DNA of 64,000 nucleotides from Lachnospiraceae bacterium (GTDB lineage: Bacteria; Bacillota; Clostridia; Lachnospirales; Lachnospiraceae): assembly GCA_017621075.1 (NCBI GenBank), contig JAGATV010000048.1:1-64000 (forward strand), read 5' to 3'. Made by a program: the position numbers and the translations under genes. Shown here piece by piece: positions 1 through 64,000 of the stretch. The notes under the pieces were generated by a model. It was not told the DNA's origin and did no database searches. It saw only the letters and a list, made by a program, of their open reading frames with translations. Within the stretch, counting starts at the first letter, position 1; every line of letters starts with the position of its first letter.

Positions 1-3000
1 ACCATCTCTAAGTCTTACCTTACCATCTCTTGAAATAGGTACACCCTTCCATAATGCTCTGTGGTCAAGGTGTTCACCTAAATATTTCATAACGCCTGCA
101 TCTAATGTATCCTCGTACTTAGCCTGGAAATCTTCCCATTCCATATTTACATAGTCATTAGCAAGCTCTAAAGTATCCATAATAGCATTCTCGTCAGCAC
201 CTTCGAATACAGGTGTGGCAACATTAAAGCCAAGAGCCTTAGCTGCAAGACTTAAATGTATCTCAAGTACCTGTCCGATGTTCATTCGCGAAGGAACGCC
301 TAATGGGTTAAGAACGATATCAAGAGGACGACCATCTGGAAGGAATGGCATATCCTCTACAGGTAAAATTCTCGAAACAACACCCTTGTTACCATGACGT
401 CCCGCCATCTTATCACCTACAGAAATCTTTCTCTTCTGTGCGATGTAGATACGAACTGACTTATTAACGCCTGGTGAAAGTTCATCGCCGTTTTCTCTTG
501 TAAATGTCTTAACAGCAACAACAATACCATACTCACCGTGAGGAACCTTTAAGGAAGTGTCACGCACCTCCCTTGCCTTCTCACCGAAGATGGCACGAAG
601 AAGCCTCTCTTCAGCAGTCAGTTCGGTCTCGCCCTTGGGGGTAACCTTGCCCACCAGGATATCGCCGGCGCGAACCTCTGCGCCGATGCGGATGATACCT
701 CTGTCATCCAGATCTTTCAGGGCATCGTCACCTACGCCGGGCACGTCACGGGTGATCTCCTCAGGTCCCAACTTGGTATCACGGGCCTCTGCCTCATATT
801 CTTCAATATGAACGGAAGTATATACATCTTCCTGTACCAGTCTTTCACTTAACAGGACTGCATCCTCGTAATTGTAACCCTCCCAGGTCATGAAACCGAT
901 CAGCGGATTCTTACCCAGAGCCAGTTCACCCATGGAGGTGGAAGGACCGTCTGCGATCACCTGGCCCTCTGCCACATGGTCGCCCTTGAATACAATGGGC
1001 TTCTGGTTATAGCAGTTGGACTGGTTGCTGCGTGAGAACTTGGTCAGATGGAACTCTGCCTTCTCACCGTCATCATAAGTGATCCTGATGGTATTGGAGG
1101 ATACATAAGTCACAGTACCCGGCTTCTTTGCAATGACACAGACACCTGAGTCAACGGCAGCCTTAGGCTCCATGCCCGTACCTACTACAGGAGCTTCTGT
1201 CATCAACAGAGGCACTGCCTGACGCTGCATGTTGGAACCCATCAGTGCACGGTTTGCATCATCGTTCTGCAGGAAAGGGATCAATGCGGTAGCCACAGAG
1301 AACACCATCCTAGGGGAAACGTCCATATAATCGAACATTGCCTTGGGATATTCCTGGGTCTCATCCAGATAACGGCCGGATACGCTGTTGCGGATGAAAT
1401 GTCCTTCCTCATCCAGCGGTTCACTTGCCTGGGCTACATGGTAATTGTCTTCCTCATCTGCCGTCATATATACTACTTCGTCAGTGACACGGGGATTGGC
1501 CGGATCAGTCTTGTCGATCTTGCGGTAAGGAGCCTCTATAAAGCCATACTCATTGATCCTTGCATAGCTTGCAAGGGAGTTGATCAGACCGATATTGGGA
1601 CCTTCAGGCGTCTCGATAGGGCACATTCTTCCGTAGTGGGAATAATGTACATCTCGAACCTCGAATCCGGCACGGTCTCTGGACAGACCGCCGGGGCCCA
1701 GTGCAGACAGACGTCTCTTGTGGGTCAGCTCGCCCAGAGGGTTATTCTGATCCATGAACTGTGACAACTGTGAAGAGCCGAAGAACTCCTTCACTGCCGC
1801 AGTCACGGGCTTGATGTTGATCAGAGACTGGGGAGAGATCTCCTCAGCGTCATGGGTGGTCATGCGCTCGCGCACCACACGCTCCATCCTGGACAGACCG
1901 ATACGGTACTGATTCTGCAAAAGCTCTCCCACAGCACGGATACGTCTGTTGCCAAGGTGGTCGATATCATCACCACCGCCAAGACCGTATTCAAGATGCA
2001 TATTGTAGTTGATGGAGGCAATGATATCTTCTTTGGTAATGTGTTTGGGAACCAGTTCATGAGAGTTCTTCTTCAGAGCCTCGGCCAGCTTTTCCGGGTC
2101 ATCGCCGAACTCTTCCAGGATCTGAGAAAGCACAGGATAGTATACTCTCTCATGAATGCCGAAATCCCTGGGATTGCAGTCCACATAATGAGCGAGATCC
2201 ACCATCATATTGGAGAGCACCTTCACATTGCGCTCCTCCGTCTGGATATACACGAACGGAACTGCGGAATCCTGAATGATATCAGCCAGTTCCGCACTGA
2301 CCTTGTCACCTGCGGAGGCGATCACCTCACCGGTGGAAGGATCAATGACATCGGCTGCCAGGATCTGGTGTCTGATACGGTTCCTGAAAGCCAGTTTCTT
2401 ATTGAATTTATATCTGCCAACTTTAGCCAGATCATATCTGCGGGGATCAAAGAACATGGCATTGATAAGGCTTTCTGCACTTTCAACGCTCAAAGGCTCT
2501 CCGGGACGGATCTTTTTGTACAGCTCTAACAGACCCTCCTGATAATTCTCAGCAGTGTCCTTGGTAAAGCTTGCTTCGATCTTGGGTTCGTCTCCGAACA
2601 GCTCACGGATCTCTTCATTAGTACCTACGCCCAGTGCTCGGATCAGCACGGTAATAGGCACCTTACGGGTTCTGTCCACACGGACATAGAATACGTCATT
2701 GGAATCTGTCTCGTACTCCAGCCATGCACCACGGTTGGGAATCACGGTACAGGAGAACAGTCTCTTACCGATCTTGTCGTGTCCGATTGCATAATAAATG
2801 CCGGGAGAACGGACCAGCTGGCTGACGATGACACGCTCTGCACCATTGATGACAAAAGTACCGGTCTCCGTCATCAGCGGCAGATCACCCATAAAGATCT
2901 CATGCTCGCTGATCTCTTCCTTTTCCTTATTATACAGGCGAACTTTTACCTTTAAAGGTGCCGCATAAGTAGCATCCCTCTCCTTACATTCCTCAATAGA

Positions 3001-3240
3001 ATACTTTACGTCATCTTTGCACAGTTCAAAGTCTACGAATTCCAGGCTCAGAGAGCCGCTGTAGTCAGCGATGGGAGAGATATCCTCAAATACCTCTTTC
3101 AGTCCCTCATCCAGGAACCACTGATAGGAGTCCTTCTGAACTTCGATCAGATTGGGCATTTCCAGTACCTCTTTCTGTCTCGCATAACTCATACGCATAA
3201 CCTTGGTGCCTTCGATTGGGCGTATTCTGTTCTTTTCCAT
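1..3240 (-). CDS. rpoB: RNA polymerase beta subunit, 3' end outside window
   Basis: DNA-directed RNA polymerase beta subunit, core of the transcription enzyme. The first 1080 codons are visible; the family is usually about 1200-1300 residues, so roughly the last fifth lies beyond the left edge. Two in-frame ATGs exist at 3246 and 3240. The GGGGTG ribosome site ends only two bases before 3246 but eight before 3240, so I choose 3240 (start [14 protein letters not shown]). It follows rplL after a 240-base spacer containing a terminator-like hairpin, the usual rplJL-rpoBC arrangement. Odd feature: bases 1 to about 560 (codons after ~890) are visibly AT-richer and use A/T-ending codons, unlike the rest of the gene; see findings. 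Confidence 0.97.
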
Positions 3241-3406
3241 TGACATTTCACCCCGTTCTTTCAGATTTATAGCCTAAATTTGCACGAAAAATAAGCATAG
3301 CACAGCACAATAGTGCACTATCCATATTATCACAAAACGAAAATGGGGTCAAGCATAAATTTTCGAAATGTATAGAAATGTTTGAGAAAATTAGAGTAAT
3401 TAAGAC

Positions 3407-3444
3407 AAAAAGGCCGTGGCCTGCTCAAACAGGTCCACAGCCTT
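3407..3444 (-). terminator. Terminator-like hairpin between rplL and rpoB
   Basis: On the minus strand the arms AAGGCTGTGGACCTG and CAGGCCACGGCCTT pair with one bulge and one mismatch and are followed by TTTTT. It sits directly after rplL, so it probably acts as a partial terminator that lowers rpoB expression relative to L7/L12. The rest of the rplL-rpoB spacer (3247-3406) shows no gene. Confidence 0.75.
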
Positions 3445-3480
3445 AAGTTCATGTTCCAAAACATCCTGCTTAAGATCAGC

Positions 3481-3858
3481 TTATTTAAGGGTAACCTTAG
3501 CGCCAACTTCCTCAAGCTTCTTCTTGATGTCCTCAGCTTCTTCCTTGGAAGCGCCTTCCTTGACAACCTTGGGAGCGCCGTCAACAACGTCCTTAGCTTC
3601 CTTCAGGCCAAGACCGGTTACTTCACGAACAACCTTGATAACCTTAACCTTCTCAGCGCCAACCTCGGTCAGCTCTACGTCAAATTCAGTCTTCTCCTCA
3701 GCTGCCTCAGCTGCGCCGGCACCTGCTGCTGCAACTACAACGCCTGCTGCTGCAGATACGCCGAACTCTTCCTCGCAAGCCTTTACGAGATCATTTAATT
3801 CCAATACGGTTAACTCTTTGATAGCATCGATCAGTTCCTGAGCTGTTAATTTAGCCAT
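3481..3858 (-). CDS. rplL: 50S ribosomal protein L7/L12
   Basis: Stalk protein of the large ribosomal subunit that recruits translation GTPases. 125 residues: N-terminal dimerisation helices (about 1-35), an alanine-rich flexible hinge (about 40-55) and the conserved C-terminal domain with the [16 protein letters not shown]-type motif. A longer reading frame extends upstream to 3882, but [10 protein letters not shown] at 3858 has GGAGGAAACAAAA in front and matches the family's usual start, so the upstream in-frame ATGs are rejected. It lies 76 bases after rplJ and is expected to be cotranscribed with it. Confidence 0.97.
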
Positions 3859-3934
3859 TTTTGTTTCCTCCATTTTAATCATTTTGGGTTTGTGTTTACT
3901 TTCATCGAGCAGACTGTCTGCTCACCGTCCGCAC

Positions 3935-4504
3935 TTATTCAGCTGCGGGAGTTTCTTCTGCTGCAGGTGCTTCTGCTGTGGGAGCCTCCTCAGCGGCTGC
4001 AGGTGCAGCAACGTTGGATGCGCCGCCTTTCTCTGCCAACTGGTTCATGACACGAGCAAAGTTGGTGATAGGACTCTGCAGACTGCCAAGCAGTTTGGAA
4101 ATAAGTACTTCTCTGGAAGGGATATTTGCGATTGCAGCCATTCCCTTGGCATCGTATACGGTTCCCTCTACGACACCGCCCTTGATCTCCAGCTTGTCAG
4201 CAGTTTTTGCGAACTGTGCCAGTACTCTTGCGGGTGCTGTTGCATCATCAGCAGAGATAGCTACTGCGGTAGGTCCTTCCAGATACTGGGTAAGGCCTTC
4301 GAACTCTGTTCCCTTGAACGCAAAGTTCAGGAAAGTGTTCTTATAAACCTTGTAGGTAACTCCTGCTTCACGCAAGTTCTTACGAAGCTGCGTATCCTGC
4401 TCAACAGTAAGTCCACGATAGTCAACGACTACTACGGACTGAGCATCTTTGATACTGGCAGAAATCTCTTCCACGATGGGTTTCTTTAATTCAACCTTTG
4501 CCAT
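3935..4504 (-). CDS. rplJ: 50S ribosomal protein L10
   Basis: Base of the ribosomal stalk; binds 23S rRNA and carries the L7/L12 dimers. 189 residues, start MAKVELKKP preceded by AAGGAGGTAAAGAA. The conserved core is about 1-165. The last ~25 residues are an Ala/Glu/Pro/Thr-rich acidic tail that exceeds the length of textbook L10 (about 165-175) and resembles the L7/L12 hinge in composition. Downstream of an L10 leader with an intrinsic terminator, so it is probably autoregulated by L10-L12 binding. Confidence 0.97.
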   Translation of the reverse strand: MAKVELKKPIVEEISASIKDAQSVVVVDYRGLTVEQDTQLRKNLREAGVTYKVYKNTFLNFAFKGTEFEGLTQYLEGPTAVAISADDATAPARVLAQFAKTADKLEIKGGVVEGTVYDAKGMAAIANIPSREVLISKLLGSLQSPITNFARVMNQLAEKGGASNVAAPAAAEEAPTAEAPAAEETPAAE

Positions 4505-4548
4505 TTCTTTACCTCCTTATTAGATTTGTGCCGATAAGGATATCACAT

Positions 4549-4577
4549 AAAAAATCTCCCTGAAGACTCAGAGAGAT
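4549..4577 (-). terminator. Attenuator terminator of the rplJL leader
   Basis: Minus strand: ATCTCTCTGA, loop GTCT, TCAGGGAGAT (ten pairs, one G-U) followed by TTTTTT. It stands between the L10 leader core and the rplJ ribosome site, the position expected for transcription attenuation. Confidence 0.85.
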
Positions 4578-4594
4578 GACATCGTCAATGTGTG

Positions 4595-4668
4595 CTCTTC
4601 TCCTCGGTAGGATTTACGCTTCCAATGCTTTTGCAATGTGGGCACCTACTGTCTTCGGCGTGGTTTAT
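4595..4668 (-). promoter_or_regulatory. Ribosomal protein L10 leader (autoregulatory RNA)
   Basis: The rplA-rplJ spacer carries the L10 leader signature on the minus strand: GAAGACAGTAGGTG around 4643-4658 and its partner AATCCTACCGAGG around 4601-4613, which pair through AGGTG/CCTACC-like arms. This RNA mimics the 23S rRNA site for the L10(L12)4 complex in Firmicutes. A perfect intrinsic terminator follows at 4549-4577, so binding probably favours premature termination. Confidence 0.82.
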
Positions 4669-4727
4669 AACCTTTACGATAATAACATAGGGGCTGACAG
4701 TTGTCAACCCCTAATAAAACTTTTTTA

Positions 4728-5417
4728 TTAGTACTTAGCAACGCTTACCTTTACGCCAGGTCCCATGGTGCTGGTCAGGGTGATGCTCTTTAAGTACTGG
4801 CCCTTCAGTGCGCTGGGCTTTGCCTTAACGATAGCATCCATCAGTGCATTGAAGTTCTCCTGCAGAGCTTCCTCAGTGAAAGAAGCCTTACCTACGGGAA
4901 CATGCACGATGTTGGTCTTGTCAAGTCTGTACTCGATCTTACCTGCTTTGATATCAGCGATAGCCTTGGCAACATCCATGGTTACGGTGCCGGCCTTGGG
5001 GTTGGGCATCAGGCCCTTAGGTCCCAGGACTTTACCCAGACGTCCGACTACGCCCATCATATCAGGGGTAGCTACTACTACGTCGAAATCCAGCCATCCA
5101 TCGTTCTGGATCTTGGGGATCAGCTCCTCGCCGCCAACATAATCAGCGCCTGCAGCCTCTGCCTCGTTCAGCTTATCGCCCTTTGCAAATACAAGGACTT
5201 TCACAGTCTTACCGGTTCCGTTGGGCAGTACTACTGCGCCACGGATCTGCTGTTCAGCGTGACGACCGTCACAACCGGTTCTGATGTGTACTTCGATGGT
5301 CTCGTCAAATTTAGCAGTTGCAGTCTTCTTAACAAGTGCGATCGCCTCGTTCGGCTCATAGAATGTTGCGCGGTCTACAAGCTTAGCAACTTCGTTATAT
5401 TTCTTGCCATGTTTCAT
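4728..5417 (-). CDS. rplA: 50S ribosomal protein L1
   Basis: Large-subunit protein of the L1 stalk that helps release E-site tRNA. 229 residues, standard length; start [13 protein letters not shown] preceded by GGAGGTAAAAATA. The central motif [17 protein letters not shown] is intact. It lies 56 bases after rplK. Confidence 0.97.
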
Positions 5418-5473
5418 TATTTTTACCTCCTAGGTTCCAGCGGCAATTTATAATTGCCTCCCAAATATAATTA

Positions 5474-5899
5474 TTAGTCTTCTACAACAATACCCATGCT
5501 GCGTGCAGTACCTGCGATCATGCTCATGGCAGCCTCAAGACTTGCTGCATTCAGATCAGGCATCTTCATCTCAGCGATCTCCTGGAGCTTAGCCTTGGAA
5601 ATGGTAGCAACCTTAGTCTTGTTAGGAACGCCTGAACCGGATTTGATGTTGCAGGCCTTCTTCAACAGTACTGCTGCAGGAGGAGTCTTTGTAATGAAAC
5701 TAAAGCTTCTGTCTGCATATACAGTGATAACAACAGGGATGATAACATCTCCCTTATCAGCTGTCTTTGCGTTGAACTGCTTGGTGAATTCAACAATGTT
5801 GACACCATGCTGTCCAAGTGCAGGACCAACTGGTGGAGCCGGTGTAGCTTTGCCGGCAGGAATCTGTAACTTGATATATCCTTCTACTTTCTTTGCCAT
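5474..5899 (-). CDS. rplK: 50S ribosomal protein L11
   Basis: Binds the GTPase-associated region of 23S rRNA. 141 residues with the N-terminal proline motif [11 protein letters not shown] and the C-terminal rRNA-binding domain. The reading frame is open upstream to 5986, but [11 protein letters not shown] at 5899 has AGGAGGTGCCACA in front and matches the family, so it is the start. Confidence 0.97.
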
Positions 5900-5971
5900 T
5901 GTGGCACCTCCTATAATGTGGTAATTCGGCGCAGGAAATACGGTCATCCGTCCCTGCTCCCACTGTTTGCC

Positions 5972-6004
5972 GGGCGATATGCCCAATGGGAAGCATGCGC
6001 TTCC
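5972..6004 (-). other. Two small hairpins in the nusG-rplK spacer
   Basis: The 146-base spacer contains GGAAGC-GCAT-GCTTCC (5989-6004) and GGGC-GATAT-GCCC (5972-5984). No T-run follows. They may stabilise the processed leader of rplK or be an L11/L1 control site; I cannot tell which. Confidence 0.35.
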
Positions 6005-6045
6005 GCATATATTTTATCAGAATCACTTCTGAAAAAATATCAAGA

Positions 6046-6564
6046 TCAAAGTTTTCTGACCTCTGCGAAACTGATCTCAACAGGTGTCTCTCTACCGAAC
6101 AATTCTACATTGATGGTAGCAGTCTGCTTGCCATAGTCCAGTTTCTGGACCACGCCCACAGTATCCTTCCAGACACCGGCCACCACTGCAATGCTGTCTC
6201 CTTCCGCAAAATCAATGGAGACATTGTCAGTCTTGATACCCAGGGGCTTCATCTCAGCTTCGGTAAGAGGAACAGGTTTGCTTCCGGGTCCTACGAATCC
6301 CGTTACGCCACGGGTGTTGCGCACAACATACCACGTGTCATCATTCATCTCCATATTAAGAAGCACATAGCCGGGGAACATCTTTCTGGAAACCGTCTTC
6401 TTGGCACCGTTCTTGATCTCCACTACATCCTCCATCGGAACCCTTACCTCTAAGATCTGTTCTGCCAGGTGCTTGTTGTTCTCGATAGTCTTCTCAATAT
6501 TGGCTTTGACTTTATTTTCATATCCGGAATAGGTATGCACTACATACCACTTTGCCTCTGCCAT
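6046..6564 (-). CDS. nusG: Transcription termination/antitermination protein NusG
   Basis: RNA polymerase-bound elongation factor that couples transcription to Rho or to the ribosome. 172 residues: NGN domain about 1-115 (starting KWYVVHTYSGYE) and a C-terminal KOW domain with the GDSIAVVAGVWKDTVGVV stretch. Start at 6564 with GAGGGTGATTGT ahead. It follows secE by 15 bases, the usual secE-nusG pair. Confidence 0.97.
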   Translation of the reverse strand: MAEAKWYVVHTYSGYENKVKANIEKTIENNKHLAEQILEVRVPMEDVVEIKNGAKKTVSRKMFPGYVLLNMEMNDDTWYVVRNTRGVTGFVGPGSKPVPLTEAEMKPLGIKTDNVSIDFAEGDSIAVVAGVWKDTVGVVQKLDYGKQTATINVELFGRETPVEISFAEVRKL

Positions 6565-6579
6565 ACAATCACCCTCGCT

Positions 6580-6783
6580 CTATAATGATGTTAAGAAATT
6601 CACGCCATACTGGATCAAATAATCCAGCACAGCAATGATCACTCCCACTACGACTGAAATTGCAACAACCGCTACGGATTGTTTCAAAGTAGATTGTCTG
6701 TCCGGCCAAGAAATTTTCTTAAATTCAGATTTCACACCAGCAAAAAAGCTGGGGCGTGTCTGCTTTTCAGCGGAATCTCCCAT
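6580..6783 (-). CDS. secE: Protein translocase subunit SecE
   Basis: Small essential subunit of the SecYEG protein-export channel. 67 residues: amphipathic cytosolic part with FKKISWPDRQST (about 20-35), then one hydrophobic membrane segment (about 38-60). Start MGDSAEK at 6783 behind GGAGGTCAAAA. Confidence 0.96.
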   Translation of the reverse strand: MGDSAEKQTRPSFFAGVKSEFKKISWPDRQSTLKQSVAVVAISVVVGVIIAVLDYLIQYGVNFLTSL

Positions 6784-6813
6784 TTTTGACCTCCAATATC
6801 AATAGAACGACGA

Positions 6814-6963
6814 TTATTTGGTTTCTTTGTGCACGGTATGTGTCTTACAGAATCTGCAATACTTCTTGATCTCCATTCTGTCAGGATGAGTCTTCTTATC
6901 CTTGGTAGTATTGTAGTTACGCTGCTTGCACTCGGTACATGCTAAAGTGATTTTTGTACGCAT
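6814..6963 (-). CDS. rpmG: 50S ribosomal protein L33
   Basis: 49-residue ribosomal protein. Two zinc-binding CxxC pairs are present (CTEC and CRFC), so this is the zinc-containing form rather than the Cys-free paralogue made under zinc starvation. Start [12 protein letters not shown] at 6963 with GGAGGTAGACAA. First gene of the secE-nusG-rplKAJL-rpoB transcript. Confidence 0.95.
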
Positions 6964-7039
6964 TTGTCTACCTCCACGTATTTTCGATTTCATTAAATTT
7001 AAGCATAAAAAAAAGACCTAAATCTCATCTCGCTTGACT

Positions 7040-7068
7040 AATATACCACAGAAGCAAGCCTGCGTCAA
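7040..7068 (-). promoter_or_regulatory. Sigma-A promoter of the rpmG-secE-nusG-rpl operon
   Basis: Minus strand TTGACG (7068-7063), 17-base spacer, TATATT (7045-7040). The only strong promoter upstream of rpmG; leader of about 75 bases contains a short T-rich tract. Confidence 0.85.
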
Positions 7069-7150
7069 CTGTTTTTTATGAGTTGATAACTAATTCTTTT
7101 GGCAATTCTCCCTATCATATGGTACACTCAACTCAGAAAGTGAGGATGCC

Positions 7151-7729
7151 ATGAGAACATTATCCGATTTATCCAAAGAGGCCGAACAATATTTCCGGCA
7201 GATGGAGCTGGACAAGGATGCCGCCCGTGAGGCTTACCGGCACATCCTTTCCACAATAAACGCAGCTCTCTCCACACAGGAGCTTTCTGCCATGCCGGGG
7301 CTGATTCCTTATATCGAAGAAGGGGACGGCCATCTTGCTTTCCAGTATATCGGCAAAACACACCGTTTCCTGCGGATGCTCCATATCATCGAGTTGGAGC
7401 AAAAATATCACAAAATCTTGTTCTGTAGTGACTGCCGCAGTGCAGAAAGCCTTTGGGAAAAATATATGCTGACTCTGTTTGCTTTCCGCAGAATTCTTTT
7501 CCGGCTCTCCGAAGACTCGGCAGCCGAAGCCGTTCAGTATCTGCAGAATCGCCCTGTCTCTCACTTTGCCGCCTACATCATGACCCAGGACGAACTTCTT
7601 GCACCTGACCAAAGATTCTATGAGACCCTTGCATCGATTTTTGCAGAATATTGGTCCGACCTTGATATGCAGCAATTCTTCACTTTAACAGGCACCGCCT
7701 CGCAAACGCCACAGGGAGATCTTTTATGA
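7151..7729 (+). CDS. Hypothetical protein, first gene of small glycosyltransferase cluster
   Basis: 192-residue soluble, helical-looking protein that I do not recognise. No signal peptide or membrane segment is evident. The start at 7151 has GAGGATGCC in front. Its stop overlaps the next start as ATGA (7726-7729), so it is translationally coupled to the StrF-like glycosyltransferase and probably assists it. A weak promoter (TTGGCA, 18 bases, TACACT) lies around 7100-7129. Base composition is like the housekeeping flanks, not like the AT-rich operon that converges on it. Confidence 0.75.
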   Translation: MRTLSDLSKEAEQYFRQMELDKDAAREAYRHILSTINAALSTQELSAMPGLIPYIEEGDGHLAFQYIGKTHRFLRMLHIIELEQKYHKILFCSDCRSAESLWEKYMLTLFAFRRILFRLSEDSAAEAVQYLQNRPVSHFAAYIMTQDELLAPDQRFYETLASIFAEYWSDLDMQQFFTLTGTASQTPQGDLL

Positions 7730-8454
7730 ACGATCACAAATTTGCATTTATTATATGTACCAATGACGATCTGCTTTTGGAAGAATGCATCCATTATATC
7801 AACCATCTGACCGTCCCCCCCGGATATGAATTGGATCTTCTGACCATCGCAGATGCCCCCTGCATCACTGCGGGATACAATGAGGGCATGACCGCATCGG
7901 ATGCCAGATACAAGATCTACCTGCATCAGGATGTGTTTCTACTGAACAGAAATATTCTGAGCGATCTGCTGGCGATCTTTGCATCCGACCCCCGGATCGG
8001 CCTGATCGGCATGGTAGGATATGACAGGGTCTCACCGGACGGCATCATGTGGCATGTTCCCCGCTCCGGAAATCTATATACCCGCAAGGACGCTTCCCGC
8101 TATCCCGATCCAGCCTCATATCGTTTTTCCATACACCGGGACGGCTACCGGCCCGTAGCCGAAGTAGATGGTTTCTTTATGGCAACCTGTGTGGACCTGC
8201 CCTGGGATACCGACGTACTGAAAGGCTGGGATTTCTACGATGCTTTTCAGAGCATCCGGTTCTTACAAAGCGGATATAAGGCAGTGGTCCCTGTACAAAA
8301 CCATCCCTGGTGCCTTCATGACGACAACAAATTCCTTAATTTGTCCGACTACAATACCTATCGGAAGCTTTTCTTAAAAATCCACGCAGACATTCTGGGA
8401 AAAGATTGGGCGGAAGTGCTCTGTACACAGTCCGAAGAAAGAAAGGATACCTGA
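7726..8454 (+). CDS. GT2-like glycosyltransferase, StrF family
   Basis: 242 residues. N-terminal FAFIICTNDDLLLEEC strand-loop and the LHQDVFLLN motif (about 65-73) are typical of the StrF/Glyco_tranf_2_5 branch of GT-A glycosyltransferases, in which the Asp of HQD takes the DxD position. A later VDGFFMATCVDLPWD segment also fits. Likely transfers a sugar in the cytoplasm to a lipid- or protein-linked glycan; donor and acceptor cannot be read from sequence. Overlaps the preceding gene by ATGA and is followed after three bases by a CgeB-like gene. Confidence 0.8.
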   Translation: MNDHKFAFIICTNDDLLLEECIHYINHLTVPPGYELDLLTIADAPCITAGYNEGMTASDARYKIYLHQDVFLLNRNILSDLLAIFASDPRIGLIGMVGYDRVSPDGIMWHVPRSGNLYTRKDASRYPDPASYRFSIHRDGYRPVAEVDGFFMATCVDLPWDTDVLKGWDFYDAFQSIRFLQSGYKAVVPVQNHPWCLHDDNKFLNLSDYNTYRKLFLKIHADILGKDWAEVLCTQSEERKDT

Positions 8455-8457
8455 TTT

Positions 8458-9612
8458 ATGAAAATACTCTTTTATGATATGGGAAGCTATACTTACCGGG
8501 ATTTTTTGTACTATTTGGAAAAGGCTGGCCATACCTGCAAAACCGTCTATTATCATTTCCCCGATAAATTTGAGGACGATTTTTTTTGCAGACGGTTTGA
8601 CCAATATCTGACAGAGGACACTTATGATGTCGTCATCAGCGTCAATTTTTTCCCGCTGGTGGCTAAACTGTGCCATGAGCACCGTATCAAATATATCGCC
8701 TGGTGTTATGACAGTCCTCTGGAAGACCGCCTGAAAGAATATTTTGAGTATGAGACCAATTATATCTTTCTGTTTGACCGCATAGAAACAGCCCAGTATC
8801 AAGCCGAAGGATACACCCGGGTGTTTCACCTTCCCCTGGCGGTAAATGCAGATCGCCTGGCCTCCTTAACCTACACCCCGGCCCAGATTGCCGTCTACCG
8901 GTCAGACGTTTCCTTTGTGGGCCATCTGTACGATTCCCCGCTGGACGCACTGCTGTACAGCGCCGATCCTTACACAAAAGGCTATGTGGAGGGCATCCTT
9001 CAGGCACAGCTGCGCATCTACGGCTACTATTTTGTGGATGACCTGATCACCGATGATATTCTGGAAAACCTGAATACCTCTTTTAGGGCCATCGGACAAT
9101 CTTCCGTGACACTGAACCGCCGTGGACTTTCCTTTGCCATCGCATCCCAGATCACACATCTGGAACGGACCTTTTTGCTGGAGCAGATGGGCTCGCTTTA
9201 TGACGTCCGCTTTTACTCTACCGACCACTATCCGTTTTCCACCCCTGTCAAATCCTGCGGGCCCGTGAAATACCACACTGAGATGCCGGGAGTATTTCGA
9301 TACAGCAAGCTGAATCTCTGCCCTACATTAAAGAGCATTCAGTCCGGCATTCCGCTGCGCTCACTGGATATCATAGGGGCCGGCGGTGTACTTCTCTCCA
9401 ACTTCCAGCCGGAACTGGCAGAATATTTTGAAAATGAAACGGACGTGATCATGTATGACAGCATGGAAGACGCCTTTGCCAAAGCCGACTTTTACTTAAA
9501 ACACGATGATCTGCGCCGCAAAATCGCCCTGAACGGGCACGAAAAAATCTGCCGGGACTTTTCCTATCCCGACAGAATCAGAGAAATATTTAAAATTGCG
9601 CAATTAAGTTAA
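8458..9612 (+). CDS. CgeB/DUF3880-like GT-B glycosyltransferase
   Basis: 384 residues. The N-terminal half (YDVVISVNFFPLVAK, then IAWCYDSPLEDRL at about 80-92) matches the DUF3880 domain and the C-terminal half (SGIPLRSLDIIGAGGVLLSNF, then HEKICRDFSYPDRI) matches the Glyco_trans_1_2 domain of CgeB-like spore or surface glycosyltransferases. Probably cytoplasmic. Its TAA shares four bases (9609-9612) with the stop codon of the oppositely oriented gene, so the two units converge with no terminator between them. Confidence 0.8.
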   Translation: MKILFYDMGSYTYRDFLYYLEKAGHTCKTVYYHFPDKFEDDFFCRRFDQYLTEDTYDVVISVNFFPLVAKLCHEHRIKYIAWCYDSPLEDRLKEYFEYETNYIFLFDRIETAQYQAEGYTRVFHLPLAVNADRLASLTYTPAQIAVYRSDVSFVGHLYDSPLDALLYSADPYTKGYVEGILQAQLRIYGYYFVDDLITDDILENLNTSFRAIGQSSVTLNRRGLSFAIASQITHLERTFLLEQMGSLYDVRFYSTDHYPFSTPVKSCGPVKYHTEMPGVFRYSKLNLCPTLKSIQSGIPLRSLDIIGAGGVLLSNFQPELAEYFENETDVIMYDSMEDAFAKADFYLKHDDLRRKIALNGHEKICRDFSYPDRIREIFKIAQLS

Positions 9613-10115
9613 GTGGTACAAGCCATCCCGCACTCCACTGATACTTCCTGCAGAATCGCAGATAATATTTCCGCATTCTTCTCCATTGCATGCTCATCTT
9701 CCCCAATCTGCCAACCCTGGATCTTTTTTAGGTATGGCAGATTGGGATATTTGTTTTTGAGCGCATCATAGTAAGCATCACCCACGCAGTAAAAGAACAT
9801 GGCAATACTCAATTGCTTCTCCAAATACTTTTCATTGGGCAGATTCTCATGAAGCAAAAGGTGAATCTGTTTACAGCTTAGGAGATTGTAGGATATGTTA
9901 TCCGTGAGAGTACATTGTTCAAAGCCCGCCAGGTCAGTTGTCACCAGAACATCCGGTGCAAACCCTTTCAACTCATTTATAAAAGGCTTCCTCACATTTT
10001 GCTTCATAAACAGAAGTTTCGTTTCGCCCTTTATGCTTTCTCTCAGTCTTGTTTCAAGCAATTCCCAACTTGCTCCGAATGCACTTTGTTCTTCTACTGC
10101 AATTGCAATTTTCAC
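9609..10115 (-). CDS. Small unknown protein, last gene of the AT-rich operon
   Basis: 168 residues from a GTG at 10115 (AAGGA seven bases upstream). Sequence such as PDVLVTTDLAGFEQ and FFYCVGDAYYDALKNKYPN suggests an alpha/beta Rossmann-like fold related to the N-terminal half of GT-B glycosyltransferases, but no donor-binding half is present. I do not assign a function. It follows the methyltransferase gene by 21 bases and ends the 18-gene operon. Confidence 0.7.
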   Translation of the reverse strand: MKIAIAVEEQSAFGASWELLETRLRESIKGETKLLFMKQNVRKPFINELKGFAPDVLVTTDLAGFEQCTLTDNISYNLLSCKQIHLLLHENLPNEKYLEKQLSIAMFFYCVGDAYYDALKNKYPNLPYLKKIQGWQIGEDEHAMEKNAEILSAILQEVSVECGMACTT

Positions 10116-10136
10116 GAATATATCCTTCCGTTTCTA

Positions 10137-11837
10137 TTATTGTTTCATAAGCCGCTTGATATTCTTTAATGCTTCCTCCCGGCTATTCCCCTTAAATCCG
10201 TTTATCTCCGCAATGAGGACAGGATCTATGATGACACTGTTAAACAATTCATCCAATTGTCCAAACTCCTTCCAGAGCATTGCAACCCCCATTCTATATG
10301 CTATCTCTTTAAGCGGCAACGCTTTGGAAGCCTCTTCGTAAGAGCAATAGAACTGCAGGATTGCCCTGTACAAAATGAACTTTGCCGGAATATGCTCCAA
10401 CTTCCACTCCTGGTCGAACCACCATATCCTCCCATCCTTCCAAAAGGCATTTCTCAGAATCATATCCGGATATCCCATCCTAAGAATGGGCCCATACTTC
10501 TCCCGGTCCCGCTCAACCCCCAATGCAAGAGTATACATCAGATTTTCTTCCCAGGATACTTCTTCCGAAGACTGCAGTATCTCTTTATAGATCAGATCCC
10601 AGATCTCGCAGATCTTTTCCACATCCTTTCGGCGGCTGGCTTCCAAAAGAATATCCTCCAAGGTTGGAGCTTCCAGATAGGCAGTCTCTAAGCTCTGTTC
10701 CAGCAGGCGGCTCTTCCATACGCAGAGTCCCCTTTCCTGCAAAGCCCTTTCATTTTCCAAAATTTCCTGTACATGCCCCTCTCCCAAAGGATGGAACAAC
10801 GGGAATTTTTCCACTGCAGTTTTTCCCCTGAACCTGGTCCCGATCTGATACTCAGGAAATCTCTTGCAGCTGAGGCTGGCAAATGTGATTTCCCCAACTC
10901 TTCCTTCTCCCGTACATTCCACCAAGAAGGAATTTGCAAAAAATTCAAACACGCCATTTCTGATCAGATCCCCGTATATTTTTTCCTCCTGCGCTACCAG
11001 GGTAGCTGCGTCCGGCACATAGTAATATTGTGTGTTCAGCAGATTTCCATTGGATGGAAGGCAATCCTGGGAGTATACTACTGTGGGCAGCTTATAATCC
11101 GGCATGGGATAATAAAAATAAACATTCTGAAAACCGCCTGCCCTGACCAATTCCTCCAGAGATGCCTTGGAAAAGGTCCGCACTTGTTTTTGAGATATGG
11201 AATACTGATTCATTCCCTCAAAGGGAATGCCGGTGTGATCTTCTCTTGCCCCGCACCAATACTTCAGTCCATATTGATTCTCGATGGCAATCAAAAGCTT
11301 TCCTTCCGGCTTTAACAGGCTTTTCACCTTCTTCAAAAAATCCAGATACGGATTTTCCGTGGCAGTGTAACTTCCCTGATACTCCAACACTCCGATTAAA
11401 GTGATGTAATCAAACTTCTTCTCAAAGGAAATCTCATTTAAATTGCCGACTATGATTTCCAGGTTATCCTTTTCACGGCAACGCAGCAGAGCACCGGTCG
11501 CCCGCCTTTTTGAAAGTTCTACTGCCGTCACTTCTTTACATCTGTCACACAGCATGCCGGTAATGGCCCCCATACCGCAGCCAATCTCCAGCACCGATGC
11601 CTCCGGATCAAAAGGATACCAATTTAGGATATTTTTTCTGACATGGCTCAGATGGTAATAGGCAGACCAGGAATAGTTGTCTGCAATTGCCTGCACATAA
11701 TCTTCCGGATCATTTTCCGAAATCAGGTGGATAATGGTATCCTCGATCTCGCCCTCAGAATACAGATCCTTATCGTGATACCAGGTAAGGTTGAATTTCG
11801 GTTTGGGATTTAATCTTTCTATGATTTCTTCGTACAT
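10137..11837 (-). CDS. SAM methyltransferase with a kinase-like C-terminal half
   Basis: 566 residues. A class I methyltransferase domain (about 60-260) is clear: VLEIGCGMGAITG is the SAM-binding loop, TAVELS the acidic strand end, and LLIAIENQYG a later strand. The C-terminal part (about 320-560) carries a pattern like aminoglycoside phosphotransferase/choline kinases: a Lys-bearing strand (AVEKFPLF), then PDMILRNAFWKDGRIWWFDQEW-type spacing, where D...N...D would be catalytic and metal residues. The kinase reading is inference. An in-frame TTG at 11843 is too close to the GGGATG site; ATG 11837 is preferred. Expected to methylate and possibly phosphorylate the decoration built by the operon. 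Confidence 0.75.
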   Translation of the reverse strand: MYEEIIERLNPKPKFNLTWYHDKDLYSEGEIEDTIIHLISENDPEDYVQAIADNYSWSAYYHLSHVRKNILNWYPFDPEASVLEIGCGMGAITGMLCDRCKEVTAVELSKRRATGALLRCREKDNLEIIVGNLNEISFEKKFDYITLIGVLEYQGSYTATENPYLDFLKKVKSLLKPEGKLLIAIENQYGLKYWCGAREDHTGIPFEGMNQYSISQKQVRTFSKASLEELVRAGGFQNVYFYYPMPDYKLPTVVYSQDCLPSNGNLLNTQYYYVPDAATLVAQEEKIYGDLIRNGVFEFFANSFLVECTGEGRVGEITFASLSCKRFPEYQIGTRFRGKTAVEKFPLFHPLGEGHVQEILENERALQERGLCVWKSRLLEQSLETAYLEAPTLEDILLEASRRKDVEKICEIWDLIYKEILQSSEEVSWEENLMYTLALGVERDREKYGPILRMGYPDMILRNAFWKDGRIWWFDQEWKLEHIPAKFILYRAILQFYCSYEEASKALPLKEIAYRMGVAMLWKEFGQLDELFNSVIIDPVLIAEINGFKGNSREEALKNIKRLMKQ

Positions 11838-11851
11838 TAACAATCATCCCT

Positions 11852-13381
11852 TTAAATAATGTCTTTTTTTAGCTTCTGATAAATGTTCTTTCCGATCGTT
11901 CCTTCCAGATTCGGAAATGCTTTTCGCACGTCCGCCATCCGTTCTTCATATAAAGGGTCTTCCCCATCCAAAACCATTTGAATGAATTTAGGAAGCTTTG
12001 GTTCTTCACCCGCCGCTGCCTTATAATAATTATGGGTATAGTCGACCGGTGACTGTTTGCAATTATCTGCATTCAACCTATTTTGATATATATATATGGG
12101 CTTACCCAAAATCATGTACTCAGGAATAATGGAACTATAAGTCGTAATCAGCGCATCTGACAGTCCGAACGAAACCTTATATTCTCCGTTCTCATCCAGC
12201 ACGGCATTGTCAGATTCGTTGATTCTTTGCTCTAATTTTCTCACAAATTCCAACGTTCCATAAAGATTCCGGCTCTCCAGGGTCGCTTTCATAAGAGGAT
12301 GCGGACGCCAGATCAATGCACATCCTTCTCTGTTAAGCAGTTGATCAAATATCTGCTCATGATACCATTTCGCATAATCCTTTTTCCCCGGGTGCTCTGC
12401 CTCATAGATATAACCTCTGATAAAATAGGACAAATGCGTATTGAGAAGAAACACCTTTCGTCCACTCAATTTTTCTTTCCAGCTTTCCGGACAACCAGGT
12501 TCCTTCTTCATTTCCTCTACAATGGCATCTACCTTCGGTGCTCCCAGGGCAATCAGTTTTTTCCTGTCCACTCCATGGTCTATATATATCTGCTTTACCC
12601 TTTCCGATTGTAACAATGTATAATCTGCCACTTCAACCCCATTGGTATCACACATAAAAGCTCCGTCTCTGGGGCTGTAATATCCCATCATTCCATAGGG
12701 ACTGTATATCAGACGTTCTGTATACTTTTTCAGATTATAAGAATAATATTGCTCCGGCACTCTGGTTACATTGTTCATATCATCATACGGATTATGAATA
12801 AATATCATATCCGGCTGTTCCTGGGCCACATTATACCGGCTATAATGCACAATGGGAACATTCTTAGGAAACAATTCCGCTTCATAATGAAGCTTAACTT
12901 TGTTGCAATCACTATCCAATGTGTAGTAAGGGATCACCACTACCGTGGCTTCACATTCCGCATCCTCACTGGCCGCTTTCCAAACGCTCTCCAAACTAGT
13001 CCACATCGCTGCCTTATACGGAAAGAATGCCACCTTCAATCGTACCTTGATGTTGTTACCGATATCATGACGCACATTGTCTATCCGCTCATCCAATTCC
13101 TTTGCAATATCCGGAATTCTGTCTTTGGGATATTCTTCCATTTCATTGCTGATGAAAAATAATTTTTCACAATATGCTTCAAGCTGTTTTACTATCTCTT
13201 CCTGACCAGGCTCAAACTGCTCGATGGTATCCCCAATCAATACAGCACAATCCTGGCAATCTGCCAAAAGATTCTGCACCCTGGTGTATTCCTTTTTCTT
13301 CAGATATACTCGGATTTCTTTATGTGCCTCCTGCAATGTAGCAAGTAATTGCATAATCTGTGTCTTTACCGATTTTCTCAT
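11852..13381 (-). CDS. CDP-glycerol glycerophosphotransferase-like protein (TagB/TagF type)
   Basis: 509 residues. The N-terminal ~140 are helical and rich in charged residues; the C-terminal ~360 match the TagB/TagF GT-B fold: IFIHNPYDDMN, LGAPKVDAI, LIWRPHPLMK and DALITTYSSIIPEYMILGKPIYIY (the last shown in parts) are the characteristic loops of CDP-glycerol:polyglycerophosphate transferases. These enzymes transfer a phospho-alditol from a CDP donor. In this operon, with a nucleotidyltransferase at the far end, it is the natural candidate for placing a CDP-activated phospho- or phosphono-group on a glycan. ATG 13381 behind AGAGGAAAAAAT is preferred over the upstream GTG-frame start at 13402. 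Confidence 0.82.
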   Translation of the reverse strand: MRKSVKTQIMQLLATLQEAHKEIRVYLKKKEYTRVQNLLADCQDCAVLIGDTIEQFEPGQEEIVKQLEAYCEKLFFISNEMEEYPKDRIPDIAKELDERIDNVRHDIGNNIKVRLKVAFFPYKAAMWTSLESVWKAASEDAECEATVVVIPYYTLDSDCNKVKLHYEAELFPKNVPIVHYSRYNVAQEQPDMIFIHNPYDDMNNVTRVPEQYYSYNLKKYTERLIYSPYGMMGYYSPRDGAFMCDTNGVEVADYTLLQSERVKQIYIDHGVDRKKLIALGAPKVDAIVEEMKKEPGCPESWKEKLSGRKVFLLNTHLSYFIRGYIYEAEHPGKKDYAKWYHEQIFDQLLNREGCALIWRPHPLMKATLESRNLYGTLEFVRKLEQRINESDNAVLDENGEYKVSFGLSDALITTYSSIIPEYMILGKPIYIYQNRLNADNCKQSPVDYTHNYYKAAAGEEPKLPKFIQMVLDGEDPLYEERMADVRKAFPNLEGTIGKNIYQKLKKDII

Positions 13382-13395
13382 ATTTTTTCCTCTGA

Positions 13396-14640
13396 CTACC
13401 ACTCTTCCCGAAGTTGCTTTATCTTGTTACAGACGGAATAGTATGCATATATATACTCTTCAAATGTCATTTTTCTAATTCCGTTATAAAGCACTATATC
13501 ATATAAGGTGTCCTTATTGCACCACTCCAACCCCAAATGCTTTGCGACACTTGGATATACAGGGACCTCCGTGCAATGGCCCTTATACATCCTACATGCC
13601 GGGTTATCCGCATCCTGTCTTACCGCTTCCACCTCTCCGGCATCCATACCAATACACTCCAGTATCCTTTTTACCACTTCCCAGACAAGATCCATCTGCA
13701 TGTGGGTCATATCGCGATACAGCATCTGTTTCGTATATCTCTCCTTAATATAAGAAGACATCTTTATGTCGCAGCCGTCTTCCTCATATTCTAACATGCG
13801 CATCATCATATTGATATGATTCCTGACCTGTTCTTCTGTGTAAAAATCCTCAGCGGTCAACGCTGCTACAATTTCCTCTATATCTTTTCCCTCTTTGATC
13901 ATACGGTTGATATTGGCATCTCCGTACTCAAAAGGGCCATGGGTTTTATAGCTTTTATCTGTCAGGAAATATTCATTCCTGGCTTTTTCCCTGTTTGCCT
14001 TCATTTGAGGCCAATACAATCTGACAAGCAGGCTGGGCACCACCACGATCCTGCAAGTCTCAGGCAATTCTTCACGGCTGAAAAACTTTAAATCTTCCTC
14101 ATCATGGCGTATACAGATATATAAATCACACAGGCCGTGAAGATAGCTGATGGTTTTCAAAGACCACCTGCTCTTCCAATAATGCGAAGCAAATCGGAAT
14201 ACATGATATTCATCAGTAAATCCTTTCACTTCTCTGATAAAATCAAATGTCATGGCCATCTGGCAATTTCCTGCCATAATCGCGATTTTCTTATCCGTCA
14301 AAAATACTTCTAATACCGTTGCCTCTATGTATTCCTCAAATATCTGCAGGCCGTTAGCCAGCATCTGGGTTTCAACATGCACGAAAGGCGATGAAAATAC
14401 AACGATATAATCATTCGCACCTCCTTGATAATCCTTCCACTCCATAATAGGCACCGTCTGCTCATCATCCAGATAGTCAGGATGGCATCTTAGCTCCGTC
14501 AGCCCTCCCTTTATATGGAATATATCCCTATATTTCTGATAAAATGCCTTTGCTGCATCCTCACACCCCCAGAGGAAAATATCAGCAGTCTCCACTTTTT
14601 TTCTTACGGTTTCCCTTATCTGATCTGCATCCCTTTTCAT
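13396..14640 (-). CDS. WcbI-like putative acyltransferase, copy C (GNCQ intact)
   Basis: 414 residues. The core motif IAIMAGNCQMAM (about 119-130) followed by an LLVRLYWPQM segment about 110 residues later fits the WcbI family, polysaccharide-biosynthesis proteins that bind CoA and are putative acetyl/acyltransferases. The N-terminal ~110 residues look like a small Rossmann-type module (ADIFLWGCEDAAKAFYQ). The C-terminus has the block VYPSVAKHLGLEWCNKDTLY shared with the two paralogues at 21139 and 22432. Start ATG 14640 overlaps the ACP stop (ATGA) with GAGGAG upstream, tying it to ACP 14637-14882. Confidence 0.75.
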   Translation of the reverse strand: MKRDADQIRETVRKKVETADIFLWGCEDAAKAFYQKYRDIFHIKGGLTELRCHPDYLDDEQTVPIMEWKDYQGGANDYIVVFSSPFVHVETQMLANGLQIFEEYIEATVLEVFLTDKKIAIMAGNCQMAMTFDFIREVKGFTDEYHVFRFASHYWKSRWSLKTISYLHGLCDLYICIRHDEEDLKFFSREELPETCRIVVVPSLLVRLYWPQMKANREKARNEYFLTDKSYKTHGPFEYGDANINRMIKEGKDIEEIVAALTAEDFYTEEQVRNHINMMMRMLEYEEDGCDIKMSSYIKERYTKQMLYRDMTHMQMDLVWEVVKRILECIGMDAGEVEAVRQDADNPACRMYKGHCTEVPVYPSVAKHLGLEWCNKDTLYDIVLYNGIRKMTFEEYIYAYYSVCNKIKQLREEW

Positions 14641-14882
14641 CCGCACTCCTCACAAATATAGTCAATGAGCTCACCTATACACTTCAATCCTCTTGCCTTT
14701 CCTACATCAAATCGGATGTTATATCTTTCTCCAATCATAGTCAGGATATTGATTTGTTCATAAGAATCCCATCCGTCAATGTCCTCTGCCGTTGTCAGTT
14801 CGGAAATATCCAATTCGTCTTTCTCAAAAATTTCTTTCTGCAGAATTTCTTTCAGATCCTTCAATATCTGTTCTCTATCCAT
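14637..14882 (-). CDS. Acyl carrier protein, ACP4
   Basis: 81 residues from ATG 14882 (AGGTGA eight bases upstream; an upstream GTG frame start is rejected). GWDSYEQINIL holds the Asp-Ser phosphopantetheine attachment site, here followed by Tyr rather than Leu. Acidic, helical, typical carrier-protein size. Placed between an adenylating enzyme (14898) and a WcbI-like transferase (13396, ATGA overlap), which suggests the flow ligase to ACP to transferase. Confidence 0.9.
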   Translation of the reverse strand: MDREQILKDLKEILQKEIFEKDELDISELTTAEDIDGWDSYEQINILTMIGERYNIRFDVGKARGLKCIGELIDYICEECG

Positions 14883-14897
14883 GTTTCTCTTCACCTG

Positions 14898-16286
14898 TCA
14901 CAATTTGCTGTATAGTATTTTGCCGGCTTCGTTCCTGGGAAGCTTTTCAATATAACACACTTTGAATGCGCTGGAATTAATATTGGTCTTGTCTGAGATA
15001 TAGCGTCTGATCTTATCATGATCCTTCTCGGTGGTCACATATATCTCCATACACTCATCATTCCCAATACAGGCACATTCTACGTCAAAAGCAGACTTGA
15101 TAATATTCTCACACTCATCAAGCCCCACCCGATAGCCCCATAATTTTAAAAAGCGCTTCTTTCTCCCTACGATATAAAAGAATCCATCCTTGTCCGTCTT
15201 TACCATGTCACCCGTATATAAAATGCCATGTCTCTCATCTCCCAGTATCAGATCTTCTCCCGATTGAGCATACCCCAAGGTAACATTAGGGCCTTCGTAT
15301 ACCATTTCTCCGATGGTATACGGTTCTGTAATCTCATTTCCGCTCTCATCCACCAGGAACAAATGGCCGTTAGGAATGGCCTTCCCAATACTTCCACATT
15401 TACTCAAAGCATATTTCGGAGGCAGCCATGCCATTCTGGCGCTCCCTTCCGTCTGTCCGTAAGTGACAATAAACCTCCTGCCGGTATTTTGAGCATACTC
15501 GGCAAACTCTTTGTGCAGTTCTTCATTCAGTTTTCCGCCCCCCTGGGAAATAGTCCTTAAAGAAGGCAGCTCCATTCTGAAAAAACGCAGCTTCTTTAAT
15601 ATTTCATAATAATACGGAACATTTGTAATACTGGTTGCCTCATTCGTTTTAAGGAACTCCCAGTATCCCGGATTTAATGGATTCATAGAAGTAAGCAGTA
15701 CCGTGGCTCCCGAATACAAGTGGCTATTCAGCACCGATAATCCATAGGTATAGTTAATCGGCAGATCCAACATCGGCTTTTCCATATCGTCCAGTTCAAA
15801 AAAAGCAGAAATATTTCTTGCCTGTGCTTCTAAATTTCCATAGGAATGTCTCACCAGCTTGGGACTGCCCGTGGAGCCGGATGTAGTCAACAAAAGAGAT
15901 AATTCCTCATATAACGGATATGATTTTAAACCGGTAGCCACCAGTACATACTGATACCGTTCCAGCAAAATCCTCTCATGATCCTCTACCATGCTTACAG
16001 GTTTCCAAATGTATTCCGGATGATATACCCGAACCAGCTCTCCCAATAATTGCCGATCCATAGAAGCTCCCAACATCAACGGAACGATATGATGTATCAT
16101 GGCTCCCAGATATCCTGCCGCCGCCCCTACGCAATTGCTGCACAGGACAAATATCAGAGTTCTTCTACCGATCACCTCATAAAAATTTTTCCCAAAATTG
16201 ATGATTTCTTCATAAGAAACTATCTGCTTCCCGCTATCTGTCAATGCGATTTTTTTCCCATCTTTTTTATCAAGCTCCAGGAACAT
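14898..16286 (-). CDS. AMP-forming acyl/aminoacyl-ACP ligase
   Basis: 462 residues of the ANL (acyl-CoA synthetase/NRPS adenylation) superfamily. The phosphate-binding loop LLTTSGSTGSPK (about 152-163), the VTYGQTEGSARM motif, YTGDMVKTDKDG, the hinge region RKKRFLKLWGYRVGLDE and the catalytic Lys of NEAGKILYSKL at the C-terminus are all present. It would activate a carboxylic acid with ATP and load the adjacent ACP4. Substrate not predictable by eye. Confidence 0.85.
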   Translation of the reverse strand: MFLELDKKDGKKIALTDSGKQIVSYEEIINFGKNFYEVIGRRTLIFVLCSNCVGAAAGYLGAMIHHIVPLMLGASMDRQLLGELVRVYHPEYIWKPVSMVEDHERILLERYQYVLVATGLKSYPLYEELSLLLTTSGSTGSPKLVRHSYGNLEAQARNISAFFELDDMEKPMLDLPINYTYGLSVLNSHLYSGATVLLTSMNPLNPGYWEFLKTNEATSITNVPYYYEILKKLRFFRMELPSLRTISQGGGKLNEELHKEFAEYAQNTGRRFIVTYGQTEGSARMAWLPPKYALSKCGSIGKAIPNGHLFLVDESGNEITEPYTIGEMVYEGPNVTLGYAQSGEDLILGDERHGILYTGDMVKTDKDGFFYIVGRKKRFLKLWGYRVGLDECENIIKSAFDVECACIGNDECMEIYVTTEKDHDKIRRYISDKTNINSSAFKVCYIEKLPRNEAGKILYSKL

Positions 16287-16334
16287 ATTTTATCCTCCGC
16301 AATACAATGATACATAATGTCCTACCCTATTGGC

Positions 16335-17096
16335 TCAAAACACGATGCCGCCTCCCACTGCAAGTATCTGCCCGGTGGTATAACCGGACCTGTCCGATGC
16401 AAAATACATGCAGGCATCCGCAATTTCTTCCACTGTTCCCAGCCTTCCCATGCCGATAAGAGGCGTATGATCCTTATAGGTCTCCCTTATGGTATCCTGC
16501 AGCCTTTCGGTTCCTATCATTCCCGGTGCGATGGCATTGACCCGAATATTATGCGGTGCCAATTCTTTTGCCATAGATTTTGTCATGGCAATCACCGCCC
16601 CCTTGCTGGCCGAGTAAGCTATCTGTCCTTTACTTCCCTCCAGTCCTACCAAAGAGGCCATATTGATAACACTTCCACTCTTTTGCCGCACCATGAATCT
16701 GGATACGATAAGTTGCGTGAGGTCTAACAATCCCAATACATTTACTTCAAACATATCCCTGGTCCTGTCCCGGGATATCATTCCCAGCACCTCATTTGTG
16801 ACCACTCCTGCGTTGTTCACCAACACATCCACTCTACCCTGCTCCTTTTTCAAGTGCATAGCCGCCCGCTTTATTTCTTCCGGCCTGGTCAAATCAAAGT
16901 AGATTGGGACAATGCACCCTTCCGCATTGGCGCTAACCGTTTCTGCCCAACTTGTCAGGCAGCCCTCCGCCCGTGCATTAGCATATACGATTGCACCTTC
17001 CTCCGCAAATCGTTCCGCCACTGCCCGACCAATCCCGCGACTCGCACCAGTTACCAGACATACCTTATCTTTCAGCATTCTGTACCTGCTCTCCAT
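16335..17096 (-). CDS. Short-chain dehydrogenase/reductase, FabG-like
   Basis: 253 residues. NAD(P) motif TGASRGIG (about 16-23), NNAG (about 90-93), catalytic Ser in INMASLVG, YSASK active site (about 160-164) and C-terminal VGGGIVF: a complete classical SDR close to 3-oxoacyl-ACP reductase. Between ACP3 and an acyl ligase it probably reduces a keto group on an ACP-bound intermediate. A second possible start lies at 17078; neither ribosome site is strong. Confidence 0.85.
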   Translation of the reverse strand: MESRYRMLKDKVCLVTGASRGIGRAVAERFAEEGAIVYANARAEGCLTSWAETVSANAEGCIVPIYFDLTRPEEIKRAAMHLKKEQGRVDVLVNNAGVVTNEVLGMISRDRTRDMFEVNVLGLLDLTQLIVSRFMVRQKSGSVINMASLVGLEGSKGQIAYSASKGAVIAMTKSMAKELAPHNIRVNAIAPGMIGTERLQDTIRETYKDHTPLIGMGRLGTVEEIADACMYFASDRSGYTTGQILAVGGGIVF

Positions 17097-17109
17097 TTCT
17101 TATCCGTCT

Positions 17110-17349
17110 TTACATTTCCACACCGTATTTTTTCAATATCTCTATTCCCTCCATATAAGAGGACAGCCCTAAAATATCTTCCGTCTCAAACATAATATCA
17201 AAAGCATCCTCCAAAGCTGTGATCAATTCCATGTGTCCCACAGAATCCCAGTCTTCGGTGTCATTTATTCTTACAGCAACACCATCAAACCCCTCTTCCA
17301 GAGAGAATAATTCACAAAACGCCTGATTGTACTTTTCCAGATTACTCAT
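17110..17349 (-). CDS. Acyl carrier protein, ACP3
   Basis: 79 residues. EDWDSVGHMELI carries the phosphopantetheine Ser. Start MSNLEKY at 17349 has AGGAGGAAAAGAGAAA upstream and lies 14 bases after the GNAT-like gene; the longer frame to 17379 overlaps that gene and is rejected. Followed by the SDR after 13 bases. Confidence 0.9.
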   Translation of the reverse strand: MSNLEKYNQAFCELFSLEEGFDGVAVRINDTEDWDSVGHMELITALEDAFDIMFETEDILGLSSYMEGIEILKKYGVEM

Positions 17350-17363
17350 TTTCTCTTTTCCTC

Positions 17364-18221
17364 CTATTCTAACAGCCATTCATCAGCCAACTTGTCACTG
17401 ATTTCGTACCCTATTGCCTGATGATAATCAATGGATTTTTTGTTATCCCTTACTACCCATCCAAAATATTGAGAAATATCATGTTCTATGGCATACAGAA
17501 AAGAATGGCAGGCCATTGCCGTTCCGATTCCGTACCTGATTTTATACTCTTCTTTCACTGCCAGCCAGTCTCCTTGCAGCGTGCCATTGCTTACATAAAA
17601 GTGCTGTGCCGCACAGATTTCTCCCTGCGCATTATAAGCACACCGATAGTAACCCTTCCGAATATCTGCACTGATTTCTTCCTTTGTTTCATACAAAAAA
17701 TGATACTTTTTAAGCAATGGCTCCTTTTCCCTCAGGTTTAGGATCTCTTTGGCCTCCCCTTCCTTTGCATACAGGATCTTTATACCCGCTCTTTTCAAAA
17801 AAGCTTCAGCCCTGTCATATTTGTTCTGTATGTTTTCCCTCATATCCAAGGGCCTTGCCACAATCTGCACCGATTCATCATAGACCTTGAATCCCTGCCG
17901 ACCGAGATTCTCCTCAAGCTTCAACAATGCCTCCGGCTTTCTATTTTCCTTGTAAACATTTCGGATCAGCACAGGTTTATCCTCTTTTTTGATGATTACC
18001 TTAGCTTCTGCATCGATCTGTATGTACATACGATAATACGCTTCTTCATCCGTTATGAACATCAAAGCATTCTCAACCGTTTCATAATAGATTCGCTGCA
18101 ATGCAATGTAACGGTTCACCTTATCCAAGCCAAGATAATTATTATTATAGCCCCGCCTGCAGACCTGCTTATATTGCATGAGTAACGCTTTATATTCCTC
18201 TATACTCTTCAATCTTTCCAC
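17364..18221 (-). CDS. GNAT-like acyltransferase, copy B
   Basis: 285 residues from a GTG at 18221 overlapping the end of the adenylation gene by 32 bases. The GTG is supported by AAGGAAG upstream and by alignment of the first residues (MERLKSIEEYKALL) with the paralogue at 19745 (MERIERLDDYKNLV). C-terminal half has a GNAT fold signature: EYKIRYGIGTAMACHSF is the RxxGxA-type acyl-CoA/acyl-ACP loop, then DNKKSIDYHQAIGYE. With ACPs on both sides it may use acyl-ACP as donor. Confidence 0.72.
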   Translation of the reverse strand: MERLKSIEEYKALLMQYKQVCRRGYNNNYLGLDKVNRYIALQRIYYETVENALMFITDEEAYYRMYIQIDAEAKVIIKKEDKPVLIRNVYKENRKPEALLKLEENLGRQGFKVYDESVQIVARPLDMRENIQNKYDRAEAFLKRAGIKILYAKEGEAKEILNLREKEPLLKKYHFLYETKEEISADIRKGYYRCAYNAQGEICAAQHFYVSNGTLQGDWLAVKEEYKIRYGIGTAMACHSFLYAIEHDISQYFGWVVRDNKKSIDYHQAIGYEISDKLADEWLLE

Positions 18222-19728
18222 TTAAATACACTTCCTTTAGCTTTTTCCTGCCAATCTTTCCATTTGCGTTATACGGAAGTTTCCCTAAATTGACAACGAG
18301 GTTCGGAATCATGTATTCAGGAACTTTAGCTTTTAATGCAGCTTTTACTTCCTTATCTTCCATTTTCTTTCCCACATAAAAAAGAATGATTCTTCCTTTC
18401 TCATCATCATATATACAGGCACAGGTCTCTATTCCTTTGATATTGGAAGCTGCTGTTTCTATCTCCCCCAATTCAATCCTGTGACCCATGTGTTTAATTT
18501 GAAAATCCTTTCTTGAAACATACATCAATTCCCCGTATTCATTATATCTTACCAAATCCCCCGTCCTGTAGATAATCTCTGGGTACGCTTTATTTAAAGG
18601 ATTTTGTACAAACGCCTCTTTCGTCTTTTCGGGATTATTATAGTATCCCATGGCCAGCCCGGAACCTCTGATGCAAAGTTCACCAATTTCGTTTCCTTCC
18701 ACCAATACATTATGTTCATTCAATACCAATATATCAGTATTCTCGCAGGGGAACCCAATCGGCAGGGATGCATCATCCGCAAATTCTCGGTTGACCACAT
18801 AATAAGTACATGCATCCGTAGCCTCACATGGGCCATACAAATTTACGAACATCGCATCAGGCAAGGCTTCCCGCCATACATTTAACTGCTTGTTCGGCAT
18901 TACCTCGCCGCAGAACAGTATCCTGTCCAAATATACCGGCTTTATTTTATTTAGCGCTCTCAAATTTGCCACCACACACAAGGCAGACGGAACCCAGAAA
19001 ATAATATTTATCTTCTTCTCATTCAAATACTCTATCAATTTAACCGGGAAAACAAACAAGCTCTTAGGTATAATATAATTCGTGCAGCCCATTTTCAAAG
19101 TACAATAAACATCCCCTATCGACAGATCAAAAAAGAATGGTGATTGATTTCCGAAATTATCCCGGCTAGTTATATGGAATTTATCGCTCATCCAATCAGT
19201 GAAATCAATAACTGCACGATGATTGATAATCACTCCTTTGGGCACCCCTGTCGATCCACTGGTAAACAATACATATACCGGATCAGTATCTGTCATCTGC
19301 TTTCTAATGGATTCCAAGCGATCATCGTCCACCTTTTGACAGACAGCCTCTTCATATATCACAATTTTCCCCGTATACTCCAACCCTTCCAGACGGCGTA
19401 CACTTTCTTTATCCGCAAGGATCGCTAAAGGGTTTAAGGTATTGAAAATTACCTGTATTCTTGACAAAGGCATTTCTGTGTCAATAGGGCAATAAAAATT
19501 TCCACTATACACAACCCCCATAAATGCAGCAATATTGTCTGCGCTCTTCTCCATAAAAACAACAACCGGCATGTGTGTTCTTTTATTCATGCTGATATAA
19601 CTGCCAATTGCCTGAGCCTTATGTAACATCTCTCCAAAGGACAGTTCCTTTTTAGAATCTACAAAAGCAGCTTTATCCGGGTATTTGGCTGCAGTCTCCT
19701 CCAAATATGTTAATACATTCGTTACCAT
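18190..19728 (-). CDS. Amino acid adenylation enzyme (NRPS/DltA-like)
   Basis: 512 residues, a free-standing adenylation domain without a fused carrier. Core motifs in order: FTSGSTGVPKG, YGPCEATDACTY, YRTGDL, RKDFQIKHMGHRIELGEIE and the catalytic Lys in NANGKIGR. Layout resembles DltA, which loads D-alanine on a separate carrier protein. Here ACP1/ACP2 are just upstream and ACP3 downstream. ATG 19728 follows AAGGAG; the TTG at 19743 would lack such a site. Substrate unknown; the pocket could be modelled. Confidence 0.87.
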   Translation of the reverse strand: MVTNVLTYLEETAAKYPDKAAFVDSKKELSFGEMLHKAQAIGSYISMNKRTHMPVVVFMEKSADNIAAFMGVVYSGNFYCPIDTEMPLSRIQVIFNTLNPLAILADKESVRRLEGLEYTGKIVIYEEAVCQKVDDDRLESIRKQMTDTDPVYVLFTSGSTGVPKGVIINHRAVIDFTDWMSDKFHITSRDNFGNQSPFFFDLSIGDVYCTLKMGCTNYIIPKSLFVFPVKLIEYLNEKKINIIFWVPSALCVVANLRALNKIKPVYLDRILFCGEVMPNKQLNVWREALPDAMFVNLYGPCEATDACTYYVVNREFADDASLPIGFPCENTDILVLNEHNVLVEGNEIGELCIRGSGLAMGYYNNPEKTKEAFVQNPLNKAYPEIIYRTGDLVRYNEYGELMYVSRKDFQIKHMGHRIELGEIETAASNIKGIETCACIYDDEKGRIILFYVGKKMEDKEVKAALKAKVPEYMIPNLVVNLGKLPYNANGKIGRKKLKEVYLSGKIEEYRGI

Positions 19729-19744
19729 TTCCTGCTCCTTCAAC

Positions 19745-20611
19745 CTAGTTTCTGGCTTTATCCGTTTCCCTTACCCACTCATCTACATACTTATTCACAA
19801 ATTGATACCCCAGACTCTCATGATAGCGTAATGAAGCCTCATTTTCCAGCAATATCCATGCTTGTATATATTCGATGCCATTGTCATGCAGCCATTTATA
19901 CCGATAATAAGATAACATCGGTGCCAACCCATGCATCTTAAATTCTTCGGCAATCGCCACACCTTCCCCATAAGCGACCCCATTGTCAATAAAGCATACG
20001 TTTACGGCACACATCTCTTCTTTATTATTAAATATACACAGATACGCACCTTTTTGGAACTTTTTCTTTTCATCCGCTGTCCTGTAATCAATCTGATAAT
20101 CTTTAATGATTCTGGAAGCCAGCACCATTTCTTCTATCTGTTCATAGCAGTTTTCATCAGCCATAACACATCGATATCCTTTTGCTTCCATCTTTCGCAC
20201 ATACTTTTCAAGTCTGCTGCTCTTTTCAAATAAAGTCTGGACCACTCCTCTGATTTGAACATCCGTTCCCCTCTTTTCAAAATGCAATTCCTCAAGATTC
20301 TTTTCTATCTGCCCCAGACACGGCTCTTCTTTCCCTTTACGGTATACATTCTTTATTATTGCTCTTTTGTCCATGACCGGTATGGTAAATTTCTGTTGCG
20401 CATCCACATACAGACACACTCTATAATACCTTTCCTCATCCAATATTAACAGGAAACCCTTTCCTGCCGGTTCATAATACGCCTGTCCCACATCAATATA
20501 TCTTTGAACATCAGCCGGCATAAAGTAATTGTTTGAAAAAGGATTCTTACATTCCATCCGTGCCTGTCTTACCAGATTTTTGTAATCATCAAGCCTTTCT
20601 ATTCTCTCCAT
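19745..20611 (-). CDS. GNAT-like acyltransferase, copy A
   Basis: 288 residues, start ATG 20611 behind GGAGGCTTGAAGT. Paralogue of the 17364 gene over its full length: similar N-terminus, YYEPAGKGFLLILDEERYYR against YYETVENALMFITDEEAYYR (given as comparison segments), and a C-terminal loop FKMHGLAPMLSYY followed by ENEASLRYHESLGYQ. The last motif is typical of GNAT enzymes. Located between ACP2 and the adenylation gene. Confidence 0.72.
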   Translation of the reverse strand: MERIERLDDYKNLVRQARMECKNPFSNNYFMPADVQRYIDVGQAYYEPAGKGFLLILDEERYYRVCLYVDAQQKFTIPVMDKRAIIKNVYRKGKEEPCLGQIEKNLEELHFEKRGTDVQIRGVVQTLFEKSSRLEKYVRKMEAKGYRCVMADENCYEQIEEMVLASRIIKDYQIDYRTADEKKKFQKGAYLCIFNNKEEMCAVNVCFIDNGVAYGEGVAIAEEFKMHGLAPMLSYYRYKWLHDNGIEYIQAWILLENEASLRYHESLGYQFVNKYVDEWVRETDKARN

Positions 20612-20625
20612 ACTTCAAGCCTCCG

Positions 20626-20859
20626 CTATTGCAGGTTCCTTTTTATTAAATCTACAATAGCTGCCACTGTTTTGAAATTGTCCGGAGTAATCTCCTCCGG
20701 ATCTATCTCCATGTCAAAAGCCTCTTCCAATTCCATTACGATATTTACAATTTCAAAGGAGTCTATCATACCTTCTTCCAAGAGATCCGACTCCAGATTC
20801 TCCCAAATCCGGGGATTTACCTCACACAATACCTTAACAACCTTATCTTTGATATCCAT
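20626..20859 (-). CDS. Acyl carrier protein, ACP2
   Basis: 77 residues, EGMIDSFEIVNIV with the DSF-type phosphopantetheine site, followed by an ELEEAFDMEIDPEE acidic helix. Very similar in layout to ACP1 directly upstream (22-base gap), so the pair looks like a recent tandem duplication. Confidence 0.92.
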   Translation of the reverse strand: MDIKDKVVKVLCEVNPRIWENLESDLLEEGMIDSFEIVNIVMELEEAFDMEIDPEEITPDNFKTVAAIVDLIKRNLQ

Positions 20860-20881
20860 ATCTTTTTCCTCCCGGCTTTCA

Positions 20882-21118
20882 TCATATTCTATTATCTATA
20901 ATACTTTTTACCAATGCAATAATCGTATTCGCTGTTTGAAAATTTTCCGGCACAATCAAATCTGCATCAATGACAATGTCAAACGCTTCTTCCAAGGCCA
21001 CCACCAATTTTACGATATCAAAGGAATCCAAAATATCAGAGGCCAACAGATCCCTGTCCATATCTTCGATCAGTTCCATGCTGATATCACTCAATATCTC
21101 TATAATTTGTTTTTCCAT
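20882..21118 (-). CDS. Acyl carrier protein, ACP1
   Basis: 78 residues, SDILDSFDIVKLV with the carrier Ser and ALEEAFDIVIDADL helix. Ends INPENFQ-type loop (VPENFQTANTI) shared with ACP2 (TPDNFKTVAAI). First ACP gene of the operon, 20 bases after a WcbI-like gene. Confidence 0.92.
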   Translation of the reverse strand: MEKQIIEILSDISMELIEDMDRDLLASDILDSFDIVKLVVALEEAFDIVIDADLIVPENFQTANTIIALVKSIIDNRI

Positions 21119-21138
21119 AATACTTTCTTCCTTTCTTT

Positions 21139-22422
21139 TTATGCTATGGTTTTATCGGAATTTATCCTTTTCTGTAACTCTTCATCTGCCCCCATAAGCT
21201 GCATCAGATCCATTGCCCGATACAGATATTCTGCCAGAAAACGGACATACTCTTCCTTAAGCATATATCTCACATGATAGTATGTAGTTACTCTATATTT
21301 CTTATTGGTCAACTCTTCTTCCAACCCCAATGCTTTCTGTACGCTGGGATAAATCAAAATCTCACTCCCGGAATTTTGTTCTATCAGATTCTGCCTTTCC
21401 ACCTTGTTCAGTGACACTCCGGGCAATCCGAGTCTTTCCAACAATTCATCTGTCACATAAGAGACCACCGGCTCATTCCATTCATTCAGATTTCTGCATA
21501 AGCATTCTTTTTGATGCGCCTGTATAAAATCTCCCAGTCTGATATCATCAGACGCCTCCATTGTTTTCAACCGTTTTACCTCGAGGTCAAAATACTTTTT
21601 CACCTCTTCCCGAGAATAAAAATCCGTATCCAACACCTGCGCGACGATATCTTCTACACTCCGCTTTTCTTTGCAGAATCTTTCTATTTCCTTATCGACT
21701 CTTGAGAATGCAAATGTTTCATAATTTAAATCCAAGCGTTCCCGCTCCCTCAGCATAAAATCGCTGAATATATCTCTATTCCGGATAATTTGTGGAAAAT
21801 ATCCGCCAAATCCATGATCTGATACGGTAATGACCCGGCATTGAGGACTTAAAGCATTTTTCCCCAATATCTTAAAAGGAAATCTTTCTTTTTCGCAGGA
21901 GGAATATACATAAACATCACACCACCTGCACACATGCATATACTCCTGCAGGCGATTCATATACTGCTCCCATATATCACTCTCTATGTAATAGAGTATG
22001 CTGTACTTATCAGGGGCTTGACTACCCTGCTCAAGCAACGCACATACCTGCCCAAGCAACTGGGTCCCCATACAGACCAACAGATCTTTCTGATACACCA
22101 AAGCCTCTACCAGTTCCTGACTGATAAAATCTCTATACTCTACTTTCCCCAGATGTTTTAACCTTCTCAGCAAAGTGCCAAATCGGGTTCTATCACAGAC
22201 GATTATCAGTTCTTCTTCAAAAACCATATCCTCCACTAATATTGTCTTTACACCTGCCACCATGTAAGACTGAAGCTTAACTTCCTTTTTGTGATCCGTT
22301 ATGACTGCTTTTATTTTTAACACAGACTGATACCGTTCTAAAAAATTACCGATCTCCTCAGAATCTCCATACAGAACAATTTCTCTTTCTATTATGTTTC
22401 CGCATACTGTATTTAATTTCAT
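21139..22422 (-). CDS. WcbI-like paralogue, copy B (core motif degenerate)
   Basis: 427 residues (ATG 22422 chosen: AAGGAG five bases upstream; 22425 would be only two). Same three-part layout as the copies at 13396 and 22432: Rossmann-like start (IVLYGDSEEIGNFLERY), central WcbI-like region, and the IYPSVQKALGLEEELTNKKY block near the C-terminus. The expected GNCQ is LLVCMGTQLLGQV here, so Asn and Cys are lost. Either an inactive partner subunit or a divergent enzyme. Confidence 0.65.
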   Translation of the reverse strand: MKLNTVCGNIIEREIVLYGDSEEIGNFLERYQSVLKIKAVITDHKKEVKLQSYMVAGVKTILVEDMVFEEELIIVCDRTRFGTLLRRLKHLGKVEYRDFISQELVEALVYQKDLLVCMGTQLLGQVCALLEQGSQAPDKYSILYYIESDIWEQYMNRLQEYMHVCRWCDVYVYSSCEKERFPFKILGKNALSPQCRVITVSDHGFGGYFPQIIRNRDIFSDFMLRERERLDLNYETFAFSRVDKEIERFCKEKRSVEDIVAQVLDTDFYSREEVKKYFDLEVKRLKTMEASDDIRLGDFIQAHQKECLCRNLNEWNEPVVSYVTDELLERLGLPGVSLNKVERQNLIEQNSGSEILIYPSVQKALGLEEELTNKKYRVTTYYHVRYMLKEEYVRFLAEYLYRAMDLMQLMGADEELQKRINSDKTIA

Positions 22423-22431
22423 CATTGCTCC

Positions 22432-23676
22432 TTACCACATTTTCATTATTTCCATGACTTTTCTGGTATACTCGATATAATGTTCTGTATATTCTTGAAA
22501 TGTCATATAGACAACTTTGTTGCCTGTCAAGATTTCATACCGTGTATCCTTATTCACAAAATGTAAGTGCAAGCATTTAGCAACACTGGGATATATCGGA
22601 ACATCTCCACTCTGATGGATATGCAATGGCGACCCTTCTTCCAGTTTCTCCACATCTTCATCGGAAATTTCAATCTCTCTCAACAACCGTCTGACATACT
22701 CCCAGATAATACATTTGTTGGGATGAAAAGCATTCTGGTATAGCATTTCCCGCTGATAATTCTCCCGTATAAAATCCGCAATCTTTACGTTCACGGCTCT
22801 TTCTGCAATATCTACCAGTTTCAATGCCATCTTATAATTTCTTTTGACCTCCTCTTCCGAATAGAAACCATCCGATGACAAAGTTCCCACGATTTCCTTC
22901 GTAGGCTTTCCTTCCAATACCATCCTGTTAATGTTGATATCTTCACGCCGGTACAGGGTATGATAAAAGTCCAGGCTTCTCTCTGCATTATAAGAGTGCA
23001 GATACAACTTGTTATATACATCTATTTTGGTCTCGACCTGTGGCCAGTACAAAGATACCACCAGATTGGAGACGCTCACTACTTTGCAGTCTGGCGGCAG
23101 CTCTTCCACGGATAGAGAATATGCACTATCATGATCCAACAATTTGGGAGTATAAACATACAGATCACAGATATCTTTTAAATGGTATAACAGCCGATTG
23201 GTCACAACCGCCTGGCCTTTTGCTGTCTGTGTATATACTGAGACATATTCCTTATCAAATGCCGAAACCTGTATAATGCAGCGATAAATGTCTCTCAAAA
23301 TGCATTGTCCATAAAACAATGCTATCCTTTTCCCGGTACAAACAGCATTTGCAATATTGGACTCCACAAAATGCTCGTACATCCGAAATCCTTCATTTAT
23401 CAGCTGCAGTTCTATTGTTCGAAATGCGATCGGTCCGCATACCACAATATACTCGTCCTCCCGGAATTCTTCCCTGCAGAATTTTCTGACATCCAATCTG
23501 CCCAGGAAAGTCGCTTCTCCCCATTCCTTTTCATAATTGCTTACGCAATGGGTAATATGTAACTTATCCTTATACTCATTATAAAATTCTTCTGCCACTT
23601 TTCCAGCGCCAAAAAGTATAACCTTCTTTGATGACAGTTTTTCTCGTACAAGTTCTTTTATCTGTTCCTTGATCAT
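22432..23676 (-). CDS. WcbI-like paralogue, copy A (GQC variant)
   Basis: 414 residues. VILFGAGKVAEEFYNEY (about 19-35) is a clear nucleotide-binding-like GxGxxA strand-loop; IALFYGQCILRDI (about 118-130) takes the place of the GNCQ motif; LVVSLYWPQVE and PIYPSVAKCLHLHFVNKDTRY are shared with copy C. The frame extends to 23745 into the upstream gene, but ATG 23676, just after that gene ends at 23706, is the likely start although its ribosome site is weak. Probable acyl transfer to a glycan, unproven. Confidence 0.68.
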   Translation of the reverse strand: MIKEQIKELVREKLSSKKVILFGAGKVAEEFYNEYKDKLHITHCVSNYEKEWGEATFLGRLDVRKFCREEFREDEYIVVCGPIAFRTIELQLINEGFRMYEHFVESNIANAVCTGKRIALFYGQCILRDIYRCIIQVSAFDKEYVSVYTQTAKGQAVVTNRLLYHLKDICDLYVYTPKLLDHDSAYSLSVEELPPDCKVVSVSNLVVSLYWPQVETKIDVYNKLYLHSYNAERSLDFYHTLYRREDININRMVLEGKPTKEIVGTLSSDGFYSEEEVKRNYKMALKLVDIAERAVNVKIADFIRENYQREMLYQNAFHPNKCIIWEYVRRLLREIEISDEDVEKLEEGSPLHIHQSGDVPIYPSVAKCLHLHFVNKDTRYEILTGNKVVYMTFQEYTEHYIEYTRKVMEIMKMW

Positions 23677-23705
23677 TATAATTTCCACACTCTCTGATAC
23701 ATTAT

Positions 23706-24491
23706 TTATAATGTCCGTCTCACCAGTTTGCCGTACTCGCCACATTTAGTGTGCAGCAGATCGTGATAACGGATCATCTTTTCGGACAGCGAAAATGTAT
23801 ATGCCATTTTTCCTTCTTCCGCCAATTTCTGCAACATATAATTACTAAGCAGCATATAAAAATTGCTGTTTCTGTACTCCGGTGCAATTATGGTCCCCCC
23901 CACCACCGCTATTCCTTCTGCCTCCGCATAAGTTGCACTATGGGCGACTATTCTCCCCTTATCCCTGATAATATAGCTACGTCCGGTATGAGTATGTATT
24001 CTTTCCGTCAACTGTGCTTCTAGGCCTTCCCGTGTATAGTGCCTTCCTATCTCCCTGTCCGTGCAGATCAACTCTGCGATCTCTCTCGTTTCCGATTCCA
24101 TGGCTTCACAAATGTCAACAGCAGCCGGAACTTCCCGGTATCTGTCCATTAGGAATACTGCCCCGTAAGCCGCTTCATATTCAGGACATTGCTTTTCCAG
24201 ACGCTCAATGATATCTTTTTTCCCAGAAAGCATTGCCACAGGATATTTTTCCAAAAGAGATTGGACTGCTTTTACATCAAAGGCAGCATCACGGCTGTAT
24301 ATCTGGAAACTATCATAATATTTCATTACTACCATCCGGATTTCTCTCGCTTCTTCCTGCAACCACACCTTTATATTGTCCGTAGCTATCCCATAATTCA
24401 TAATGTCAATATAAAGATAGACACAATCCTGCAAATTTTCCTCAAGATAATGCAGGATATCTTCCCGATCTTTCTCTTCTGCCACTCTCAT
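23706..24491 (-). CDS. GNAT family acetyltransferase
   Basis: 261 residues. C-terminal GNAT domain: GRSYIIRDKGRIVAHSATYAE strand pair (in parts), then GGTIIAPEYRNSNFYMLL as the acetyl-CoA loop. Distinct from the two paralogous GNATs at 17364 and 19745. ATG 24491 overlaps the aminotransferase stop as ATGA and has AAGGGA six bases upstream; the ATG at 24509 is less well placed. The tight link to the aminotransferase suggests it acetylates the amine that enzyme installs. Confidence 0.75.
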   Translation of the reverse strand: MRVAEEKDREDILHYLEENLQDCVYLYIDIMNYGIATDNIKVWLQEEAREIRMVVMKYYDSFQIYSRDAAFDVKAVQSLLEKYPVAMLSGKKDIIERLEKQCPEYEAAYGAVFLMDRYREVPAAVDICEAMESETREIAELICTDREIGRHYTREGLEAQLTERIHTHTGRSYIIRDKGRIVAHSATYAEAEGIAVVGGTIIAPEYRNSNFYMLLSNYMLQKLAEEGKMAYTFSLSEKMIRYHDLLHTKCGEYGKLVRRTL

Positions 24492-25552
24492 AACAATTCC
24501 CTTATACATTCCATAGCTTCCAGTAGCTTGTCATAATCTTCCCAACACACATTCCCCAAATGTCCTACCCGGATCAGCACCTCTTCCAACTCTCCCCCGC
24601 TGGGAGTGACTATGAAACCATAATCCTCCTTTAGATGGAGATACATTTCTTTTGCATGCGGTTTCAAAAGGATTGGGGTCAATGCATTGGACAATCGATA
24701 GACGGGAACTTCAAAGTCTCTCTGTTCCAGCTCCATCCTGAAGCGTACGGCCAGCGCATGACATTCTTCCTGCATTCTTTTCCATCCCGCTTTTTGGATT
24801 TGCTTTAATCTTTCATTCAGCTCCAATAATATCCCCACCGCCGGAGTAAAAGGAGTCTGGCCCCTCTTTAGATTCTCTATGCACATCTTGAAGTCAAAAT
24901 AGAGGGTGGACGGCTGTATCTTTAGGACCCGTTCTTCGTAAATCCGTTTACTGATCTCCACGATGGATATTCCCGGTGACAATGCCAGTGCCTTTTGGGA
25001 ACTGACGATCAACACATCGATAGCATACTGTGAAAAATCGACTTCATCTGCGCCATATGCGCTAACAGCATCCACCACAAAGTATAAATTATATTTTCTG
25101 CAATACTGTGCCAGCAAAGCTATATCATATAACTGGCCGGTAACAGTCTCATGCAGGTTTACAAGCAGTCCGCTATACCGACTTCCGTCAACTACTTCTA
25201 ACAACTCTTCTGTAAGTTCTTTTCCAAATTCCAATATCACTTCATCGTGAGGGATCTGATGTATGTTACAGATTTCTGCGAAGCGCCGACCAAAACTACC
25301 GCCATTTATCACCAATAACCGGTCTTCCTTGGTAAAGCAGTTCATTATTGCAGCTTCCATTGCTCCTGTTCCCGATGCCGTCAGGAAAACAGTCTTTGCA
25401 TCCTGCGGAGCATTTATGCTCCGCTTGAACATTTCCTCGTTTTCAAACATGATTTGCGAAAATTCCCGGGTTCTAAAATAAGGCAGCTGCCTGGATGCTG
25501 TCGCCAGCGTTTCTGGAAACATTTCAACCGGTCCGACCGTAAATAATTTCAT
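24488..25552 (-). CDS. Class V PLP aminotransferase, 2-aminoethylphosphonate transaminase-like
   Basis: 354 residues, fold type I class V. GTGAMEAAIMNC (about 61-72), HETVTGQLYDI, FVVDAVSAYGADEVD and the PLP-lysine in SSQKALALSPG (about 190-200) match PhnW (2-aminoethylphosphonate:pyruvate aminotransferase) and related alanine-glyoxylate enzymes. Overlaps the nucleotidyltransferase by ATGA (25549-25552). A cytidylyltransferase fused to a PhnW-like domain is known as PntC in phosphonate-glycan pathways; this looks like the same pair as two genes. No PEP mutase is in the window, so the substrate may differ. Confidence 0.82.
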   Translation of the reverse strand: MKLFTVGPVEMFPETLATASRQLPYFRTREFSQIMFENEEMFKRSINAPQDAKTVFLTASGTGAMEAAIMNCFTKEDRLLVINGGSFGRRFAEICNIHQIPHDEVILEFGKELTEELLEVVDGSRYSGLLVNLHETVTGQLYDIALLAQYCRKYNLYFVVDAVSAYGADEVDFSQYAIDVLIVSSQKALALSPGISIVEISKRIYEERVLKIQPSTLYFDFKMCIENLKRGQTPFTPAVGILLELNERLKQIQKAGWKRMQEECHALAVRFRMELEQRDFEVPVYRLSNALTPILLKPHAKEMYLHLKEDYGFIVTPSGGELEEVLIRVGHLGNVCWEDYDKLLEAMECIRELL

Positions 25553-26271
25553 GATTTATTCTCTTTCTGTGCAGCAAAATAGTTTAATATTCTCTCATAA
25601 TCATCAAAATAATCTATTTCCGACCAAAACAATCCTTCCACATCCTTGGTATAAATCCAATACTTATTTTCATGTGTAAAAGAATAGAGAACATCCTCCC
25701 ACCACAAATTGTGTTTTCCTTCCCCTATCAGCTGTACCAAACGTTCTGTAAAACAGGGCATAAATCGCTCTGTCACCTTGGATACTCCCACATACTCACA
25801 GCTTCTGTATTGCAGAGGCAGATCCTTTCCATATTTTCTGATACAGCCGCTGTCTGTGGTTGCAAAGAAATAGTCACCATTCTTCCTACGGGTCTTGTCC
25901 ACCATCATCACTGCTTCATGTTCGTCTTCCATTATCATCTGCAGAATCGTATTTGGAAAATATACATCCGCATTGATGATCAAACAATCTTCTCCCAGTT
26001 CCTCCCTTGCAAACCAAAGACTGGCTATACTGTTAGTCACATCATAAAAAGGATTGAAATAGTACTTAACTGTATAGTCTTTTAATGCCTCCCGTACCAG
26101 ATTTTGTTGGTATCCAACACATACCACCGTTTCAATTCCCCTTTTCTGAAGCATTTCAACCGTCAACTCAATCAAAGGTTTGCCATTGATCGGCAATGTT
26201 GACTTTGGTATTTCTTTTACCATTCTTGAGATTCTGGTTCCTTTTCCGGCAGCTAATAGAATCGCCTTCAT
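25549..26271 (-). CDS. Nucleotidyltransferase, LicC/PntC-like
   Basis: 240 residues. ILLAAGKGTR (about 4-13), PKSTLPINGKPLIE, the metal-binding INADVYF and a C-terminal WSEIDYFDDYE acidic motif are typical of sugar-phosphate nucleotidyltransferases of the LicC/PntC branch, which make CDP-choline or CDP-aminoethylphosphonate. First gene of the operon. With the CDP-glycerol transferase-like protein at 11852 it suggests a CDP-activated small head group. Base actually used is not visible from sequence. Confidence 0.83.
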   Translation of the reverse strand: MKAILLAAGKGTRISRMVKEIPKSTLPINGKPLIELTVEMLQKRGIETVVCVGYQQNLVREALKDYTVKYYFNPFYDVTNSIASLWFAREELGEDCLIINADVYFPNTILQMIMEDEHEAVMMVDKTRRKNGDYFFATTDSGCIRKYGKDLPLQYRSCEYVGVSKVTERFMPCFTERLVQLIGEGKHNLWWEDVLYSFTHENKYWIYTKDVEGLFWSEIDYFDDYERILNYFAAQKENKS

Positions 26272-26400
26272 TAATGGCCTCCTATCCTAAGTATCAAAAA
26301 ACTCCTACCCCGTGTTGCGATTCAAAATCGTTTTCATTCCACACGTCAGTAGAAGCATCTTCACGGCATCCTTGCACAACACTATTTTATTCTTTTATTT

Positions 26401-26428
26401 ATATCGGTATATTTTCATAAATACTTTA
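26401..26428 (-). promoter_or_regulatory. Sigma-28-like promoter of the AT-rich decoration operon
   Basis: Minus strand TAAA (26428-26425), 16 bases, ACCGATAT (26408-26401). The flagellin promoter at 28688 is TAAA, 15 bases, TCCGATAT, so this differs by one in spacing and one base. It lies 130 bases upstream of the nucleotidyltransferase start. Only promoter candidate I see for the minus-strand operon. Confidence 0.5.
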
Positions 26429-26450
26429 CTTTTTGCCATTTCATTTTTCT

Positions 26451-26479
26451 TTTACTTTCTAAATAAATAATGTTAAAAT
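26451..26479 (+). promoter_or_regulatory. Possible sigma-A promoter of the GT2-TPR gene
   Basis: TTTACT (26451-26456), 17 bases, TAAAAT (26474-26479) in a very AT-rich region, 40 bases upstream of the gene. The -35 is weak. The rest of the divergent spacer 26272-26520 shows no other structure. Confidence 0.4.
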
Positions 26480-26520
26480 AATATTATCAGAGACATATCA
26501 ACATTTCAAAGGAGACCAGT

Positions 26521-27591
26521 ATGACACCCATATCCATCTGCGCAATTGTCAAAAACGAGGAAAAGCATATTGAGAATTTCCTTTCCTCCATCAAAAAGCA
26601 CATGAAAAATTATCCTTACGAGCTGGTGATTGTCGATACCGGTTCCACAGACAAAACTGTGGAAATTGCCGGGCATTATACCAACAAGATCTTTCATTTC
26701 GAATGGATCAATGATTTCAGTGCCGCCAGGAACTATGCACTGCAATGCGCCTCCTGCAACTGGGTCCTGATGTTGGATTGCGATGAATATATCATTGATG
26801 TGAAAACAGAATGTTTCCAACAGATGATGGAGCAATATCCCAAAGGGATCGGATTGATCTCCCTCCAAAACCACTGCTGGACCAACGGCAGGGATCGTAT
26901 CCTGACCAGCGAGGGGTATCGTTTCTTCCCCAGAAAATTCTACCATTATGAAGGCATTATCCACGAGCAGCTATGTGCCCTGGATGCACAGTCTCATGAA
27001 TTAGTCAATCTCCCTCTCACAGTGGAGCATTTTGGTTACATCGGCACCAAGGAAGAGCTTCGTGCCAAAGCGCAGCGCAACAACGCACTCCTGTTTCAAC
27101 AGTTGAAGGACCATCCCGATGATCCTTATCTCTATTTCCAGATCGGACAGTCCTACGATCTGATAGATGATGCCGAGAATGCGTGCTATTACTATGGCAA
27201 GGGGTTGGAATATGATGTCGATCCCAATTTGGAATATGTGTACCAGATGGTTCTTTCTTATGGATACACACTATTAGCTTTAAAACGTTACAAAGAAGCC
27301 CTTGCCTTTGAAAATATTTACGGAGCTTTTCAGGCGACTGCTGAATTTGCCTGCCTGATGGGTCGGATCTACATGGAGAACGGTCTCTATGTAAAGGCCA
27401 TGACCGAATTCTTAAAGGCCACTACCTTTGAAACTGCCGAAACAGAAGGTGCCAATACCTATACTCCTCTTTACAACATGGGATACATCAACGAACTGTT
27501 GGGGAACAAGGAAGACGCCGTTCGCTTATATGAGAGCTGCGGAAATTTCGAACCGGCTTTACAGCATTTAAAGAATATCAGAATGTCATAA
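26521..27591 (+). CDS. GT2 glycosyltransferase with TPR-like C-terminus
   Basis: 356 residues. GT-A domain about 1-190: ISICAIVKNEEKHI, LVIVDTGSTDKTVEIA, MLDCDEYI (the DxD-type metal site) and HYEGIIHEQL are the standard GT2 loops. After about residue 195 come helical TPR-like units (YLYFQIGQSYDLIDDAENACYYY, given as a location; TPLYNMGYINELLGNKEDAVRLY further on). Genes of this type next to flagellin usually add the first sugar to flagellin Ser/Thr. AAAGGAGACCAGT precedes the ATG. Converges with hag across a shared terminator. Confidence 0.85.
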   Translation: MTPISICAIVKNEEKHIENFLSSIKKHMKNYPYELVIVDTGSTDKTVEIAGHYTNKIFHFEWINDFSAARNYALQCASCNWVLMLDCDEYIIDVKTECFQQMMEQYPKGIGLISLQNHCWTNGRDRILTSEGYRFFPRKFYHYEGIIHEQLCALDAQSHELVNLPLTVEHFGYIGTKEELRAKAQRNNALLFQQLKDHPDDPYLYFQIGQSYDLIDDAENACYYYGKGLEYDVDPNLEYVYQMVLSYGYTLLALKRYKEALAFENIYGAFQATAEFACLMGRIYMENGLYVKAMTEFLKATTFETAETEGANTYTPLYNMGYINELLGNKEDAVRLYESCGNFEPALQHLKNIRMS

Positions 27592-27604
27592 AATATATAC
27601 ACAT

Positions 27605-27635
27605 AAAAAAGGGATTGGATAACCAATCCCTTTTT
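27605..27635. terminator. Bidirectional terminator between GT2-TPR gene and flagellin
   Basis: Perfect 8-bp stem GGGATTGG/CCAATCCC with a 4-base loop, flanked by A6 on one side and T5 on the other, so it can stop transcription in both directions. Confidence 0.92.
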
Positions 27636-27656
27636 CGGTAGCATTCGCAATGCTTA

Positions 27657-28490
27657 TTACTGTAACAAGGACAGTACACCCTGATTAGCCTGATTAGACT
27701 GTGCCAACATTGCCTGACCTGCCTGTGCCAGGATGTTGTTGTTGGAGTACTTAACCATTTCAGATGCCATATCGGTATCACGGATCTGGCTCTCTGCAGA
27801 GGTGGTATTCTCAACTACATTATCCAGGTTGTTGATGGTGTGCTCCAGACGATTCTGGATAGCACCAAGGTCAGAACGCTGCTTGTTCAGAGTCTTGATC
27901 GCATCCTTGATGACGGTGATATTAGCCTTAGCCTGGGTTCCGTCAGCACCGCTGACACCGCTAGTCTTCAGACGATCAACGCCTAATCCAGCAGCATCCA
28001 TTGCATCGATAGTAACAGCAATCTGATTGCCGGGCTTACCTTCTGCGCCAACCTGAAGTTCTACGCCACTAAAGTCACCATTCAGCAACATCTTCTCGTT
28101 AAAGGTAGTCGTCTCTGCAACACGATCGATCTCATCGATCAGGGCATCAACTTCGCTCTGGATATAAGAACGGTCTTCTGTCTGGTTGGTGCCGTTAGCA
28201 GCCTTAACTGCCAGTTCGTTCATACGCTGAAGCATATCGTGAACTTCATTCAGAGCACCTTCAGCAGTCTGTACTGCAGAAATACCATCCTGAGCGTTCA
28301 GGGAAGCCTGTGTCAGACCTCTGATCTGACGTCTCATCTTCTCGGAAATAGCCAGACCTGCTGCATCATCTGCTGCACGGTTTACTTTGTAACCGGAAGA
28401 TAACTTTTCTGTTGACTTTGCCTGAGAAGCTGTGGTTAAACCAAGCATTCTGTTAGAGTTCATTGCGCGTAAGTTGTGTTGTACTACCAT
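27657..28490 (-). CDS. hag: Flagellin
   Basis: 277-residue filament protein. D0/D1 N-terminal half (LSSGYKVNRAADDAAGLAIS) and C-terminal half (ending ANQGVLSLLQ) are both complete; the middle (about 140-190) is short, so D2/D3 domains are absent. Candidate surface Ser/Thr for glycosylation lie around LKTSGVSGADGTQ. No signal peptide, as expected for type III export. Transcribed from a sigma-28 promoter with a ~190-base leader holding CsrA-like sites. Start ATG 28490 behind AAGGAGGAAAAATAT. Confidence 0.97.
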   Translation of the reverse strand: MVVQHNLRAMNSNRMLGLTTASQAKSTEKLSSGYKVNRAADDAAGLAISEKMRRQIRGLTQASLNAQDGISAVQTAEGALNEVHDMLQRMNELAVKAANGTNQTEDRSYIQSEVDALIDEIDRVAETTTFNEKMLLNGDFSGVELQVGAEGKPGNQIAVTIDAMDAAGLGVDRLKTSGVSGADGTQAKANITVIKDAIKTLNKQRSDLGAIQNRLEHTINNLDNVVENTTSAESQIRDTDMASEMVKYSNNNILAQAGQAMLAQSNQANQGVLSLLQ

Positions 28491-28498
28491 ATATTTTT

Positions 28499-28530
28499 CC
28501 TCCTTGAATTTTAAGTCGCATCCTTGCGAC
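28499..28530 (-). promoter_or_regulatory. Two CsrA-type binding sites in the flagellin leader
   Basis: Minus-strand RNA: hairpin GUCGCA-AGGA-UGCGAC (28530-28515) presents GGA in its loop within CAAGGAUG, close to the CsrA consensus ACARGGAUGU. A second CAAGGAGG (28506-28499) is the ribosome site itself. In Bacillus subtilis hag, CsrA binds one upstream hairpin and one site over the Shine-Dalgarno and FliW relieves it; the layout here is the same. Another weak hairpin (CCGAT/ATCGG) lies at 28554-28571. Confidence 0.72.
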
Positions 28531-28687
28531 CACTATTTGTTTTTGCCTTTCATCCGATTCGCACGTATCGGTGTCCGGCAGTTGGTAACAGGTGATTCTC
28601 AACTCAATCGTGCGTATTGAATTTTGAATTACCTATTTAAGAAAGCTTGAACTGTATTTCCTGTTCTATTTGCTTTACTTGTTAAGT

Positions 28688-28714
28688 ATATCGGAGAGTT
28701 TTTTAATTACTTTA
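28688..28714 (-). promoter_or_regulatory. Sigma-28 (FliA/SigD) promoter of flagellin
   Basis: TAAA (28714-28711), exactly 15 bases, TCCGATAT (28695-28688) against the consensus TAAA-N15-GCCGATAA. Confidence 0.88.
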
Positions 28715-28756
28715 GGGGGAAATTATATTTTTTTGAAATTTTTTCATCCCTGTCTG

Positions 28757-29230
28757 TTATTGCTTATTATCATAAAACTGTGGCGGTGTATAAGATGTAT
28801 TGTTCACCTTTTTGTAATAGTCATAAGCTGCCTTTGATACCTTTCTGTTCTGCCGGATCCCTGCCCGCTCTTTTGCAAAAAACTGCTCCACCAGCTGTTT
28901 GTTGCGCTTCTCCTGGACCTGGATGGCCACACTCATCTCTGTGATGACTGAAATCTGACGTTGAAGCCCACGGATTTCTTCCGCATATCTTTCTCGATTG
29001 CCCTCCAGCTGTTTGGCCAGTCCGGCATAGAGGCTTTCAAAGCCCTCATCCAGCCGGGTCAGCCGCTCTATCAGCCTTCCCTTTTCCTCCACTGCTTCAT
29101 CGAAGTCACCCATGTCTACCTGTTCCGCAGTAAACACTTGCTCCTGGCGCTTATTGTACTCCTGTATCTGCTCCAGGACCTTGATCTTCTTTTCCAGGCT
29201 CTCTGCCAGAATGGTTAATTGGTTCTCCAT
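28757..29230 (-). CDS. FliT-like flagellar chaperone
   Basis: 157 residues, almost entirely charged helix/coiled coil (LAESLEKKIKVLEQIQEYNKR at the start, in part). Its start overlaps the fliS stop by one base (TAATG). Position after fliD-fliS and the helical build fit FliT, the FliD export chaperone, or a FlgN-like protein; the classical FlgN is at 38419. Sequence similarity to FliT is too weak for me to be sure. Confidence 0.6.
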   Translation of the reverse strand: MENQLTILAESLEKKIKVLEQIQEYNKRQEQVFTAEQVDMGDFDEAVEEKGRLIERLTRLDEGFESLYAGLAKQLEGNRERYAEEIRGLQRQISVITEMSVAIQVQEKRNKQLVEQFFAKERAGIRQNRKVSKAAYDYYKKVNNTSYTPPQFYDNKQ

Positions 29231-29616
29231 TAAATAATTCCTTTCTCACGATTGATACGCATTACCTCTTTCCAGGTATCCCGCACGGAACGTAGATGCG
29301 TATTAACCTCTTCCAGAATTTCCTTGTCCTTTTTGATATTTGCTTCCACCAGGCGCTTGGAAAGGTAAACATAGATCCTTTCAAAGTCTTGGGCCACCTG
29401 ATACTTCATATCCAGGGTCTGGCGTAGATAGTCAATGATCCGCTGAGTCTTTACAATATTCGTATGGGCCTTGGCAATATCTTTCTGTTCAATAGTAATC
29501 TCCGCAATATTGCAGAACTTGATAGCCCCCTCATAAAGCATCAGGGTGAGTTCTGCCGGAGAGGCAGTCAAGACCTTACTATTATTGTACTGTGTATATG
29601 CGTTAGGCAGCGGCAT
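29230..29616 (-). CDS. fliS: Flagellin export chaperone FliS
   Basis: 128 residues. NAYTQYNNSKVLTASPAELTLMLYEGAIKF (in part) is the conserved FliS start; helical bundle throughout. Holds flagellin monomeric before export and in Firmicutes also contacts FliW-flagellin control. Four bases after fliD. Confidence 0.95.
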   Translation of the reverse strand: MPLPNAYTQYNNSKVLTASPAELTLMLYEGAIKFCNIAEITIEQKDIAKAHTNIVKTQRIIDYLRQTLDMKYQVAQDFERIYVYLSKRLVEANIKKDKEILEEVNTHLRSVRDTWKEVMRINREKGII

Positions 29617-29620
29617 CTTG

Positions 29621-31744
29621 TCAACCTCCTAATAATGCTGTGACAGCATTGGTATTTGACTGCATCTTAGCCATAGCAGTCTCCATGGCGCTGAACTTCT
29701 TATACCATTTGTCTTCGTAATCATTCAGCTTTTGTTCCAGTTCCTTGATCTTGCTGGTATAGTCATCATAATCAGACTTCATCTTCTTGTCTTCATAAAA
29801 ATTTCCGTAACTTCTGTAACCATCCACTGAAGATGAAAGATCAGACATTTTTCCATAAAGATTTCTGGACAGCTGGGTGAAGAAAGAAACAACCGTATCA
29901 GGATCGTTGGAAATCAGGCTCTTTAACTTATCGGCATTGCCGGAAGTATTCGCATCGTCCGGATCACCGTCAATGTGGTAGGCGTGCTTCTCATTGTCAG
30001 GTGCATTGAAATATCCCAGAGTATCAATACCAAAATCATGGAGATACATAGTCTTTCCGTTTACTTCGATACCGGAAGACATCACTGCCTGAAGTGCCGA
30101 ATTAATGCTGGAAAGATTTTCGTCACGTCGAAGCAGGGCATCCTTGACCTTAGTCTCCCACTCCTCGATCTCTCTTTCAGACATGGCATCCTTTTCTTCA
30201 TCCGTAAGAGGCTCATAGCCCTTTGCAGAATCCGCATTGTAGAGCTTATCCATCTCGTTCACGATGGCATTATACTCTTTCAGGAAATTCTTGACCATGT
30301 CGTAAATGCCATCGGTATCATTCTGGGTCGTAACGGTAACCTTTTCCCCTTCCTTGGTCTCGCTCAAGGCGGTAAAGGTCAGCCCATTGATGGCAAAAGT
30401 ATTGTCATTGCTGGTAAACTCCGCATCATTTAAGGTAATGAGTGCATCCTGCCCGGACACCTTGGTGGCGCTGCCTGTCAGCTTGCCGTTCTGATAGTCC
30501 TTCATAACTGTAGCGGCATACTCTGCCTTATCCAGATATCGTTTTTCTACCTCTGCAGTCAACTTATCTGTTGCCGAAGCGCTGTAAGCAGTGACACCGT
30601 CTACAGTATCTTCTGACACATTGATATAGGTTCTGATGTCTGCCATCTGCTCATCATATTTAGCAACATTGGCAGTCTGGGCAGCCAATGTTGTCGCATC
30701 GGCTTTCTGGTCGGACAGTTTCTTTACGTCATCCTGCAGGATCTTCAGTTCTGTCTCCAACTGCTTCTTCCGATCCGGGTCTGTCTCATTCTTGATAGCT
30801 TCTTCTATCTCTTTTACCGATTTATTCTTGGCATCAAGCAGCTCTGCGTACTCCTCCACAGTCTTTAAGGAAGTATCTTTGTATTTTTCGTTGATCTCAT
30901 CAATCTTTTTCTGGGCGTCCTCCTTGGAAGATACCAGATTCTTGTACTGATCCAGATATGCATTGGTGCGCTCTTCCACAGTCTTGTCGATAAGGCCTCT
31001 CATATTGCCCAGCGTCGCCGCTTCGTCACCCGGTACATAGTATCCGGCATAAGTCTGATATTCCGCAAGGGTAGCCTTGTCGCGGCTAAGATCCGTCTGC
31101 AGTCCCAACTTCTCCAATGCACTCCTGCCGTTTGCATCGGAAGCAGTGATACTGAAATCATTGTCAGCACCGGACTTTTTGGAACTGATAAAGAGCCTCT
31201 GCTGGTTGGCATCAAAATTGGCATTCAGTCCGACATCTTTCAATTTGGTCAGGATATCGGAAATGGTGGTGTCTGCCGTCACGCTGATATCCACAGACTT
31301 ACCGCTTGCTTTTACAGTAAAAGTTCCCTTGCCGCCTTCCCCGAAATCAATACCCAGGTCGCCAAGCTTGGAAAGTGCCGTCAGCTTATTGTCTTCTCCA
31401 CCGATCCTTGCACCGGTCAGATAGCCGGTCTTTGCCAGCTGCTTTACCTCCAGCGACTGTACGCCGTCCACTGCATTTTCGCCGGTGATGACGCTGACCT
31501 TGCTGCTGTCCGAAACTTTTGTAGTCTTTTTGGCATAAGCGGTGCTGAAACGCATACTGCTGAGATATTTGGACTGAAGGTTTTTCAGCTTCGTATTCAG
31601 GCTCTTCCATGCATCCTGCTTCCAGGACAGCTTGGTCTGTGCCTTCTTGGCATCATCCACCTTGGTTTGCTTCGCCGCTACCAGCTCCTGTATAATACTC
31701 TCTGTGTCCATACCGGACATCAGACCACTCAAACGCATTGCCAT
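29621..31744 (-). CDS. fliD: Flagellar filament cap protein FliD
   Basis: 707 residues, longer than the usual 450-500. N-terminal SGLMSGMDTESII and the C-terminal helical domain are conserved. The extra length lies mainly at about 255-390, a charged heptad-rich stretch (EIEEAIKNETDPDRKKQLE) that looks like an inserted coiled coil on the surface-exposed part. Cap for filament growth, possibly adhesin. Start ATG 31744 behind AGGAGGGAAACCCC. Confidence 0.93.
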   Translation of the reverse strand: MAMRLSGLMSGMDTESIIQELVAAKQTKVDDAKKAQTKLSWKQDAWKSLNTKLKNLQSKYLSSMRFSTAYAKKTTKVSDSSKVSVITGENAVDGVQSLEVKQLAKTGYLTGARIGGEDNKLTALSKLGDLGIDFGEGGKGTFTVKASGKSVDISVTADTTISDILTKLKDVGLNANFDANQQRLFISSKKSGADNDFSITASDANGRSALEKLGLQTDLSRDKATLAEYQTYAGYYVPGDEAATLGNMRGLIDKTVEERTNAYLDQYKNLVSSKEDAQKKIDEINEKYKDTSLKTVEEYAELLDAKNKSVKEIEEAIKNETDPDRKKQLETELKILQDDVKKLSDQKADATTLAAQTANVAKYDEQMADIRTYINVSEDTVDGVTAYSASATDKLTAEVEKRYLDKAEYAATVMKDYQNGKLTGSATKVSGQDALITLNDAEFTSNDNTFAINGLTFTALSETKEGEKVTVTTQNDTDGIYDMVKNFLKEYNAIVNEMDKLYNADSAKGYEPLTDEEKDAMSEREIEEWETKVKDALLRRDENLSSINSALQAVMSSGIEVNGKTMYLHDFGIDTLGYFNAPDNEKHAYHIDGDPDDANTSGNADKLKSLISNDPDTVVSFFTQLSRNLYGKMSDLSSSVDGYRSYGNFYEDKKMKSDYDDYTSKIKELEQKLNDYEDKWYKKFSAMETAMAKMQSNTNAVTALLGG

Positions 31745-31756
31745 GGGGTTTCCCTC

Positions 31757-32194
31757 CTATCTTCTTTCATCCACGAGGATACCGGCCATCTCCCACACCT
31801 TGGCGATCATATCCAGAGTCTTTTCCGGGGGGAGTTCCTTGATGATCTCCTTAGTAGCCTTATCCACGATCTTAATGGTAACACGGTTGGTTCCCTCATG
31901 AATACCGAACACAGCCTCCGAATGGGTCATCATATTCTTGTTCATCTGCTCAACCGCTTTTTTGATCTGTTCATTGGTTGCCGCCTGCTGTCCTTTTTCC
32001 TGATCAGAGTTGTTGGACTGCCCTTTCTCCTGGGCATTTTCCACCACATTGATGGTCTTGTCGATCTGATCTGCGGGCTGCACATTGCTTGTTGTGTACT
32101 CTGCGGCATTCTTTGCCGTCTGTGTCACAGGCTTCTGCGTTACCGCATTCTGTGCCTGCACTGTCATTGCGCTTCCTAATGGTTCAATTGCCAT
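31757..32194 (-). CDS. flaG: FlaG family flagellar protein
   Basis: 145 residues. The N-terminal ~75 are low-complexity, Gln/Asn/Thr-rich; the C-terminal ~65 hold the FlaG domain (VTIKIVDKATKEIIKELPPEKTLDMIAKVWE, in part). FlaG proteins affect filament length. Thirteen bases before fliD; GGAGGTGACTTACA upstream. Confidence 0.88.
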   Translation of the reverse strand: MAIEPLGSAMTVQAQNAVTQKPVTQTAKNAAEYTTSNVQPADQIDKTINVVENAQEKGQSNNSDQEKGQQAATNEQIKKAVEQMNKNMMTHSEAVFGIHEGTNRVTIKIVDKATKEIIKELPPEKTLDMIAKVWEMAGILVDERR

Positions 32195-32285
32195 TGTAAG
32201 TCACCTCCATGTGAATCGGGACACCTTCCTTCGGCATCCGCATCGTCTCTGTTTTAACAAAGAAAAAATCTGGTTTCTACAGTCC

Positions 32286-32312
32286 ATATCGGCAAAAATA
32301 AGGAAAAATTAA
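32286..32312 (-). promoter_or_regulatory. Sigma-28 promoter of flaG-fliD-fliS-fliT
   Basis: TTAA (32312-32309), exactly 15 bases, GCCGATAT (32293-32286). It begins right at the base of the csrA terminator stem, so one unit ends where the next starts. Leader of about 85 bases. Confidence 0.78.
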
Positions 32313-32345
32313 TAGGGAAGCGCAATTTTTTTTGCACTTCCCTAT
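32309..32345 (-). terminator. Terminator after csrA
   Basis: ATAGGGAAGTGCAA / TTGCGCTTCCCTAT, 14 pairs with one G-U, loop A6 on the minus strand, then TAATTTTT. Confidence 0.88.
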
Positions 32346-32376
32346 AGTTTCGCTTTCCCGCCAGCGTATCCGGCTC

Positions 32377-32595
32377 TTATCCCAGCAGCTTCTTCAATGC
32401 CTCCATACCGTCTGCATCCACAGCGGCTTTATTGGCCTCCTGGATCTGCAGATAAACCTCCTTTCGGTATACCGGCACCTCCTTGGGAGCAGTGATGCCG
32501 ACTTTCACCTGGTCGCCTTTTACCTCCAAAATAGTAATCTCGATATTATTGTTGATGATGATCGCTTCATTCTTTTTTCTGGACAATGCCAACAT
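32377..32595 (-). CDS. csrA: Translational regulator CsrA
   Basis: 72 residues. MLALSRKKNEAIIINNNIEI start, RNA-binding strand 1 (L4, S5, R6) and the strand-5 Arg in PVYRKEVY are intact. Binds GGA-containing leader hairpins, in Gram-positives chiefly flagellin mRNA. The frame runs to 32631 but ATG 32595, one base after the fliW stop, is the family start. Downstream partner of fliW. Confidence 0.96.
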   Translation of the reverse strand: MLALSRKKNEAIIINNNIEITILEVKGDQVKVGITAPKEVPVYRKEVYLQIQEANKAAVDADGMEALKKLLG

Positions 32596-32596
32596 A

Positions 32597-33055
32597 CTAC
32601 TCACCTGCCTTTCCCGCCTGAAGAATATCATAGATCGGGAATTTTACCGGATAAATATCCCCCTCCACGATGATCTGGCACGCTTTTCGTTCCTCTACAT
32701 TTACCACAAAGGGGCCCTGGAGATTGACAGTCATCTTCGTCAGATCCGAGGGCACGGTCACTGTCACCAGCACCAGGATGTTCTCCGCCGTCAGGGTCCC
32801 TACGCTTGCCAACAGTTCATCGTTGACTTCCGGATCATAATCCGGTTTCACGATCAAGGGATCCATGACCGGCATTGCAAAAGCCGGTTCTTCTATAGAC
32901 TGTAAAAAACGGATTCCGGCGTTGGTCCCTCGCTCTTCGTCGTGGATCAGGGTGAAATGTTTCAGTTCCGGAAATCCCACGATGCCATTTTCAAAGGTGA
33001 TGATCTTGTCATCTGCGATTTCGATTTCTCCAAAAATCTTGGTATTGATCTTCAT
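32597..33055 (-). CDS. fliW: Flagellar assembly factor FliW
   Basis: 152 residues; KIFGEIEIADDKIITFENGIVGFPE is the conserved N-terminus (in part). FliW binds flagellin and, when free, sequesters CsrA, giving flagellin homeostasis. Adjacent csrA and the CsrA-like sites in the hag leader complete the circuit. GGAGGCACCTT upstream. Confidence 0.96.
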   Translation of the reverse strand: MKINTKIFGEIEIADDKIITFENGIVGFPELKHFTLIHDEERGTNAGIRFLQSIEEPAFAMPVMDPLIVKPDYDPEVNDELLASVGTLTAENILVLVTVTVPSDLTKMTVNLQGPFVVNVEERKACQIIVEGDIYPVKFPIYDILQAGKAGE

Positions 33056-33072
33056 AAGGTGCCTCCTATCCT

Positions 33073-34635
33073 TTAAATAAAATTCAGCAGGGAAGTCTGC
33101 ATTACTTTTCCCGTGGCCATCAGTGCTGCTTCATAAGTCAGTTCCGCACTGCTCAACTGAATAGCCACCTCCGTGATGTCCACATCCTCATTTTCGCTCT
33201 TCAGTGTCTCAAAAGTGGTCTTCTGGTTCTGCATACGGTTCTCGATCAGTTCCAGTTTCTTGCTTCTGCTGCCGCAGTTGGTGATACTCAGATTGGCCGC
33301 ATCCAGGTATCCCTGAAAGGCGGTGATGCCGCCCTCAAACATCTTCTGACATTTATCCTTGGAAAGGGTCAATGCCTTCTCCACTGCATCCAGTTGTTTC
33401 TGCAGTGTCTTTTGGTCTGCGGCATCGGTGGTGTTCTCCAAGGCATTGGAAATGCCCGCCTTGATGCCCTCCAGATCCAGCACCTCCTGCATGGCATCCA
33501 CCAGATCATCCACCTCACGGCCGATGCCCTGTTGGAAGCACTCGTCCGCAGTAGAATTCACGCGGATGGTCTGATTGAATCCCACATCATACTCAATCTC
33601 CTGTCTCTCGGGATCCCCCGTCAGATAATCCTCGTTGTATTTGATGGTATCCGTGGTCCCGGCCGCATTTTTCTTTTCCGCTTCACAATAGAAATAGTGT
33701 TCCGGGTGCAGATCCCCGCTCTCCCACTGGTTTTTCTGATAGGTCACCCGGATCTCGCCCTCATCATAAGCAGTAGCCGGATCGTCCTTCACTGCCATCA
33801 GTGCATCATGTCTGTTCTTGCCAAGCAGAAGTTCTCCGGTCTCCGGCACATAGATAACGGCATCAGGGTCACCCGCAGTCACGGTATAAGGGTCCGGGTC
33901 CGCATAAGAATGCACCATGGCGGCAGTCAGCACCGTGCCCGGATCGTCTGCACCGGTCTTGCCATACACAATGGTAGGAGCTGTCCCATCATCCCGACAA
34001 TTATTATAAGACAGGCGGATACGGTATACTTCCAGGGAATCCACATCTGTTTCCGCAATATCCTTGATGGGCGCCGTATTGAAATTACCGCTGGTCCAAT
34101 TCTTGATCTCCCCGGTATTTACCTTGGTGATCTGATCGATGGCAGTATTGTCCAACTGCTCGGTAATGGTATAATTGGTCTCCTCCGATGCCCCAAAGCT
34201 CAGGGAAGTATCAGTGCGGTATCCGGTAAATACATATCTGCCGGCATAATCCGCATCACCGGTACTGTACACTTCCTCTCCAAGGGCTTTCAGCTCTTCC
34301 AGGATGATCTGTCTGTCCTGTGTGGTCAGATCGCCGTTGGACCCTTTCGTGCATTGTGAAATCATGTTCGTTACGATCTCAGACAGATTCTTCAAGGCAT
34401 CTTCCGTCACATTCAGCCAGCTTTCCGCATCAGGGATATTCTTGCTGTAATACTGGGTCACCTCCGTCACGCTGCTGCGCAGCCGCAATGCACGGATCGC
34501 TACCACAGGATCATCGGAAGGCCGGTTTACCTTTTTCTGGGTGGACATCTGTGTGCTCAGCTTATCCTGGTATATCTTGTTGGTATTGATGTTAGACAGG
34601 TTGTTTCTCTGCATGATCTTATTGGTGATTCTCAT
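33073..34635 (-). CDS. flgL: Flagellar hook-filament junction protein 3, FlgL
   Basis: 520 residues, well above the ~300 of Bacillus FlgL. Flagellin-like N-terminus (MRITNKIMQRNNLSNIN) and C-terminus (LTYEAALMATGKVMQTSLLNFI, in part) are intact; the extra mass is an acidic, Asp/Pro/Tyr-rich central insert (about 190-370) that would face outward. Exported by the flagellar type III system. Confidence 0.92.
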   Translation of the reverse strand: MRITNKIMQRNNLSNINTNKIYQDKLSTQMSTQKKVNRPSDDPVVAIRALRLRSSVTEVTQYYSKNIPDAESWLNVTEDALKNLSEIVTNMISQCTKGSNGDLTTQDRQIILEELKALGEEVYSTGDADYAGRYVFTGYRTDTSLSFGASEETNYTITEQLDNTAIDQITKVNTGEIKNWTSGNFNTAPIKDIAETDVDSLEVYRIRLSYNNCRDDGTAPTIVYGKTGADDPGTVLTAAMVHSYADPDPYTVTAGDPDAVIYVPETGELLLGKNRHDALMAVKDDPATAYDEGEIRVTYQKNQWESGDLHPEHYFYCEAEKKNAAGTTDTIKYNEDYLTGDPERQEIEYDVGFNQTIRVNSTADECFQQGIGREVDDLVDAMQEVLDLEGIKAGISNALENTTDAADQKTLQKQLDAVEKALTLSKDKCQKMFEGGITAFQGYLDAANLSITNCGSRSKKLELIENRMQNQKTTFETLKSENEDVDITEVAIQLSSAELTYEAALMATGKVMQTSLLNFI

Positions 34636-34661
34636 ACCTGCACCTCATTTCTCTTCTCATT

Positions 34662-36602
34662 CTAAACGCCGGTCTCCAGGATCAGTCTGTCATAAATTTC
34701 AGTCAGTGTCTGGATCATCTTGGATGCCAGATTATATCCGTTCTGGTATTTGACCAGATTCACAGCTTCCTCGTCCTCATCCACACCGGAGATGGATATC
34801 CTCTGAGTGTCGATAGTACCTGCAATGTTGGAAAAACTCTTCTGGAACAGATTGGCCCTGGATGCATTCAATGCCACGTCTGAGAGTATGCACTGCAAAA
34901 ATTCGGATGCAGATGCGCCGCGAAAGCTCATTACGTCTTTGTCCCTGGCCAAAAGGTCCAGTTGCTTGAGCAGATCATCCTGCTCCACACCGTCTCCCTT
35001 TTGGAATTTGTTGGCCATCAGACCGGGGTCCATCTCCATGGAGGTAAGGATCGCAAAATTCTTTGCAGTCAGTCGATAATAGCTGTCATCTCCGTCCGCA
35101 ACCGTCATGCTGGAATCAGCCAGGCCTGCCTGGGTGAACAGGTCATAACGGGTACTTTGGGTGCCGTCTTTTCCGTCCGGGAACCGGAACTGTTCCTCGG
35201 AGGAAGCACGGTCTCCGGTAAACATCTTCACTCCGGCTTCGTTGTCAGCATTGTAACCGCTTGTAAGGATATCATTGAACTTTTGGGAGAAGGTCCTCAC
35301 CCATTCGTTCATCTGGCTCATGTAATATGGGATGCCCTGATAGTTGATGCCCGCTCCCACCGTTGCCGTCTTACCCATCCGGTCGTTTGTGACATGCATG
35401 TCATTCTTGTCCTGTGAGGATAAGATAAAGGTATAGGAATAAGTGGCATTTCCCGCATCATCATAAGAGCAGGTGTATTGCCAGGAATCGTAATAGAACT
35501 CCTGATTGCCCAGATTGATGATCCCTCCCTGGTCAGAAAGGTTACATTTATTCAGATCCTGTAAATAGGCTTTTCCCACCTCAATGGTAACCGTATCGTG
35601 GGTTTCGCCGCCTATATTGGCGGTTCCCACATCCGTGATCAATCCGGTAAAATTCTCACCGTTATTACCGTCCCTGAGCTCTATCAAGCCTCTTAAATTG
35701 CCGCCCATGGCCGCATTGTAAAGGTTGAACTGCTGTCCATCCTCCCAATACACATCATAGAGGCCGTCAATATCCGTCTGATTTACTTTCTCATAATTCT
35801 TTCGTGCAACGCACTCCAAACCACGGTACTCATTGGTATCTACCAGAAGCTGCCCTCCTGCGATCTTTACCAGAAAACGGTTGCCCCCGGTCTCGCGCTC
35901 CGGATTGTTGGCATCGGTAATGGGGATCTCCTTGGTCTCGATATCCACGATCTCAGAGAGCTGGTCCAACAGAAGGGTCCTTCTGTCCCTAAGTTCATTC
36001 GCCTTAGCCCCGGACAGTTCGATCGTGTTGATCTGCTTGTTCAAGGTGGCGATTTCTCCCGCCAGAGAGTTGATCTCATCCACCTTCAGCTTGATCTCCT
36101 GATTGATGTCCTTCTGCATGGCTTCCAGATTGCCCGCCAGTCCGTTAAAATACTCCGTCAGATTTCCTGCATAGCCCACAAACTGTGACTTTTTGGTCTC
36201 ATCACCGGGGCTCTTTAATAGCTCCTGGAGACCGCCCACCATCATCTGATCGAACACCGTCTTAAATCCTGCATTTTTGCCGTTGTCGTCAAAGTAAGTT
36301 TCCAATTGTTCCATGTAATACTGCTTCATATCATACTCGCCGACCTTGGCATTGTTATCCCAGAATTTGCCGTCATAGAACTCATCCCGGACACGCTCGA
36401 TAGCCAGCGTCTCAACACCTGCACCTGCACATCCGTAGGTCTGAAATACCCTGAGAGCATTGCTGGCCTGCTGTTTTACCTGCTGCCTGCTGTAACCCTC
36501 CGTCTGTACATTTGCGATATTATTGGAGGTGGTGTTCAGGGCTGCATTGCTGGCCAAAAGCCCCGTATATGCAATATTCAATCCAAAAAATTGTGATGGC
36601 AT
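34662..36602 (-). CDS. flgK: Flagellar hook-associated protein 1, FlgK (second copy)
   Basis: 646 residues. N-terminal rod/hook motif GLNIAYTGLLASNAALNTTSNNIAN and helical D0/D1 (in parts), C-terminal VNLVKYQNGYNLASKMIQT. Lies 13 bases after another full FlgK-like gene. Sequence identity between the two is low outside the ends, so this is an old duplication rather than a recent one. Confidence 0.9.
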   Translation of the reverse strand: MPSQFFGLNIAYTGLLASNAALNTTSNNIANVQTEGYSRQQVKQQASNALRVFQTYGCAGAGVETLAIERVRDEFYDGKFWDNNAKVGEYDMKQYYMEQLETYFDDNGKNAGFKTVFDQMMVGGLQELLKSPGDETKKSQFVGYAGNLTEYFNGLAGNLEAMQKDINQEIKLKVDEINSLAGEIATLNKQINTIELSGAKANELRDRRTLLLDQLSEIVDIETKEIPITDANNPERETGGNRFLVKIAGGQLLVDTNEYRGLECVARKNYEKVNQTDIDGLYDVYWEDGQQFNLYNAAMGGNLRGLIELRDGNNGENFTGLITDVGTANIGGETHDTVTIEVGKAYLQDLNKCNLSDQGGIINLGNQEFYYDSWQYTCSYDDAGNATYSYTFILSSQDKNDMHVTNDRMGKTATVGAGINYQGIPYYMSQMNEWVRTFSQKFNDILTSGYNADNEAGVKMFTGDRASSEEQFRFPDGKDGTQSTRYDLFTQAGLADSSMTVADGDDSYYRLTAKNFAILTSMEMDPGLMANKFQKGDGVEQDDLLKQLDLLARDKDVMSFRGASASEFLQCILSDVALNASRANLFQKSFSNIAGTIDTQRISISGVDEDEEAVNLVKYQNGYNLASKMIQTLTEIYDRLILETGV

Positions 36603-36615
36603 ACATACCTCCTTA

Positions 36616-38379
36616 CTATACTCCCAAAGTATTGATAATGTGCTCCAGCATCTCGCTGATCACGTTGATGTAACGGCTGGAAGCATTATAGGCATTCTGG
36701 AACTTGATCATGTTGGACAGTTCCTCATCGCTGGACACGCCCACCACCTGTTCCCTGGCACTCTGGGTGGATTCCACCGTAGTGACCTGATTTTCATAAA
36801 TACTTCTGTAAACATAACCGGAATTGGCGATCTGTGCTACCAGATCATCATAATAATCTATAAAGGAAGTCTTCTTCTGCACATTGGGATTCAGGGTGTA
36901 GGCTTCCTCGGAAAACGCCGCTTTCAAGGCTTCCGCAGTGGCATTGTCCTCCGATCCGTCTGGAAGTCTGAATCCCAAAGTGGAAGGCTTCTGCATCAGC
37001 TCCTGATTGATTTCCAGATTTTTGACGCTGTACATGCTTTCAGGCTTACCCAGGTCCTCTTCCACATATACCCAGTACTCACCGGTATTGCCCTCCGCAT
37101 CGGTGGCAGTCACCTTCTGATAGCCTTCGGTAGTGATCTTGGTAAACAATTGAATAGGGCTTCCATCCTCACCCCTCATGTAACCGTTACTGTCGGCCTT
37201 GGCATATCTGACATTCTTCATCTCCTCATCGGGGATGACCGTTCCGTCGGCCAGGGTCACATTGGTGAGATCCCCCTTCTGCACCCCTGCTGCCACCATC
37301 AGAATGTCATTGATCTTGGTGGTCACATTGTGGACCAACTGATCAAACTCCGCCTGAACATTCATGATCACAGACTGGGAAACGCTGTCATAGTTGCCGC
37401 TTTTGATATCACCGTAATCGGCCCTGTGATCCCCTCTGGCCAAAAGCATGGCTTTCAGCCCGCCGATATCCGTGCTCAGATCCGAAGATATCTCGATGCT
37501 AAGGTCGAATACCTCGGCTCCGTCAATATTGTATTGTCTGGTGCCGTCATCCATCACGCGGTAAGATGCATTCTGAGGCCAGTACGGAGTATAAAAGCCG
37601 GTGGTCTCGTCCGTCTGCAGGCTGATCTCGTAACAGGTGCCTCCCTTTACAAAATCCACGCCCTCTATCTTTACGGAAACATTGCCGTACATATCCTCCT
37701 CAAAGGACATATTGGTCAATTCTGCCAGTTCATCCAGGATCTGATTCCTCGCATCCCTAAGATCATTGGCATGTTCGATGCCGCCCACCTCTATGGCACG
37801 GATCTGATCATTCAGGGTCAAAAGCTTGTTGCCGTAATCATTGATCTTGTCAACCTGCTGTTTGATCTGTATATTCAGATTATTCTGGTAAGAACTCAGA
37901 CCGTCGTATACCGCAGCCGCCCGCTCCACAAACTCGGACGCTCTCTGCACCAAAAGCCCCTGGGTCACGGAACTGCAGGGATCTTTTGTCAACTCCTGTA
38001 TGGAAGTCCACAGATCGCTTATGGTTTCCTGGAAGGCTTCGCCGTTCAGCTCGCCAAGCTGGCTTTCCACTTCCTCCATGACCTCCGTGGACACCTCGTA
38101 AAACATACTTCTTCCGGATTCCCTGCGGTAGGTCTTATCCAGGAAATAATCCCTTACTTGTTTTGCTCTGGAATATACAACACCCAGACCCGTCTGCTTG
38201 TTTGCAACAGATTTGGGGTCCACCGATAATGTGATATAAGATTTATCCGACAGTTGGACCTGCTGCCTGGTGTAGCCCACAGTATCCACATTAGAAAGAT
38301 TATGCGCTGTGGTGTTCAGCGCATTCTGACTTGTCTGTAATCCGGATGTCCCTATATATAAACTACCCATCAATGGCAT
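36616..38379 (-). CDS. flgK: Flagellar hook-associated protein 1, FlgK (first copy)
   Basis: 587 residues. GSLYIGTSGLQTSQNALNTT and HNLSNVDTVGYTRQQV at the N-terminus, IKFQNAYNASSRYINVI at the C-terminus. AGAGGTGAATCATC precedes ATG 38379. The opposite strand is open over nearly the whole gene (36523-38229), a composition effect. The two FlgK-like proteins may form a mixed hook-filament junction. Confidence 0.91.
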   Translation of the reverse strand: MPLMGSLYIGTSGLQTSQNALNTTAHNLSNVDTVGYTRQQVQLSDKSYITLSVDPKSVANKQTGLGVVYSRAKQVRDYFLDKTYRRESGRSMFYEVSTEVMEEVESQLGELNGEAFQETISDLWTSIQELTKDPCSSVTQGLLVQRASEFVERAAAVYDGLSSYQNNLNIQIKQQVDKINDYGNKLLTLNDQIRAIEVGGIEHANDLRDARNQILDELAELTNMSFEEDMYGNVSVKIEGVDFVKGGTCYEISLQTDETTGFYTPYWPQNASYRVMDDGTRQYNIDGAEVFDLSIEISSDLSTDIGGLKAMLLARGDHRADYGDIKSGNYDSVSQSVIMNVQAEFDQLVHNVTTKINDILMVAAGVQKGDLTNVTLADGTVIPDEEMKNVRYAKADSNGYMRGEDGSPIQLFTKITTEGYQKVTATDAEGNTGEYWVYVEEDLGKPESMYSVKNLEINQELMQKPSTLGFRLPDGSEDNATAEALKAAFSEEAYTLNPNVQKKTSFIDYYDDLVAQIANSGYVYRSIYENQVTTVESTQSAREQVVGVSSDEELSNMIKFQNAYNASSRYINVISEMLEHIINTLGV

Positions 38380-38418
38380 GATGATTCACCTCTACATTTC
38401 ACAAGGAGTATCTGCAGG

Positions 38419-38937
38419 CTACTGTTTTGCATCAAAGCCCTTACTGCCGATTCCCATAGTATCGCCCGCGCTGTATGCGCCTCTGTTACAATTGGCCGTT
38501 TCGGGTGCCGCCTTCATGGCCTGCATCATATTCATCTCAAATGCCACGACCTCCAGCGCATTATTCAAAAGTTCCCGATTCTGCTCATTGACTCTCTGCA
38601 GACCTCTTACAGACACCTGCAGACTGTCATGTACTTCCGCCAGTGCCGCCTGTTCTGTGGGTCTGCCGGACAGCATCCTGATCAGATCTGCAAGTTTCAG
38701 ATCCTTGACATCCTTGTTCAATACATTGGCAATGTCCGCAGTCACTTCCACCCTTTCCTTTTCCAGGTGGTTGATCCTGCTCACCAGCCCTTGTTCCTCA
38801 TCCGTGATTTTTTGTAACTCCTCCAGATTACCGCTGACGATAACAGGAGTCTTTTTTTGTGATAATTCAAGCAGCCCCTCATATTCCCTGCATTCTTTTC
38901 TCAGTACATCTATCAGGTTTTCCATCAGACTGGCCAC
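38419..38937 (-). CDS. flgN: FlgN-family flagellar chaperone
   Basis: 172 residues, helical. LIDVLRKECREYEGLLELSQKK at the start (in part) is typical of FlgN, the chaperone of FlgK and FlgL. Start GTG 38937 is favoured over ATG 38925 because TGAGGTAA, seven bases before the GTG, is the only ribosome site. Directly after flgM. Confidence 0.85.
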   Translation of the reverse strand: MASLMENLIDVLRKECREYEGLLELSQKKTPVIVSGNLEELQKITDEEQGLVSRINHLEKERVEVTADIANVLNKDVKDLKLADLIRMLSGRPTEQAALAEVHDSLQVSVRGLQRVNEQNRELLNNALEVVAFEMNMMQAMKAAPETANCNRGAYSAGDTMGIGSKGFDAKQ

Positions 38938-38942
38938 TTGAA

Positions 38943-39218
38943 TTACCTCATTTCTTCATATTTCTTCAATAACTTGTCAGCAAAGCTTCCGGTATCTACC
39001 GAATAGGTTCCATCCTGGATCTTTGCCTTGATAGGAGCCGTCAGCTCTTCCCGGATATCGGGAGCACTTGCGACCGCTGCTTTTGCCGTCCGGAAATCCT
39101 TTCCCAGGCTGCTGATCTGCACCTGATCTGTATGGCTGATGCTTCCGGTCTTCTGACTCCTGTTCACTTTCTGTGAACGATATAACTGCTGTACCTGTGT
39201 GTAAGCTTCAATACGCAT
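38943..39218 (-). CDS. flgM: Anti-sigma-28 factor FlgM
   Basis: 91 residues. Central QISSLGKDF and C-terminal GSFADKLLKKYEEMR fit FlgM, which holds sigma-28 inactive until exported through the finished hook. First gene of flgM-flgN-flgK-flgK-flgL-fliW-csrA; AGGAGGAGTCCGAT upstream. Confidence 0.92.
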   Translation of the reverse strand: MRIEAYTQVQQLYRSQKVNRSQKTGSISHTDQVQISSLGKDFRTAKAAVASAPDIREELTAPIKAKIQDGTYSVDTGSFADKLLKKYEEMR

Positions 39219-39286
39219 ATCGGACTCCTCCTTCCTCCATGATTTATGCTATGAATGAACACTTGCAATTCTGCGATTCAATATGT

Positions 39287-39313
39287 TTATCGGAAACTTT
39301 GCCCAATACTTTA
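39287..39313 (-). promoter_or_regulatory. Sigma-28 promoter of flgM operon
   Basis: TAAA (39313-39310), exactly 15 bases, TCCGATAA (39294-39287): one mismatch from consensus. Gives FlgM autoregulation. Confidence 0.87.
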
Positions 39314-39363
39314 GCATATAGTCAAATTTTTCCCGGTTTAAAATTCCATGGAAATATTTCCCA

Positions 39364-39397
39364 TACAAAAAACAGGGACTGTGCCCTGTTTTTGTAT
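39364..39397. terminator. Bidirectional terminator after carB
   Basis: AAAAACAGGG, loop CACAGT, CCCTGTTTTTT on the minus strand; A- and T-runs on both sides. Confidence 0.9.
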
Positions 39398-39400
39398 TCT

Positions 39401-42400
39401 CTATTTATCATGGATCTCACTGTGCAGTTCCTGCAGGGATTTTAGCTGTCCCATAGCATGGGTCTTCACATAATGGATACCCTCGGCAGATGCCTTTGCC
39501 GCCGCAATGGTGGTAATATAACATACCTTTTCCTTGATGGCCGCTTTTCGCAGATAACTGTCATCATGGATGCCGTCCTTGTCCCTGGGCGAGTTCACCA
39601 CCAGTTGGATCTCACCGTTGGTGATCATATCGGCAATATTAGGCCGCCCCTCCGAAAGCTTCTTCACCTTGGTAACCGGAATGCCGGCTTCCTTGATCAT
39701 ATCATAAGTTCCTCCGGTAGCCACCAGTTTGAAACCGTCTGCCGCAAAACTTTCAGCGACCTCCACCACCTCGCTCTTATCCTTATCGTTGACAGAGATC
39801 AGCACCGTACCTTCCAGGGGAAGTCTGGACTGGCATGCCTCCTGGGCTTTGTAGAAAGCTTCACCATAGGAGTGGGACAGCCCCAGGACTTCGCCTGTGG
39901 AACGCATCTCCGGTCCAAGTACAGGATCTACCTCCTGGAACATATTGAAGGGGAATACCGCTTCCTTGACACCGTAATTGGGGATGACCTGCTCCTTCAG
40001 GGCAGGAACAGGTGAAGGACGCCCGGTAAGTTCCGAAGTGATGATGTCGGTAGCCAAAGGCACCATACGGATATTGCACACCTTGGATACCAAGGGCACG
40101 GTACGGGATGCCCTGGGGTTTGCCTCCAGGACAAACACCTTACCATTCTCGATGGCATACTGCATATTCATCAGACCCTTGACATGCATCTCTTCTGCGA
40201 TCTTCCTAGTGTATTCCTTGATGGTCTCCACATTTTCTTCTGAGATATGAAGGGAGGGAATGATACATGCAGAGTCTCCGGAATGAATGCCCGCAAGCTC
40301 AATATGCTCCATGACAGCAGGTACAAAAGCGTGAGTGCCGTCGCTGATGGCATCTGCCTCGCACTCCAGCGCATGATTTAAGAAACGATCAATGAGGATG
40401 GGTCTGTCCGGAGTGACACCTACAGCCGCATTCATATATTCTCTCATACTCTCGTCATCATAGACCACTTCCATACCGCGTCCTCCCAGCACATATGAGG
40501 GACGCACCATAACAGGATAGCCGATCTGCACCGCAATGGCAATGGCCTCCTCCGCAGTGGTAGCCATTCCTGATTCAGGCATGGGGATCTCTAGCTTCTC
40601 CATCATTGCGCGGAACAGGTCACGATCCTCTGCCAGATCGATGACAGAAGGAGAGGTACCCAGGATCCTGACGCCGTTTTTCTCAAGCTCAGCAGCCAGA
40701 TTTAAGGGTGTCTGCCCTCCAAACTGTGCGATAACGCCCACGGGCTTCTCCTTTTTATAGATGCTCAACACATCCTCCAGCGTGAGCGGCTCAAAATACA
40801 ATTTATCGGAGGTATCATAATCGGTAGATACCGTCTCCGGGTTACAATTCACGATAATCGTCTCAAAGCCCAGCTTTTTCAATGCCATGGACGCATGGAC
40901 ACAACAATAGTCAAATTCGATACCCTGACCGATACGGTTGGGTCCGCCTCCCAGGATCATGATCTTGGGCTTCTCTGTATTGACGGGATTCTTGTCCGGC
41001 GCATTGTAGGTAGAATAGTAGTAAGCACTGTCCTTGGTGCCGCTCACATGCACACCTTCCCATGCCTCTTCCACTCCCAGTTCCATACGGCGGTTACGGA
41101 TATCCTCCTCCGGGATCTCAAGCAACTGGCTTAAATACTTATCGGAGAAACCGTCCTTCTTGGCAGCGATCAGCATAGCATCTTCCGGCATGCTGCCCTT
41201 GTGCTTCAGAATTTCTTCCTCTTCCTCCACCAATTCCTTCATCTGCTCAATAAAGTAGGCTTTTACCTTGGTGATCTCATGAATCTCGTCAACCGAAGCC
41301 CCTTTGCGCAATGCCTCATACATTAAGAAGTGGCGCTCACTGGAGGGAGTTGCCAGACGGTTCAACAGTTCTTCCCTGGAGAGGGTATCAAAATTTTTGG
41401 CGTGGCCAAGTCCATAACGTCCGGTTTCCAGAGAACGGATGGCCTTCTGGAAAGCTTCCTTGTAGGTCTTGCCAATGCTCATGACCTCACCTACCGCACG
41501 CATCTGCGTACCCAGCTTGTCCTCCACGCCCTTGAACTTTTCAAAAGCCCAGCGCGCAAATTTGAGTACTATATAATCTCCATCCGGCACATATTTGTCT
41601 AACGTACCGTATTTCCCGCAGGGAATATCCTTTAAGGTAAGCCCCGTTGCCAGCATGGCCGATACCAATGCGATCGGGAAACCGGTTGCCTTGGAAGCCA
41701 GTGCGGAAGAACGTGACGTACGGGGATTGATCTCGATCACGATGATACGGTCGGACACGGGATCATGGGCAAACTGCACATTGGTTCCGCCGATCACCTG
41801 CACAGACTCTACGATCTTGTAAGCCTGTTCCTGCAGCCGCTTCTGACACTCCTCGGAAATAGTGAGCATGGGAGCGGCGCAGAAAGAGTCCCCGGTATGG
41901 ACTCCAAGAGGGTCGATATTCTCAATGAAGCATACGGTAATGATATTGTTTTCTGCATCACGGACCACTTCCAGCTCCAGCTCTTCCCATCCCAGGATGG
42001 ATTCTTCCACCAGGACCTGGCCCACCAGGCTGGCCTGCAGTCCCCTCTCGCATACTACTTTCAATTCTTCCTTATTGTAAACCAGGCCGCCGCCTGCACC
42101 ACCCATGGTGTAAGCAGGGCGCAGCACTACAGGATAACCCAGCTTGTCAGCAATTCCCAGCGCCTCATCCACAGTGTAAGCCACCTCACTGCGGGCCATC
42201 TCGATCCCCAGCTTGTTCATGGTCTTCTTGAATTCAATACGGTCCTCGCCACGCTCAATGGCATCCACCTGTACTCCGATGACCTTTACATTGTATTTGT
42301 CCAGAATACCGGCCTTGTTCAGCTCTGCACACAGATTCAGCCCGGACTGTCCGCCCAGGTTGGGAAGCAGTGCATCCGGTCGCTCCTTGGCGATGATCTG

Positions 42401-42625
42401 CTCCAGCCTTTCCACATTCAGCGGTTCAATATAAGTCACATCCGCTGTCTCCGGGTCTGTCATGATGGTTGCAGGATTGGAGTTTACCAATACGATCTCA
42501 TATCCCAGCTTGCGCAACGCCTTGCAGGCCTGTGTTCCCGAATAGTCAAATTCACACGCCTGTCCGATGATAATAGGTCCTGAACCTATAATTAATACCT
42601 TGTGAATGTCTGTTCTCTTTGGCAC
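39401..42625 (-). CDS. carB: Carbamoyl phosphate synthase large subunit
   Basis: 1074 residues. Makes carbamoyl phosphate for arginine and pyrimidines from bicarbonate, ammonia and two ATP. Two ATP-grasp halves (VLIIGSGPIIIGQACEFDYSG near 11 and MILGGGPNRIGQGIEFDYC near 560, in parts) and a C-terminal methylglyoxal-synthase-like allosteric domain. The frame is open to 42673, but GTG 42625 with GGGAGGGTATTCTG gives the family start VPKRTDIHKVLIIG. Own promoter; carA is not adjacent, an uncommon arrangement. argF at 58652 uses the product. Confidence 0.95.
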   Translation of the reverse strand: MPKRTDIHKVLIIGSGPIIIGQACEFDYSGTQACKALRKLGYEIVLVNSNPATIMTDPETADVTYIEPLNVERLEQIIAKERPDALLPNLGGQSGLNLCAELNKAGILDKYNVKVIGVQVDAIERGEDRIEFKKTMNKLGIEMARSEVAYTVDEALGIADKLGYPVVLRPAYTMGGAGGGLVYNKEELKVVCERGLQASLVGQVLVEESILGWEELELEVVRDAENNIITVCFIENIDPLGVHTGDSFCAAPMLTISEECQKRLQEQAYKIVESVQVIGGTNVQFAHDPVSDRIIVIEINPRTSRSSALASKATGFPIALVSAMLATGLTLKDIPCGKYGTLDKYVPDGDYIVLKFARWAFEKFKGVEDKLGTQMRAVGEVMSIGKTYKEAFQKAIRSLETGRYGLGHAKNFDTLSREELLNRLATPSSERHFLMYEALRKGASVDEIHEITKVKAYFIEQMKELVEEEEEILKHKGSMPEDAMLIAAKKDGFSDKYLSQLLEIPEEDIRNRRMELGVEEAWEGVHVSGTKDSAYYYSTYNAPDKNPVNTEKPKIMILGGGPNRIGQGIEFDYCCVHASMALKKLGFETIIVNCNPETVSTDYDTSDKLYFEPLTLEDVLSIYKKEKPVGVIAQFGGQTPLNLAAELEKNGVRILGTSPSVIDLAEDRDLFRAMMEKLEIPMPESGMATTAEEAIAIAVQIGYPVMVRPSYVLGGRGMEVVYDDESMREYMNAAVGVTPDRPILIDRFLNHALECEADAISDGTHAFVPAVMEHIELAGIHSGDSACIIPSLHISEENVETIKEYTRKIAEEMHVKGLMNMQYAIENGKVFVLEANPRASRTVPLVSKVCNIRMVPLATDIITSELTGRPSPVPALKEQVIPNYGVKEAVFPFNMFQEVDPVLGPEMRSTGEVLGLSHSYGEAFYKAQEACQSRLPLEGTVLISVNDKDKSEVVEVAESFAADGFKLVATGGTYDMIKEAGIPVTKVKKLSEGRPNIADMITNGEIQLVVNSPRDKDGIHDDSYLRKAAIKEKVCYITTIAAAKASAEGIHYVKTHAMGQLKSLQELHSEIHDK

Positions 42626-42663
42626 CAGAATACCCTCCCGATATATACAATTTATTTCGTACC

Positions 42664-42693
42664 ATTTTATCATTATAATGCGGCTGCTGTCAA
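42664..42693 (-). promoter_or_regulatory. Sigma-A promoter of carB
   Basis: TTGACA (42693-42688), 18 bases, TAAAAT (42669-42664). About 30 bases of leader, too short for a classical PyrR attenuator. Confidence 0.75.
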
Positions 42694-42748
42694 TTCAGAC
42701 TGCCTCCTTCTCCCCTATATGGGACCATCCGCAGGCACACCTTTGGGA

Positions 42749-45079
42749 TCAAAAAGATTCCACATACCGATCACGGTAAAAATCCCTGGTGTAGACCCCC
42801 TCTTGTGAGGAAAGCGCCGGCACTTCCACACTGTCCACGGTTTCCTCTCCCCGGGACAGGCTCACTGTCTCCCCCTCCTTTAAATTGAAATTCATGCCAA
42901 ACTGTCCCAGTCCTTCGACATCATTGCAGTCTTTTCCATAAAATCGTACACTGTCACCCGGCTTTAAGGTCATCACCGGAAGTACATACTTTTTCAGATC
43001 TTCGCTGTCACTTAAGAAATAGCCGCTTGTGCTGACCGCTTTCCCCGACCGGTTGACCACCTCCACATAATCGCTGTGGCCCTTGGCTTTCACTGCGGCG
43101 ATCTCAAGCAGCGGATCCCCCACATCATGGGTCACCAGGCATACTCGGATCTGCCCGTCTTTCACATCCGCACCACTTAAGGCAAGCTCCGCTTCCAGAC
43201 GTTTCTCTCCGTTCACTTCCCAGTGATCAAAAATCTCATTTTCTGTGACCAGAGCTTCCAGATTCACAGTGAAATCCTCAAAATAAGTGCCTTCAAAGAC
43301 CGCATCCGAAAAATAAATGCTGTTGATGCGCACTCCGCTGAAAGCCTCCCCCTTGTCAATCTTCAGGGTATAAGTCTCGCCACAGCCAAAGGTGTCCTGA
43401 ATGTCCTTGATGACCGTCTCCGGCCTTGCCTTGGCAAAATCCTTGATGATCTGAATATTTTCATCAGCGGTATCGATATGCAGGCTTTCCTCCGACTCCC
43501 ACAGAGAACCCTTCATGATATCCGTCTCCTCCAAAGTATGATACAGCTCATCATATCTGGATGCATGCATCTCATCCACCACTTTCGTCACATAAGGCTC
43601 CGACATGGTATTATTCATCAGATCACAGGTAGCATTCACGAAATATCCCAGGCAGTCCGGGCGCTCCATCAATGCTGCGAACAGCGGAGTATCCTCAGAG
43701 ATCACCCTGTAAAGGGTGGGCTTCTGTGCCCAGATGCCGTAGGACTTGTTGAACGTCAAAAGTCCGAACCCGTAATCCGAATCAAACAAAAGGAACCGGT
43801 ATCTGCCGTCGAACACGGAATCTTCCCTGTATTGTCCGTCCTCCGCCACATAGCGGTACACTTTGAGATTGTGCTCCGGCCAATCCGAATTGCCTATATA
43901 ATTTTCAATTGCAAAATAATTCAGATAATTCTCTACGTCGATAAATTCCTGAAGCGCCCGGTAATTTTCCTCCACGGTCATATCCATGGCGGCAAATTTT
44001 GCATAAGTACTGTTGTAATCCTCCACGAATCCCTGCACATAAGCATCCTCCGTGTCATTCTTTAACAGGTCGCCTCCCTCCAGTACCACAAATTCGCCGT
44101 CATAAGCCCCGTATCTGTTCTCAAAATATTGACCGTCATAATAGTTTTCCAGCCAGTACACACCATAGTAGCCGCCGTTGATATAGACACAGACCGGCAC
44201 CGCACAGATCGTATCCGGATATCCTGCATCCGCCGCAAGCCTGCCTACCAGCTCCGTGCGGATATACCCGTAACCGTTGTCATTGCCGGAGCTGCGTACC
44301 ACAAGTCTCTTATACTCCCGGCCCAGCACACCGTTCTCCTCCGAATGCAGTGTGCCAAAAAAGGGATAATCAAACTCGTTTTCCTCATCATATTCTTTTC
44401 GGGCATACAGGCGGAAGGACTTTTGATTCTTGATGCGGGTCTGATCTCCCTGTATCCGCACCCCGCCATTCTGGGCAAGGATCTCATTTCCATCCCTGTC
44501 AAAGAACTGGATGTAGACCGCTCTCTCCCACTGGGGCCCTCTCATGGTATAGTTTGCCTCCACATAAGAGCCTACATGCGCATCGGGATTGGCCTCCCAA
44601 AATTCATCCCAGATCTTTCCCGGCACGAAGATACCGTTCTCATAGCCAAACAGGCCATCCGGTTCCCCCGTGATATTTAACACCAGCATGTTGTAGCGGT
44701 CCTGTATCTGCTCGCCCACGAAATAAGTGCGGATGGTTTCCTCCGATTCCCTGCCGTCATCATAGACGGTCAGGAACCGATATACATATACCTGTTCCTC
44801 CTCCATCGCCGGCAGAGAAATCGGTCCTTCATACAGGATTCCCGTTTCGGCAGTGGGCTCTTCGCAGTTTACCGTATAATAAACCTTTGTGTTCTCCGGA
44901 ACAGACACCCTGATCTCCATATCCTTTGCATAAAAACCACTGTCCGGGGAAATCTGTGTATCTTCTGCAAGGTCTCCCCCAGCATTCTGCAGCAGGTACA
45001 TGCCTGTAGCCACAGCCGCCAGAATGCACCCCAGGGAAAGCATTGCTATCATAAACTTTTTCGTTTCTGTCTTTTTCAT
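42749..45079 (-). CDS. CotH-kinase-family surface protein with lamin-tail domain
   Basis: 776 residues. One N-terminal membrane anchor (about 8-30) puts the rest outside. About 40-115: a chitobiase/beta-hexosaminidase C-terminal-like domain (SPDSGFYAKDMEIRV, VYYTVNCEEPT). About 130-560: CotH kinase domain with GGVRIQGDQTR, NGGYYGVYWLEN and the metal motif LLFDSDYGFG. About 655-776: lamin-tail-like beta domain (LLEIAAVKAKGHSDYVEVVNRS). CotH enzymes are atypical protein kinases of spore coats and secreted proteins. Probably cotranscribed with the CorC-like gene 62 bases upstream. Confidence 0.87.
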   Translation of the reverse strand: MKKTETKKFMIAMLSLGCILAAVATGMYLLQNAGGDLAEDTQISPDSGFYAKDMEIRVSVPENTKVYYTVNCEEPTAETGILYEGPISLPAMEEEQVYVYRFLTVYDDGRESEETIRTYFVGEQIQDRYNMLVLNITGEPDGLFGYENGIFVPGKIWDEFWEANPDAHVGSYVEANYTMRGPQWERAVYIQFFDRDGNEILAQNGGVRIQGDQTRIKNQKSFRLYARKEYDEENEFDYPFFGTLHSEENGVLGREYKRLVVRSSGNDNGYGYIRTELVGRLAADAGYPDTICAVPVCVYINGGYYGVYWLENYYDGQYFENRYGAYDGEFVVLEGGDLLKNDTEDAYVQGFVEDYNSTYAKFAAMDMTVEENYRALQEFIDVENYLNYFAIENYIGNSDWPEHNLKVYRYVAEDGQYREDSVFDGRYRFLLFDSDYGFGLLTFNKSYGIWAQKPTLYRVISEDTPLFAALMERPDCLGYFVNATCDLMNNTMSEPYVTKVVDEMHASRYDELYHTLEETDIMKGSLWESEESLHIDTADENIQIIKDFAKARPETVIKDIQDTFGCGETYTLKIDKGEAFSGVRINSIYFSDAVFEGTYFEDFTVNLEALVTENEIFDHWEVNGEKRLEAELALSGADVKDGQIRVCLVTHDVGDPLLEIAAVKAKGHSDYVEVVNRSGKAVSTSGYFLSDSEDLKKYVLPVMTLKPGDSVRFYGKDCNDVEGLGQFGMNFNLKEGETVSLSRGEETVDSVEVPALSSQEGVYTRDFYRDRYVESF

Positions 45080-45141
45080 GTTGCCTCTCTCCGAAAATGA
45101 AGTATGCCGATCATGCTGACATTAATCATAACATGACTGCC

Positions 45142-46455
45142 TCATTCCCGCAAGAGACTTACCACGGCCATCCCCACCTGGTGATTTCTGATCTGCGTGA
45201 CCTGGATCCGCAGTCCGGCCACTTCCAGTTCCATATCCGTACCATCCTCCGGAATGCTTCCCAAAGCATGCAGGATCAAACCGCTAAAGGTATCGCAATC
45301 CTCACAGGGCAGAGTGGTGCCGAGAACTTCTGACACCTCTTTGATCCATGCGCTGCCGGGCACCAGCCAGACGCCCTCCTCTATGGCTTTGACAGTGGTT
45401 TCCTCTTCCTCCTCTTCTCCATGAAAGCAAATATCTCCCACCAACCGTTCCACCAGATCCTTGATGGTGATAATGCCGCTCATTCCGCCATATTCGTCCA
45501 GAACAACTGCCATCGTCTGCTTTTTTTGTTTCATATTCCGAAACAGAGTATCCGCTTTCACCGTATCCGGAATGAAATAAGCCGGATGCACAGCCCTCTC
45601 CATCACCGTCTTCCTGTCCTGATTCTCCAGGCGAAAATACCTTCCGGCATCCAGGATCCCTATGATTCTGTCCGGAGAACCTTCGCAGACCGGATAAAGG
45701 GTATGCCTGCTGCCATAAATGATATCCTGCCATTCTTCCATAGAGTCCTCCACATCCAGCATGACCACATCCGTCCTGTGAGTCAGGATTTCCCCCGCAG
45801 CAAGATCATCAAACTCAAATACATTCTGAATGAATTCCTTTTCCTCATGGTCAATGGCTCCCTTTTCGCTTCCCACATCCACCATCATCCGAATCTCTTC
45901 CTCACTGACCTGTTCTTCCCGGACATCGGGATCGATGCCGAGAAGGCGCAGAATACCATTTGTTGAGGCCGTCAGCAAAAAAACAATAGGCGCAAACATC
46001 CTGGCGATCCCACTGATCAGCGCCGACATCCCCAATGCCAAAGGTTCCGCCTTCCGCATAGCCGCCTGCTTGGGTACCAGTTCACCAAATACCAGGGTAA
46101 AATAAGACAGGATGACCGTGATCAGAACCACCGCCAGGGAATCCAGCACTTTCACAGATATCGGCACTCCCAGCCTAACCAACATTTTTACCAGCACATC
46201 AGAAAAATGTTCTGCCGCAAACGCACTGCCCAGGAATCCCGACAAGGTAATGGCCACCTGAATGGTCGCCAAAAACCTTGCCGGCTGCGCTGTCAGGCGT
46301 TCCAGCCTCACCGCACGCTTATCTCCCTCCAAAGCCAGCTTTGCCAGCCTATTGTCATTCATCGAGATGACTGCGATCTCCGCACATGCAAACACAGCAT
46401 TCAGCCCGATCAGAACTATTTGTAATAAAATCATCCAAAAGATAGAATCTTCCAT
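45142..46455 (-). CDS. CNNM/CBS/CorC-type membrane protein (hemolysin family)
   Basis: 437 residues. DUF21/CNNM transmembrane domain about 1-190 (hydrophobic stretches near 5-25, 60-80, 100-120, 135-155), two CBS modules about 205-330 and a C-terminal CorC_HlyC domain (about 350-430). Members are linked to Mg2+ or Co2+ transport; 'hemolysin' is historic. ATG 46455 has GGAGGT six bases upstream; the ATG at 46461 touches it and is rejected. Confidence 0.9.
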   Translation of the reverse strand: MEDSIFWMILLQIVLIGLNAVFACAEIAVISMNDNRLAKLALEGDKRAVRLERLTAQPARFLATIQVAITLSGFLGSAFAAEHFSDVLVKMLVRLGVPISVKVLDSLAVVLITVILSYFTLVFGELVPKQAAMRKAEPLALGMSALISGIARMFAPIVFLLTASTNGILRLLGIDPDVREEQVSEEEIRMMVDVGSEKGAIDHEEKEFIQNVFEFDDLAAGEILTHRTDVVMLDVEDSMEEWQDIIYGSRHTLYPVCEGSPDRIIGILDAGRYFRLENQDRKTVMERAVHPAYFIPDTVKADTLFRNMKQKKQTMAVVLDEYGGMSGIITIKDLVERLVGDICFHGEEEEEETTVKAIEEGVWLVPGSAWIKEVSEVLGTTLPCEDCDTFSGLILHALGSIPEDGTDMELEVAGLRIQVTQIRNHQVGMAVVSLLRE

Positions 46456-46488
46456 AAACATACCTCCAAAATCTACTGATCCAAACGC

Positions 46489-46535
46489 AAAAAGGCACGG
46501 CCTGCGCTCACTCCCGCAAGCACAGGCTATGCCCT
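46489..46535 (-). terminator. Terminator-like hairpin in the leader of the CorC-like gene
   Basis: Arms GGCA-TA-GCCTGTGC and GC-GCAGGC-CG-TGCC pair with small internal loops and are followed by TTTTTG. It lies downstream of promoter 46630-46658, so transcripts must pass it to reach the gene at 46455; alternatively it ends dnaJ transcripts. Confidence 0.7.
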
Positions 46536-46542
46536 AAATGTT

Positions 46543-46602
46543 TCAGTATGTAACATAACGGAGGTTGATTTGTACAGTCGCCTTCGTCCATTTGTGGTGC
46601 AC
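46543..46602 (-). CDS. Candidate 19-residue leader peptide
   Basis: GTG at 46602 preceded by AAAGGAGAAAC, reading VHHKWTKATVQINLRYVTY and stopping at 46543, eight bases before the terminator-like hairpin. The position between promoter and hairpin is that of an attenuator peptide. Nothing else supports translation; the same frame is open upstream to 46791, but that part overlaps dnaJ. Confidence 0.35.
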   Translation of the reverse strand: MHHKWTKATVQINLRYVTY

Positions 46603-46629
46603 GTTTCTCCTTTCCCTGTCTTCCCACTT

Positions 46630-46658
46630 ATTATACCAACCGGGCAAAATCCTGTCTA
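46630..46658 (-). promoter_or_regulatory. Sigma-A promoter of the CorC-CotH unit
   Basis: TAGACA (46658-46653), 17 bases, TATAAT (46635-46630). Leader of about 165 bases before the gene at 46455. Confidence 0.78.
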
Positions 46659-46744
46659 TAGGATCAGCCCGGTTCCCCATAAAATCCATCGACAAATATC
46701 GACGATTCTCCCCACAAACGCTCCTTCCATCACAGTGTAGCTCC

Positions 46745-47668
46745 TTATGCTGCGCTGCCACTATGGCCGTGGGCCTTGCGCGCCCTGTCATACTCCATGA
46801 GTTTCTGCTGTTCCTCGGGGGTCAGATATTTCGGCACCTCAATCTGGATCACGATATACTCATCTCCCTTTTCTGCCGGATTTTTCATGGAAGGAATCCC
46901 TTTATTCCTAAGTCTGATCTTGCTGCCGGGCTGGGTTCCCGCAGCGATCTTACAGGAAACCTTTCCTGTCAGGGTGGGAACGATTGCTTCCCCGCCAAGC
47001 ACAGCGGTGGTATAGGGGATGCTCACCGTCACATAGACATCCTTTCCCTTCCGCTCATATCCCTGTTTGGGCGCAATATGGACCTTCAGCATAAGATCCC
47101 CTGCCGCTCCCCCTCCGATGCCGGGTTCCCCTTTTCCTTTCAGCCGCACGCTCTGTCCTTCATCGATGCCTGCGGGGATGTGTACCTGCAGGGAGCTGAC
47201 CTTACCGTTTTCCTCCCGGATCTGAAAGACTTTGTCGCAGCCAAAAACTGCCTCATCAAAACTGATCCTGATATCGGCACGGGCATCAGCCCCCCTCTGC
47301 CTGAAAGTGCCACCGAAGCCTCCCGTTCGGAAACGGAACCCACTCCCGCCGTTGCCATGGAACAGATCTCCAAAAATATCCCCGAAGATATCCCCCATAT
47401 CTCCCATATCCCCGCTCTGATCCTGCCCCGGCCGGAATCCTTCCTCAAATGCCTCAAATCCATACCGGTCATACAGCTTTTTCTTCTCGGCATCGCTCAG
47501 GACATTATATGCCTCCGTGAGTTCCTTGAATTTCTGTTCCGCCTGCTTATCTCCGGGGTTTATGTCCGGATGATATTTCTTGGCAAGTTTCCGATAGGCA
47601 CGCTTGATCTCCTTTTCATCCGCACTGCGGTTTATGCCAAGGACGTCATAATAATCTCTCTTTGCCAT
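46745..47668 (-). CDS. DnaJ/CbpA-type co-chaperone without zinc finger
   Basis: 307 residues. J domain 1-70 with the HPD triad (about 33-35), Gly/Phe-rich linker (FGDIFGDLF... about 85-120), then the DnaJ C-terminal substrate-binding domains. The CxxCxGxG zinc repeats of DnaJ are missing, so it is a type II (CbpA-like) protein and not the main DnaJ. Downstream of hsp20, separated by a terminator hairpin that may allow readthrough. CGGAGGTGAAGACTG upstream. Confidence 0.92.
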
Positions 47669-47683
47669 CAGTCTTCACCTCCG

Positions 47684-47729
47684 AAAAAGGCGGAGACACA
47701 CAGTATCTTAACCGGTATCCCCGCCTTTT
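47684..47729 (-). terminator. Terminator between hsp20 and the DnaJ-like gene
   Basis: AAAAGGCGGGGATAC ... GTGTCTCCGCC with TTTTT following. Located between cotranscribed stress genes, so probably partial. Confidence 0.75.
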
Positions 47730-47759
47730 GCTTACCACTTATCGCTGCGCATCCTGTGG

Positions 47760-48203
47760 TCAGCCCTCAATGGTAATGAACTTGTTTTCCTCTACCTTGG
47801 GTTTTGCATCCTTCTTCGGGACACCGATCTTCAGAATGCCATCCTCAAATTTTGCCTTGATGTCCTCCTGCTCGATATCCTCACCTACATAGAAGCTTCT
47901 GCTGCAGGTGCCGTAATATCTTTCCCTGCGGATGTATTTGCCGGCTTCGTTCTTCTGATCCTCATTGCTCTTGGTAGAAGCTGTGATGGTCAGATACCCA
48001 TCCTTTAACTGGGCCTGCACATCTTCCTTCTTGTATCCGGGAAGATCAATATCCAGTTCATAGCCGGTATCGCTCTCCTTGACATCTGTTCTCATAACAG
48101 CCGGTACAGAAGCGTTGACTCTTGCAACACTTTTTGCGGGACGTGCAAAATCATCAAAAAACTCATCAAATAAACTTTCTCCAAAAATACTAGGCATCAA
48201 CAT
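47760..48203 (-). CDS. Hsp20/alpha-crystallin small heat-shock protein
   Basis: 147 residues. Alpha-crystallin domain about 40-130 (ELDIDLPGYKKEDVQ, RRERYYGTCSRSFY) and the C-terminal LKIGVPKK strand. Holds unfolding proteins in an ATP-independent way. Controlled by CIRCE. Start ATG 48203 with GGAGGAATGACTT. Confidence 0.95.
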   Translation of the reverse strand: MLMPSIFGESLFDEFFDDFARPAKSVARVNASVPAVMRTDVKESDTGYELDIDLPGYKKEDVQAQLKDGYLTITASTKSNEDQKNEAGKYIRRERYYGTCSRSFYVGEDIEQEDIKAKFEDGILKIGVPKKDAKPKVEENKFITIEG

Positions 48204-48263
48204 AAGTCATTCCTCCTTTAAGCTGGCGGTGTGATCACCGTTTGTTTTCTTTGTTATAGTTAT

Positions 48264-48305
48264 GTTATAACACCATTATTAGCACTCGTCAATAGTGAGT
48301 GCTAA
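48264..48305 (-). promoter_or_regulatory. CIRCE operator overlapping the hsp20 promoter
   Basis: Perfect inverted repeat TTAGCACTC-N9-GAGTGCTAA at 48279-48305, the HrcA repressor site. A sigma-A promoter lies on the minus strand: TTGACG (48292-48287, inside the repeat spacer and arm), 17 bases, TATAAC (48269-48264). HrcA binding would block RNA polymerase. Confidence 0.95.
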
Positions 48306-48400
48306 TAATTTTGATAAAGTTTTTATGAACTTTCTAAAGAGGAAATAAAATGAAGATTCTGATTCCGGCAGATAGGAAAACACAGTCACAGCGGCTATTC

Positions 48401-49618
48401 CTACAACAGCCTGCCCAGCTCACGCCTGATATTCTCCACCCGTGTAATTGCCTGCCTTATTCTCTTCTGTGCCTTATTTATCTGTAAATGCACCAACACA
48501 TCCACAAAACCGCTATCAAACCACATATCGATCACGGATGCCAGTCTTGCGTACTTCAGCCGGACACTCTTATGATTCGACAAATTCCGCAGCTCTGTAT
48601 TCAGAACTTGTAATGCACTCTGAGCATTCCGCAATTCCACATCTGCCTCTGAAAGAGACGAATATTTCCACAAAGGTGTAAAGGGGCCCTTCGCCACCAT
48701 ATCTATAAAACTGACATTACTGCCATGATTTATCGCACGCTGCGCCTGAACCAGACAAGCCAGTGCATAATCTGCAGCTTGTATGGCAGAAGAAATCTCG
48801 AAACTGATGTCCTCTATCTCTTCCTCTTCTGCCCGTAAACCTTCCGGCAGTTTGATGTTCTGCCGCCTGGCAGCCTCGATAATGATATCATCACTGACAT
48901 TTCCGTACAGTTCTTCCAAGGAATCCTCATTGAATAAAGGACTTGATAAAAGCACAGCCTGCCTGATAGTATCTTCGTTACACAGCCCGGTTAATTCCAC
49001 CAGGTTTTCATCCCGGAAACGCACACCGGCATTCAACACTCTGCCGACAAACCGACTTGCCTCATATTTATCATTGGAAAACAGTTCCTGAATGACTTCC
49101 ATCACTTCATCCTCATTGCCAAAATCGCTGATGGCACGAGAACGTGTAATGGCGTACTCTCTATTCCAATCATAAAAAGCATTGTAAAATCTGCTCCACA
49201 TGATAGGCGTGGTTACATCCGGGCACAATTCCTCCGCATACTCATCGGCAAGATCCGCCGGAACAGATATCTGATACCTCTTCGCCACATCAACGATCAG
49301 CCTGTCATCAATGCAGCCATACATGTCTTCCAAATCCTGTGATGTAAGTCCATCCGCAGATTGATACAATGCTTTCTTAAAGCTTTCCTCTGTAAGGATG
49401 CTCTCGATTTCCACAAGATTCTCTCCGGAAAACTTCACGCCATGCTGCAGGGCCCTGTTTAAGAGCCTGACAGCCCCCTTTTTATCCTCAAAGGCGATGA
49501 TGACGAGTACGTCAACTATTTCATCCGGCTCACCCATATCCTCCAAGGATGATATTTTTTGTACGGCGGTACTTACCGCCCAGTCATTGGTCTTTTCGTA
49601 ATAATCGTCCCATTTCAT
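48401..49618 (-). CDS. Unknown protein with two internal ~125-residue repeats
   Basis: 405 residues, no family recognised, no signal or membrane segment. Residues ~1-122 and ~143-262 align with each other: MKWDDYYEKTNDWAVSTAV with MWSRFYNAFYDWNREYAIT, VRLLNRALQHGVKFSGENLVE with SRFVGRVLNAGVRFRDENLVE (in parts), and LEDMYGCIDDRLIVDVAKR with LEELYGNVSDDIIIEAARR. The C-terminal ~130 residues are helical (LRNAQSALQVLNTELRNLS) with many Arg near the end. Cytosolic scaffold or sensor is possible; no function assigned. Stands alone; spacer 48306-48400 upstream of its 3' end holds only the CIRCE region's A/T-rich flank. Confidence 0.8.
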   Translation of the reverse strand: MKWDDYYEKTNDWAVSTAVQKISSLEDMGEPDEIVDVLVIIAFEDKKGAVRLLNRALQHGVKFSGENLVEIESILTEESFKKALYQSADGLTSQDLEDMYGCIDDRLIVDVAKRYQISVPADLADEYAEELCPDVTTPIMWSRFYNAFYDWNREYAITRSRAISDFGNEDEVMEVIQELFSNDKYEASRFVGRVLNAGVRFRDENLVELTGLCNEDTIRQAVLLSSPLFNEDSLEELYGNVSDDIIIEAARRQNIKLPEGLRAEEEEIEDISFEISSAIQAADYALACLVQAQRAINHGSNVSFIDMVAKGPFTPLWKYSSLSEADVELRNAQSALQVLNTELRNLSNHKSVRLKYARLASVIDMWFDSGFVDVLVHLQINKAQKRIRQAITRVENIRRELGRLL

Positions 49619-49648
49619 GTAAGAACCGCCTTTCCTGCCGGATTGCTC

Positions 49649-50014
49649 CTAATTCATTGGTGTTCCGACCTCAATCAAATTACCATCCGGATCATAGAAT
49701 CTGACAACCTTCTGTCCCCAGCTATGTTCCATCCATTTGTTGACATACTCAATATCAAAATCAGGTTCCTCCAAGCGCTTTACAAATGCCTCAAGATCCT
49801 TTTCCTCAAAATAGAGCTCTGCCATGTTGTTCTTTGGGATCAGATCTTTCTTCAAAAAATCTTTCCAAATCCCTGCATCCTGCAGAACCAGTCCCTCAGA
49901 CAAAATAACATTGCCTCCTTGATCCAGGATTACCTGTAATCCAAAAAGATCCCGGTAAAACTTAATAGATTTTTCCATATCACTTACTGCAATAAGCACA
50001 TTTCTCAGCCGCAT
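49649..50014 (-). CDS. VOC-family (glyoxalase-like) protein
   Basis: 121 residues. LRNVLIAVSDMEKSIKFYRDLFGL at the start (in part) and VVRFYDPDGNLIEVGTP at the end are the two beta-alpha-beta-beta-beta half-motifs of vicinal-oxygen-chelate proteins. Could be a lyase, isomerase or resistance protein; metal ligands cannot be assigned with confidence. Start 50014 behind GGAAAAGGTGGTATGGA. Confidence 0.88.
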   Translation of the reverse strand: MRLRNVLIAVSDMEKSIKFYRDLFGLQVILDQGGNVILSEGLVLQDAGIWKDFLKKDLIPKNNMAELYFEEKDLEAFVKRLEEPDFDIEYVNKWMEHSWGQKVVRFYDPDGNLIEVGTPMN

Positions 50015-50059
50015 TCCATACCACCTTTTCCGGAAACTTATCTACAATACAAAAATATA

Positions 50060-50416
50060 TCAATCAATCGGTGCATACAAGTACTTTCCATTGGCGTCCC
50101 TGATTGGTCCAATGTATCCGTTCCTGTCAAAAGCTGTATAATACTTATCACCATTTTCATTTACAAGAGTTATCGAATATGCCTTTTGGTCAACAACCTT
50201 ATCTGCATATTCCACAATAAGTCCGCATCCTGCCTTTTCAAGTGTATTTGCAGCTCCTAATGCCCTGTCTTCCTCAAGGCCAAGCTCCTGAATCAGGAAC
50301 GTCTTATTCTGTTCAATTATATCAGCATTTACATCATCAGAACATCCGGTCATCAACGTACCCATTAAGCATAATAAACATGCCAATATTATTCCTTTAT
50401 CATTATGTAAAAGCAT
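50060..50416 (-). CDS. Small lipoprotein, unknown
   Basis: 118 residues. Signal peptide with hydrophobic core (about 8-20) and lipobox LMTGC, lipidated Cys about 25. The mature part has a NEN GDKYYTAFDRNGYIGPIRDANGKYLYAPI-type beta segment (in parts) reminiscent of small periplasmic inhibitor-like folds. Start ATG 50416 behind AGGAGGTTGTATA. Confidence 0.78.
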   Translation of the reverse strand: MLLHNDKGIILACLLCLMGTLMTGCSDDVNADIIEQNKTFLIQELGLEEDRALGAANTLEKAGCGLIVEYADKVVDQKAYSITLVNENGDKYYTAFDRNGYIGPIRDANGKYLYAPID

Positions 50417-50530
50417 TATACAACCTCCTCGTCTTTCATAAATGCATTGTTAAACTCTGTCCGGGAACAGACCATGTCAGGCTTTTCGGTGTCCTGATCC
50501 AGACCCGGCTCGTGGCTCACCACGAGTTCA

Positions 50531-50639
50531 GCCACACAGTCCCTTTTCCTTCATACCATCAAGGATGGCATATACAGAAGCAAGTGCCATAAATTTATTC
50601 CCAAGGCTTCCAGTCCTCTCCAAGCCTAAAAAATCCAAA
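50531..50639 (-). pseudogene. Possible 3' remnant of a lost gene
   Basis: Between the lipoprotein and the XRE gene a frame reads NLDFLGLERTGSLGNK, FMALASVYAILDGMKEKGL and ends at a TGA at 50531. It has protein-like composition but no start or ribosome site, as if it were the tail of a deleted gene. Just after it lies CTCGTGG-TGAG-CCACGAG, a 7-bp hairpin without a T-run. The rest of 50417-50530 shows nothing further. Confidence 0.3.
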
Positions 50640-51149
50640 TTACGGTTGCGACAGATTCGTAGCCGTCATTGGGAATGAATCATAAGCATCGGATAACTCT
50701 CCATCCTTCCATAATCTTTCCCGTTTTGCAGTTCCATCGCCTCCATGAATGTAGCGGTTTACATATTCGTTCCTTCCGATATCTTTATGCAAGGCAACGG
50801 ATTCATCCCCTAAAATAACAAGGTTATCTCCCGGCTTGATACGGAAGATCTTTCTTGCCTTGGCCGGGATCACGATTGGCCCTTGTTCACCCACTTTAAC
50901 CATTCCAAAGATGTGTTTCCCCTTGGGCGGTATCCCGAGTCCCATTCCGGTTGATTTTTCATAACAGATCAGATCATCCACCGTAATGCCGAATACATCA
51001 GCCAACGCCTTGCATTTTTCAATATCCGGCAGAGATTCGCCCGTCTCATATTTGGAGAGGGTCTGTCTGGAAACGCCAAGCTTCTCGGCCAGTTCCTCTT
51101 GGGACAACGCATGATATTTTCTCAACTCCATCAAATTATCCGCAAACAT
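50640..51149 (-). CDS. XRE-type regulator with AbrB/SpoVT domain
   Basis: 169 residues. Helix-turn-helix about 6-58 (LSQEELAEKLGVSRQTLSKYE), linker with CYEKSTGMGLGIPPKGKH, then an AbrB-like swapped-hairpin domain (QGPIVIPAKARKIFRIKPGDNLVILGD). After about residue 118 the tail (VNRYIHGGDGTAKRERLWKD) does not look like the family's usual end, suggesting the 3' part was replaced. ATG 51149 has GGAGGTGG upstream and overlaps the stop of the acyltransferase remnant (TAATG). Confidence 0.85.
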   Translation of the reverse strand: MFADNLMELRKYHALSQEELAEKLGVSRQTLSKYETGESLPDIEKCKALADVFGITVDDLICYEKSTGMGLGIPPKGKHIFGMVKVGEQGPIVIPAKARKIFRIKPGDNLVILGDESVALHKDIGRNEYVNRYIHGGDGTAKRERLWKDGELSDAYDSFPMTATNLSQP

Positions 51150-52047
51150 TATTTTCCACCTCCAATTCCGCAGACGCACCATCTCAAAACCGGGATGCGA
51201 CGAATGATCTCATAGAGAATAAGCGCTCCGGCAAAGGCGGCTGCACCCACCAAAGGATACATAGCCAGGGGTGGCAACGGGATGTAGAGATGTAAATACC
51301 ATGCGTAGACGTTGCACAGAAGTGTGTCCAACACCTGATGCCCCGCATAGGGTGCGCCCCATAAGGCGAGCACAAAGCCAATCCCTAACCCCAGAGTCGC
51401 CAGAGCGAGGGGAAGCCACCATTTTTCCAGCCTTTCCATAACCGCATCATGGGAAAAGATAAAATCCCCCAGGAAAAACCCTGCGCCGTAGATGCCAAAA
51501 CAATACACCACAATCACCGGCGTGTTTAAGATCTGAGTGCCCCCCAAATCACAGGGGTCAGGCAGAGCAAAACAGGAAGATTCGCCTTTTCACACAGCCC
51601 GTAGAGTCTGTCTTTCTCTATTTTTCGGATGAAAAGCAGGAGCAGGAAAAATATCCAGAGCAGTTGGATGTACCATAAAGGACCGATGCCACTGATTGCC
51701 ATTATTACAAACAGAATCGGCTTAGGTACTGCGGACATATTTTCAAATGCGCCGCCGACCACCATGTTGTAATAGCCCGAAATCCACCAAAAGACAAACA
51801 GACCTATGGTGGATGGAACCAACAGCTTGGTCGTTCTGCTTTTCAGAAATTCCTTCTCTGAATGCCCCTTCAGAGAAAACCTTGCGCTCATACCGGAGAT
51901 TACAAACAAAAGCAGCATGAACCATGGATAGATGAAATACAGATAGCTATCCTGGTACTGAACCGGTGTGAAGGGCCCGATCACACCGCCGGTTACTGCG
52001 CCATTGAACATATAAAGCACATACACTGCTGCATAGCTCCTCATCAT
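51149..52047 (-). pseudogene. Acyltransferase 3 family gene, truncated and frameshifted
   Basis: Two frames cover one multi-membrane acyltransferase: 51526-52047 (YLYFIYPWFMLLLFVISG, SRTTKLLVPSTIGLFVFWW) ends in VIWGALRS, and 51149-51547 continues with GGTQILNTPVIVVYC. Adding one G to the G6 run (51540-51545) joins them exactly. The N-terminus also lacks the first half of membrane helix 1 with the catalytic His expected before YMFNG (here VYVLYMFNG). Probably an inactive O-acyltransferase. Confidence 0.8.
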
Positions 52048-52056
52048 ATTCTATCT

Positions 52057-52254
52057 TCAATCTATTATTCTCAATTTGGCAATTTCACTCTCTGTAAACA
52101 TAGTTATCCCGCCTGCATAATCTATTCCCAGCTCAATTTCTCCGCTGTCGGAATCTTCAGGGCCTACCAATTCCACAACTTTGCCCTTCCATACCTTGCC
52201 ATCTACATCAACAATTCTCACTATATGGCCCAAATGCTCCGCTCTGATCATCAT
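52057..52254 (-). CDS. Small beta-rich protein, unknown
   Basis: 65 residues, start MMIRAEHLGHIVRI with AGGAGCGGGTGG upstream. Alternating VRIVDVDGKVWKGKVVELVG pattern suggests an SH3/Sm-like barrel. Possibly an accessory or immunity-type protein of the following gene; no assignment. Nine bases before the acyltransferase remnant. Confidence 0.6.
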   Translation of the reverse strand: MMIRAEHLGHIVRIVDVDGKVWKGKVVELVGPEDSDSGEIELGIDYAGGITMFTESEIAKLRIID

Positions 52255-52274
52255 CCACCCGCTCCTGCTACATT

Positions 52275-52544
52275 TTATTCAAATATTGCCATGATATGCT
52301 CCGCATCATCCTCATTTGGAACATACAAAAAGGCCTCCTCACCGGCAAACAGTAAATCAAATTCTCTTCCATCCAATCTGCATTGGTATATATCCTCCAA
52401 GCCTGCTGCCTTGCAGCTTCCAACCTGGCACCCTGCTACTTGTAACCGCTTCAGCACCTCTGCCAGCTCTTCCTCAGGTGGGATCCGGTTCAGGTTCCTG
52501 AAATATATCCCCTTTCCATCATCCTGCATCTGAAATGCTTCCAT
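52275..52544 (-). CDS. Small acidic protein, unknown
   Basis: 89 residues if started at ATG 52544, which has GGAGG five bases ahead; the frame is open to a GTG at 52610. Contains EEELAEVLKRLQVAGCQVG and ends in EDDAEHIMAIFE. Twenty bases before the SH3-like small gene, so the two form a pair. Confidence 0.55.
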   Translation of the reverse strand: MEAFQMQDDGKGIYFRNLNRIPPEEELAEVLKRLQVAGCQVGSCKAAGLEDIYQCRLDGREFDLLFAGEEAFLYVPNEDDAEHIMAIFE

Positions 52545-52626
52545 CATAGCCTCCGCTGCAAACAAGGCACTTCCTGCTGCCGATTTCTCCCGGCAGCAGT
52601 ATCTCTCCACATACCATTATACACTA

Positions 52627-52656
52627 ATGCCCCGCATCAATGAAGATGCAGGGCAT
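52627..52656. repeat. Inverted repeat downstream of lysS
   Basis: ATGCCCCGCATC and GATGCAGGGCAT, 12-base arms with one G-U/mismatch and a 6-base loop. The T-run (ATTTTCTCTGTTTTT) lies on the plus-strand side, so it is not an obvious terminator for lysS. The rest of 52545-52764 shows no gene. Confidence 0.5.
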
Positions 52657-52764
52657 ATTTTCTCTGTTTTTCTCCTGAAATGGGTTAAATTTGGGTTAAA
52701 ATCCATTTTTCCAGCATTTTCTCCCTCTCAGAAATGCTTGATTTCCGGGCTTTTCCGGCATTTT

Positions 52765-54261
52765 CTACTTATCCAAACTCTTCATCGTCGGGAACAACAG
52801 TACATCCCTGATGGCAGGACTGTTGGTCAGTAGCATGGCCAGTCTGTCCAGACCATAGCCGATGCCGCCTGTGGGAGGCATGCCGATCTCCAGCGCATTC
52901 ATGAAATCTTCATCGGTGGTGTTGGCTTCCTCATCACCTGCTGCCAGTGCGGCTTCCTGGGCCTTGAAGCGCTCCCTCTGGTCAATGGGATCGTTCAGCT
53001 CAGAATAAGCGTTACACATCTCACGGCCATAGATGAACAGCTCGAAACGCTCTACATAGTCGGGCTTATCCGGCTTTCTCTTGGTCAGAGGAGAAATCTC
53101 CACGGGATGATCCATGATAAAGGTAGGCTGGATCAGGTGTTCTTCCACAAATTCCTCAAAGAACAGATTCAGGATGTCTCCCTTCGCATGCCGTGCCTCA
53201 TAGTGAATACCCTTCTCGTCGGCAATTTTCTTTGCAGCCTCAGTATCAGGGATCTCATCAAAATCCACTCCGGCATATTTCTTCACTGCTTCCACCATGG
53301 TAAGGCGCTCAAAAGGCTTGCCCAGATCTATCATTTCTTCCGCATAAGGGATCAAGGTGGTGCCACATACCTCCTGTGCCACATAGCGGAACATATTTTC
53401 CGTCAGGTCCATCATGCCGAAGTAATCGGTATATGCCTGATACAGTTCCATCAGTGTGAATTCCGGATTATGTCTGGTATCCAGTCCCTCGTTGCGGAAC
53501 ACTCTGCCGATCTCATATACCCGTTCCATACCGCCTACGATCAGTCTCTTCAGATACAGCTCCAGGGAAATACGAAGCTTTACATCCTCGTCCAGAGAGT
53601 TGTAATGGGTCTCAAAAGGTCTTGCGGCAGCACCGCCTGCGTTGGCCACCAGCATTGGGGTCTCCACTTCCATGAAGCCCTGTCCCTCCAGGTAACGGCG
53701 GATGGCACTGATCATCTTGGAACGCTTTACAAAGGTATCCTTTACCTCTGCGTTCATAATCAGGTCCGTGTAACGCTGACGATAACGGATATCTGTATTG
53801 GTCAGTCCGTGGAATTTCTCGGGCAGGATCTGCAGGCTCTTGGAAAGCAGGGTCACGCTCTTTGCATGGATGGAGATTTCCCCTGTCTTGGTCTTAAACA
53901 CTTCTCCTTCGATACCTACGATATCGCCCACATCATATTTCTTAAAATCAGCGTAGGATTCTTCGCCGATGCTGTCCCTTGCCACATAGCTCTGGATATT
54001 ACCGGGAAGATCCTGCACATTACAGAAGGATGCCTTGCCCATGACACGTTTGGACATCATACGTCCTGCCACGCGGACAGTCTTGCCCTCCAGGTCCTCA
54101 AAATTTTCCTTGATATCGGTACTATGATGGGTCACATCATACTTTGTGATCTTGAAAGGATCTTTTCCTGCTTCCTGCAAAGCAGCCAGCTTATCACGTC
54201 TCACCTGTAAAAGCTGGTGGATATCCTGTTCCTGAACATTGTTATTCTGTGCTTCTGCCAC
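52765..54261 (-). CDS. lysS: Lysyl-tRNA synthetase, class II
   Basis: 498 residues. N-terminal OB-fold anticodon-binding domain (about 60-170) and class II catalytic core with motif 2 ([17 protein letters not shown]) and motif 3 ([13 protein letters not shown]). Start is GTG 54261 behind AAGGAGTAAGGACC. Nineteen bases after greA, a common pair in this group. Confidence 0.97.
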
Positions 54262-54280
54262 GGTCCTTACTCCTTATCTG

Positions 54281-54763
54281 TTAGTTGCTTCTCTCGATTG
54301 ACAGGATCTTGTATGCAAAGACGCCTGCCTGGGTCTCTACCTCCACGGTATCCCCCACCTTGCGGCCAATCAGGGCTTTTCCTACAGGACTCTCGTTAGA
54401 GATCTTGCCCTTTAAGCTGTTTGCCTCTGTGGAACCTACGATCTTGTACTCCATTTCCTCGCTGTACTCAATATCCAGAAGGGTGACCTTACAGCCGATG
54501 TTGATCTTATCCAGATCCACTTCATCCTCTACCACTACTTCTGCATTCTTCAGGATCTTTTCCAATTCCTCGATCCTTGCCTCGATGTCCCTCTGTTCAT
54601 CCTTGGCTGCATCGTACTCGGCATTTTCGGACAGATCTCCCTGCTCTCTTGCCTCCTTGATCTTCTGGGCAACCTCTTTACGTCTTACCACCTTCAGATC
54701 ATGCAATTCATCTTCGTATTTTCTGAGCCCCTCGTAGGTCAGGATGTTTTTCTTTTCCTGCAT
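54281..54763 (-). CDS. greA: Transcription elongation factor GreA
   Basis: 160 residues. N-terminal coiled coil with the acidic tip DLSENAEYDAAKDEQ and a C-terminal FKBP-like domain. Rescues backtracked RNA polymerase by transcript cleavage. ATG 54763 (AGGAAGGTG upstream) preferred over the GTG at 54769. Confidence 0.96.
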   Translation of the reverse strand: MQEKKNILTYEGLRKYEDELHDLKVVRRKEVAQKIKEAREQGDLSENAEYDAAKDEQRDIEARIEELEKILKNAEVVVEDEVDLDKINIGCKVTLLDIEYSEEMEYKIVGSTEANSLKGKISNESPVGKALIGRKVGDTVEVETQAGVFAYKILSIERSN

Positions 54764-54825
54764 TTTCACTACACCTTCCTGTTTTTATTCTTGAATTTTA
54801 TCTTTTAGGTCCAATTAACTAACGT

Positions 54826-54854
54826 ATTATACCTATTTTTGCCTGTAGTGTCAA
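54826..54854 (-). promoter_or_regulatory. Consensus sigma-A promoter of greA-lysS
   Basis: TTGACA (54854-54849), 17 bases, TATAAT (54831-54826), matching consensus at all 12 positions. It begins right at the 3' end of the preceding gene. Confidence 0.93.
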
Positions 54855-54856
54855 GG

Positions 54857-55642
54857 TCACGACAGAGTTTTCCCTGTTTTTTGTGGGTTTTGCCACTCTT
54901 TTTGCAGGGACAGATAACACACTCTTCCGTTCCCGCTCTCCAGTCTGCGTCTTTTCTCTTCCATGGAGTCCGGATCGATCCAGACACTTCCGGAAGCCGC
55001 CGACCAGACGGATACCTTCTCTTCCCCGGAAAAATCCAGCACGGTACAGGCTGTGGTGCCAAACTCCGGCAGCCTCCCAAATCCGCAGTTGTCTCCCACA
55101 AAGTGCACATCCGTTGCCAGTCCGTATTCCTCGAACAGGTCCTCTAACAGTGCCTCCAGCTCCTGGGTAAACTGTTTTTCCCACAAAAAGAACTTAAGGC
55201 TCTTCATTTTCCCGGCGTATTGCGGCAGAAGCTCCCACAGGCAGGGTGCGCTGCCCATCACCACCAAATGAGTCAGTGTCGTCTTTTTCAGCAGATAGTC
55301 TACCCACTTGGCCTCCCGGTAATCCGTAAACTCCCATTTTCGGAAATAAGTGATAGGTTCCCTGCAGACGCAGTAGGTATTGCAGGGATCTTGCCACAGG
55401 CTGAATACGGCGTCCGTCAGCAATATCTTTTCCTGCTGATACTGTTTCTTTTTCCGGCACTGTTTCCGGTTCCAGAAACTGCATATGATATCCTCTTCCA
55501 AAACAGCAATTGCATGTCCCGTCAATCCGATTCTGAGCATGCGATAGCCGGGAAATATATATTCCTCCACAGTGTAGCCGGGCGCAGCCAACCTGCCCGA
55601 GGGTTCTTTTTTTAATGGATAAAAATATAATATGGTGTCCAT
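54857..55642 (-). CDS. Conserved hypothetical protein
   Basis: 261 residues, not recognised. Alpha/beta with HLVVMGSAPCLWELLP around 135-150 and DVHFVGDNCGFG around 190. Several Cys near the start (DIICSFWNRKQC). No signal or membrane segment. ATG 55642 has no good ribosome site and a TATAAT ends only seven bases upstream, so either the message is leaderless or it is read through from dusB, which ends 53 bases away. Confidence 0.65.
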   Translation of the reverse strand: MDTILYFYPLKKEPSGRLAAPGYTVEEYIFPGYRMLRIGLTGHAIAVLEEDIICSFWNRKQCRKKKQYQQEKILLTDAVFSLWQDPCNTYCVCREPITYFRKWEFTDYREAKWVDYLLKKTTLTHLVVMGSAPCLWELLPQYAGKMKSLKFFLWEKQFTQELEALLEDLFEEYGLATDVHFVGDNCGFGRLPEFGTTACTVLDFSGEEKVSVWSAASGSVWIDPDSMEEKRRRLESGNGRVCYLSLQKEWQNPQKTGKTLS

Positions 55643-55695
55643 GCATTCATTATATGCACGGTTTTTGCAAATATGTGGCTCCCATCCGGCAAACC

Positions 55696-56667
55696 TCAGT
55701 CCCCGCCAAAGATTTCCTCCACTGCCGCCGTCAGCTCCTCCATATGTTCCATGGTGTTGATTGCCTGGCGGAATCTTGCGGAATTGGGAAGGCCTGTGGT
55801 ATACCAGGAAAGGTGCTTGCGCATCTCCCGGACTCCGGTATATTCCCCCTTATACTCTAACTGCAGTGCCGCATGGCGCAGGACCAACTTCTTTTTCTCC
55901 TCATTGTCCGGTGGCGGAAGCAGGATTCCCTGTTCCAGATAGGCCTTTACTTCCCGGAAGATCCAGGGATTGCCCTGGGCCGCCCTGCCGATCATGATGC
56001 CGTCGCAGCCGGTCTGCTCCAAAAGCTGCCCGGCAGCCTGGGGGCTGTCCACATCGCCGTTTCCGATGACCGGGATCTTTACCGCCTCCTTCACCCGGCG
56101 GATGATATCCCAGTCGGCCTTTCCGCTGTAGTACTGTTCTCTGGTGCGTCCGTGCACCGCCACAGCAGCCACGCCGCAGGCCTCTGCGATCTTTGCGATC
56201 TCCACGGCATTGACAAGATCATCACGAAAGCCCTTCCGGATCTTGACCGTCACCGGCTTTTTCACAGCCTGTACCAGACTCATAAGGATCTTTTCCACCA
56301 GCGCCGGATCTTTCATTAATGCCGAACCTTCTCCATTATTGACCACCTTGGGCACGGGGCAGCCCATATTGAAGTCCAGGATGGCAAAGGGGCGTTCTTC
56401 GATCCGCCTTGCCATCTCTCCCAATATCACCGGATCTGAACCGAAAAGCTGCAGGGATGCCGGCATTTCCTGTGGATGTATCTCCATCAGTTCTTCCGTA
56501 TTTTGGTTGTGATAATAAATTGCCTTGGCGCTGACCATCTCCATGCACACCAGCCCTGCTCCCAATTCCCTGCAAAGTAATCGAAATGGCAGGTCTGTTA
56601 CACCTGCCATGGGAGCCAAGATGATGGGATTGTCCAACGTCACGTTGCCTATTTTCAGTCTGTTCAT
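55696..56667 (-). CDS. dusB: tRNA-dihydrouridine synthase B-type
   Basis: 323 residues. FMN TIM barrel: [12 protein letters not shown] at the start, catalytic Cys in [27 protein letters not shown] and GNGDV. Reduces uridines in the tRNA D-loop. Start overlaps the coaX stop (ATGA). Confidence 0.95.
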
Positions 56668-57443
56668 TTCTTCTTTCCTTGATTTTTCTCATATAAGATG
56701 CGCAGTCCATCCAGGGTCAGGGAACTGTCGTAGATATCTATGGTGTCAGTCTCATCTGCAATGATCCTGCCCAATCCTCCGGTGGCAACCACCTTCAGAT
56801 CGGCAATGCCACTCTCTTCCTTTACCTTGCGGATAATGTATTCCGTCTGACCGATCTGGCCGTACATAAGCCCTGCCTGCATACTGGTGATGGTTTCCTG
56901 TGCCAGGATGCTGCCAGGCTTTTTGATCTCGATATTAGGAAGCTTTGCCGTCTGCTTCCACAATGCCTCGGAGCTGATACGGATGCCGGGAGCAGTGATC
57001 CCGGCACTGAATTCTCCCTTTTCGGTGATCAGGTCATAAGTGGTGGCCGTTCCAAAATCCAACACCAGCACAGGGCCGCCGTACTTTTCGTAGGCTGCCA
57101 CCGCATCTACGATACGGTCTGCGCCGATAGCCCTGGGGTCCTCTGTGACGATACGAATGCCCGTTTTTACCCCGGGGCCCACGATCAGGGGCGTCGTACC
57201 TGTATAACGGCTCACTCCTCCCACCAAGGAATGCATTACATCCGGGACCACGCTGGCTATAACAGAGCCTTCCAGCAGATCCGTCCCAAGCCCCTTAGCC
57301 TGCAGGATCTGGGAGATCATGACACCATATTCATCCGACGTGCGGGGGATCTTGGTGGTCATGCGAAAGGTCGCCGCAAGTTCTTCACCTTTGTACACTC
57401 CAAAGGTCAGGTTGGTATTTCCCACATCAATTACCAAAAGCAT
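56664..57443 (-). CDS. coaX: Type III pantothenate kinase
   Basis: 259 residues. [16 protein letters not shown] is the phosphate-binding loop, [16 protein letters not shown] and [13 protein letters not shown] the other ASKHA motifs. First step of coenzyme A synthesis; CoaX does not respond to CoA feedback. CoA is also the source of the phosphopantetheine needed by the four ACPs of the window. Confidence 0.96.
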
Positions 57444-57460
57444 TGTTCATTCCTCTTTTT

Positions 57461-57811
57461 CTATTCTTCATCCAAAAGGCTTCCGGGATTCTCTCCACAG
57501 ATCACCACTCTGTAATACAGGCTCAAAGACTCAAACAGTTCCTGCCTGCTCCTGCGGATCTCTGAGATCAAAAGTCCGCTGGACACCTCATCATAGTAGA
57601 TGTCGTCTTCCTCTGCATTGGTTTCCATCACCACCGCTCCGTCTTCCTCGAAAGCAATGGTAAAGATGCCGCCCACCTCCTCGGTGAACAACACACATAT
57701 AATATGCAGCTCGTCCTTGATGGATTCCGGAATCCTGTTAAATTTTTCATTAAAATAATATTTCTTCTCATAAGCGTTGGCTCCGCAGAGCACTACTTTA
57801 TCGTCTGCCAT
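57461..57811 (-). CDS. Conserved small protein, DUF6145-like
   Basis: 116 residues. VVLCGANAYEKKYYFNEKF and ELHIICVLFTEEVGGIFTI look like a family I know as DUF6145, found next to birA/coaX in Lachnospiraceae; name from memory. No function known. Acidic C-terminus. Confidence 0.72.
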   Translation of the reverse strand: MADDKVVLCGANAYEKKYYFNEKFNRIPESIKDELHIICVLFTEEVGGIFTIAFEEDGAVVMETNAEEDDIYYDEVSSGLLISEIRRSRQELFESLSLYYRVVICGENPGSLLDEE

Positions 57812-57854
57812 ATTTTCTCATTCCTTCTGTCATTCCCTCATCTGCAGCACCCTC

Positions 57855-58646
57855 TTACACATACCCATAGATGCCCCGCACGGAAACCTCTCCGGCATAG
57901 ACGCTGACCGTACTTTTGTCGGCAAGCTCCACCAAAAGTTCCCCTGCATCGGTGATGCCCCGGGCTATGCCTCGAAATTCTCCCCGAGGGTCCAGCACAC
58001 ACACTTCTCTGTCCTTATTCACCAAAAAACTCTCATAGCTTGTCCTCAGCGCTGCCAGACTTTCCTCCCGGCAGAAGGCTTCATAATCTGCCTCAAAGAC
58101 TTCCATGATATCCGCAAGGAGCGCTCCCCGGGAAATCTCCAACGTTCCGAATTGCTCCAGGCTGGCCGCCCTGTCCTTAAGTTCTGTTGGGAACGCCTGT
58201 CTGTGTACATTGATGCCCACACCGATGACCACAGAAGCAATGCGGCCCTCCTTAAGTTCCATCTCCGTGAGTATCCCGCAGACCTTCTTTCCATCCATCA
58301 CGATATCGTTGGGCCATTTGATACCGGGTCTGACCGGCACGGACCGGCTGACGGCCTCTGCCACCGCATGGGCCATCACAAGGGTCAGCATGGAAGCCTT
58401 GTCCAGTGCAAAATCCGGCTTTAACATCAGGGTGAAATACAGATTGGTCCCGCCGGGGCTCTTCCACTCCCTGCCACGTCTGCCACGTCCTGCGGTCTGT
58501 CTGTCCGCCACGATCAGCGTTCCGGAGGGTGCACCTTTTTGGGCTTCCTCCCTGGCCAGGATATTGGTGGAATCCACCACCTCATAAAATCCTGCCGTTC
58601 TTCCCATCCACCCGGTATGGATCCTCTTTTCGTACTGTTCTTTCAT
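57855..58646 (-). CDS. birA: Biotin-[acetyl-CoA-carboxylase] ligase without repressor domain
   Basis: 263 residues. GRGRRGREW (biotinyl-AMP loop), KWPNDIVM and GVGINVHR are intact. The N-terminal helix-turn-helix of bifunctional BirA is absent, so this is a pure ligase. Five bases after argF. Confidence 0.93.
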   Translation of the reverse strand: MKEQYEKRIHTGWMGRTAGFYEVVDSTNILAREEAQKGAPSGTLIVADRQTAGRGRRGREWKSPGGTNLYFTLMLKPDFALDKASMLTLVMAHAVAEAVSRSVPVRPGIKWPNDIVMDGKKVCGILTEMELKEGRIASVVIGVGINVHRQAFPTELKDRAASLEQFGTLEISRGALLADIMEVFEADYEAFCREESLAALRTSYESFLVNKDREVCVLDPRGEFRGIARGITDAGELLVELADKSTVSVYAGEVSVRGIYGYV

Positions 58647-58651
58647 ATCCT

Positions 58652-59638
58652 TTATGCAATCGTAGCCGCCATTACAGCCTTGATGGTATGCATACGGTTC
58701 TCTGCCTCCTCAAATACCAATGACTGCTCTGACTCGAACACCTCATCCGTCACTTCCATTTCTGTGATGCCGAATCTCTCTCCTATATGTGCCCCGATCT
58801 TGGTCTTCAGATCATGGAAGGCGGGCAGGCAGTGCATGAAAATAGCCTGGGGTCCCGCATTGTCCATCACAGTTCTGTTCACCCGGTAAGGGGACAGGGC
58901 TTTGATACGCTCGGTCCATACTTCATCTGGCTCACCCATGGATACCCACACATCCGTGTAAATGACATCTGCGCCCTTGGTGCCTGCTGTCACATCATCC
59001 GTCAGAGTAACGCTGCCCCCTGTCTGCGCAGCAATTTCCTTACATTGGTCCACCAGCTCTTTTGCCGGGAAATATTCCGGGGTGGTACATGCAGTGAAAT
59101 GCATGCCCATCTTGGCGCATGCCACCATTAAAGAATTGCCCATATTATAACGGGCATCCCCCATGTAGGTCAGACGGATATCCTTCAGATACCCGAAATG
59201 CTCTCTGATGGTCAAAAGATCTGCCAGCATCTGCGTGGGATGAAACTCGTTGGTCAGTCCGTTCCACACAGGCACCTTGGCATACTTTGCAAGCTCCTCC
59301 ACGATCTCCTGCCCAAATCCCCGGTATTCGATTCCCTCGAACATGCCGGAAAGGACTCTTGCCGTGTCGGCGATACTCTCTTTTTTGCCGATCTGGGAAC
59401 CTGTGGGGTCTAAGTAGGTGGTCCCCATTCCCAGGTCATGTGCCGCCACCTCGAAGGCACAGCGGGTGCGCGTGCTGGTCTTTTCAAAAATCAGTGCCAC
59501 ATTCTTTCCTCTGAGATCATCCACCGGGATTCCCTTTTTCTTTTTGTCCTTCAACTCTGCGGCAAGATCCAGCAGATAGGTGATCTCCTCGGGGGTAAAA
59601 TCCAGTAATTTCAAAAAATCCCTGCCCTTTAAGTCCAT
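58652..59638 (-). CDS. argF: Ornithine carbamoyltransferase
   Basis: 328 residues. Carbamoyl-phosphate motif [11 protein letters not shown] and ornithine-side [10 protein letters not shown] are intact. Converts ornithine and carbamoyl phosphate to citrulline. [10 protein letters not shown] at 59638 behind AGGAGGCACAACA is the start; the frame is open to 59734 but those residues include the promoter. Whether anabolic or catabolic cannot be told. Confidence 0.95.
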
Positions 59639-59692
59639 TGTTGTGCCTCCTTGTATGTCATACTGTCCATAGTTACGCATTGTACATCTAAT

Positions 59693-59721
59693 AATATACT
59701 TCATTATAAGCGGTTTTTCAA
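59693..59721 (-). promoter_or_regulatory. Sigma-A promoter of argF-birA operon
   Basis: TTGAAA (59721-59716), 17 bases, TATATT (59698-59693). Confidence 0.75.
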
Positions 59722-59754
59722 CCAAAAACGGCAATTAACGATGAAAGGGATGCC

Positions 59755-59806
59755 AAAAGGGCCGGCTGTCCCTGCGGTATGATGCCGCCGGGGCAACCGG
59801 CCCTTT
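59755..59806 (-). terminator. Terminator after the SPFH gene
   Basis: Outer stem AAAGGGCCGG/CCGGCCCTTT with an inner GCGG/CCGC stem; T-run TTTT on the minus strand. Branched but strong. Confidence 0.85.
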
Positions 59807-59840
59807 CCGGTATGCTCTGATTGAAAACAACTTGTGTTGT

Positions 59841-60758
59841 TTATTTTACAGCGTTGCCGCCTTCCTTCCATGCTGCTGCCACGCTGGCAATGCCCTGCAG
59901 TTCTGCGGGGAGCAGGATGGTGGTGGCCTGGCCGTCTGCTACTTTCTCAAACGCTTCCAGACTCTTGATCTTTAAGACTGCCTCGTCTGCGCCTGCCTCT
60001 TTCAGCATACGGATACCGTCTGCATTTGCCTGCTGTACCTTAAGGATTGCTTCCGCCTCACCTTCTGCCTCGCGGATCATCTTTTCCTTCTCAGCCTCTG
60101 CACGGAGGATTGCAGCCTGTTTGTCAGCTTCTGCACGAAGGATCGCGGATTCCTTTTCACCTTCTGCCTCCAGGATCCTTGCCTTCTTCTCACCTTCCGC
60201 ACGGGTTACGGCTTCACGTCTCTCACGCTCTGCCTTCATCTGCTTCTCCATGGCATTCTGGATCTCAGCGGGAGGAATGATATTTTTCAGCTCCACACGG
60301 TTTGCCTTGATGCCCCAGGGATCGGTTGCGATATCCAGAGCCGCACGCATCTTGGTATTGATGATCTCACGGGAAGTAAGGGTCTGGTCCAGCTCCAGAT
60401 CGCCGATGATATTACGCAGGGTGGTGGCTGTCAGATTCTCGATTGCCATCATGGGATTCTCAACGCCGTAAGCATACAGCTTGGGATCAGTGATCTGATA
60501 GAATACGACTGTGTCGATCCTTACAGATGCATTATCCTTGGTGATCACAGGCTGAGGCGGGAAATCTGCTACCTGCTCCTTCAGATTGATCTTTCTGGCC
60601 ACCTTGTCAATGAAGGGCACCTTAAAGTGAAAACCTACGGACCAGGTTCCCTGGTATGCTCCCAGACGTTCCACTACATAAGCCTGCGCCTGAGGTACGA
60701 TCTTGATACAGGAGATCAGGATCCAAAGAACTACAACAATTAAAATCACTACGAGCAT
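59841..60758 (-). CDS. SPFH/band-7 membrane protein (stomatin/QmcA type)
   Basis: 305 residues. N-terminal membrane helix (about 1-20), SPFH domain (about 22-180) and a long charged coiled coil with repeating E-A-E-K units (about 185-260). Forms large membrane rings; partner of NfeD. ATG 60758 with AGAAGGAGGATAAA; upstream frame to 60797 rejected. Confidence 0.93.
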   Translation of the reverse strand: MLVVILIVVVLWILISCIKIVPQAQAYVVERLGAYQGTWSVGFHFKVPFIDKVARKINLKEQVADFPPQPVITKDNASVRIDTVVFYQITDPKLYAYGVENPMMAIENLTATTLRNIIGDLELDQTLTSREIINTKMRAALDIATDPWGIKANRVELKNIIPPAEIQNAMEKQMKAERERREAVTRAEGEKKARILEAEGEKESAILRAEADKQAAILRAEAEKEKMIREAEGEAEAILKVQQANADGIRMLKEAGADEAVLKIKSLEAFEKVADGQATTILLPAELQGIASVAAAWKEGGNAVK

Positions 60759-60822
60759 TTTATCCTCCTTCTGTGCCGTTTTGTGCGGCACCCACATAAT
60801 TACCCCTTATTGGTTACCGGAA

Positions 60823-61284
60823 TCAGCCTGCGGTTGGGTTCTGGGTCTTAGGGTCCACGGACACCACCAGCTTGACACCGCTTACTGCCTCCACTCGGAC
60901 TACCGCTCCCACAGGAATCTGCTGTCCTTCCTCCACGCTTCTTGCGCTCCACTCCTGGCCGCCTACCGTCACCTGTCCGATGCCCTGCAGATTATCGATC
61001 TCACTGATCACGATAGCCTGCCGTCCGATCAAACTTTCCACATTGGTGCGGATGCGCTCCTTGTTGAAGTATTTTACTGCAATGGGCCTTGTGAAGATGA
61101 TCAGCACCAGTGACACCCCAAGGAACAGCACCACCTGGAGCCAGAAAGGGGCATGCACCAAAGATGCCAGCAATGCTGCCAGCGCTCCTCCTGCGAACCA
61201 GATACTGGTAAGTCCCAGAGTGATCGCTTCGATGACAATGGAAAGGATCAATACAACCAGCCAGAACATCATAAATTCATTCAT
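60823..61284 (-). CDS. NfeD family membrane protein
   Basis: 153 residues. Three hydrophobic segments (about 5-25, 27-45, 48-68), then a C-terminal OB-fold (about 85-150, GRQAIVISEIDNLQGIGQV). NfeD and SPFH proteins are an established pair in membrane microdomains. Located 64 bases upstream of the SPFH gene. Confidence 0.92.
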   Translation of the reverse strand: MNEFMMFWLVVLILSIVIEAITLGLTSIWFAGGALAALLASLVHAPFWLQVVLFLGVSLVLIIFTRPIAVKYFNKERIRTNVESLIGRQAIVISEIDNLQGIGQVTVGGQEWSARSVEEGQQIPVGAVVRVEAVSGVKLVVSVDPKTQNPTAG

Positions 61285-61332
61285 GTATCCACTCCCTATC
61301 TTTCTTCTGCCTGTGAATTGGTTTCTGAGATC

Positions 61333-61361
61333 AGTTTACTACAAAATGCCTTTAGTGGCAA
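61333..61361 (-). promoter_or_regulatory. Possible sigma-A promoter of nfeD-SPFH
   Basis: TTGCCA (61361-61356), 17 bases, TAAACT (61338-61333); moderate match. Confidence 0.55.
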
Positions 61362-61398
61362 TCCCTTTCTCCGCACGATACCCACAGCTATCGTGCGC

Positions 61399-61438
61399 AA
61401 AAAAGCAGCATATCCTATCAGTTAAGATATGCCGCTTC
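61399..61438 (-). terminator. Terminator after the cell-wall hydrolase gene
   Basis: AGAAGCGGCATATC and GATATGCTGCTT pair over about 11 positions with one mismatch; TTTTTT follows on the minus strand. Confidence 0.87.
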
Positions 61439-61460
61439 TGCTGTCTGTATTCTGTATCAT

Positions 61461-62534
61461 TTAATAGAACACATGATTTCCGATAACAATGCCTTCTCTT
61501 CCGTTATTGCGGCGGAAATGGGTCATGTCTCCCACATTGGAAACCCCGCTTATCGCTTCTTCCGCAGCCTTAATACAGCTTTCCTTGATCCTGCCCGACT
61601 CATAGACCTTGTTCACCTTGCCGTTCATGGCAGGAGTAAACTGCCCGGAAGCATAGATCACACCGTGGATGGAATCCGGATAAGCTCCGCTCCTCACACG
61701 ATTCATGACTACTGCACCCACTGCCACCTGTCCTTCATAAGACTCGCCGCCTGCTTCGCACTGGATCAGTGCCGCCAACAGCAGGGTGGTATCTGCATCG
61801 GTCGTGTACGCTCCGTAATTCACATGGCGCTTCGCCTCGCGCTCTGCCGCCTCTCTTGCCTTGATCTCCTCAATGGTCTCACCGGCATCAATCTGGAAAT
61901 CAATGGTCACATACTCTGCGGCCACATAGCCGTCATTGCCTTCATAATCAATACAGATCCATTCCGACTGCCCGTCGTCTAAGACCTCAACGATCTCTCC
62001 TTTGGGAAGCAGACCGTAAACCTCGGCATCAGCCGAAGGCTCCTTGCGGACACGGAGTGTCTCTGTGTTGATGGTAGCGATCAGCCTGCCCACATCGTTG
62101 GCAAGGGCTTCCGCCTCCTCATCAAAAAGGAGATATTCATCCGATGCCCAGCCGATGATATTGCCGGACTGCAGTTTGGTCCAACCATCTTTTCTTTCCA
62201 GAATGGTGCCTCCGCAGTCCTTGTACAATTTGCCAACTTTTTTGGCATCCCCACTGGCTTCACTTCTCACATTCAGGGCATTGCTGACATTTGCCATGAC
62301 CAGTGTGGAATGTTCCTCCTTGGGAGGAATCGTCAGATTTAATTCCTTCGCTTTCGCATTCAGGATCTCAGTCGTATTGCTATTGCCCGGATCTAACAGG
62401 GTGGCTACTCCTCCGCTGAAATCCTCCAGGTAATTCCTATCTCCGGCATGAACGGTCATATCTGACTGTAACATCAGGAGCACGGCTGCTGCCAACGCCC
62501 ACAGTGCCACAGACCATCTTCTGCTTTCTGCCAT
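61461..62534 (-). CDS. Secreted SH3-domain cell-wall hydrolase (SleB-like)
   Basis: 357 residues. Signal peptide about 1-30 (ALWALAAAVLLMLQ, cleavage near VHA-GD). Two bacterial SH3 domains (about 80-140, NVRSEASGDAKKVGKL; and 152-215, RVRKEPSADAEVYGLL) for wall binding. C-terminal hydrolase_2 domain (about 248-357, LAALIQCEAGGESYEGQVAVG) of the SleB family of lytic transglycosylases. ATG 62534 behind GGAGGTAAGAAA. Confidence 0.92.
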   Translation of the reverse strand: MAESRRWSVALWALAAAVLLMLQSDMTVHAGDRNYLEDFSGGVATLLDPGNSNTTEILNAKAKELNLTIPPKEEHSTLVMANVSNALNVRSEASGDAKKVGKLYKDCGGTILERKDGWTKLQSGNIIGWASDEYLLFDEEAEALANDVGRLIATINTETLRVRKEPSADAEVYGLLPKGEIVEVLDDGQSEWICIDYEGNDGYVAAEYVTIDFQIDAGETIEEIKAREAAEREAKRHVNYGAYTTDADTTLLLAALIQCEAGGESYEGQVAVGAVVMNRVRSGAYPDSIHGVIYASGQFTPAMNGKVNKVYESGRIKESCIKAAEEAISGVSNVGDMTHFRRNNGREGIVIGNHVFY

Positions 62535-62624
62535 TTTCTTACCTCCAAAATCATAACGCCATAACAATATTGTTTCAAATTTTTATTAAATTATTACAAC
62601 TTTGTTAAGTTTGTTACCTAAGGT

Positions 62625-62653
62625 ATCATAGCAGAAGCCTTTATTTTTGTCAA
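62625..62653 (-). promoter_or_regulatory. Sigma-A promoter of the SleB-like gene
   Basis: TTGACA (62653-62648), 17 bases, TATGAT (62630-62625); a ~85-base AT-rich leader follows. Confidence 0.88.
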
Positions 62654-62697
62654 GTTCTTACGATTTCCTTAATTTTTTGCCATTTTCGACAAGGTTT

Positions 62698-63492
62698 TTA
62701 CATATTTCTGGACTTGTCGATACATGCCTGCATGGCATCCATCACCGCACTTCGGAGTCCCTTTTCTTCCAGTACTTTCACCGCCTGGATGGTAGTACCT
62801 CCGGGAGAGCATACCATATCCTTCAGCTCGCCGGGATGCTTTCCCGTCTCCAGCACCATCTTTGCGCTGCCAAGCACTGCCTGCGCTGCAAATTCATAAG
62901 CCTGTTTTCTGGGCATGCCCTCAGCCACTGCGGCATCCGCCATAGCCTCAATAAACAAAAACACATAAGCCGGGGAGCTTCCGCTGACCCCCACTACCAC
63001 ATCCATCAGTCTCTCAGGCACCACACTTGCCCTGCCAAAGGACCTCAAAAGCTCCAGCACCTGATCCAGTTCCCCGCCTGTTACATATTTTCCCACGCAC
63101 ACACCGGTGCAGCCCTCCAACACCAAGGCAGGCGTGTTGGGCATACAGCGGATCAGCTTGCTGCCGGGTCTGAAAGCCCCTTCCAGATACTCCATGGTGC
63201 GTCCGGCCGCAATGCTGACAATAACCGTCTCTCCACGGACCACATCTCTGATCTCCTCTATGACTTCCGGGAAAAATACCGGCTTCACCGCAAGAAACAG
63301 GATATCTGCTTCCTCTGCCGTCCCGGCATTGCTGTCCGCAATACAGATACCAAACTGTGCCTTTACCTTTTCCCCGGTAGCCTTCGTCTTTGCCGACCCG
63401 ATGATATCACCGGGCTTCACGATTTCCTTCTGCAACATGCCACCGATCATTGCCGTGGCCATATTTCCAAGACCGATAAATCCGATTTTCAT
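62698..63492 (-). CDS. proC: Pyrroline-5-carboxylate reductase
   Basis: 264 residues. NADPH loop IGFIGLGNMATAMIGG, AVKP turn (LFLAVKPVFF) and C-terminal SPGGTTIQAVKVLEE. Last step of proline synthesis. Start overlaps the preceding methyltransferase stop (ATGA). Confidence 0.96.
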   Translation of the reverse strand: MKIGFIGLGNMATAMIGGMLQKEIVKPGDIIGSAKTKATGEKVKAQFGICIADSNAGTAEEADILFLAVKPVFFPEVIEEIRDVVRGETVIVSIAAGRTMEYLEGAFRPGSKLIRCMPNTPALVLEGCTGVCVGKYVTGGELDQVLELLRSFGRASVVPERLMDVVVGVSGSSPAYVFLFIEAMADAAVAEGMPRKQAYEFAAQAVLGSAKMVLETGKHPGELKDMVCSPGGTTIQAVKVLEEKGLRSAVMDAMQACIDKSRNM

Positions 63493-64000
63493 AACAATCC
63501 TCCTTTTTGTCTCTGTCTGTGCGCTTCATACATCAGCAGGGATGTGGCAATGGCGGCATTTAAGGATTCCACTTTGCCTTCCATGGGAATCTTTAGGTAC
63601 TGCCCTGCCTGATCCGCCAGTTCCTTTGTCAGTCCGTTTCCTTCATTGCCAATCAAAAAAGCGGTAGGCTCTCGAAAGGAAAAGCTGTCATAATAGGTCT
63701 CCCCCTTCAGATGGGCCGCATAAGTACGGATACCTTTCTCATGCATCCTCCTTATAACTTCTGACAGATCTGTCACATACAGGAAAGGCACTCGATAGAC
63801 GGAACCCATGGTGGCACGGATGGTCTTGGGATTGAAGAGGTCCACCGTCCGGCTGCTCATGATCACCCCCGTTATCCCTGCTCCTTCCCCAGTCCGCAGG
63901 ATGGTGCCCAGATTCCCGGGATCCTGGATATCCTCCAGAACCACCAGGAGCGGATTGGGTGCATCCAGCAATACGTTCGGTTCATAGGAAGGCTGCTTTA
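63489..64000 (-). CDS. TrmH/SpoU family RNA 2'-O-methyltransferase, 5' part outside window
   Basis: About 170 C-terminal residues visible; the frame is open to the right edge, so the N-terminal substrate-binding part is missing. SPOUT motifs: LEDIQDPGNLGTILRT, FLIGNEGNGL and the knot loop SLNAAIATSLL. The likely products are rRNA 2'-O-methylation enzymes of the RlmB/TsnR kind. Confidence 0.92.
   Translation of the reverse strand, partial: KQPSYEPNVLLDAPNPLLVVLEDIQDPGNLGTILRTGEGAGITGVIMSSRTVDLFNPKTIRATMGSVYRVPFLYVTDLSEVIRRMHEKGIRTYAAHLKGETYYDSFSFREPTAFLIGNEGNGLTKELADQAGQYLKIPMEGKVESLNAAIATSLLMYEAHRQRQKGGLL

What the first reader, a model, noticed from the sequence alone, without database searches (positions are those of the whole stretch)
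9609..26271. Candidate new system: ACP-dependent acyl decoration operon beside flagellin
Eighteen genes on one strand, with gaps of at most 48 bases and several ATGA overlaps. Seen together: LicC/PntC-like nucleotidyltransferase, PhnW-like aminotransferase, three GNATs, three WcbI-like proteins, four ACPs, two adenylating enzymes, an SDR, a TagF-like phosphotransferase and a methyltransferase. Each family is known; this combination I do not know. The reading: an acid is adenylated, loaded on an ACP, reduced, then transferred by GNAT/WcbI enzymes to an amine or hydroxyl of a CDP-activated head group that the TagF-like enzyme places on a glycan. Proximity to flagellin suggests the filament is the target.
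Basis: partly seen in the sequence, partly recalled or inferred. Interest (0 to 1): 0.88.

Follow-up and report, generated by a model that had tools for sequence, protein, structure and literature searches.

The report
Flagellin-linked acyl-carrier decoration operon
A bacterium of the family Lachnospiraceae carries, beside its flagellin gene and probably switched on with it, an 18-gene set that most likely builds an amino-phosphate tag with acyl and amino-acid tails and attaches it to the flagellar filament, an elaborate variant of flagellin decorations known from other bacteria.

Summary
In detail: 18 same-strand genes, spacings -40 to +48 bases, beside a late flagellar gene cluster. The reading is partly supported and can be sharpened. 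(1) The flagellar link is more than proximity: the operon and flagellin leaders carry the window's only two exact TAAA-N-CCGATAT (sigma-D-like) sites and only two GCAAGGATGC (CsrA-site-like) motifs. (2) Four more operons were found: one fully syntenic at flagellin, one followed by flagellar rod genes, one with a FliD_C-like gene downstream, one without a flagellar neighbour in the range read. (3) The chemistry resembles the Type A flagellin modification (cytidylyltransferase plus TagF-like transferase), extended by a class V aminotransferase and soluble adenylating-enzyme, carrier-protein, GNAT and WcbI modules; the operons differ mainly in the acyl part. (4) A phosphonate head group is disfavoured, not excluded. 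(5) WcbI comes as Cys/His-complete and Cys/His-less types beside carrier proteins, suggesting what WcbI's unknown partner might be. Flagellin as target, and every substrate, remain inferred. New variant of a known kind.

The parts
26401..26428 (-). sigma-D-like promoter site of the operon (TAAA-N17-CCGATAT)
   Evidence: one of 2 exact matches in the window
26366..26375 (-). GCAAGGATGC leader motif, CsrA-site-like (consensus recalled)
   Evidence: one of 2 in the window; also in the G211 and G207 leaders
25549..26271 (-). g1, LicC/PntC-like nucleotidyltransferase
24488..25552 (-). g2, class V aminotransferase
23706..24509 (-). g3, GNATa (under the Pfam cut-off)
22432..23745 (-). g4, WcbIa, Cys and His kept
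21139..22425 (-). g5, WcbIb, Cys and His lost
20882..21118 (-). g6, carrier protein, DltC-like
20626..20859 (-). g7, carrier protein, DltC-like
19745..20611 (-). g8, GNATb
18190..19743 (-). g9, amino-acid adenylating enzyme (DltA/NRPS A-domain type)
17364..18221 (-). g10, GNATc, paralogue of g8
17110..17379 (-). g11, carrier-like protein (under cut-off, Ser kept)
16335..17096 (-). g12, SDR, FabG-like
14898..16286 (-). g13, second AMP-forming ligase
14637..14894 (-). g14, carrier-like protein (under cut-off, Ser kept)
13396..14646 (-). g15, WcbIc, Cys and His kept
11852..13402 (-). g16, TagF-like phosphotransferase
10137..11843 (-). g17, methyltransferase with C-terminal extension
9609..10115 (-). 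g18, no family
26521..27591 (+). divergent GT2-TPR glycosyltransferase, candidate flagellin glycosyltransferase
27657..28490 (-). flagellin, proposed target
28688..28714 (-). sigma-D-like promoter site of flagellin
28518..28527 (-). GCAAGGATGC in the loop region of a predicted hairpin of the flagellin leader
32377..33055 (-). CsrA (32377-32631) and FliW (32597-33055)
7726..9612 (+). two facing glycosyltransferases (7726-8454, 8458-9612)

Best explanation
The operon makes and attaches an acylated amino-alkanol phosphate to a glycan on flagellin, in the cytoplasm before export. Proposed steps, all inferred from families and context: (a) g2 aminates a phosphorylated keto compound and g1 couples the amine phosphate to CMP; a small C3 compound such as serinol phosphate would fit, because relatives of g2 often sit beside a TagD-like cytidylyltransferase fused to a Gfo/Idh oxidoreductase. 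(b) The GT2-TPR enzyme starts the flagellin glycan and g16 (TagF-like) moves the amine phosphate onto it, as proposed for C. difficile CD0242 and CD0244. (c) g9 loads an amino acid on the DltC-like carriers g6/g7 and soluble GNATs (g3, g8, g10) form amides, a cytoplasmic stand-in for the membrane step of the Dlt system. (d) g13 loads a second acid on g11/g14, g12 reduces it, and WcbI proteins (g4 and g15 catalytic; g5 a Cys/His-less partner) use acyl-carriers to acylate hydroxyls. (e) g17 may methylate. Shown here: gene content, synteny, conserved residues, shared promoter-like site and leader motif. Inferred: every substrate, the order of steps, and the target.
For: Full synteny with the flagellin locus of G211; G209's operon followed by a flagellar rod-type gene; G207 with a FliD_C-like gene downstream. 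The only two exact TAAAN{14,18}CCGATAT sites in the window are those of operon and flagellin, and likewise the only two GCAAGGATGC, also in the G211 and G207 leaders. TagF with LicD recurs at flagellin loci of G165, G192 and G258 in the same genus. g1 resembles LicC and PntC; 23 of 27 loci with g2 relatives have a cytidylyl- or nucleotidyltransferase nearby, 11 of 27 LicD. Carrier Ser kept. No membrane-like segment in any operon protein and no polymer exporter among the window ORFs scanned, which fits a cytoplasmic acceptor. Type A model: PMC10714395 (abstract and passages).
Against: No mass or expression data. G210's operon has no flagellar match in 26 kb upstream (to the contig end) and 12 kb downstream, and lacks both leader motifs; G209 lacks GCAAGGATGC. 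A partial set (TagF, NTase, aminotransferase, FkbH, carrier, GNATa) lies in a TagGH-like, teichoic-type locus of G344. Window and G211 share one locus, so are not independent. The flagellin is short (277 aa) and only 6 of 52 residues between its Pfam domains are Ser/Thr. The promoter and leader patterns were chosen after seeing the sequences. g9's closest solved relatives are NRPS adenylation domains, with DltA behind, so its substrate is open.
Confidence: 0.52

Rival explanations
1. The same chemistry, but the acceptor is a cell-surface glycopolymer (teichoic-acid-like or capsule) and flagellin is only a neighbour.
For: G210's operon is not beside flagellar genes in the range read; G344 has a related gene set beside TagG/TagH-like ABC genes (by eye) and TagF; g2 relatives sit with LicD or TagF in loci without flagellar genes.
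Against: No polymerase or exporter family among the window ORFs scanned; flagellar synteny and shared promoter-like and leader motifs.
Confidence: 0.25
2. The head group is 2-aminoethylphosphonate, activated by g1 as CMP-AEP as PntC does.
For: g1 and g2 match the two halves of PntC (6pd1); PhnW-AepZ is g2's best NCBIfam model, 128 bits against a cut-off of 361; PEP mutase genes exist in G209 and G210. The three operon genomes without it are 84-87% complete, so a missing gene is possible.
Against: No PEP mutase in G000 or G211, only a sub-threshold hit in G207; no mutase domain near 27 g2 relatives; in G209 and G233 the mutase has its own aminotransferase and nucleotidyltransferase beside it, and the G233 one is only 26% identical to g2.
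Confidence: 0.12
3. A secondary-metabolite (lipopeptide-like) cluster that happens to sit beside flagellin.
For: Stand-alone adenylating enzymes and carriers; in G209 KAS III, carboxyltransferase and acyltransferase.
Against: No NRPS condensation, thioesterase or transporter family among the 18 genes; TagF-like g16 and flagellar synteny.
Confidence: 0.08

Closest known systems
C. difficile Type A and P. aeruginosa PAO1 b-type flagellin modification (cd0240-cd0244, pa1088-pa1091)
   Same: Glycosyltransferase, cytidylyltransferase, methyltransferase and TagF-like gene next to flagellin; phosphodiester to an amino compound (PMC10714395, abstract and passages; PMC11833859, abstract and start of introduction)
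   Different: Adds an aminotransferase, carriers, two adenylating enzymes, GNATs and WcbI proteins; no ThrH-like CD0241 counterpart was recognised among the 18 genes; no direct sequence comparison with the cd genes was made
Flagellin glycosylation islands with acyl genes (Enterobacteriaceae; C. jejuni dimethylglyceric acid on pseudaminic acid)
   Same: Carrier proteins, CoA ligases and FabG-like reductases in flagellin islands (PMC4875605, passages); acyl group on a flagellin glycan (PMC3068675, passages)
   Different: Those act on sugars such as pseudaminic acid; here the pairing is with a cytidylyltransferase, aminotransferase, TagF and WcbI
Dlt D-alanylation system
   Same: Adenylating enzyme g9 and DltC-like carriers
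   Different: No membrane acyltransferase; soluble GNATs instead
PntC / LicC head-group activation
   Same: Nucleotidyltransferase next to class V aminotransferase (PMC6697681, passages)
   Different: No PEP mutase in 3 of 5 operon genomes
WcbI (B. pseudomallei capsule protein, PDB 4bqn)
   Same: Cys14 and His201 positions kept in g4 and g15 types; the paper reports CoA binding, no activity and a proposed unknown partner (PMC4104973, passages)
   Different: Extra N-terminal region, carrier genes alongside, and a Cys/His-less sister (g5)

Membership tests
Type A-like flagellin phosphodiester modification | Cytidylyltransferase and TagF-like gene at a flagellin locus | tested here: met
   g1, g16, flagellin
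Type A-like flagellin phosphodiester modification | ThrH/PSP-like phosphotransferase (CD0241) | tested here: not met
   no such Pfam family among the 18 genes
Type A-like flagellin phosphodiester modification | Phosphodiester on flagellin | not testable with these tools
   needs mass spectrometry
Phosphonate tailoring (PntC) pathway | PEP mutase in the genome | tested here: not met
   none in G000; over cut-off in 2 of 5 operon genomes; genomes incomplete
Dlt system | DltA and DltC equivalog scores | tested here: not met
   best DltA 346 bits against cut-off 476, best DltC 48 against 68
Dlt system | Membrane transferase DltB | tested here: not met
   no such family and no membrane-like segment among the 18
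WcbI | Pfam WcbI score | tested here: met
   g4 45, g5 51.7, g15 64.4 bits against 29.2
WcbI | Cys14 and His201 | tested here: met
   g4 and g15; not met by g5
Acyl carrier proteins | Phosphopantetheine attachment Ser and PP-binding score | tested here: inconclusive
   Ser invariant in all four; score passed by g6 and g7, not by g11 and g14
sigma-D/CsrA flagellar regulon | Promoter-like site and leader motif shared with flagellin | tested here: inconclusive
   both present, patterns chosen after inspection; not seen in G210

The most novel reading that the evidence does not exclude
The operons are interchangeable, dissociated assembly lines in which carrier-bound amino acids and acyl chains are stitched by soluble GNATs and by WcbI pairs (one catalytic, one Cys/His-less) onto a CDP-activated amino-alkanol, giving each lineage a different flagellin tail under flagellin's own sigma-D and CsrA control; WcbI is thereby a carrier-protein-dependent acyltransferase, and its missing partner is an acyl carrier or the sister WcbI.
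Probability: 0.33. Interest if true: 0.82.

Novelty: new variant of a known kind. Interest (0 to 1): 0.62.

Why it matters
If true, flagellin of some Lachnospiraceae carries swappable acyl and aminoacyl tails built on carrier proteins, and Type A chemistry is one member of a wider CDP-alkanol class of flagellin tags. It also makes a stalled question testable: WcbI binds CoA but showed no activity alone, and these operons suggest which partners to add.

Tried and rejected
Phosphonate head group: tested by PEP mutase searches in the own genome, eight other genomes and around 27 g2-relative loci; disfavoured. LoaP-type antitermination: only one NusG in the genome, the one in the window; the genome is 87% complete. 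Known riboswitch: no Rfam match at gathering score in 7000-42000. Promoter patterns: the form ending CCGATAA missed both sites and a 3-mismatch version gave 52 matches against 51 expected; the CCGATAT form was chosen after looking at the upstream sequences, so its shuffle figure (4 of 100 shuffles reach 2) flatters it, and so does that of GCAAGGATGC (3 of 100). The looser CARGGATG gave 19 matches against 7.5 expected, spread over the window. The sigma-70 scan gave 59 sites against 50.4 expected. Leader folding: no more stable than shuffles (z -0.07 and -0.46 for the operon leader, -0.93 for the flagellin leader). General WcbI-carrier linkage: of eight WcbI settings seen (five operons, G092, G752, G060), six have a carrier-like gene; G752 and G060 gave none with this operon's carriers as queries, and G092's scores under the curated cut-offs. 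g17 as an operon marker: its N-terminal part is near-universal in the genus (57 of 61 genomes), so only two full-length relatives were informative, and the G169 one had no flagellar match in 40 kb. Structure prediction never ran, so no fold evidence is claimed. In one search one protein was taken from the wrong locus (L032 for L031); the right one was scanned.
Full report
Observation. All 18 ORFs exist at the given coordinates on the minus strand and are spaced from -40 to +48 bases. Upstream lie a divergent GT2-TPR gene, then flagellin, FlgN (just under its cut-off), FliS, FliD, CsrA, FliW, a Flagellin_N protein and two FlgK-like genes. Downstream two glycosyltransferases face the operon. The operon has 41.8% GC against 47.6-47.7% in its flanks.

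Relatives. A g15-type WcbI was found in 2 of 150 family genomes, the window's own and G092. That makes five distinct operons including the window's. They share NTase-AT5-GNATa, then WcbIa-WcbIb with small carriers, and later ACPc-SDR-AMPligase2-WcbIc. Of the four others, three have TagF; in G207 no TagF matched and a LicD gene lies upstream. Inserts differ: KAS III, carboxyltransferase and acyltransferase in G209; FkbH in G210 and G211; MaoC in G211; ketopantoate-reductase-like in G210; a PLP decarboxylase in G207. G211 is longer and has two WcbIa-WcbIb pairs. The acyl part is the variable module.

Flagellar link. G211 matches the window on both sides: FliD, FliS, FlgN, flagellin at 89% and GT2-TPR on one, the facing glycosyltransferase at 77% on the other. 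G209's operon starts at a contig end and is followed by an MCP-like gene and a flagellar rod-type gene; further ORFs look by eye like fliE to fliJ. G207's contig ends upstream and holds a FliD_C-like protein downstream. G210 has no flagellar match in 26 kb upstream (to the contig end) and 12 kb downstream; a TnpB-like ORF precedes it. Window and G211 share one locus and are not independent. In the same genus, flagellin loci of G165, G192 and G258 hold TagF with LicD; G165 also has Rpe, IspD/TarI-like and alcohol dehydrogenase genes there, like a CDP-pentitol cassette. Of 30 TagF loci examined, 28 without the window and G211, these 3 have flagellar neighbours within 1.5 kb.

Regulation. Exact TAAAN{14,18}CCGATAT occurs twice in the window, at the operon (26401-26428) and at flagellin (28688-28714). 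Genome-wide it occurs 15 times against 2 for the reversed pattern, and 4 of the 15 lie outside ORFs and upstream of one. GCAAGGATGC also occurs only in those two leaders of the window, and in the leaders of G211 and G207, not of G209 and G210. By eye G211 has a one-mismatch promoter form, G207 and G209 only a CGATA-type core, G210 none. In B. subtilis CsrA binds the hag leader and FliW relieves it (PMC6529632, passages); calling GCAAGGATGC a CsrA site rests on the recalled consensus. The operon leader also ends in a hairpin with a T-run in three genomes, unexplained. The patterns were chosen after seeing the sequences, so the statistics are only suggestive.

Head group. g1's best solved relatives are LicC and PntC, and g2's include the other half of PntC, behind an E-value 8e-97 match to an uncharacterised aminotransferase, 3f0h. 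PEP mutase is absent in G000 and G211 and under cut-off in G207, but present in G209 and G210; the three without it are 84-87% complete. No mutase domain lies near 27 g2 relatives. Of those 27 loci, 23 have a cytidylyl- or nucleotidyltransferase within 1.5 kb (22 by tblastn, 1 by eye; exceptions L076, L085, L092, L094), 12 of these the TagD-type, and 11 of 27 have LicD. The TagD-type protein scanned is fused to a Gfo/Idh oxidoreductase (L074), which suggests oxidation of a CDP-polyol followed by amination; serinol phosphate is my inference. A g3-like GNAT accompanies the aminotransferase in G344, G158 and L081.

Acylation. g6 and g7 score best with DltC models; g9 with DltA (under cut-off) and the amino-acid adenylation domain (over cut-off). 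Among solved structures g9 is nearer to NRPS adenylation domains (GrsA 260 bits) than to DltA (222 bits). No operon protein has a membrane-like segment. WcbI Cys14 and His201 (PMC4104973, passages) align to residues kept in 4 of 4 WcbIa, 4 of 4 WcbIc and G092, and lost in 4 of 4 WcbIb of the alignment; G207's three proteins and G211's other pair fit the same pattern by eye. WcbI is rare: 3 of 391 class genomes.

Literature. The searches found Type A, enterobacterial islands with acyl genes and the C. jejuni glyceric-acid modification; none of the papers held all of 'flagellin', 'Lachnospiraceae', 'glycosylation' and 'acyl carrier protein'. PMC13317340 on Clostridium flagellar islands has no 'acyl carrier' in its main text (term search). 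The library lacks most subscription papers, so this is no proof of absence.

Verdict. A flagellin-linked, Type A-like decoration system extended by carrier-protein acyl and aminoacyl chemistry: a new variant of a known kind, with WcbI's partner problem as its most testable offshoot.

Noticed in passing
window 26290-26355 (-), and the G211 and G207 operon leaders: A hairpin followed by a T-run between promoter-like site and first gene, in three genomes, looks like an attenuator; fold not more stable than shuffles.
   Followed up: partly
L106 (G344:C7:72000-91000): TagF, NTase, aminotransferase (both split by frame), FkbH, carrier-like, LicD-like and GNATa genes beside ABC-export and TarI-like genes: the module in a teichoic-type locus.
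   Followed up: partly
L031 8318-13176 (G165): A different cassette (TagF-like, Rpe, IspD/TarI-like, alcohol dehydrogenase, LicD) between FlgN and flagellin in the same genus.
   Followed up: partly
L074 9223-10563 and similar loci: TagD-like cytidylyltransferase fused to a Gfo/Idh oxidoreductase beside g2-type aminotransferases.
   Followed up: partly
L037 1-245 (upstream of the G209 operon): A long inverted repeat seen by eye just before the first gene.
   Followed up: no
L038 5685-7034 (G210): A TnpB/Cas12f-like ORF just upstream of the operon that is not flagellar-linked.
   Followed up: no
window 34662-38379 (-): Two FlgK-like genes in tandem.
   Followed up: no
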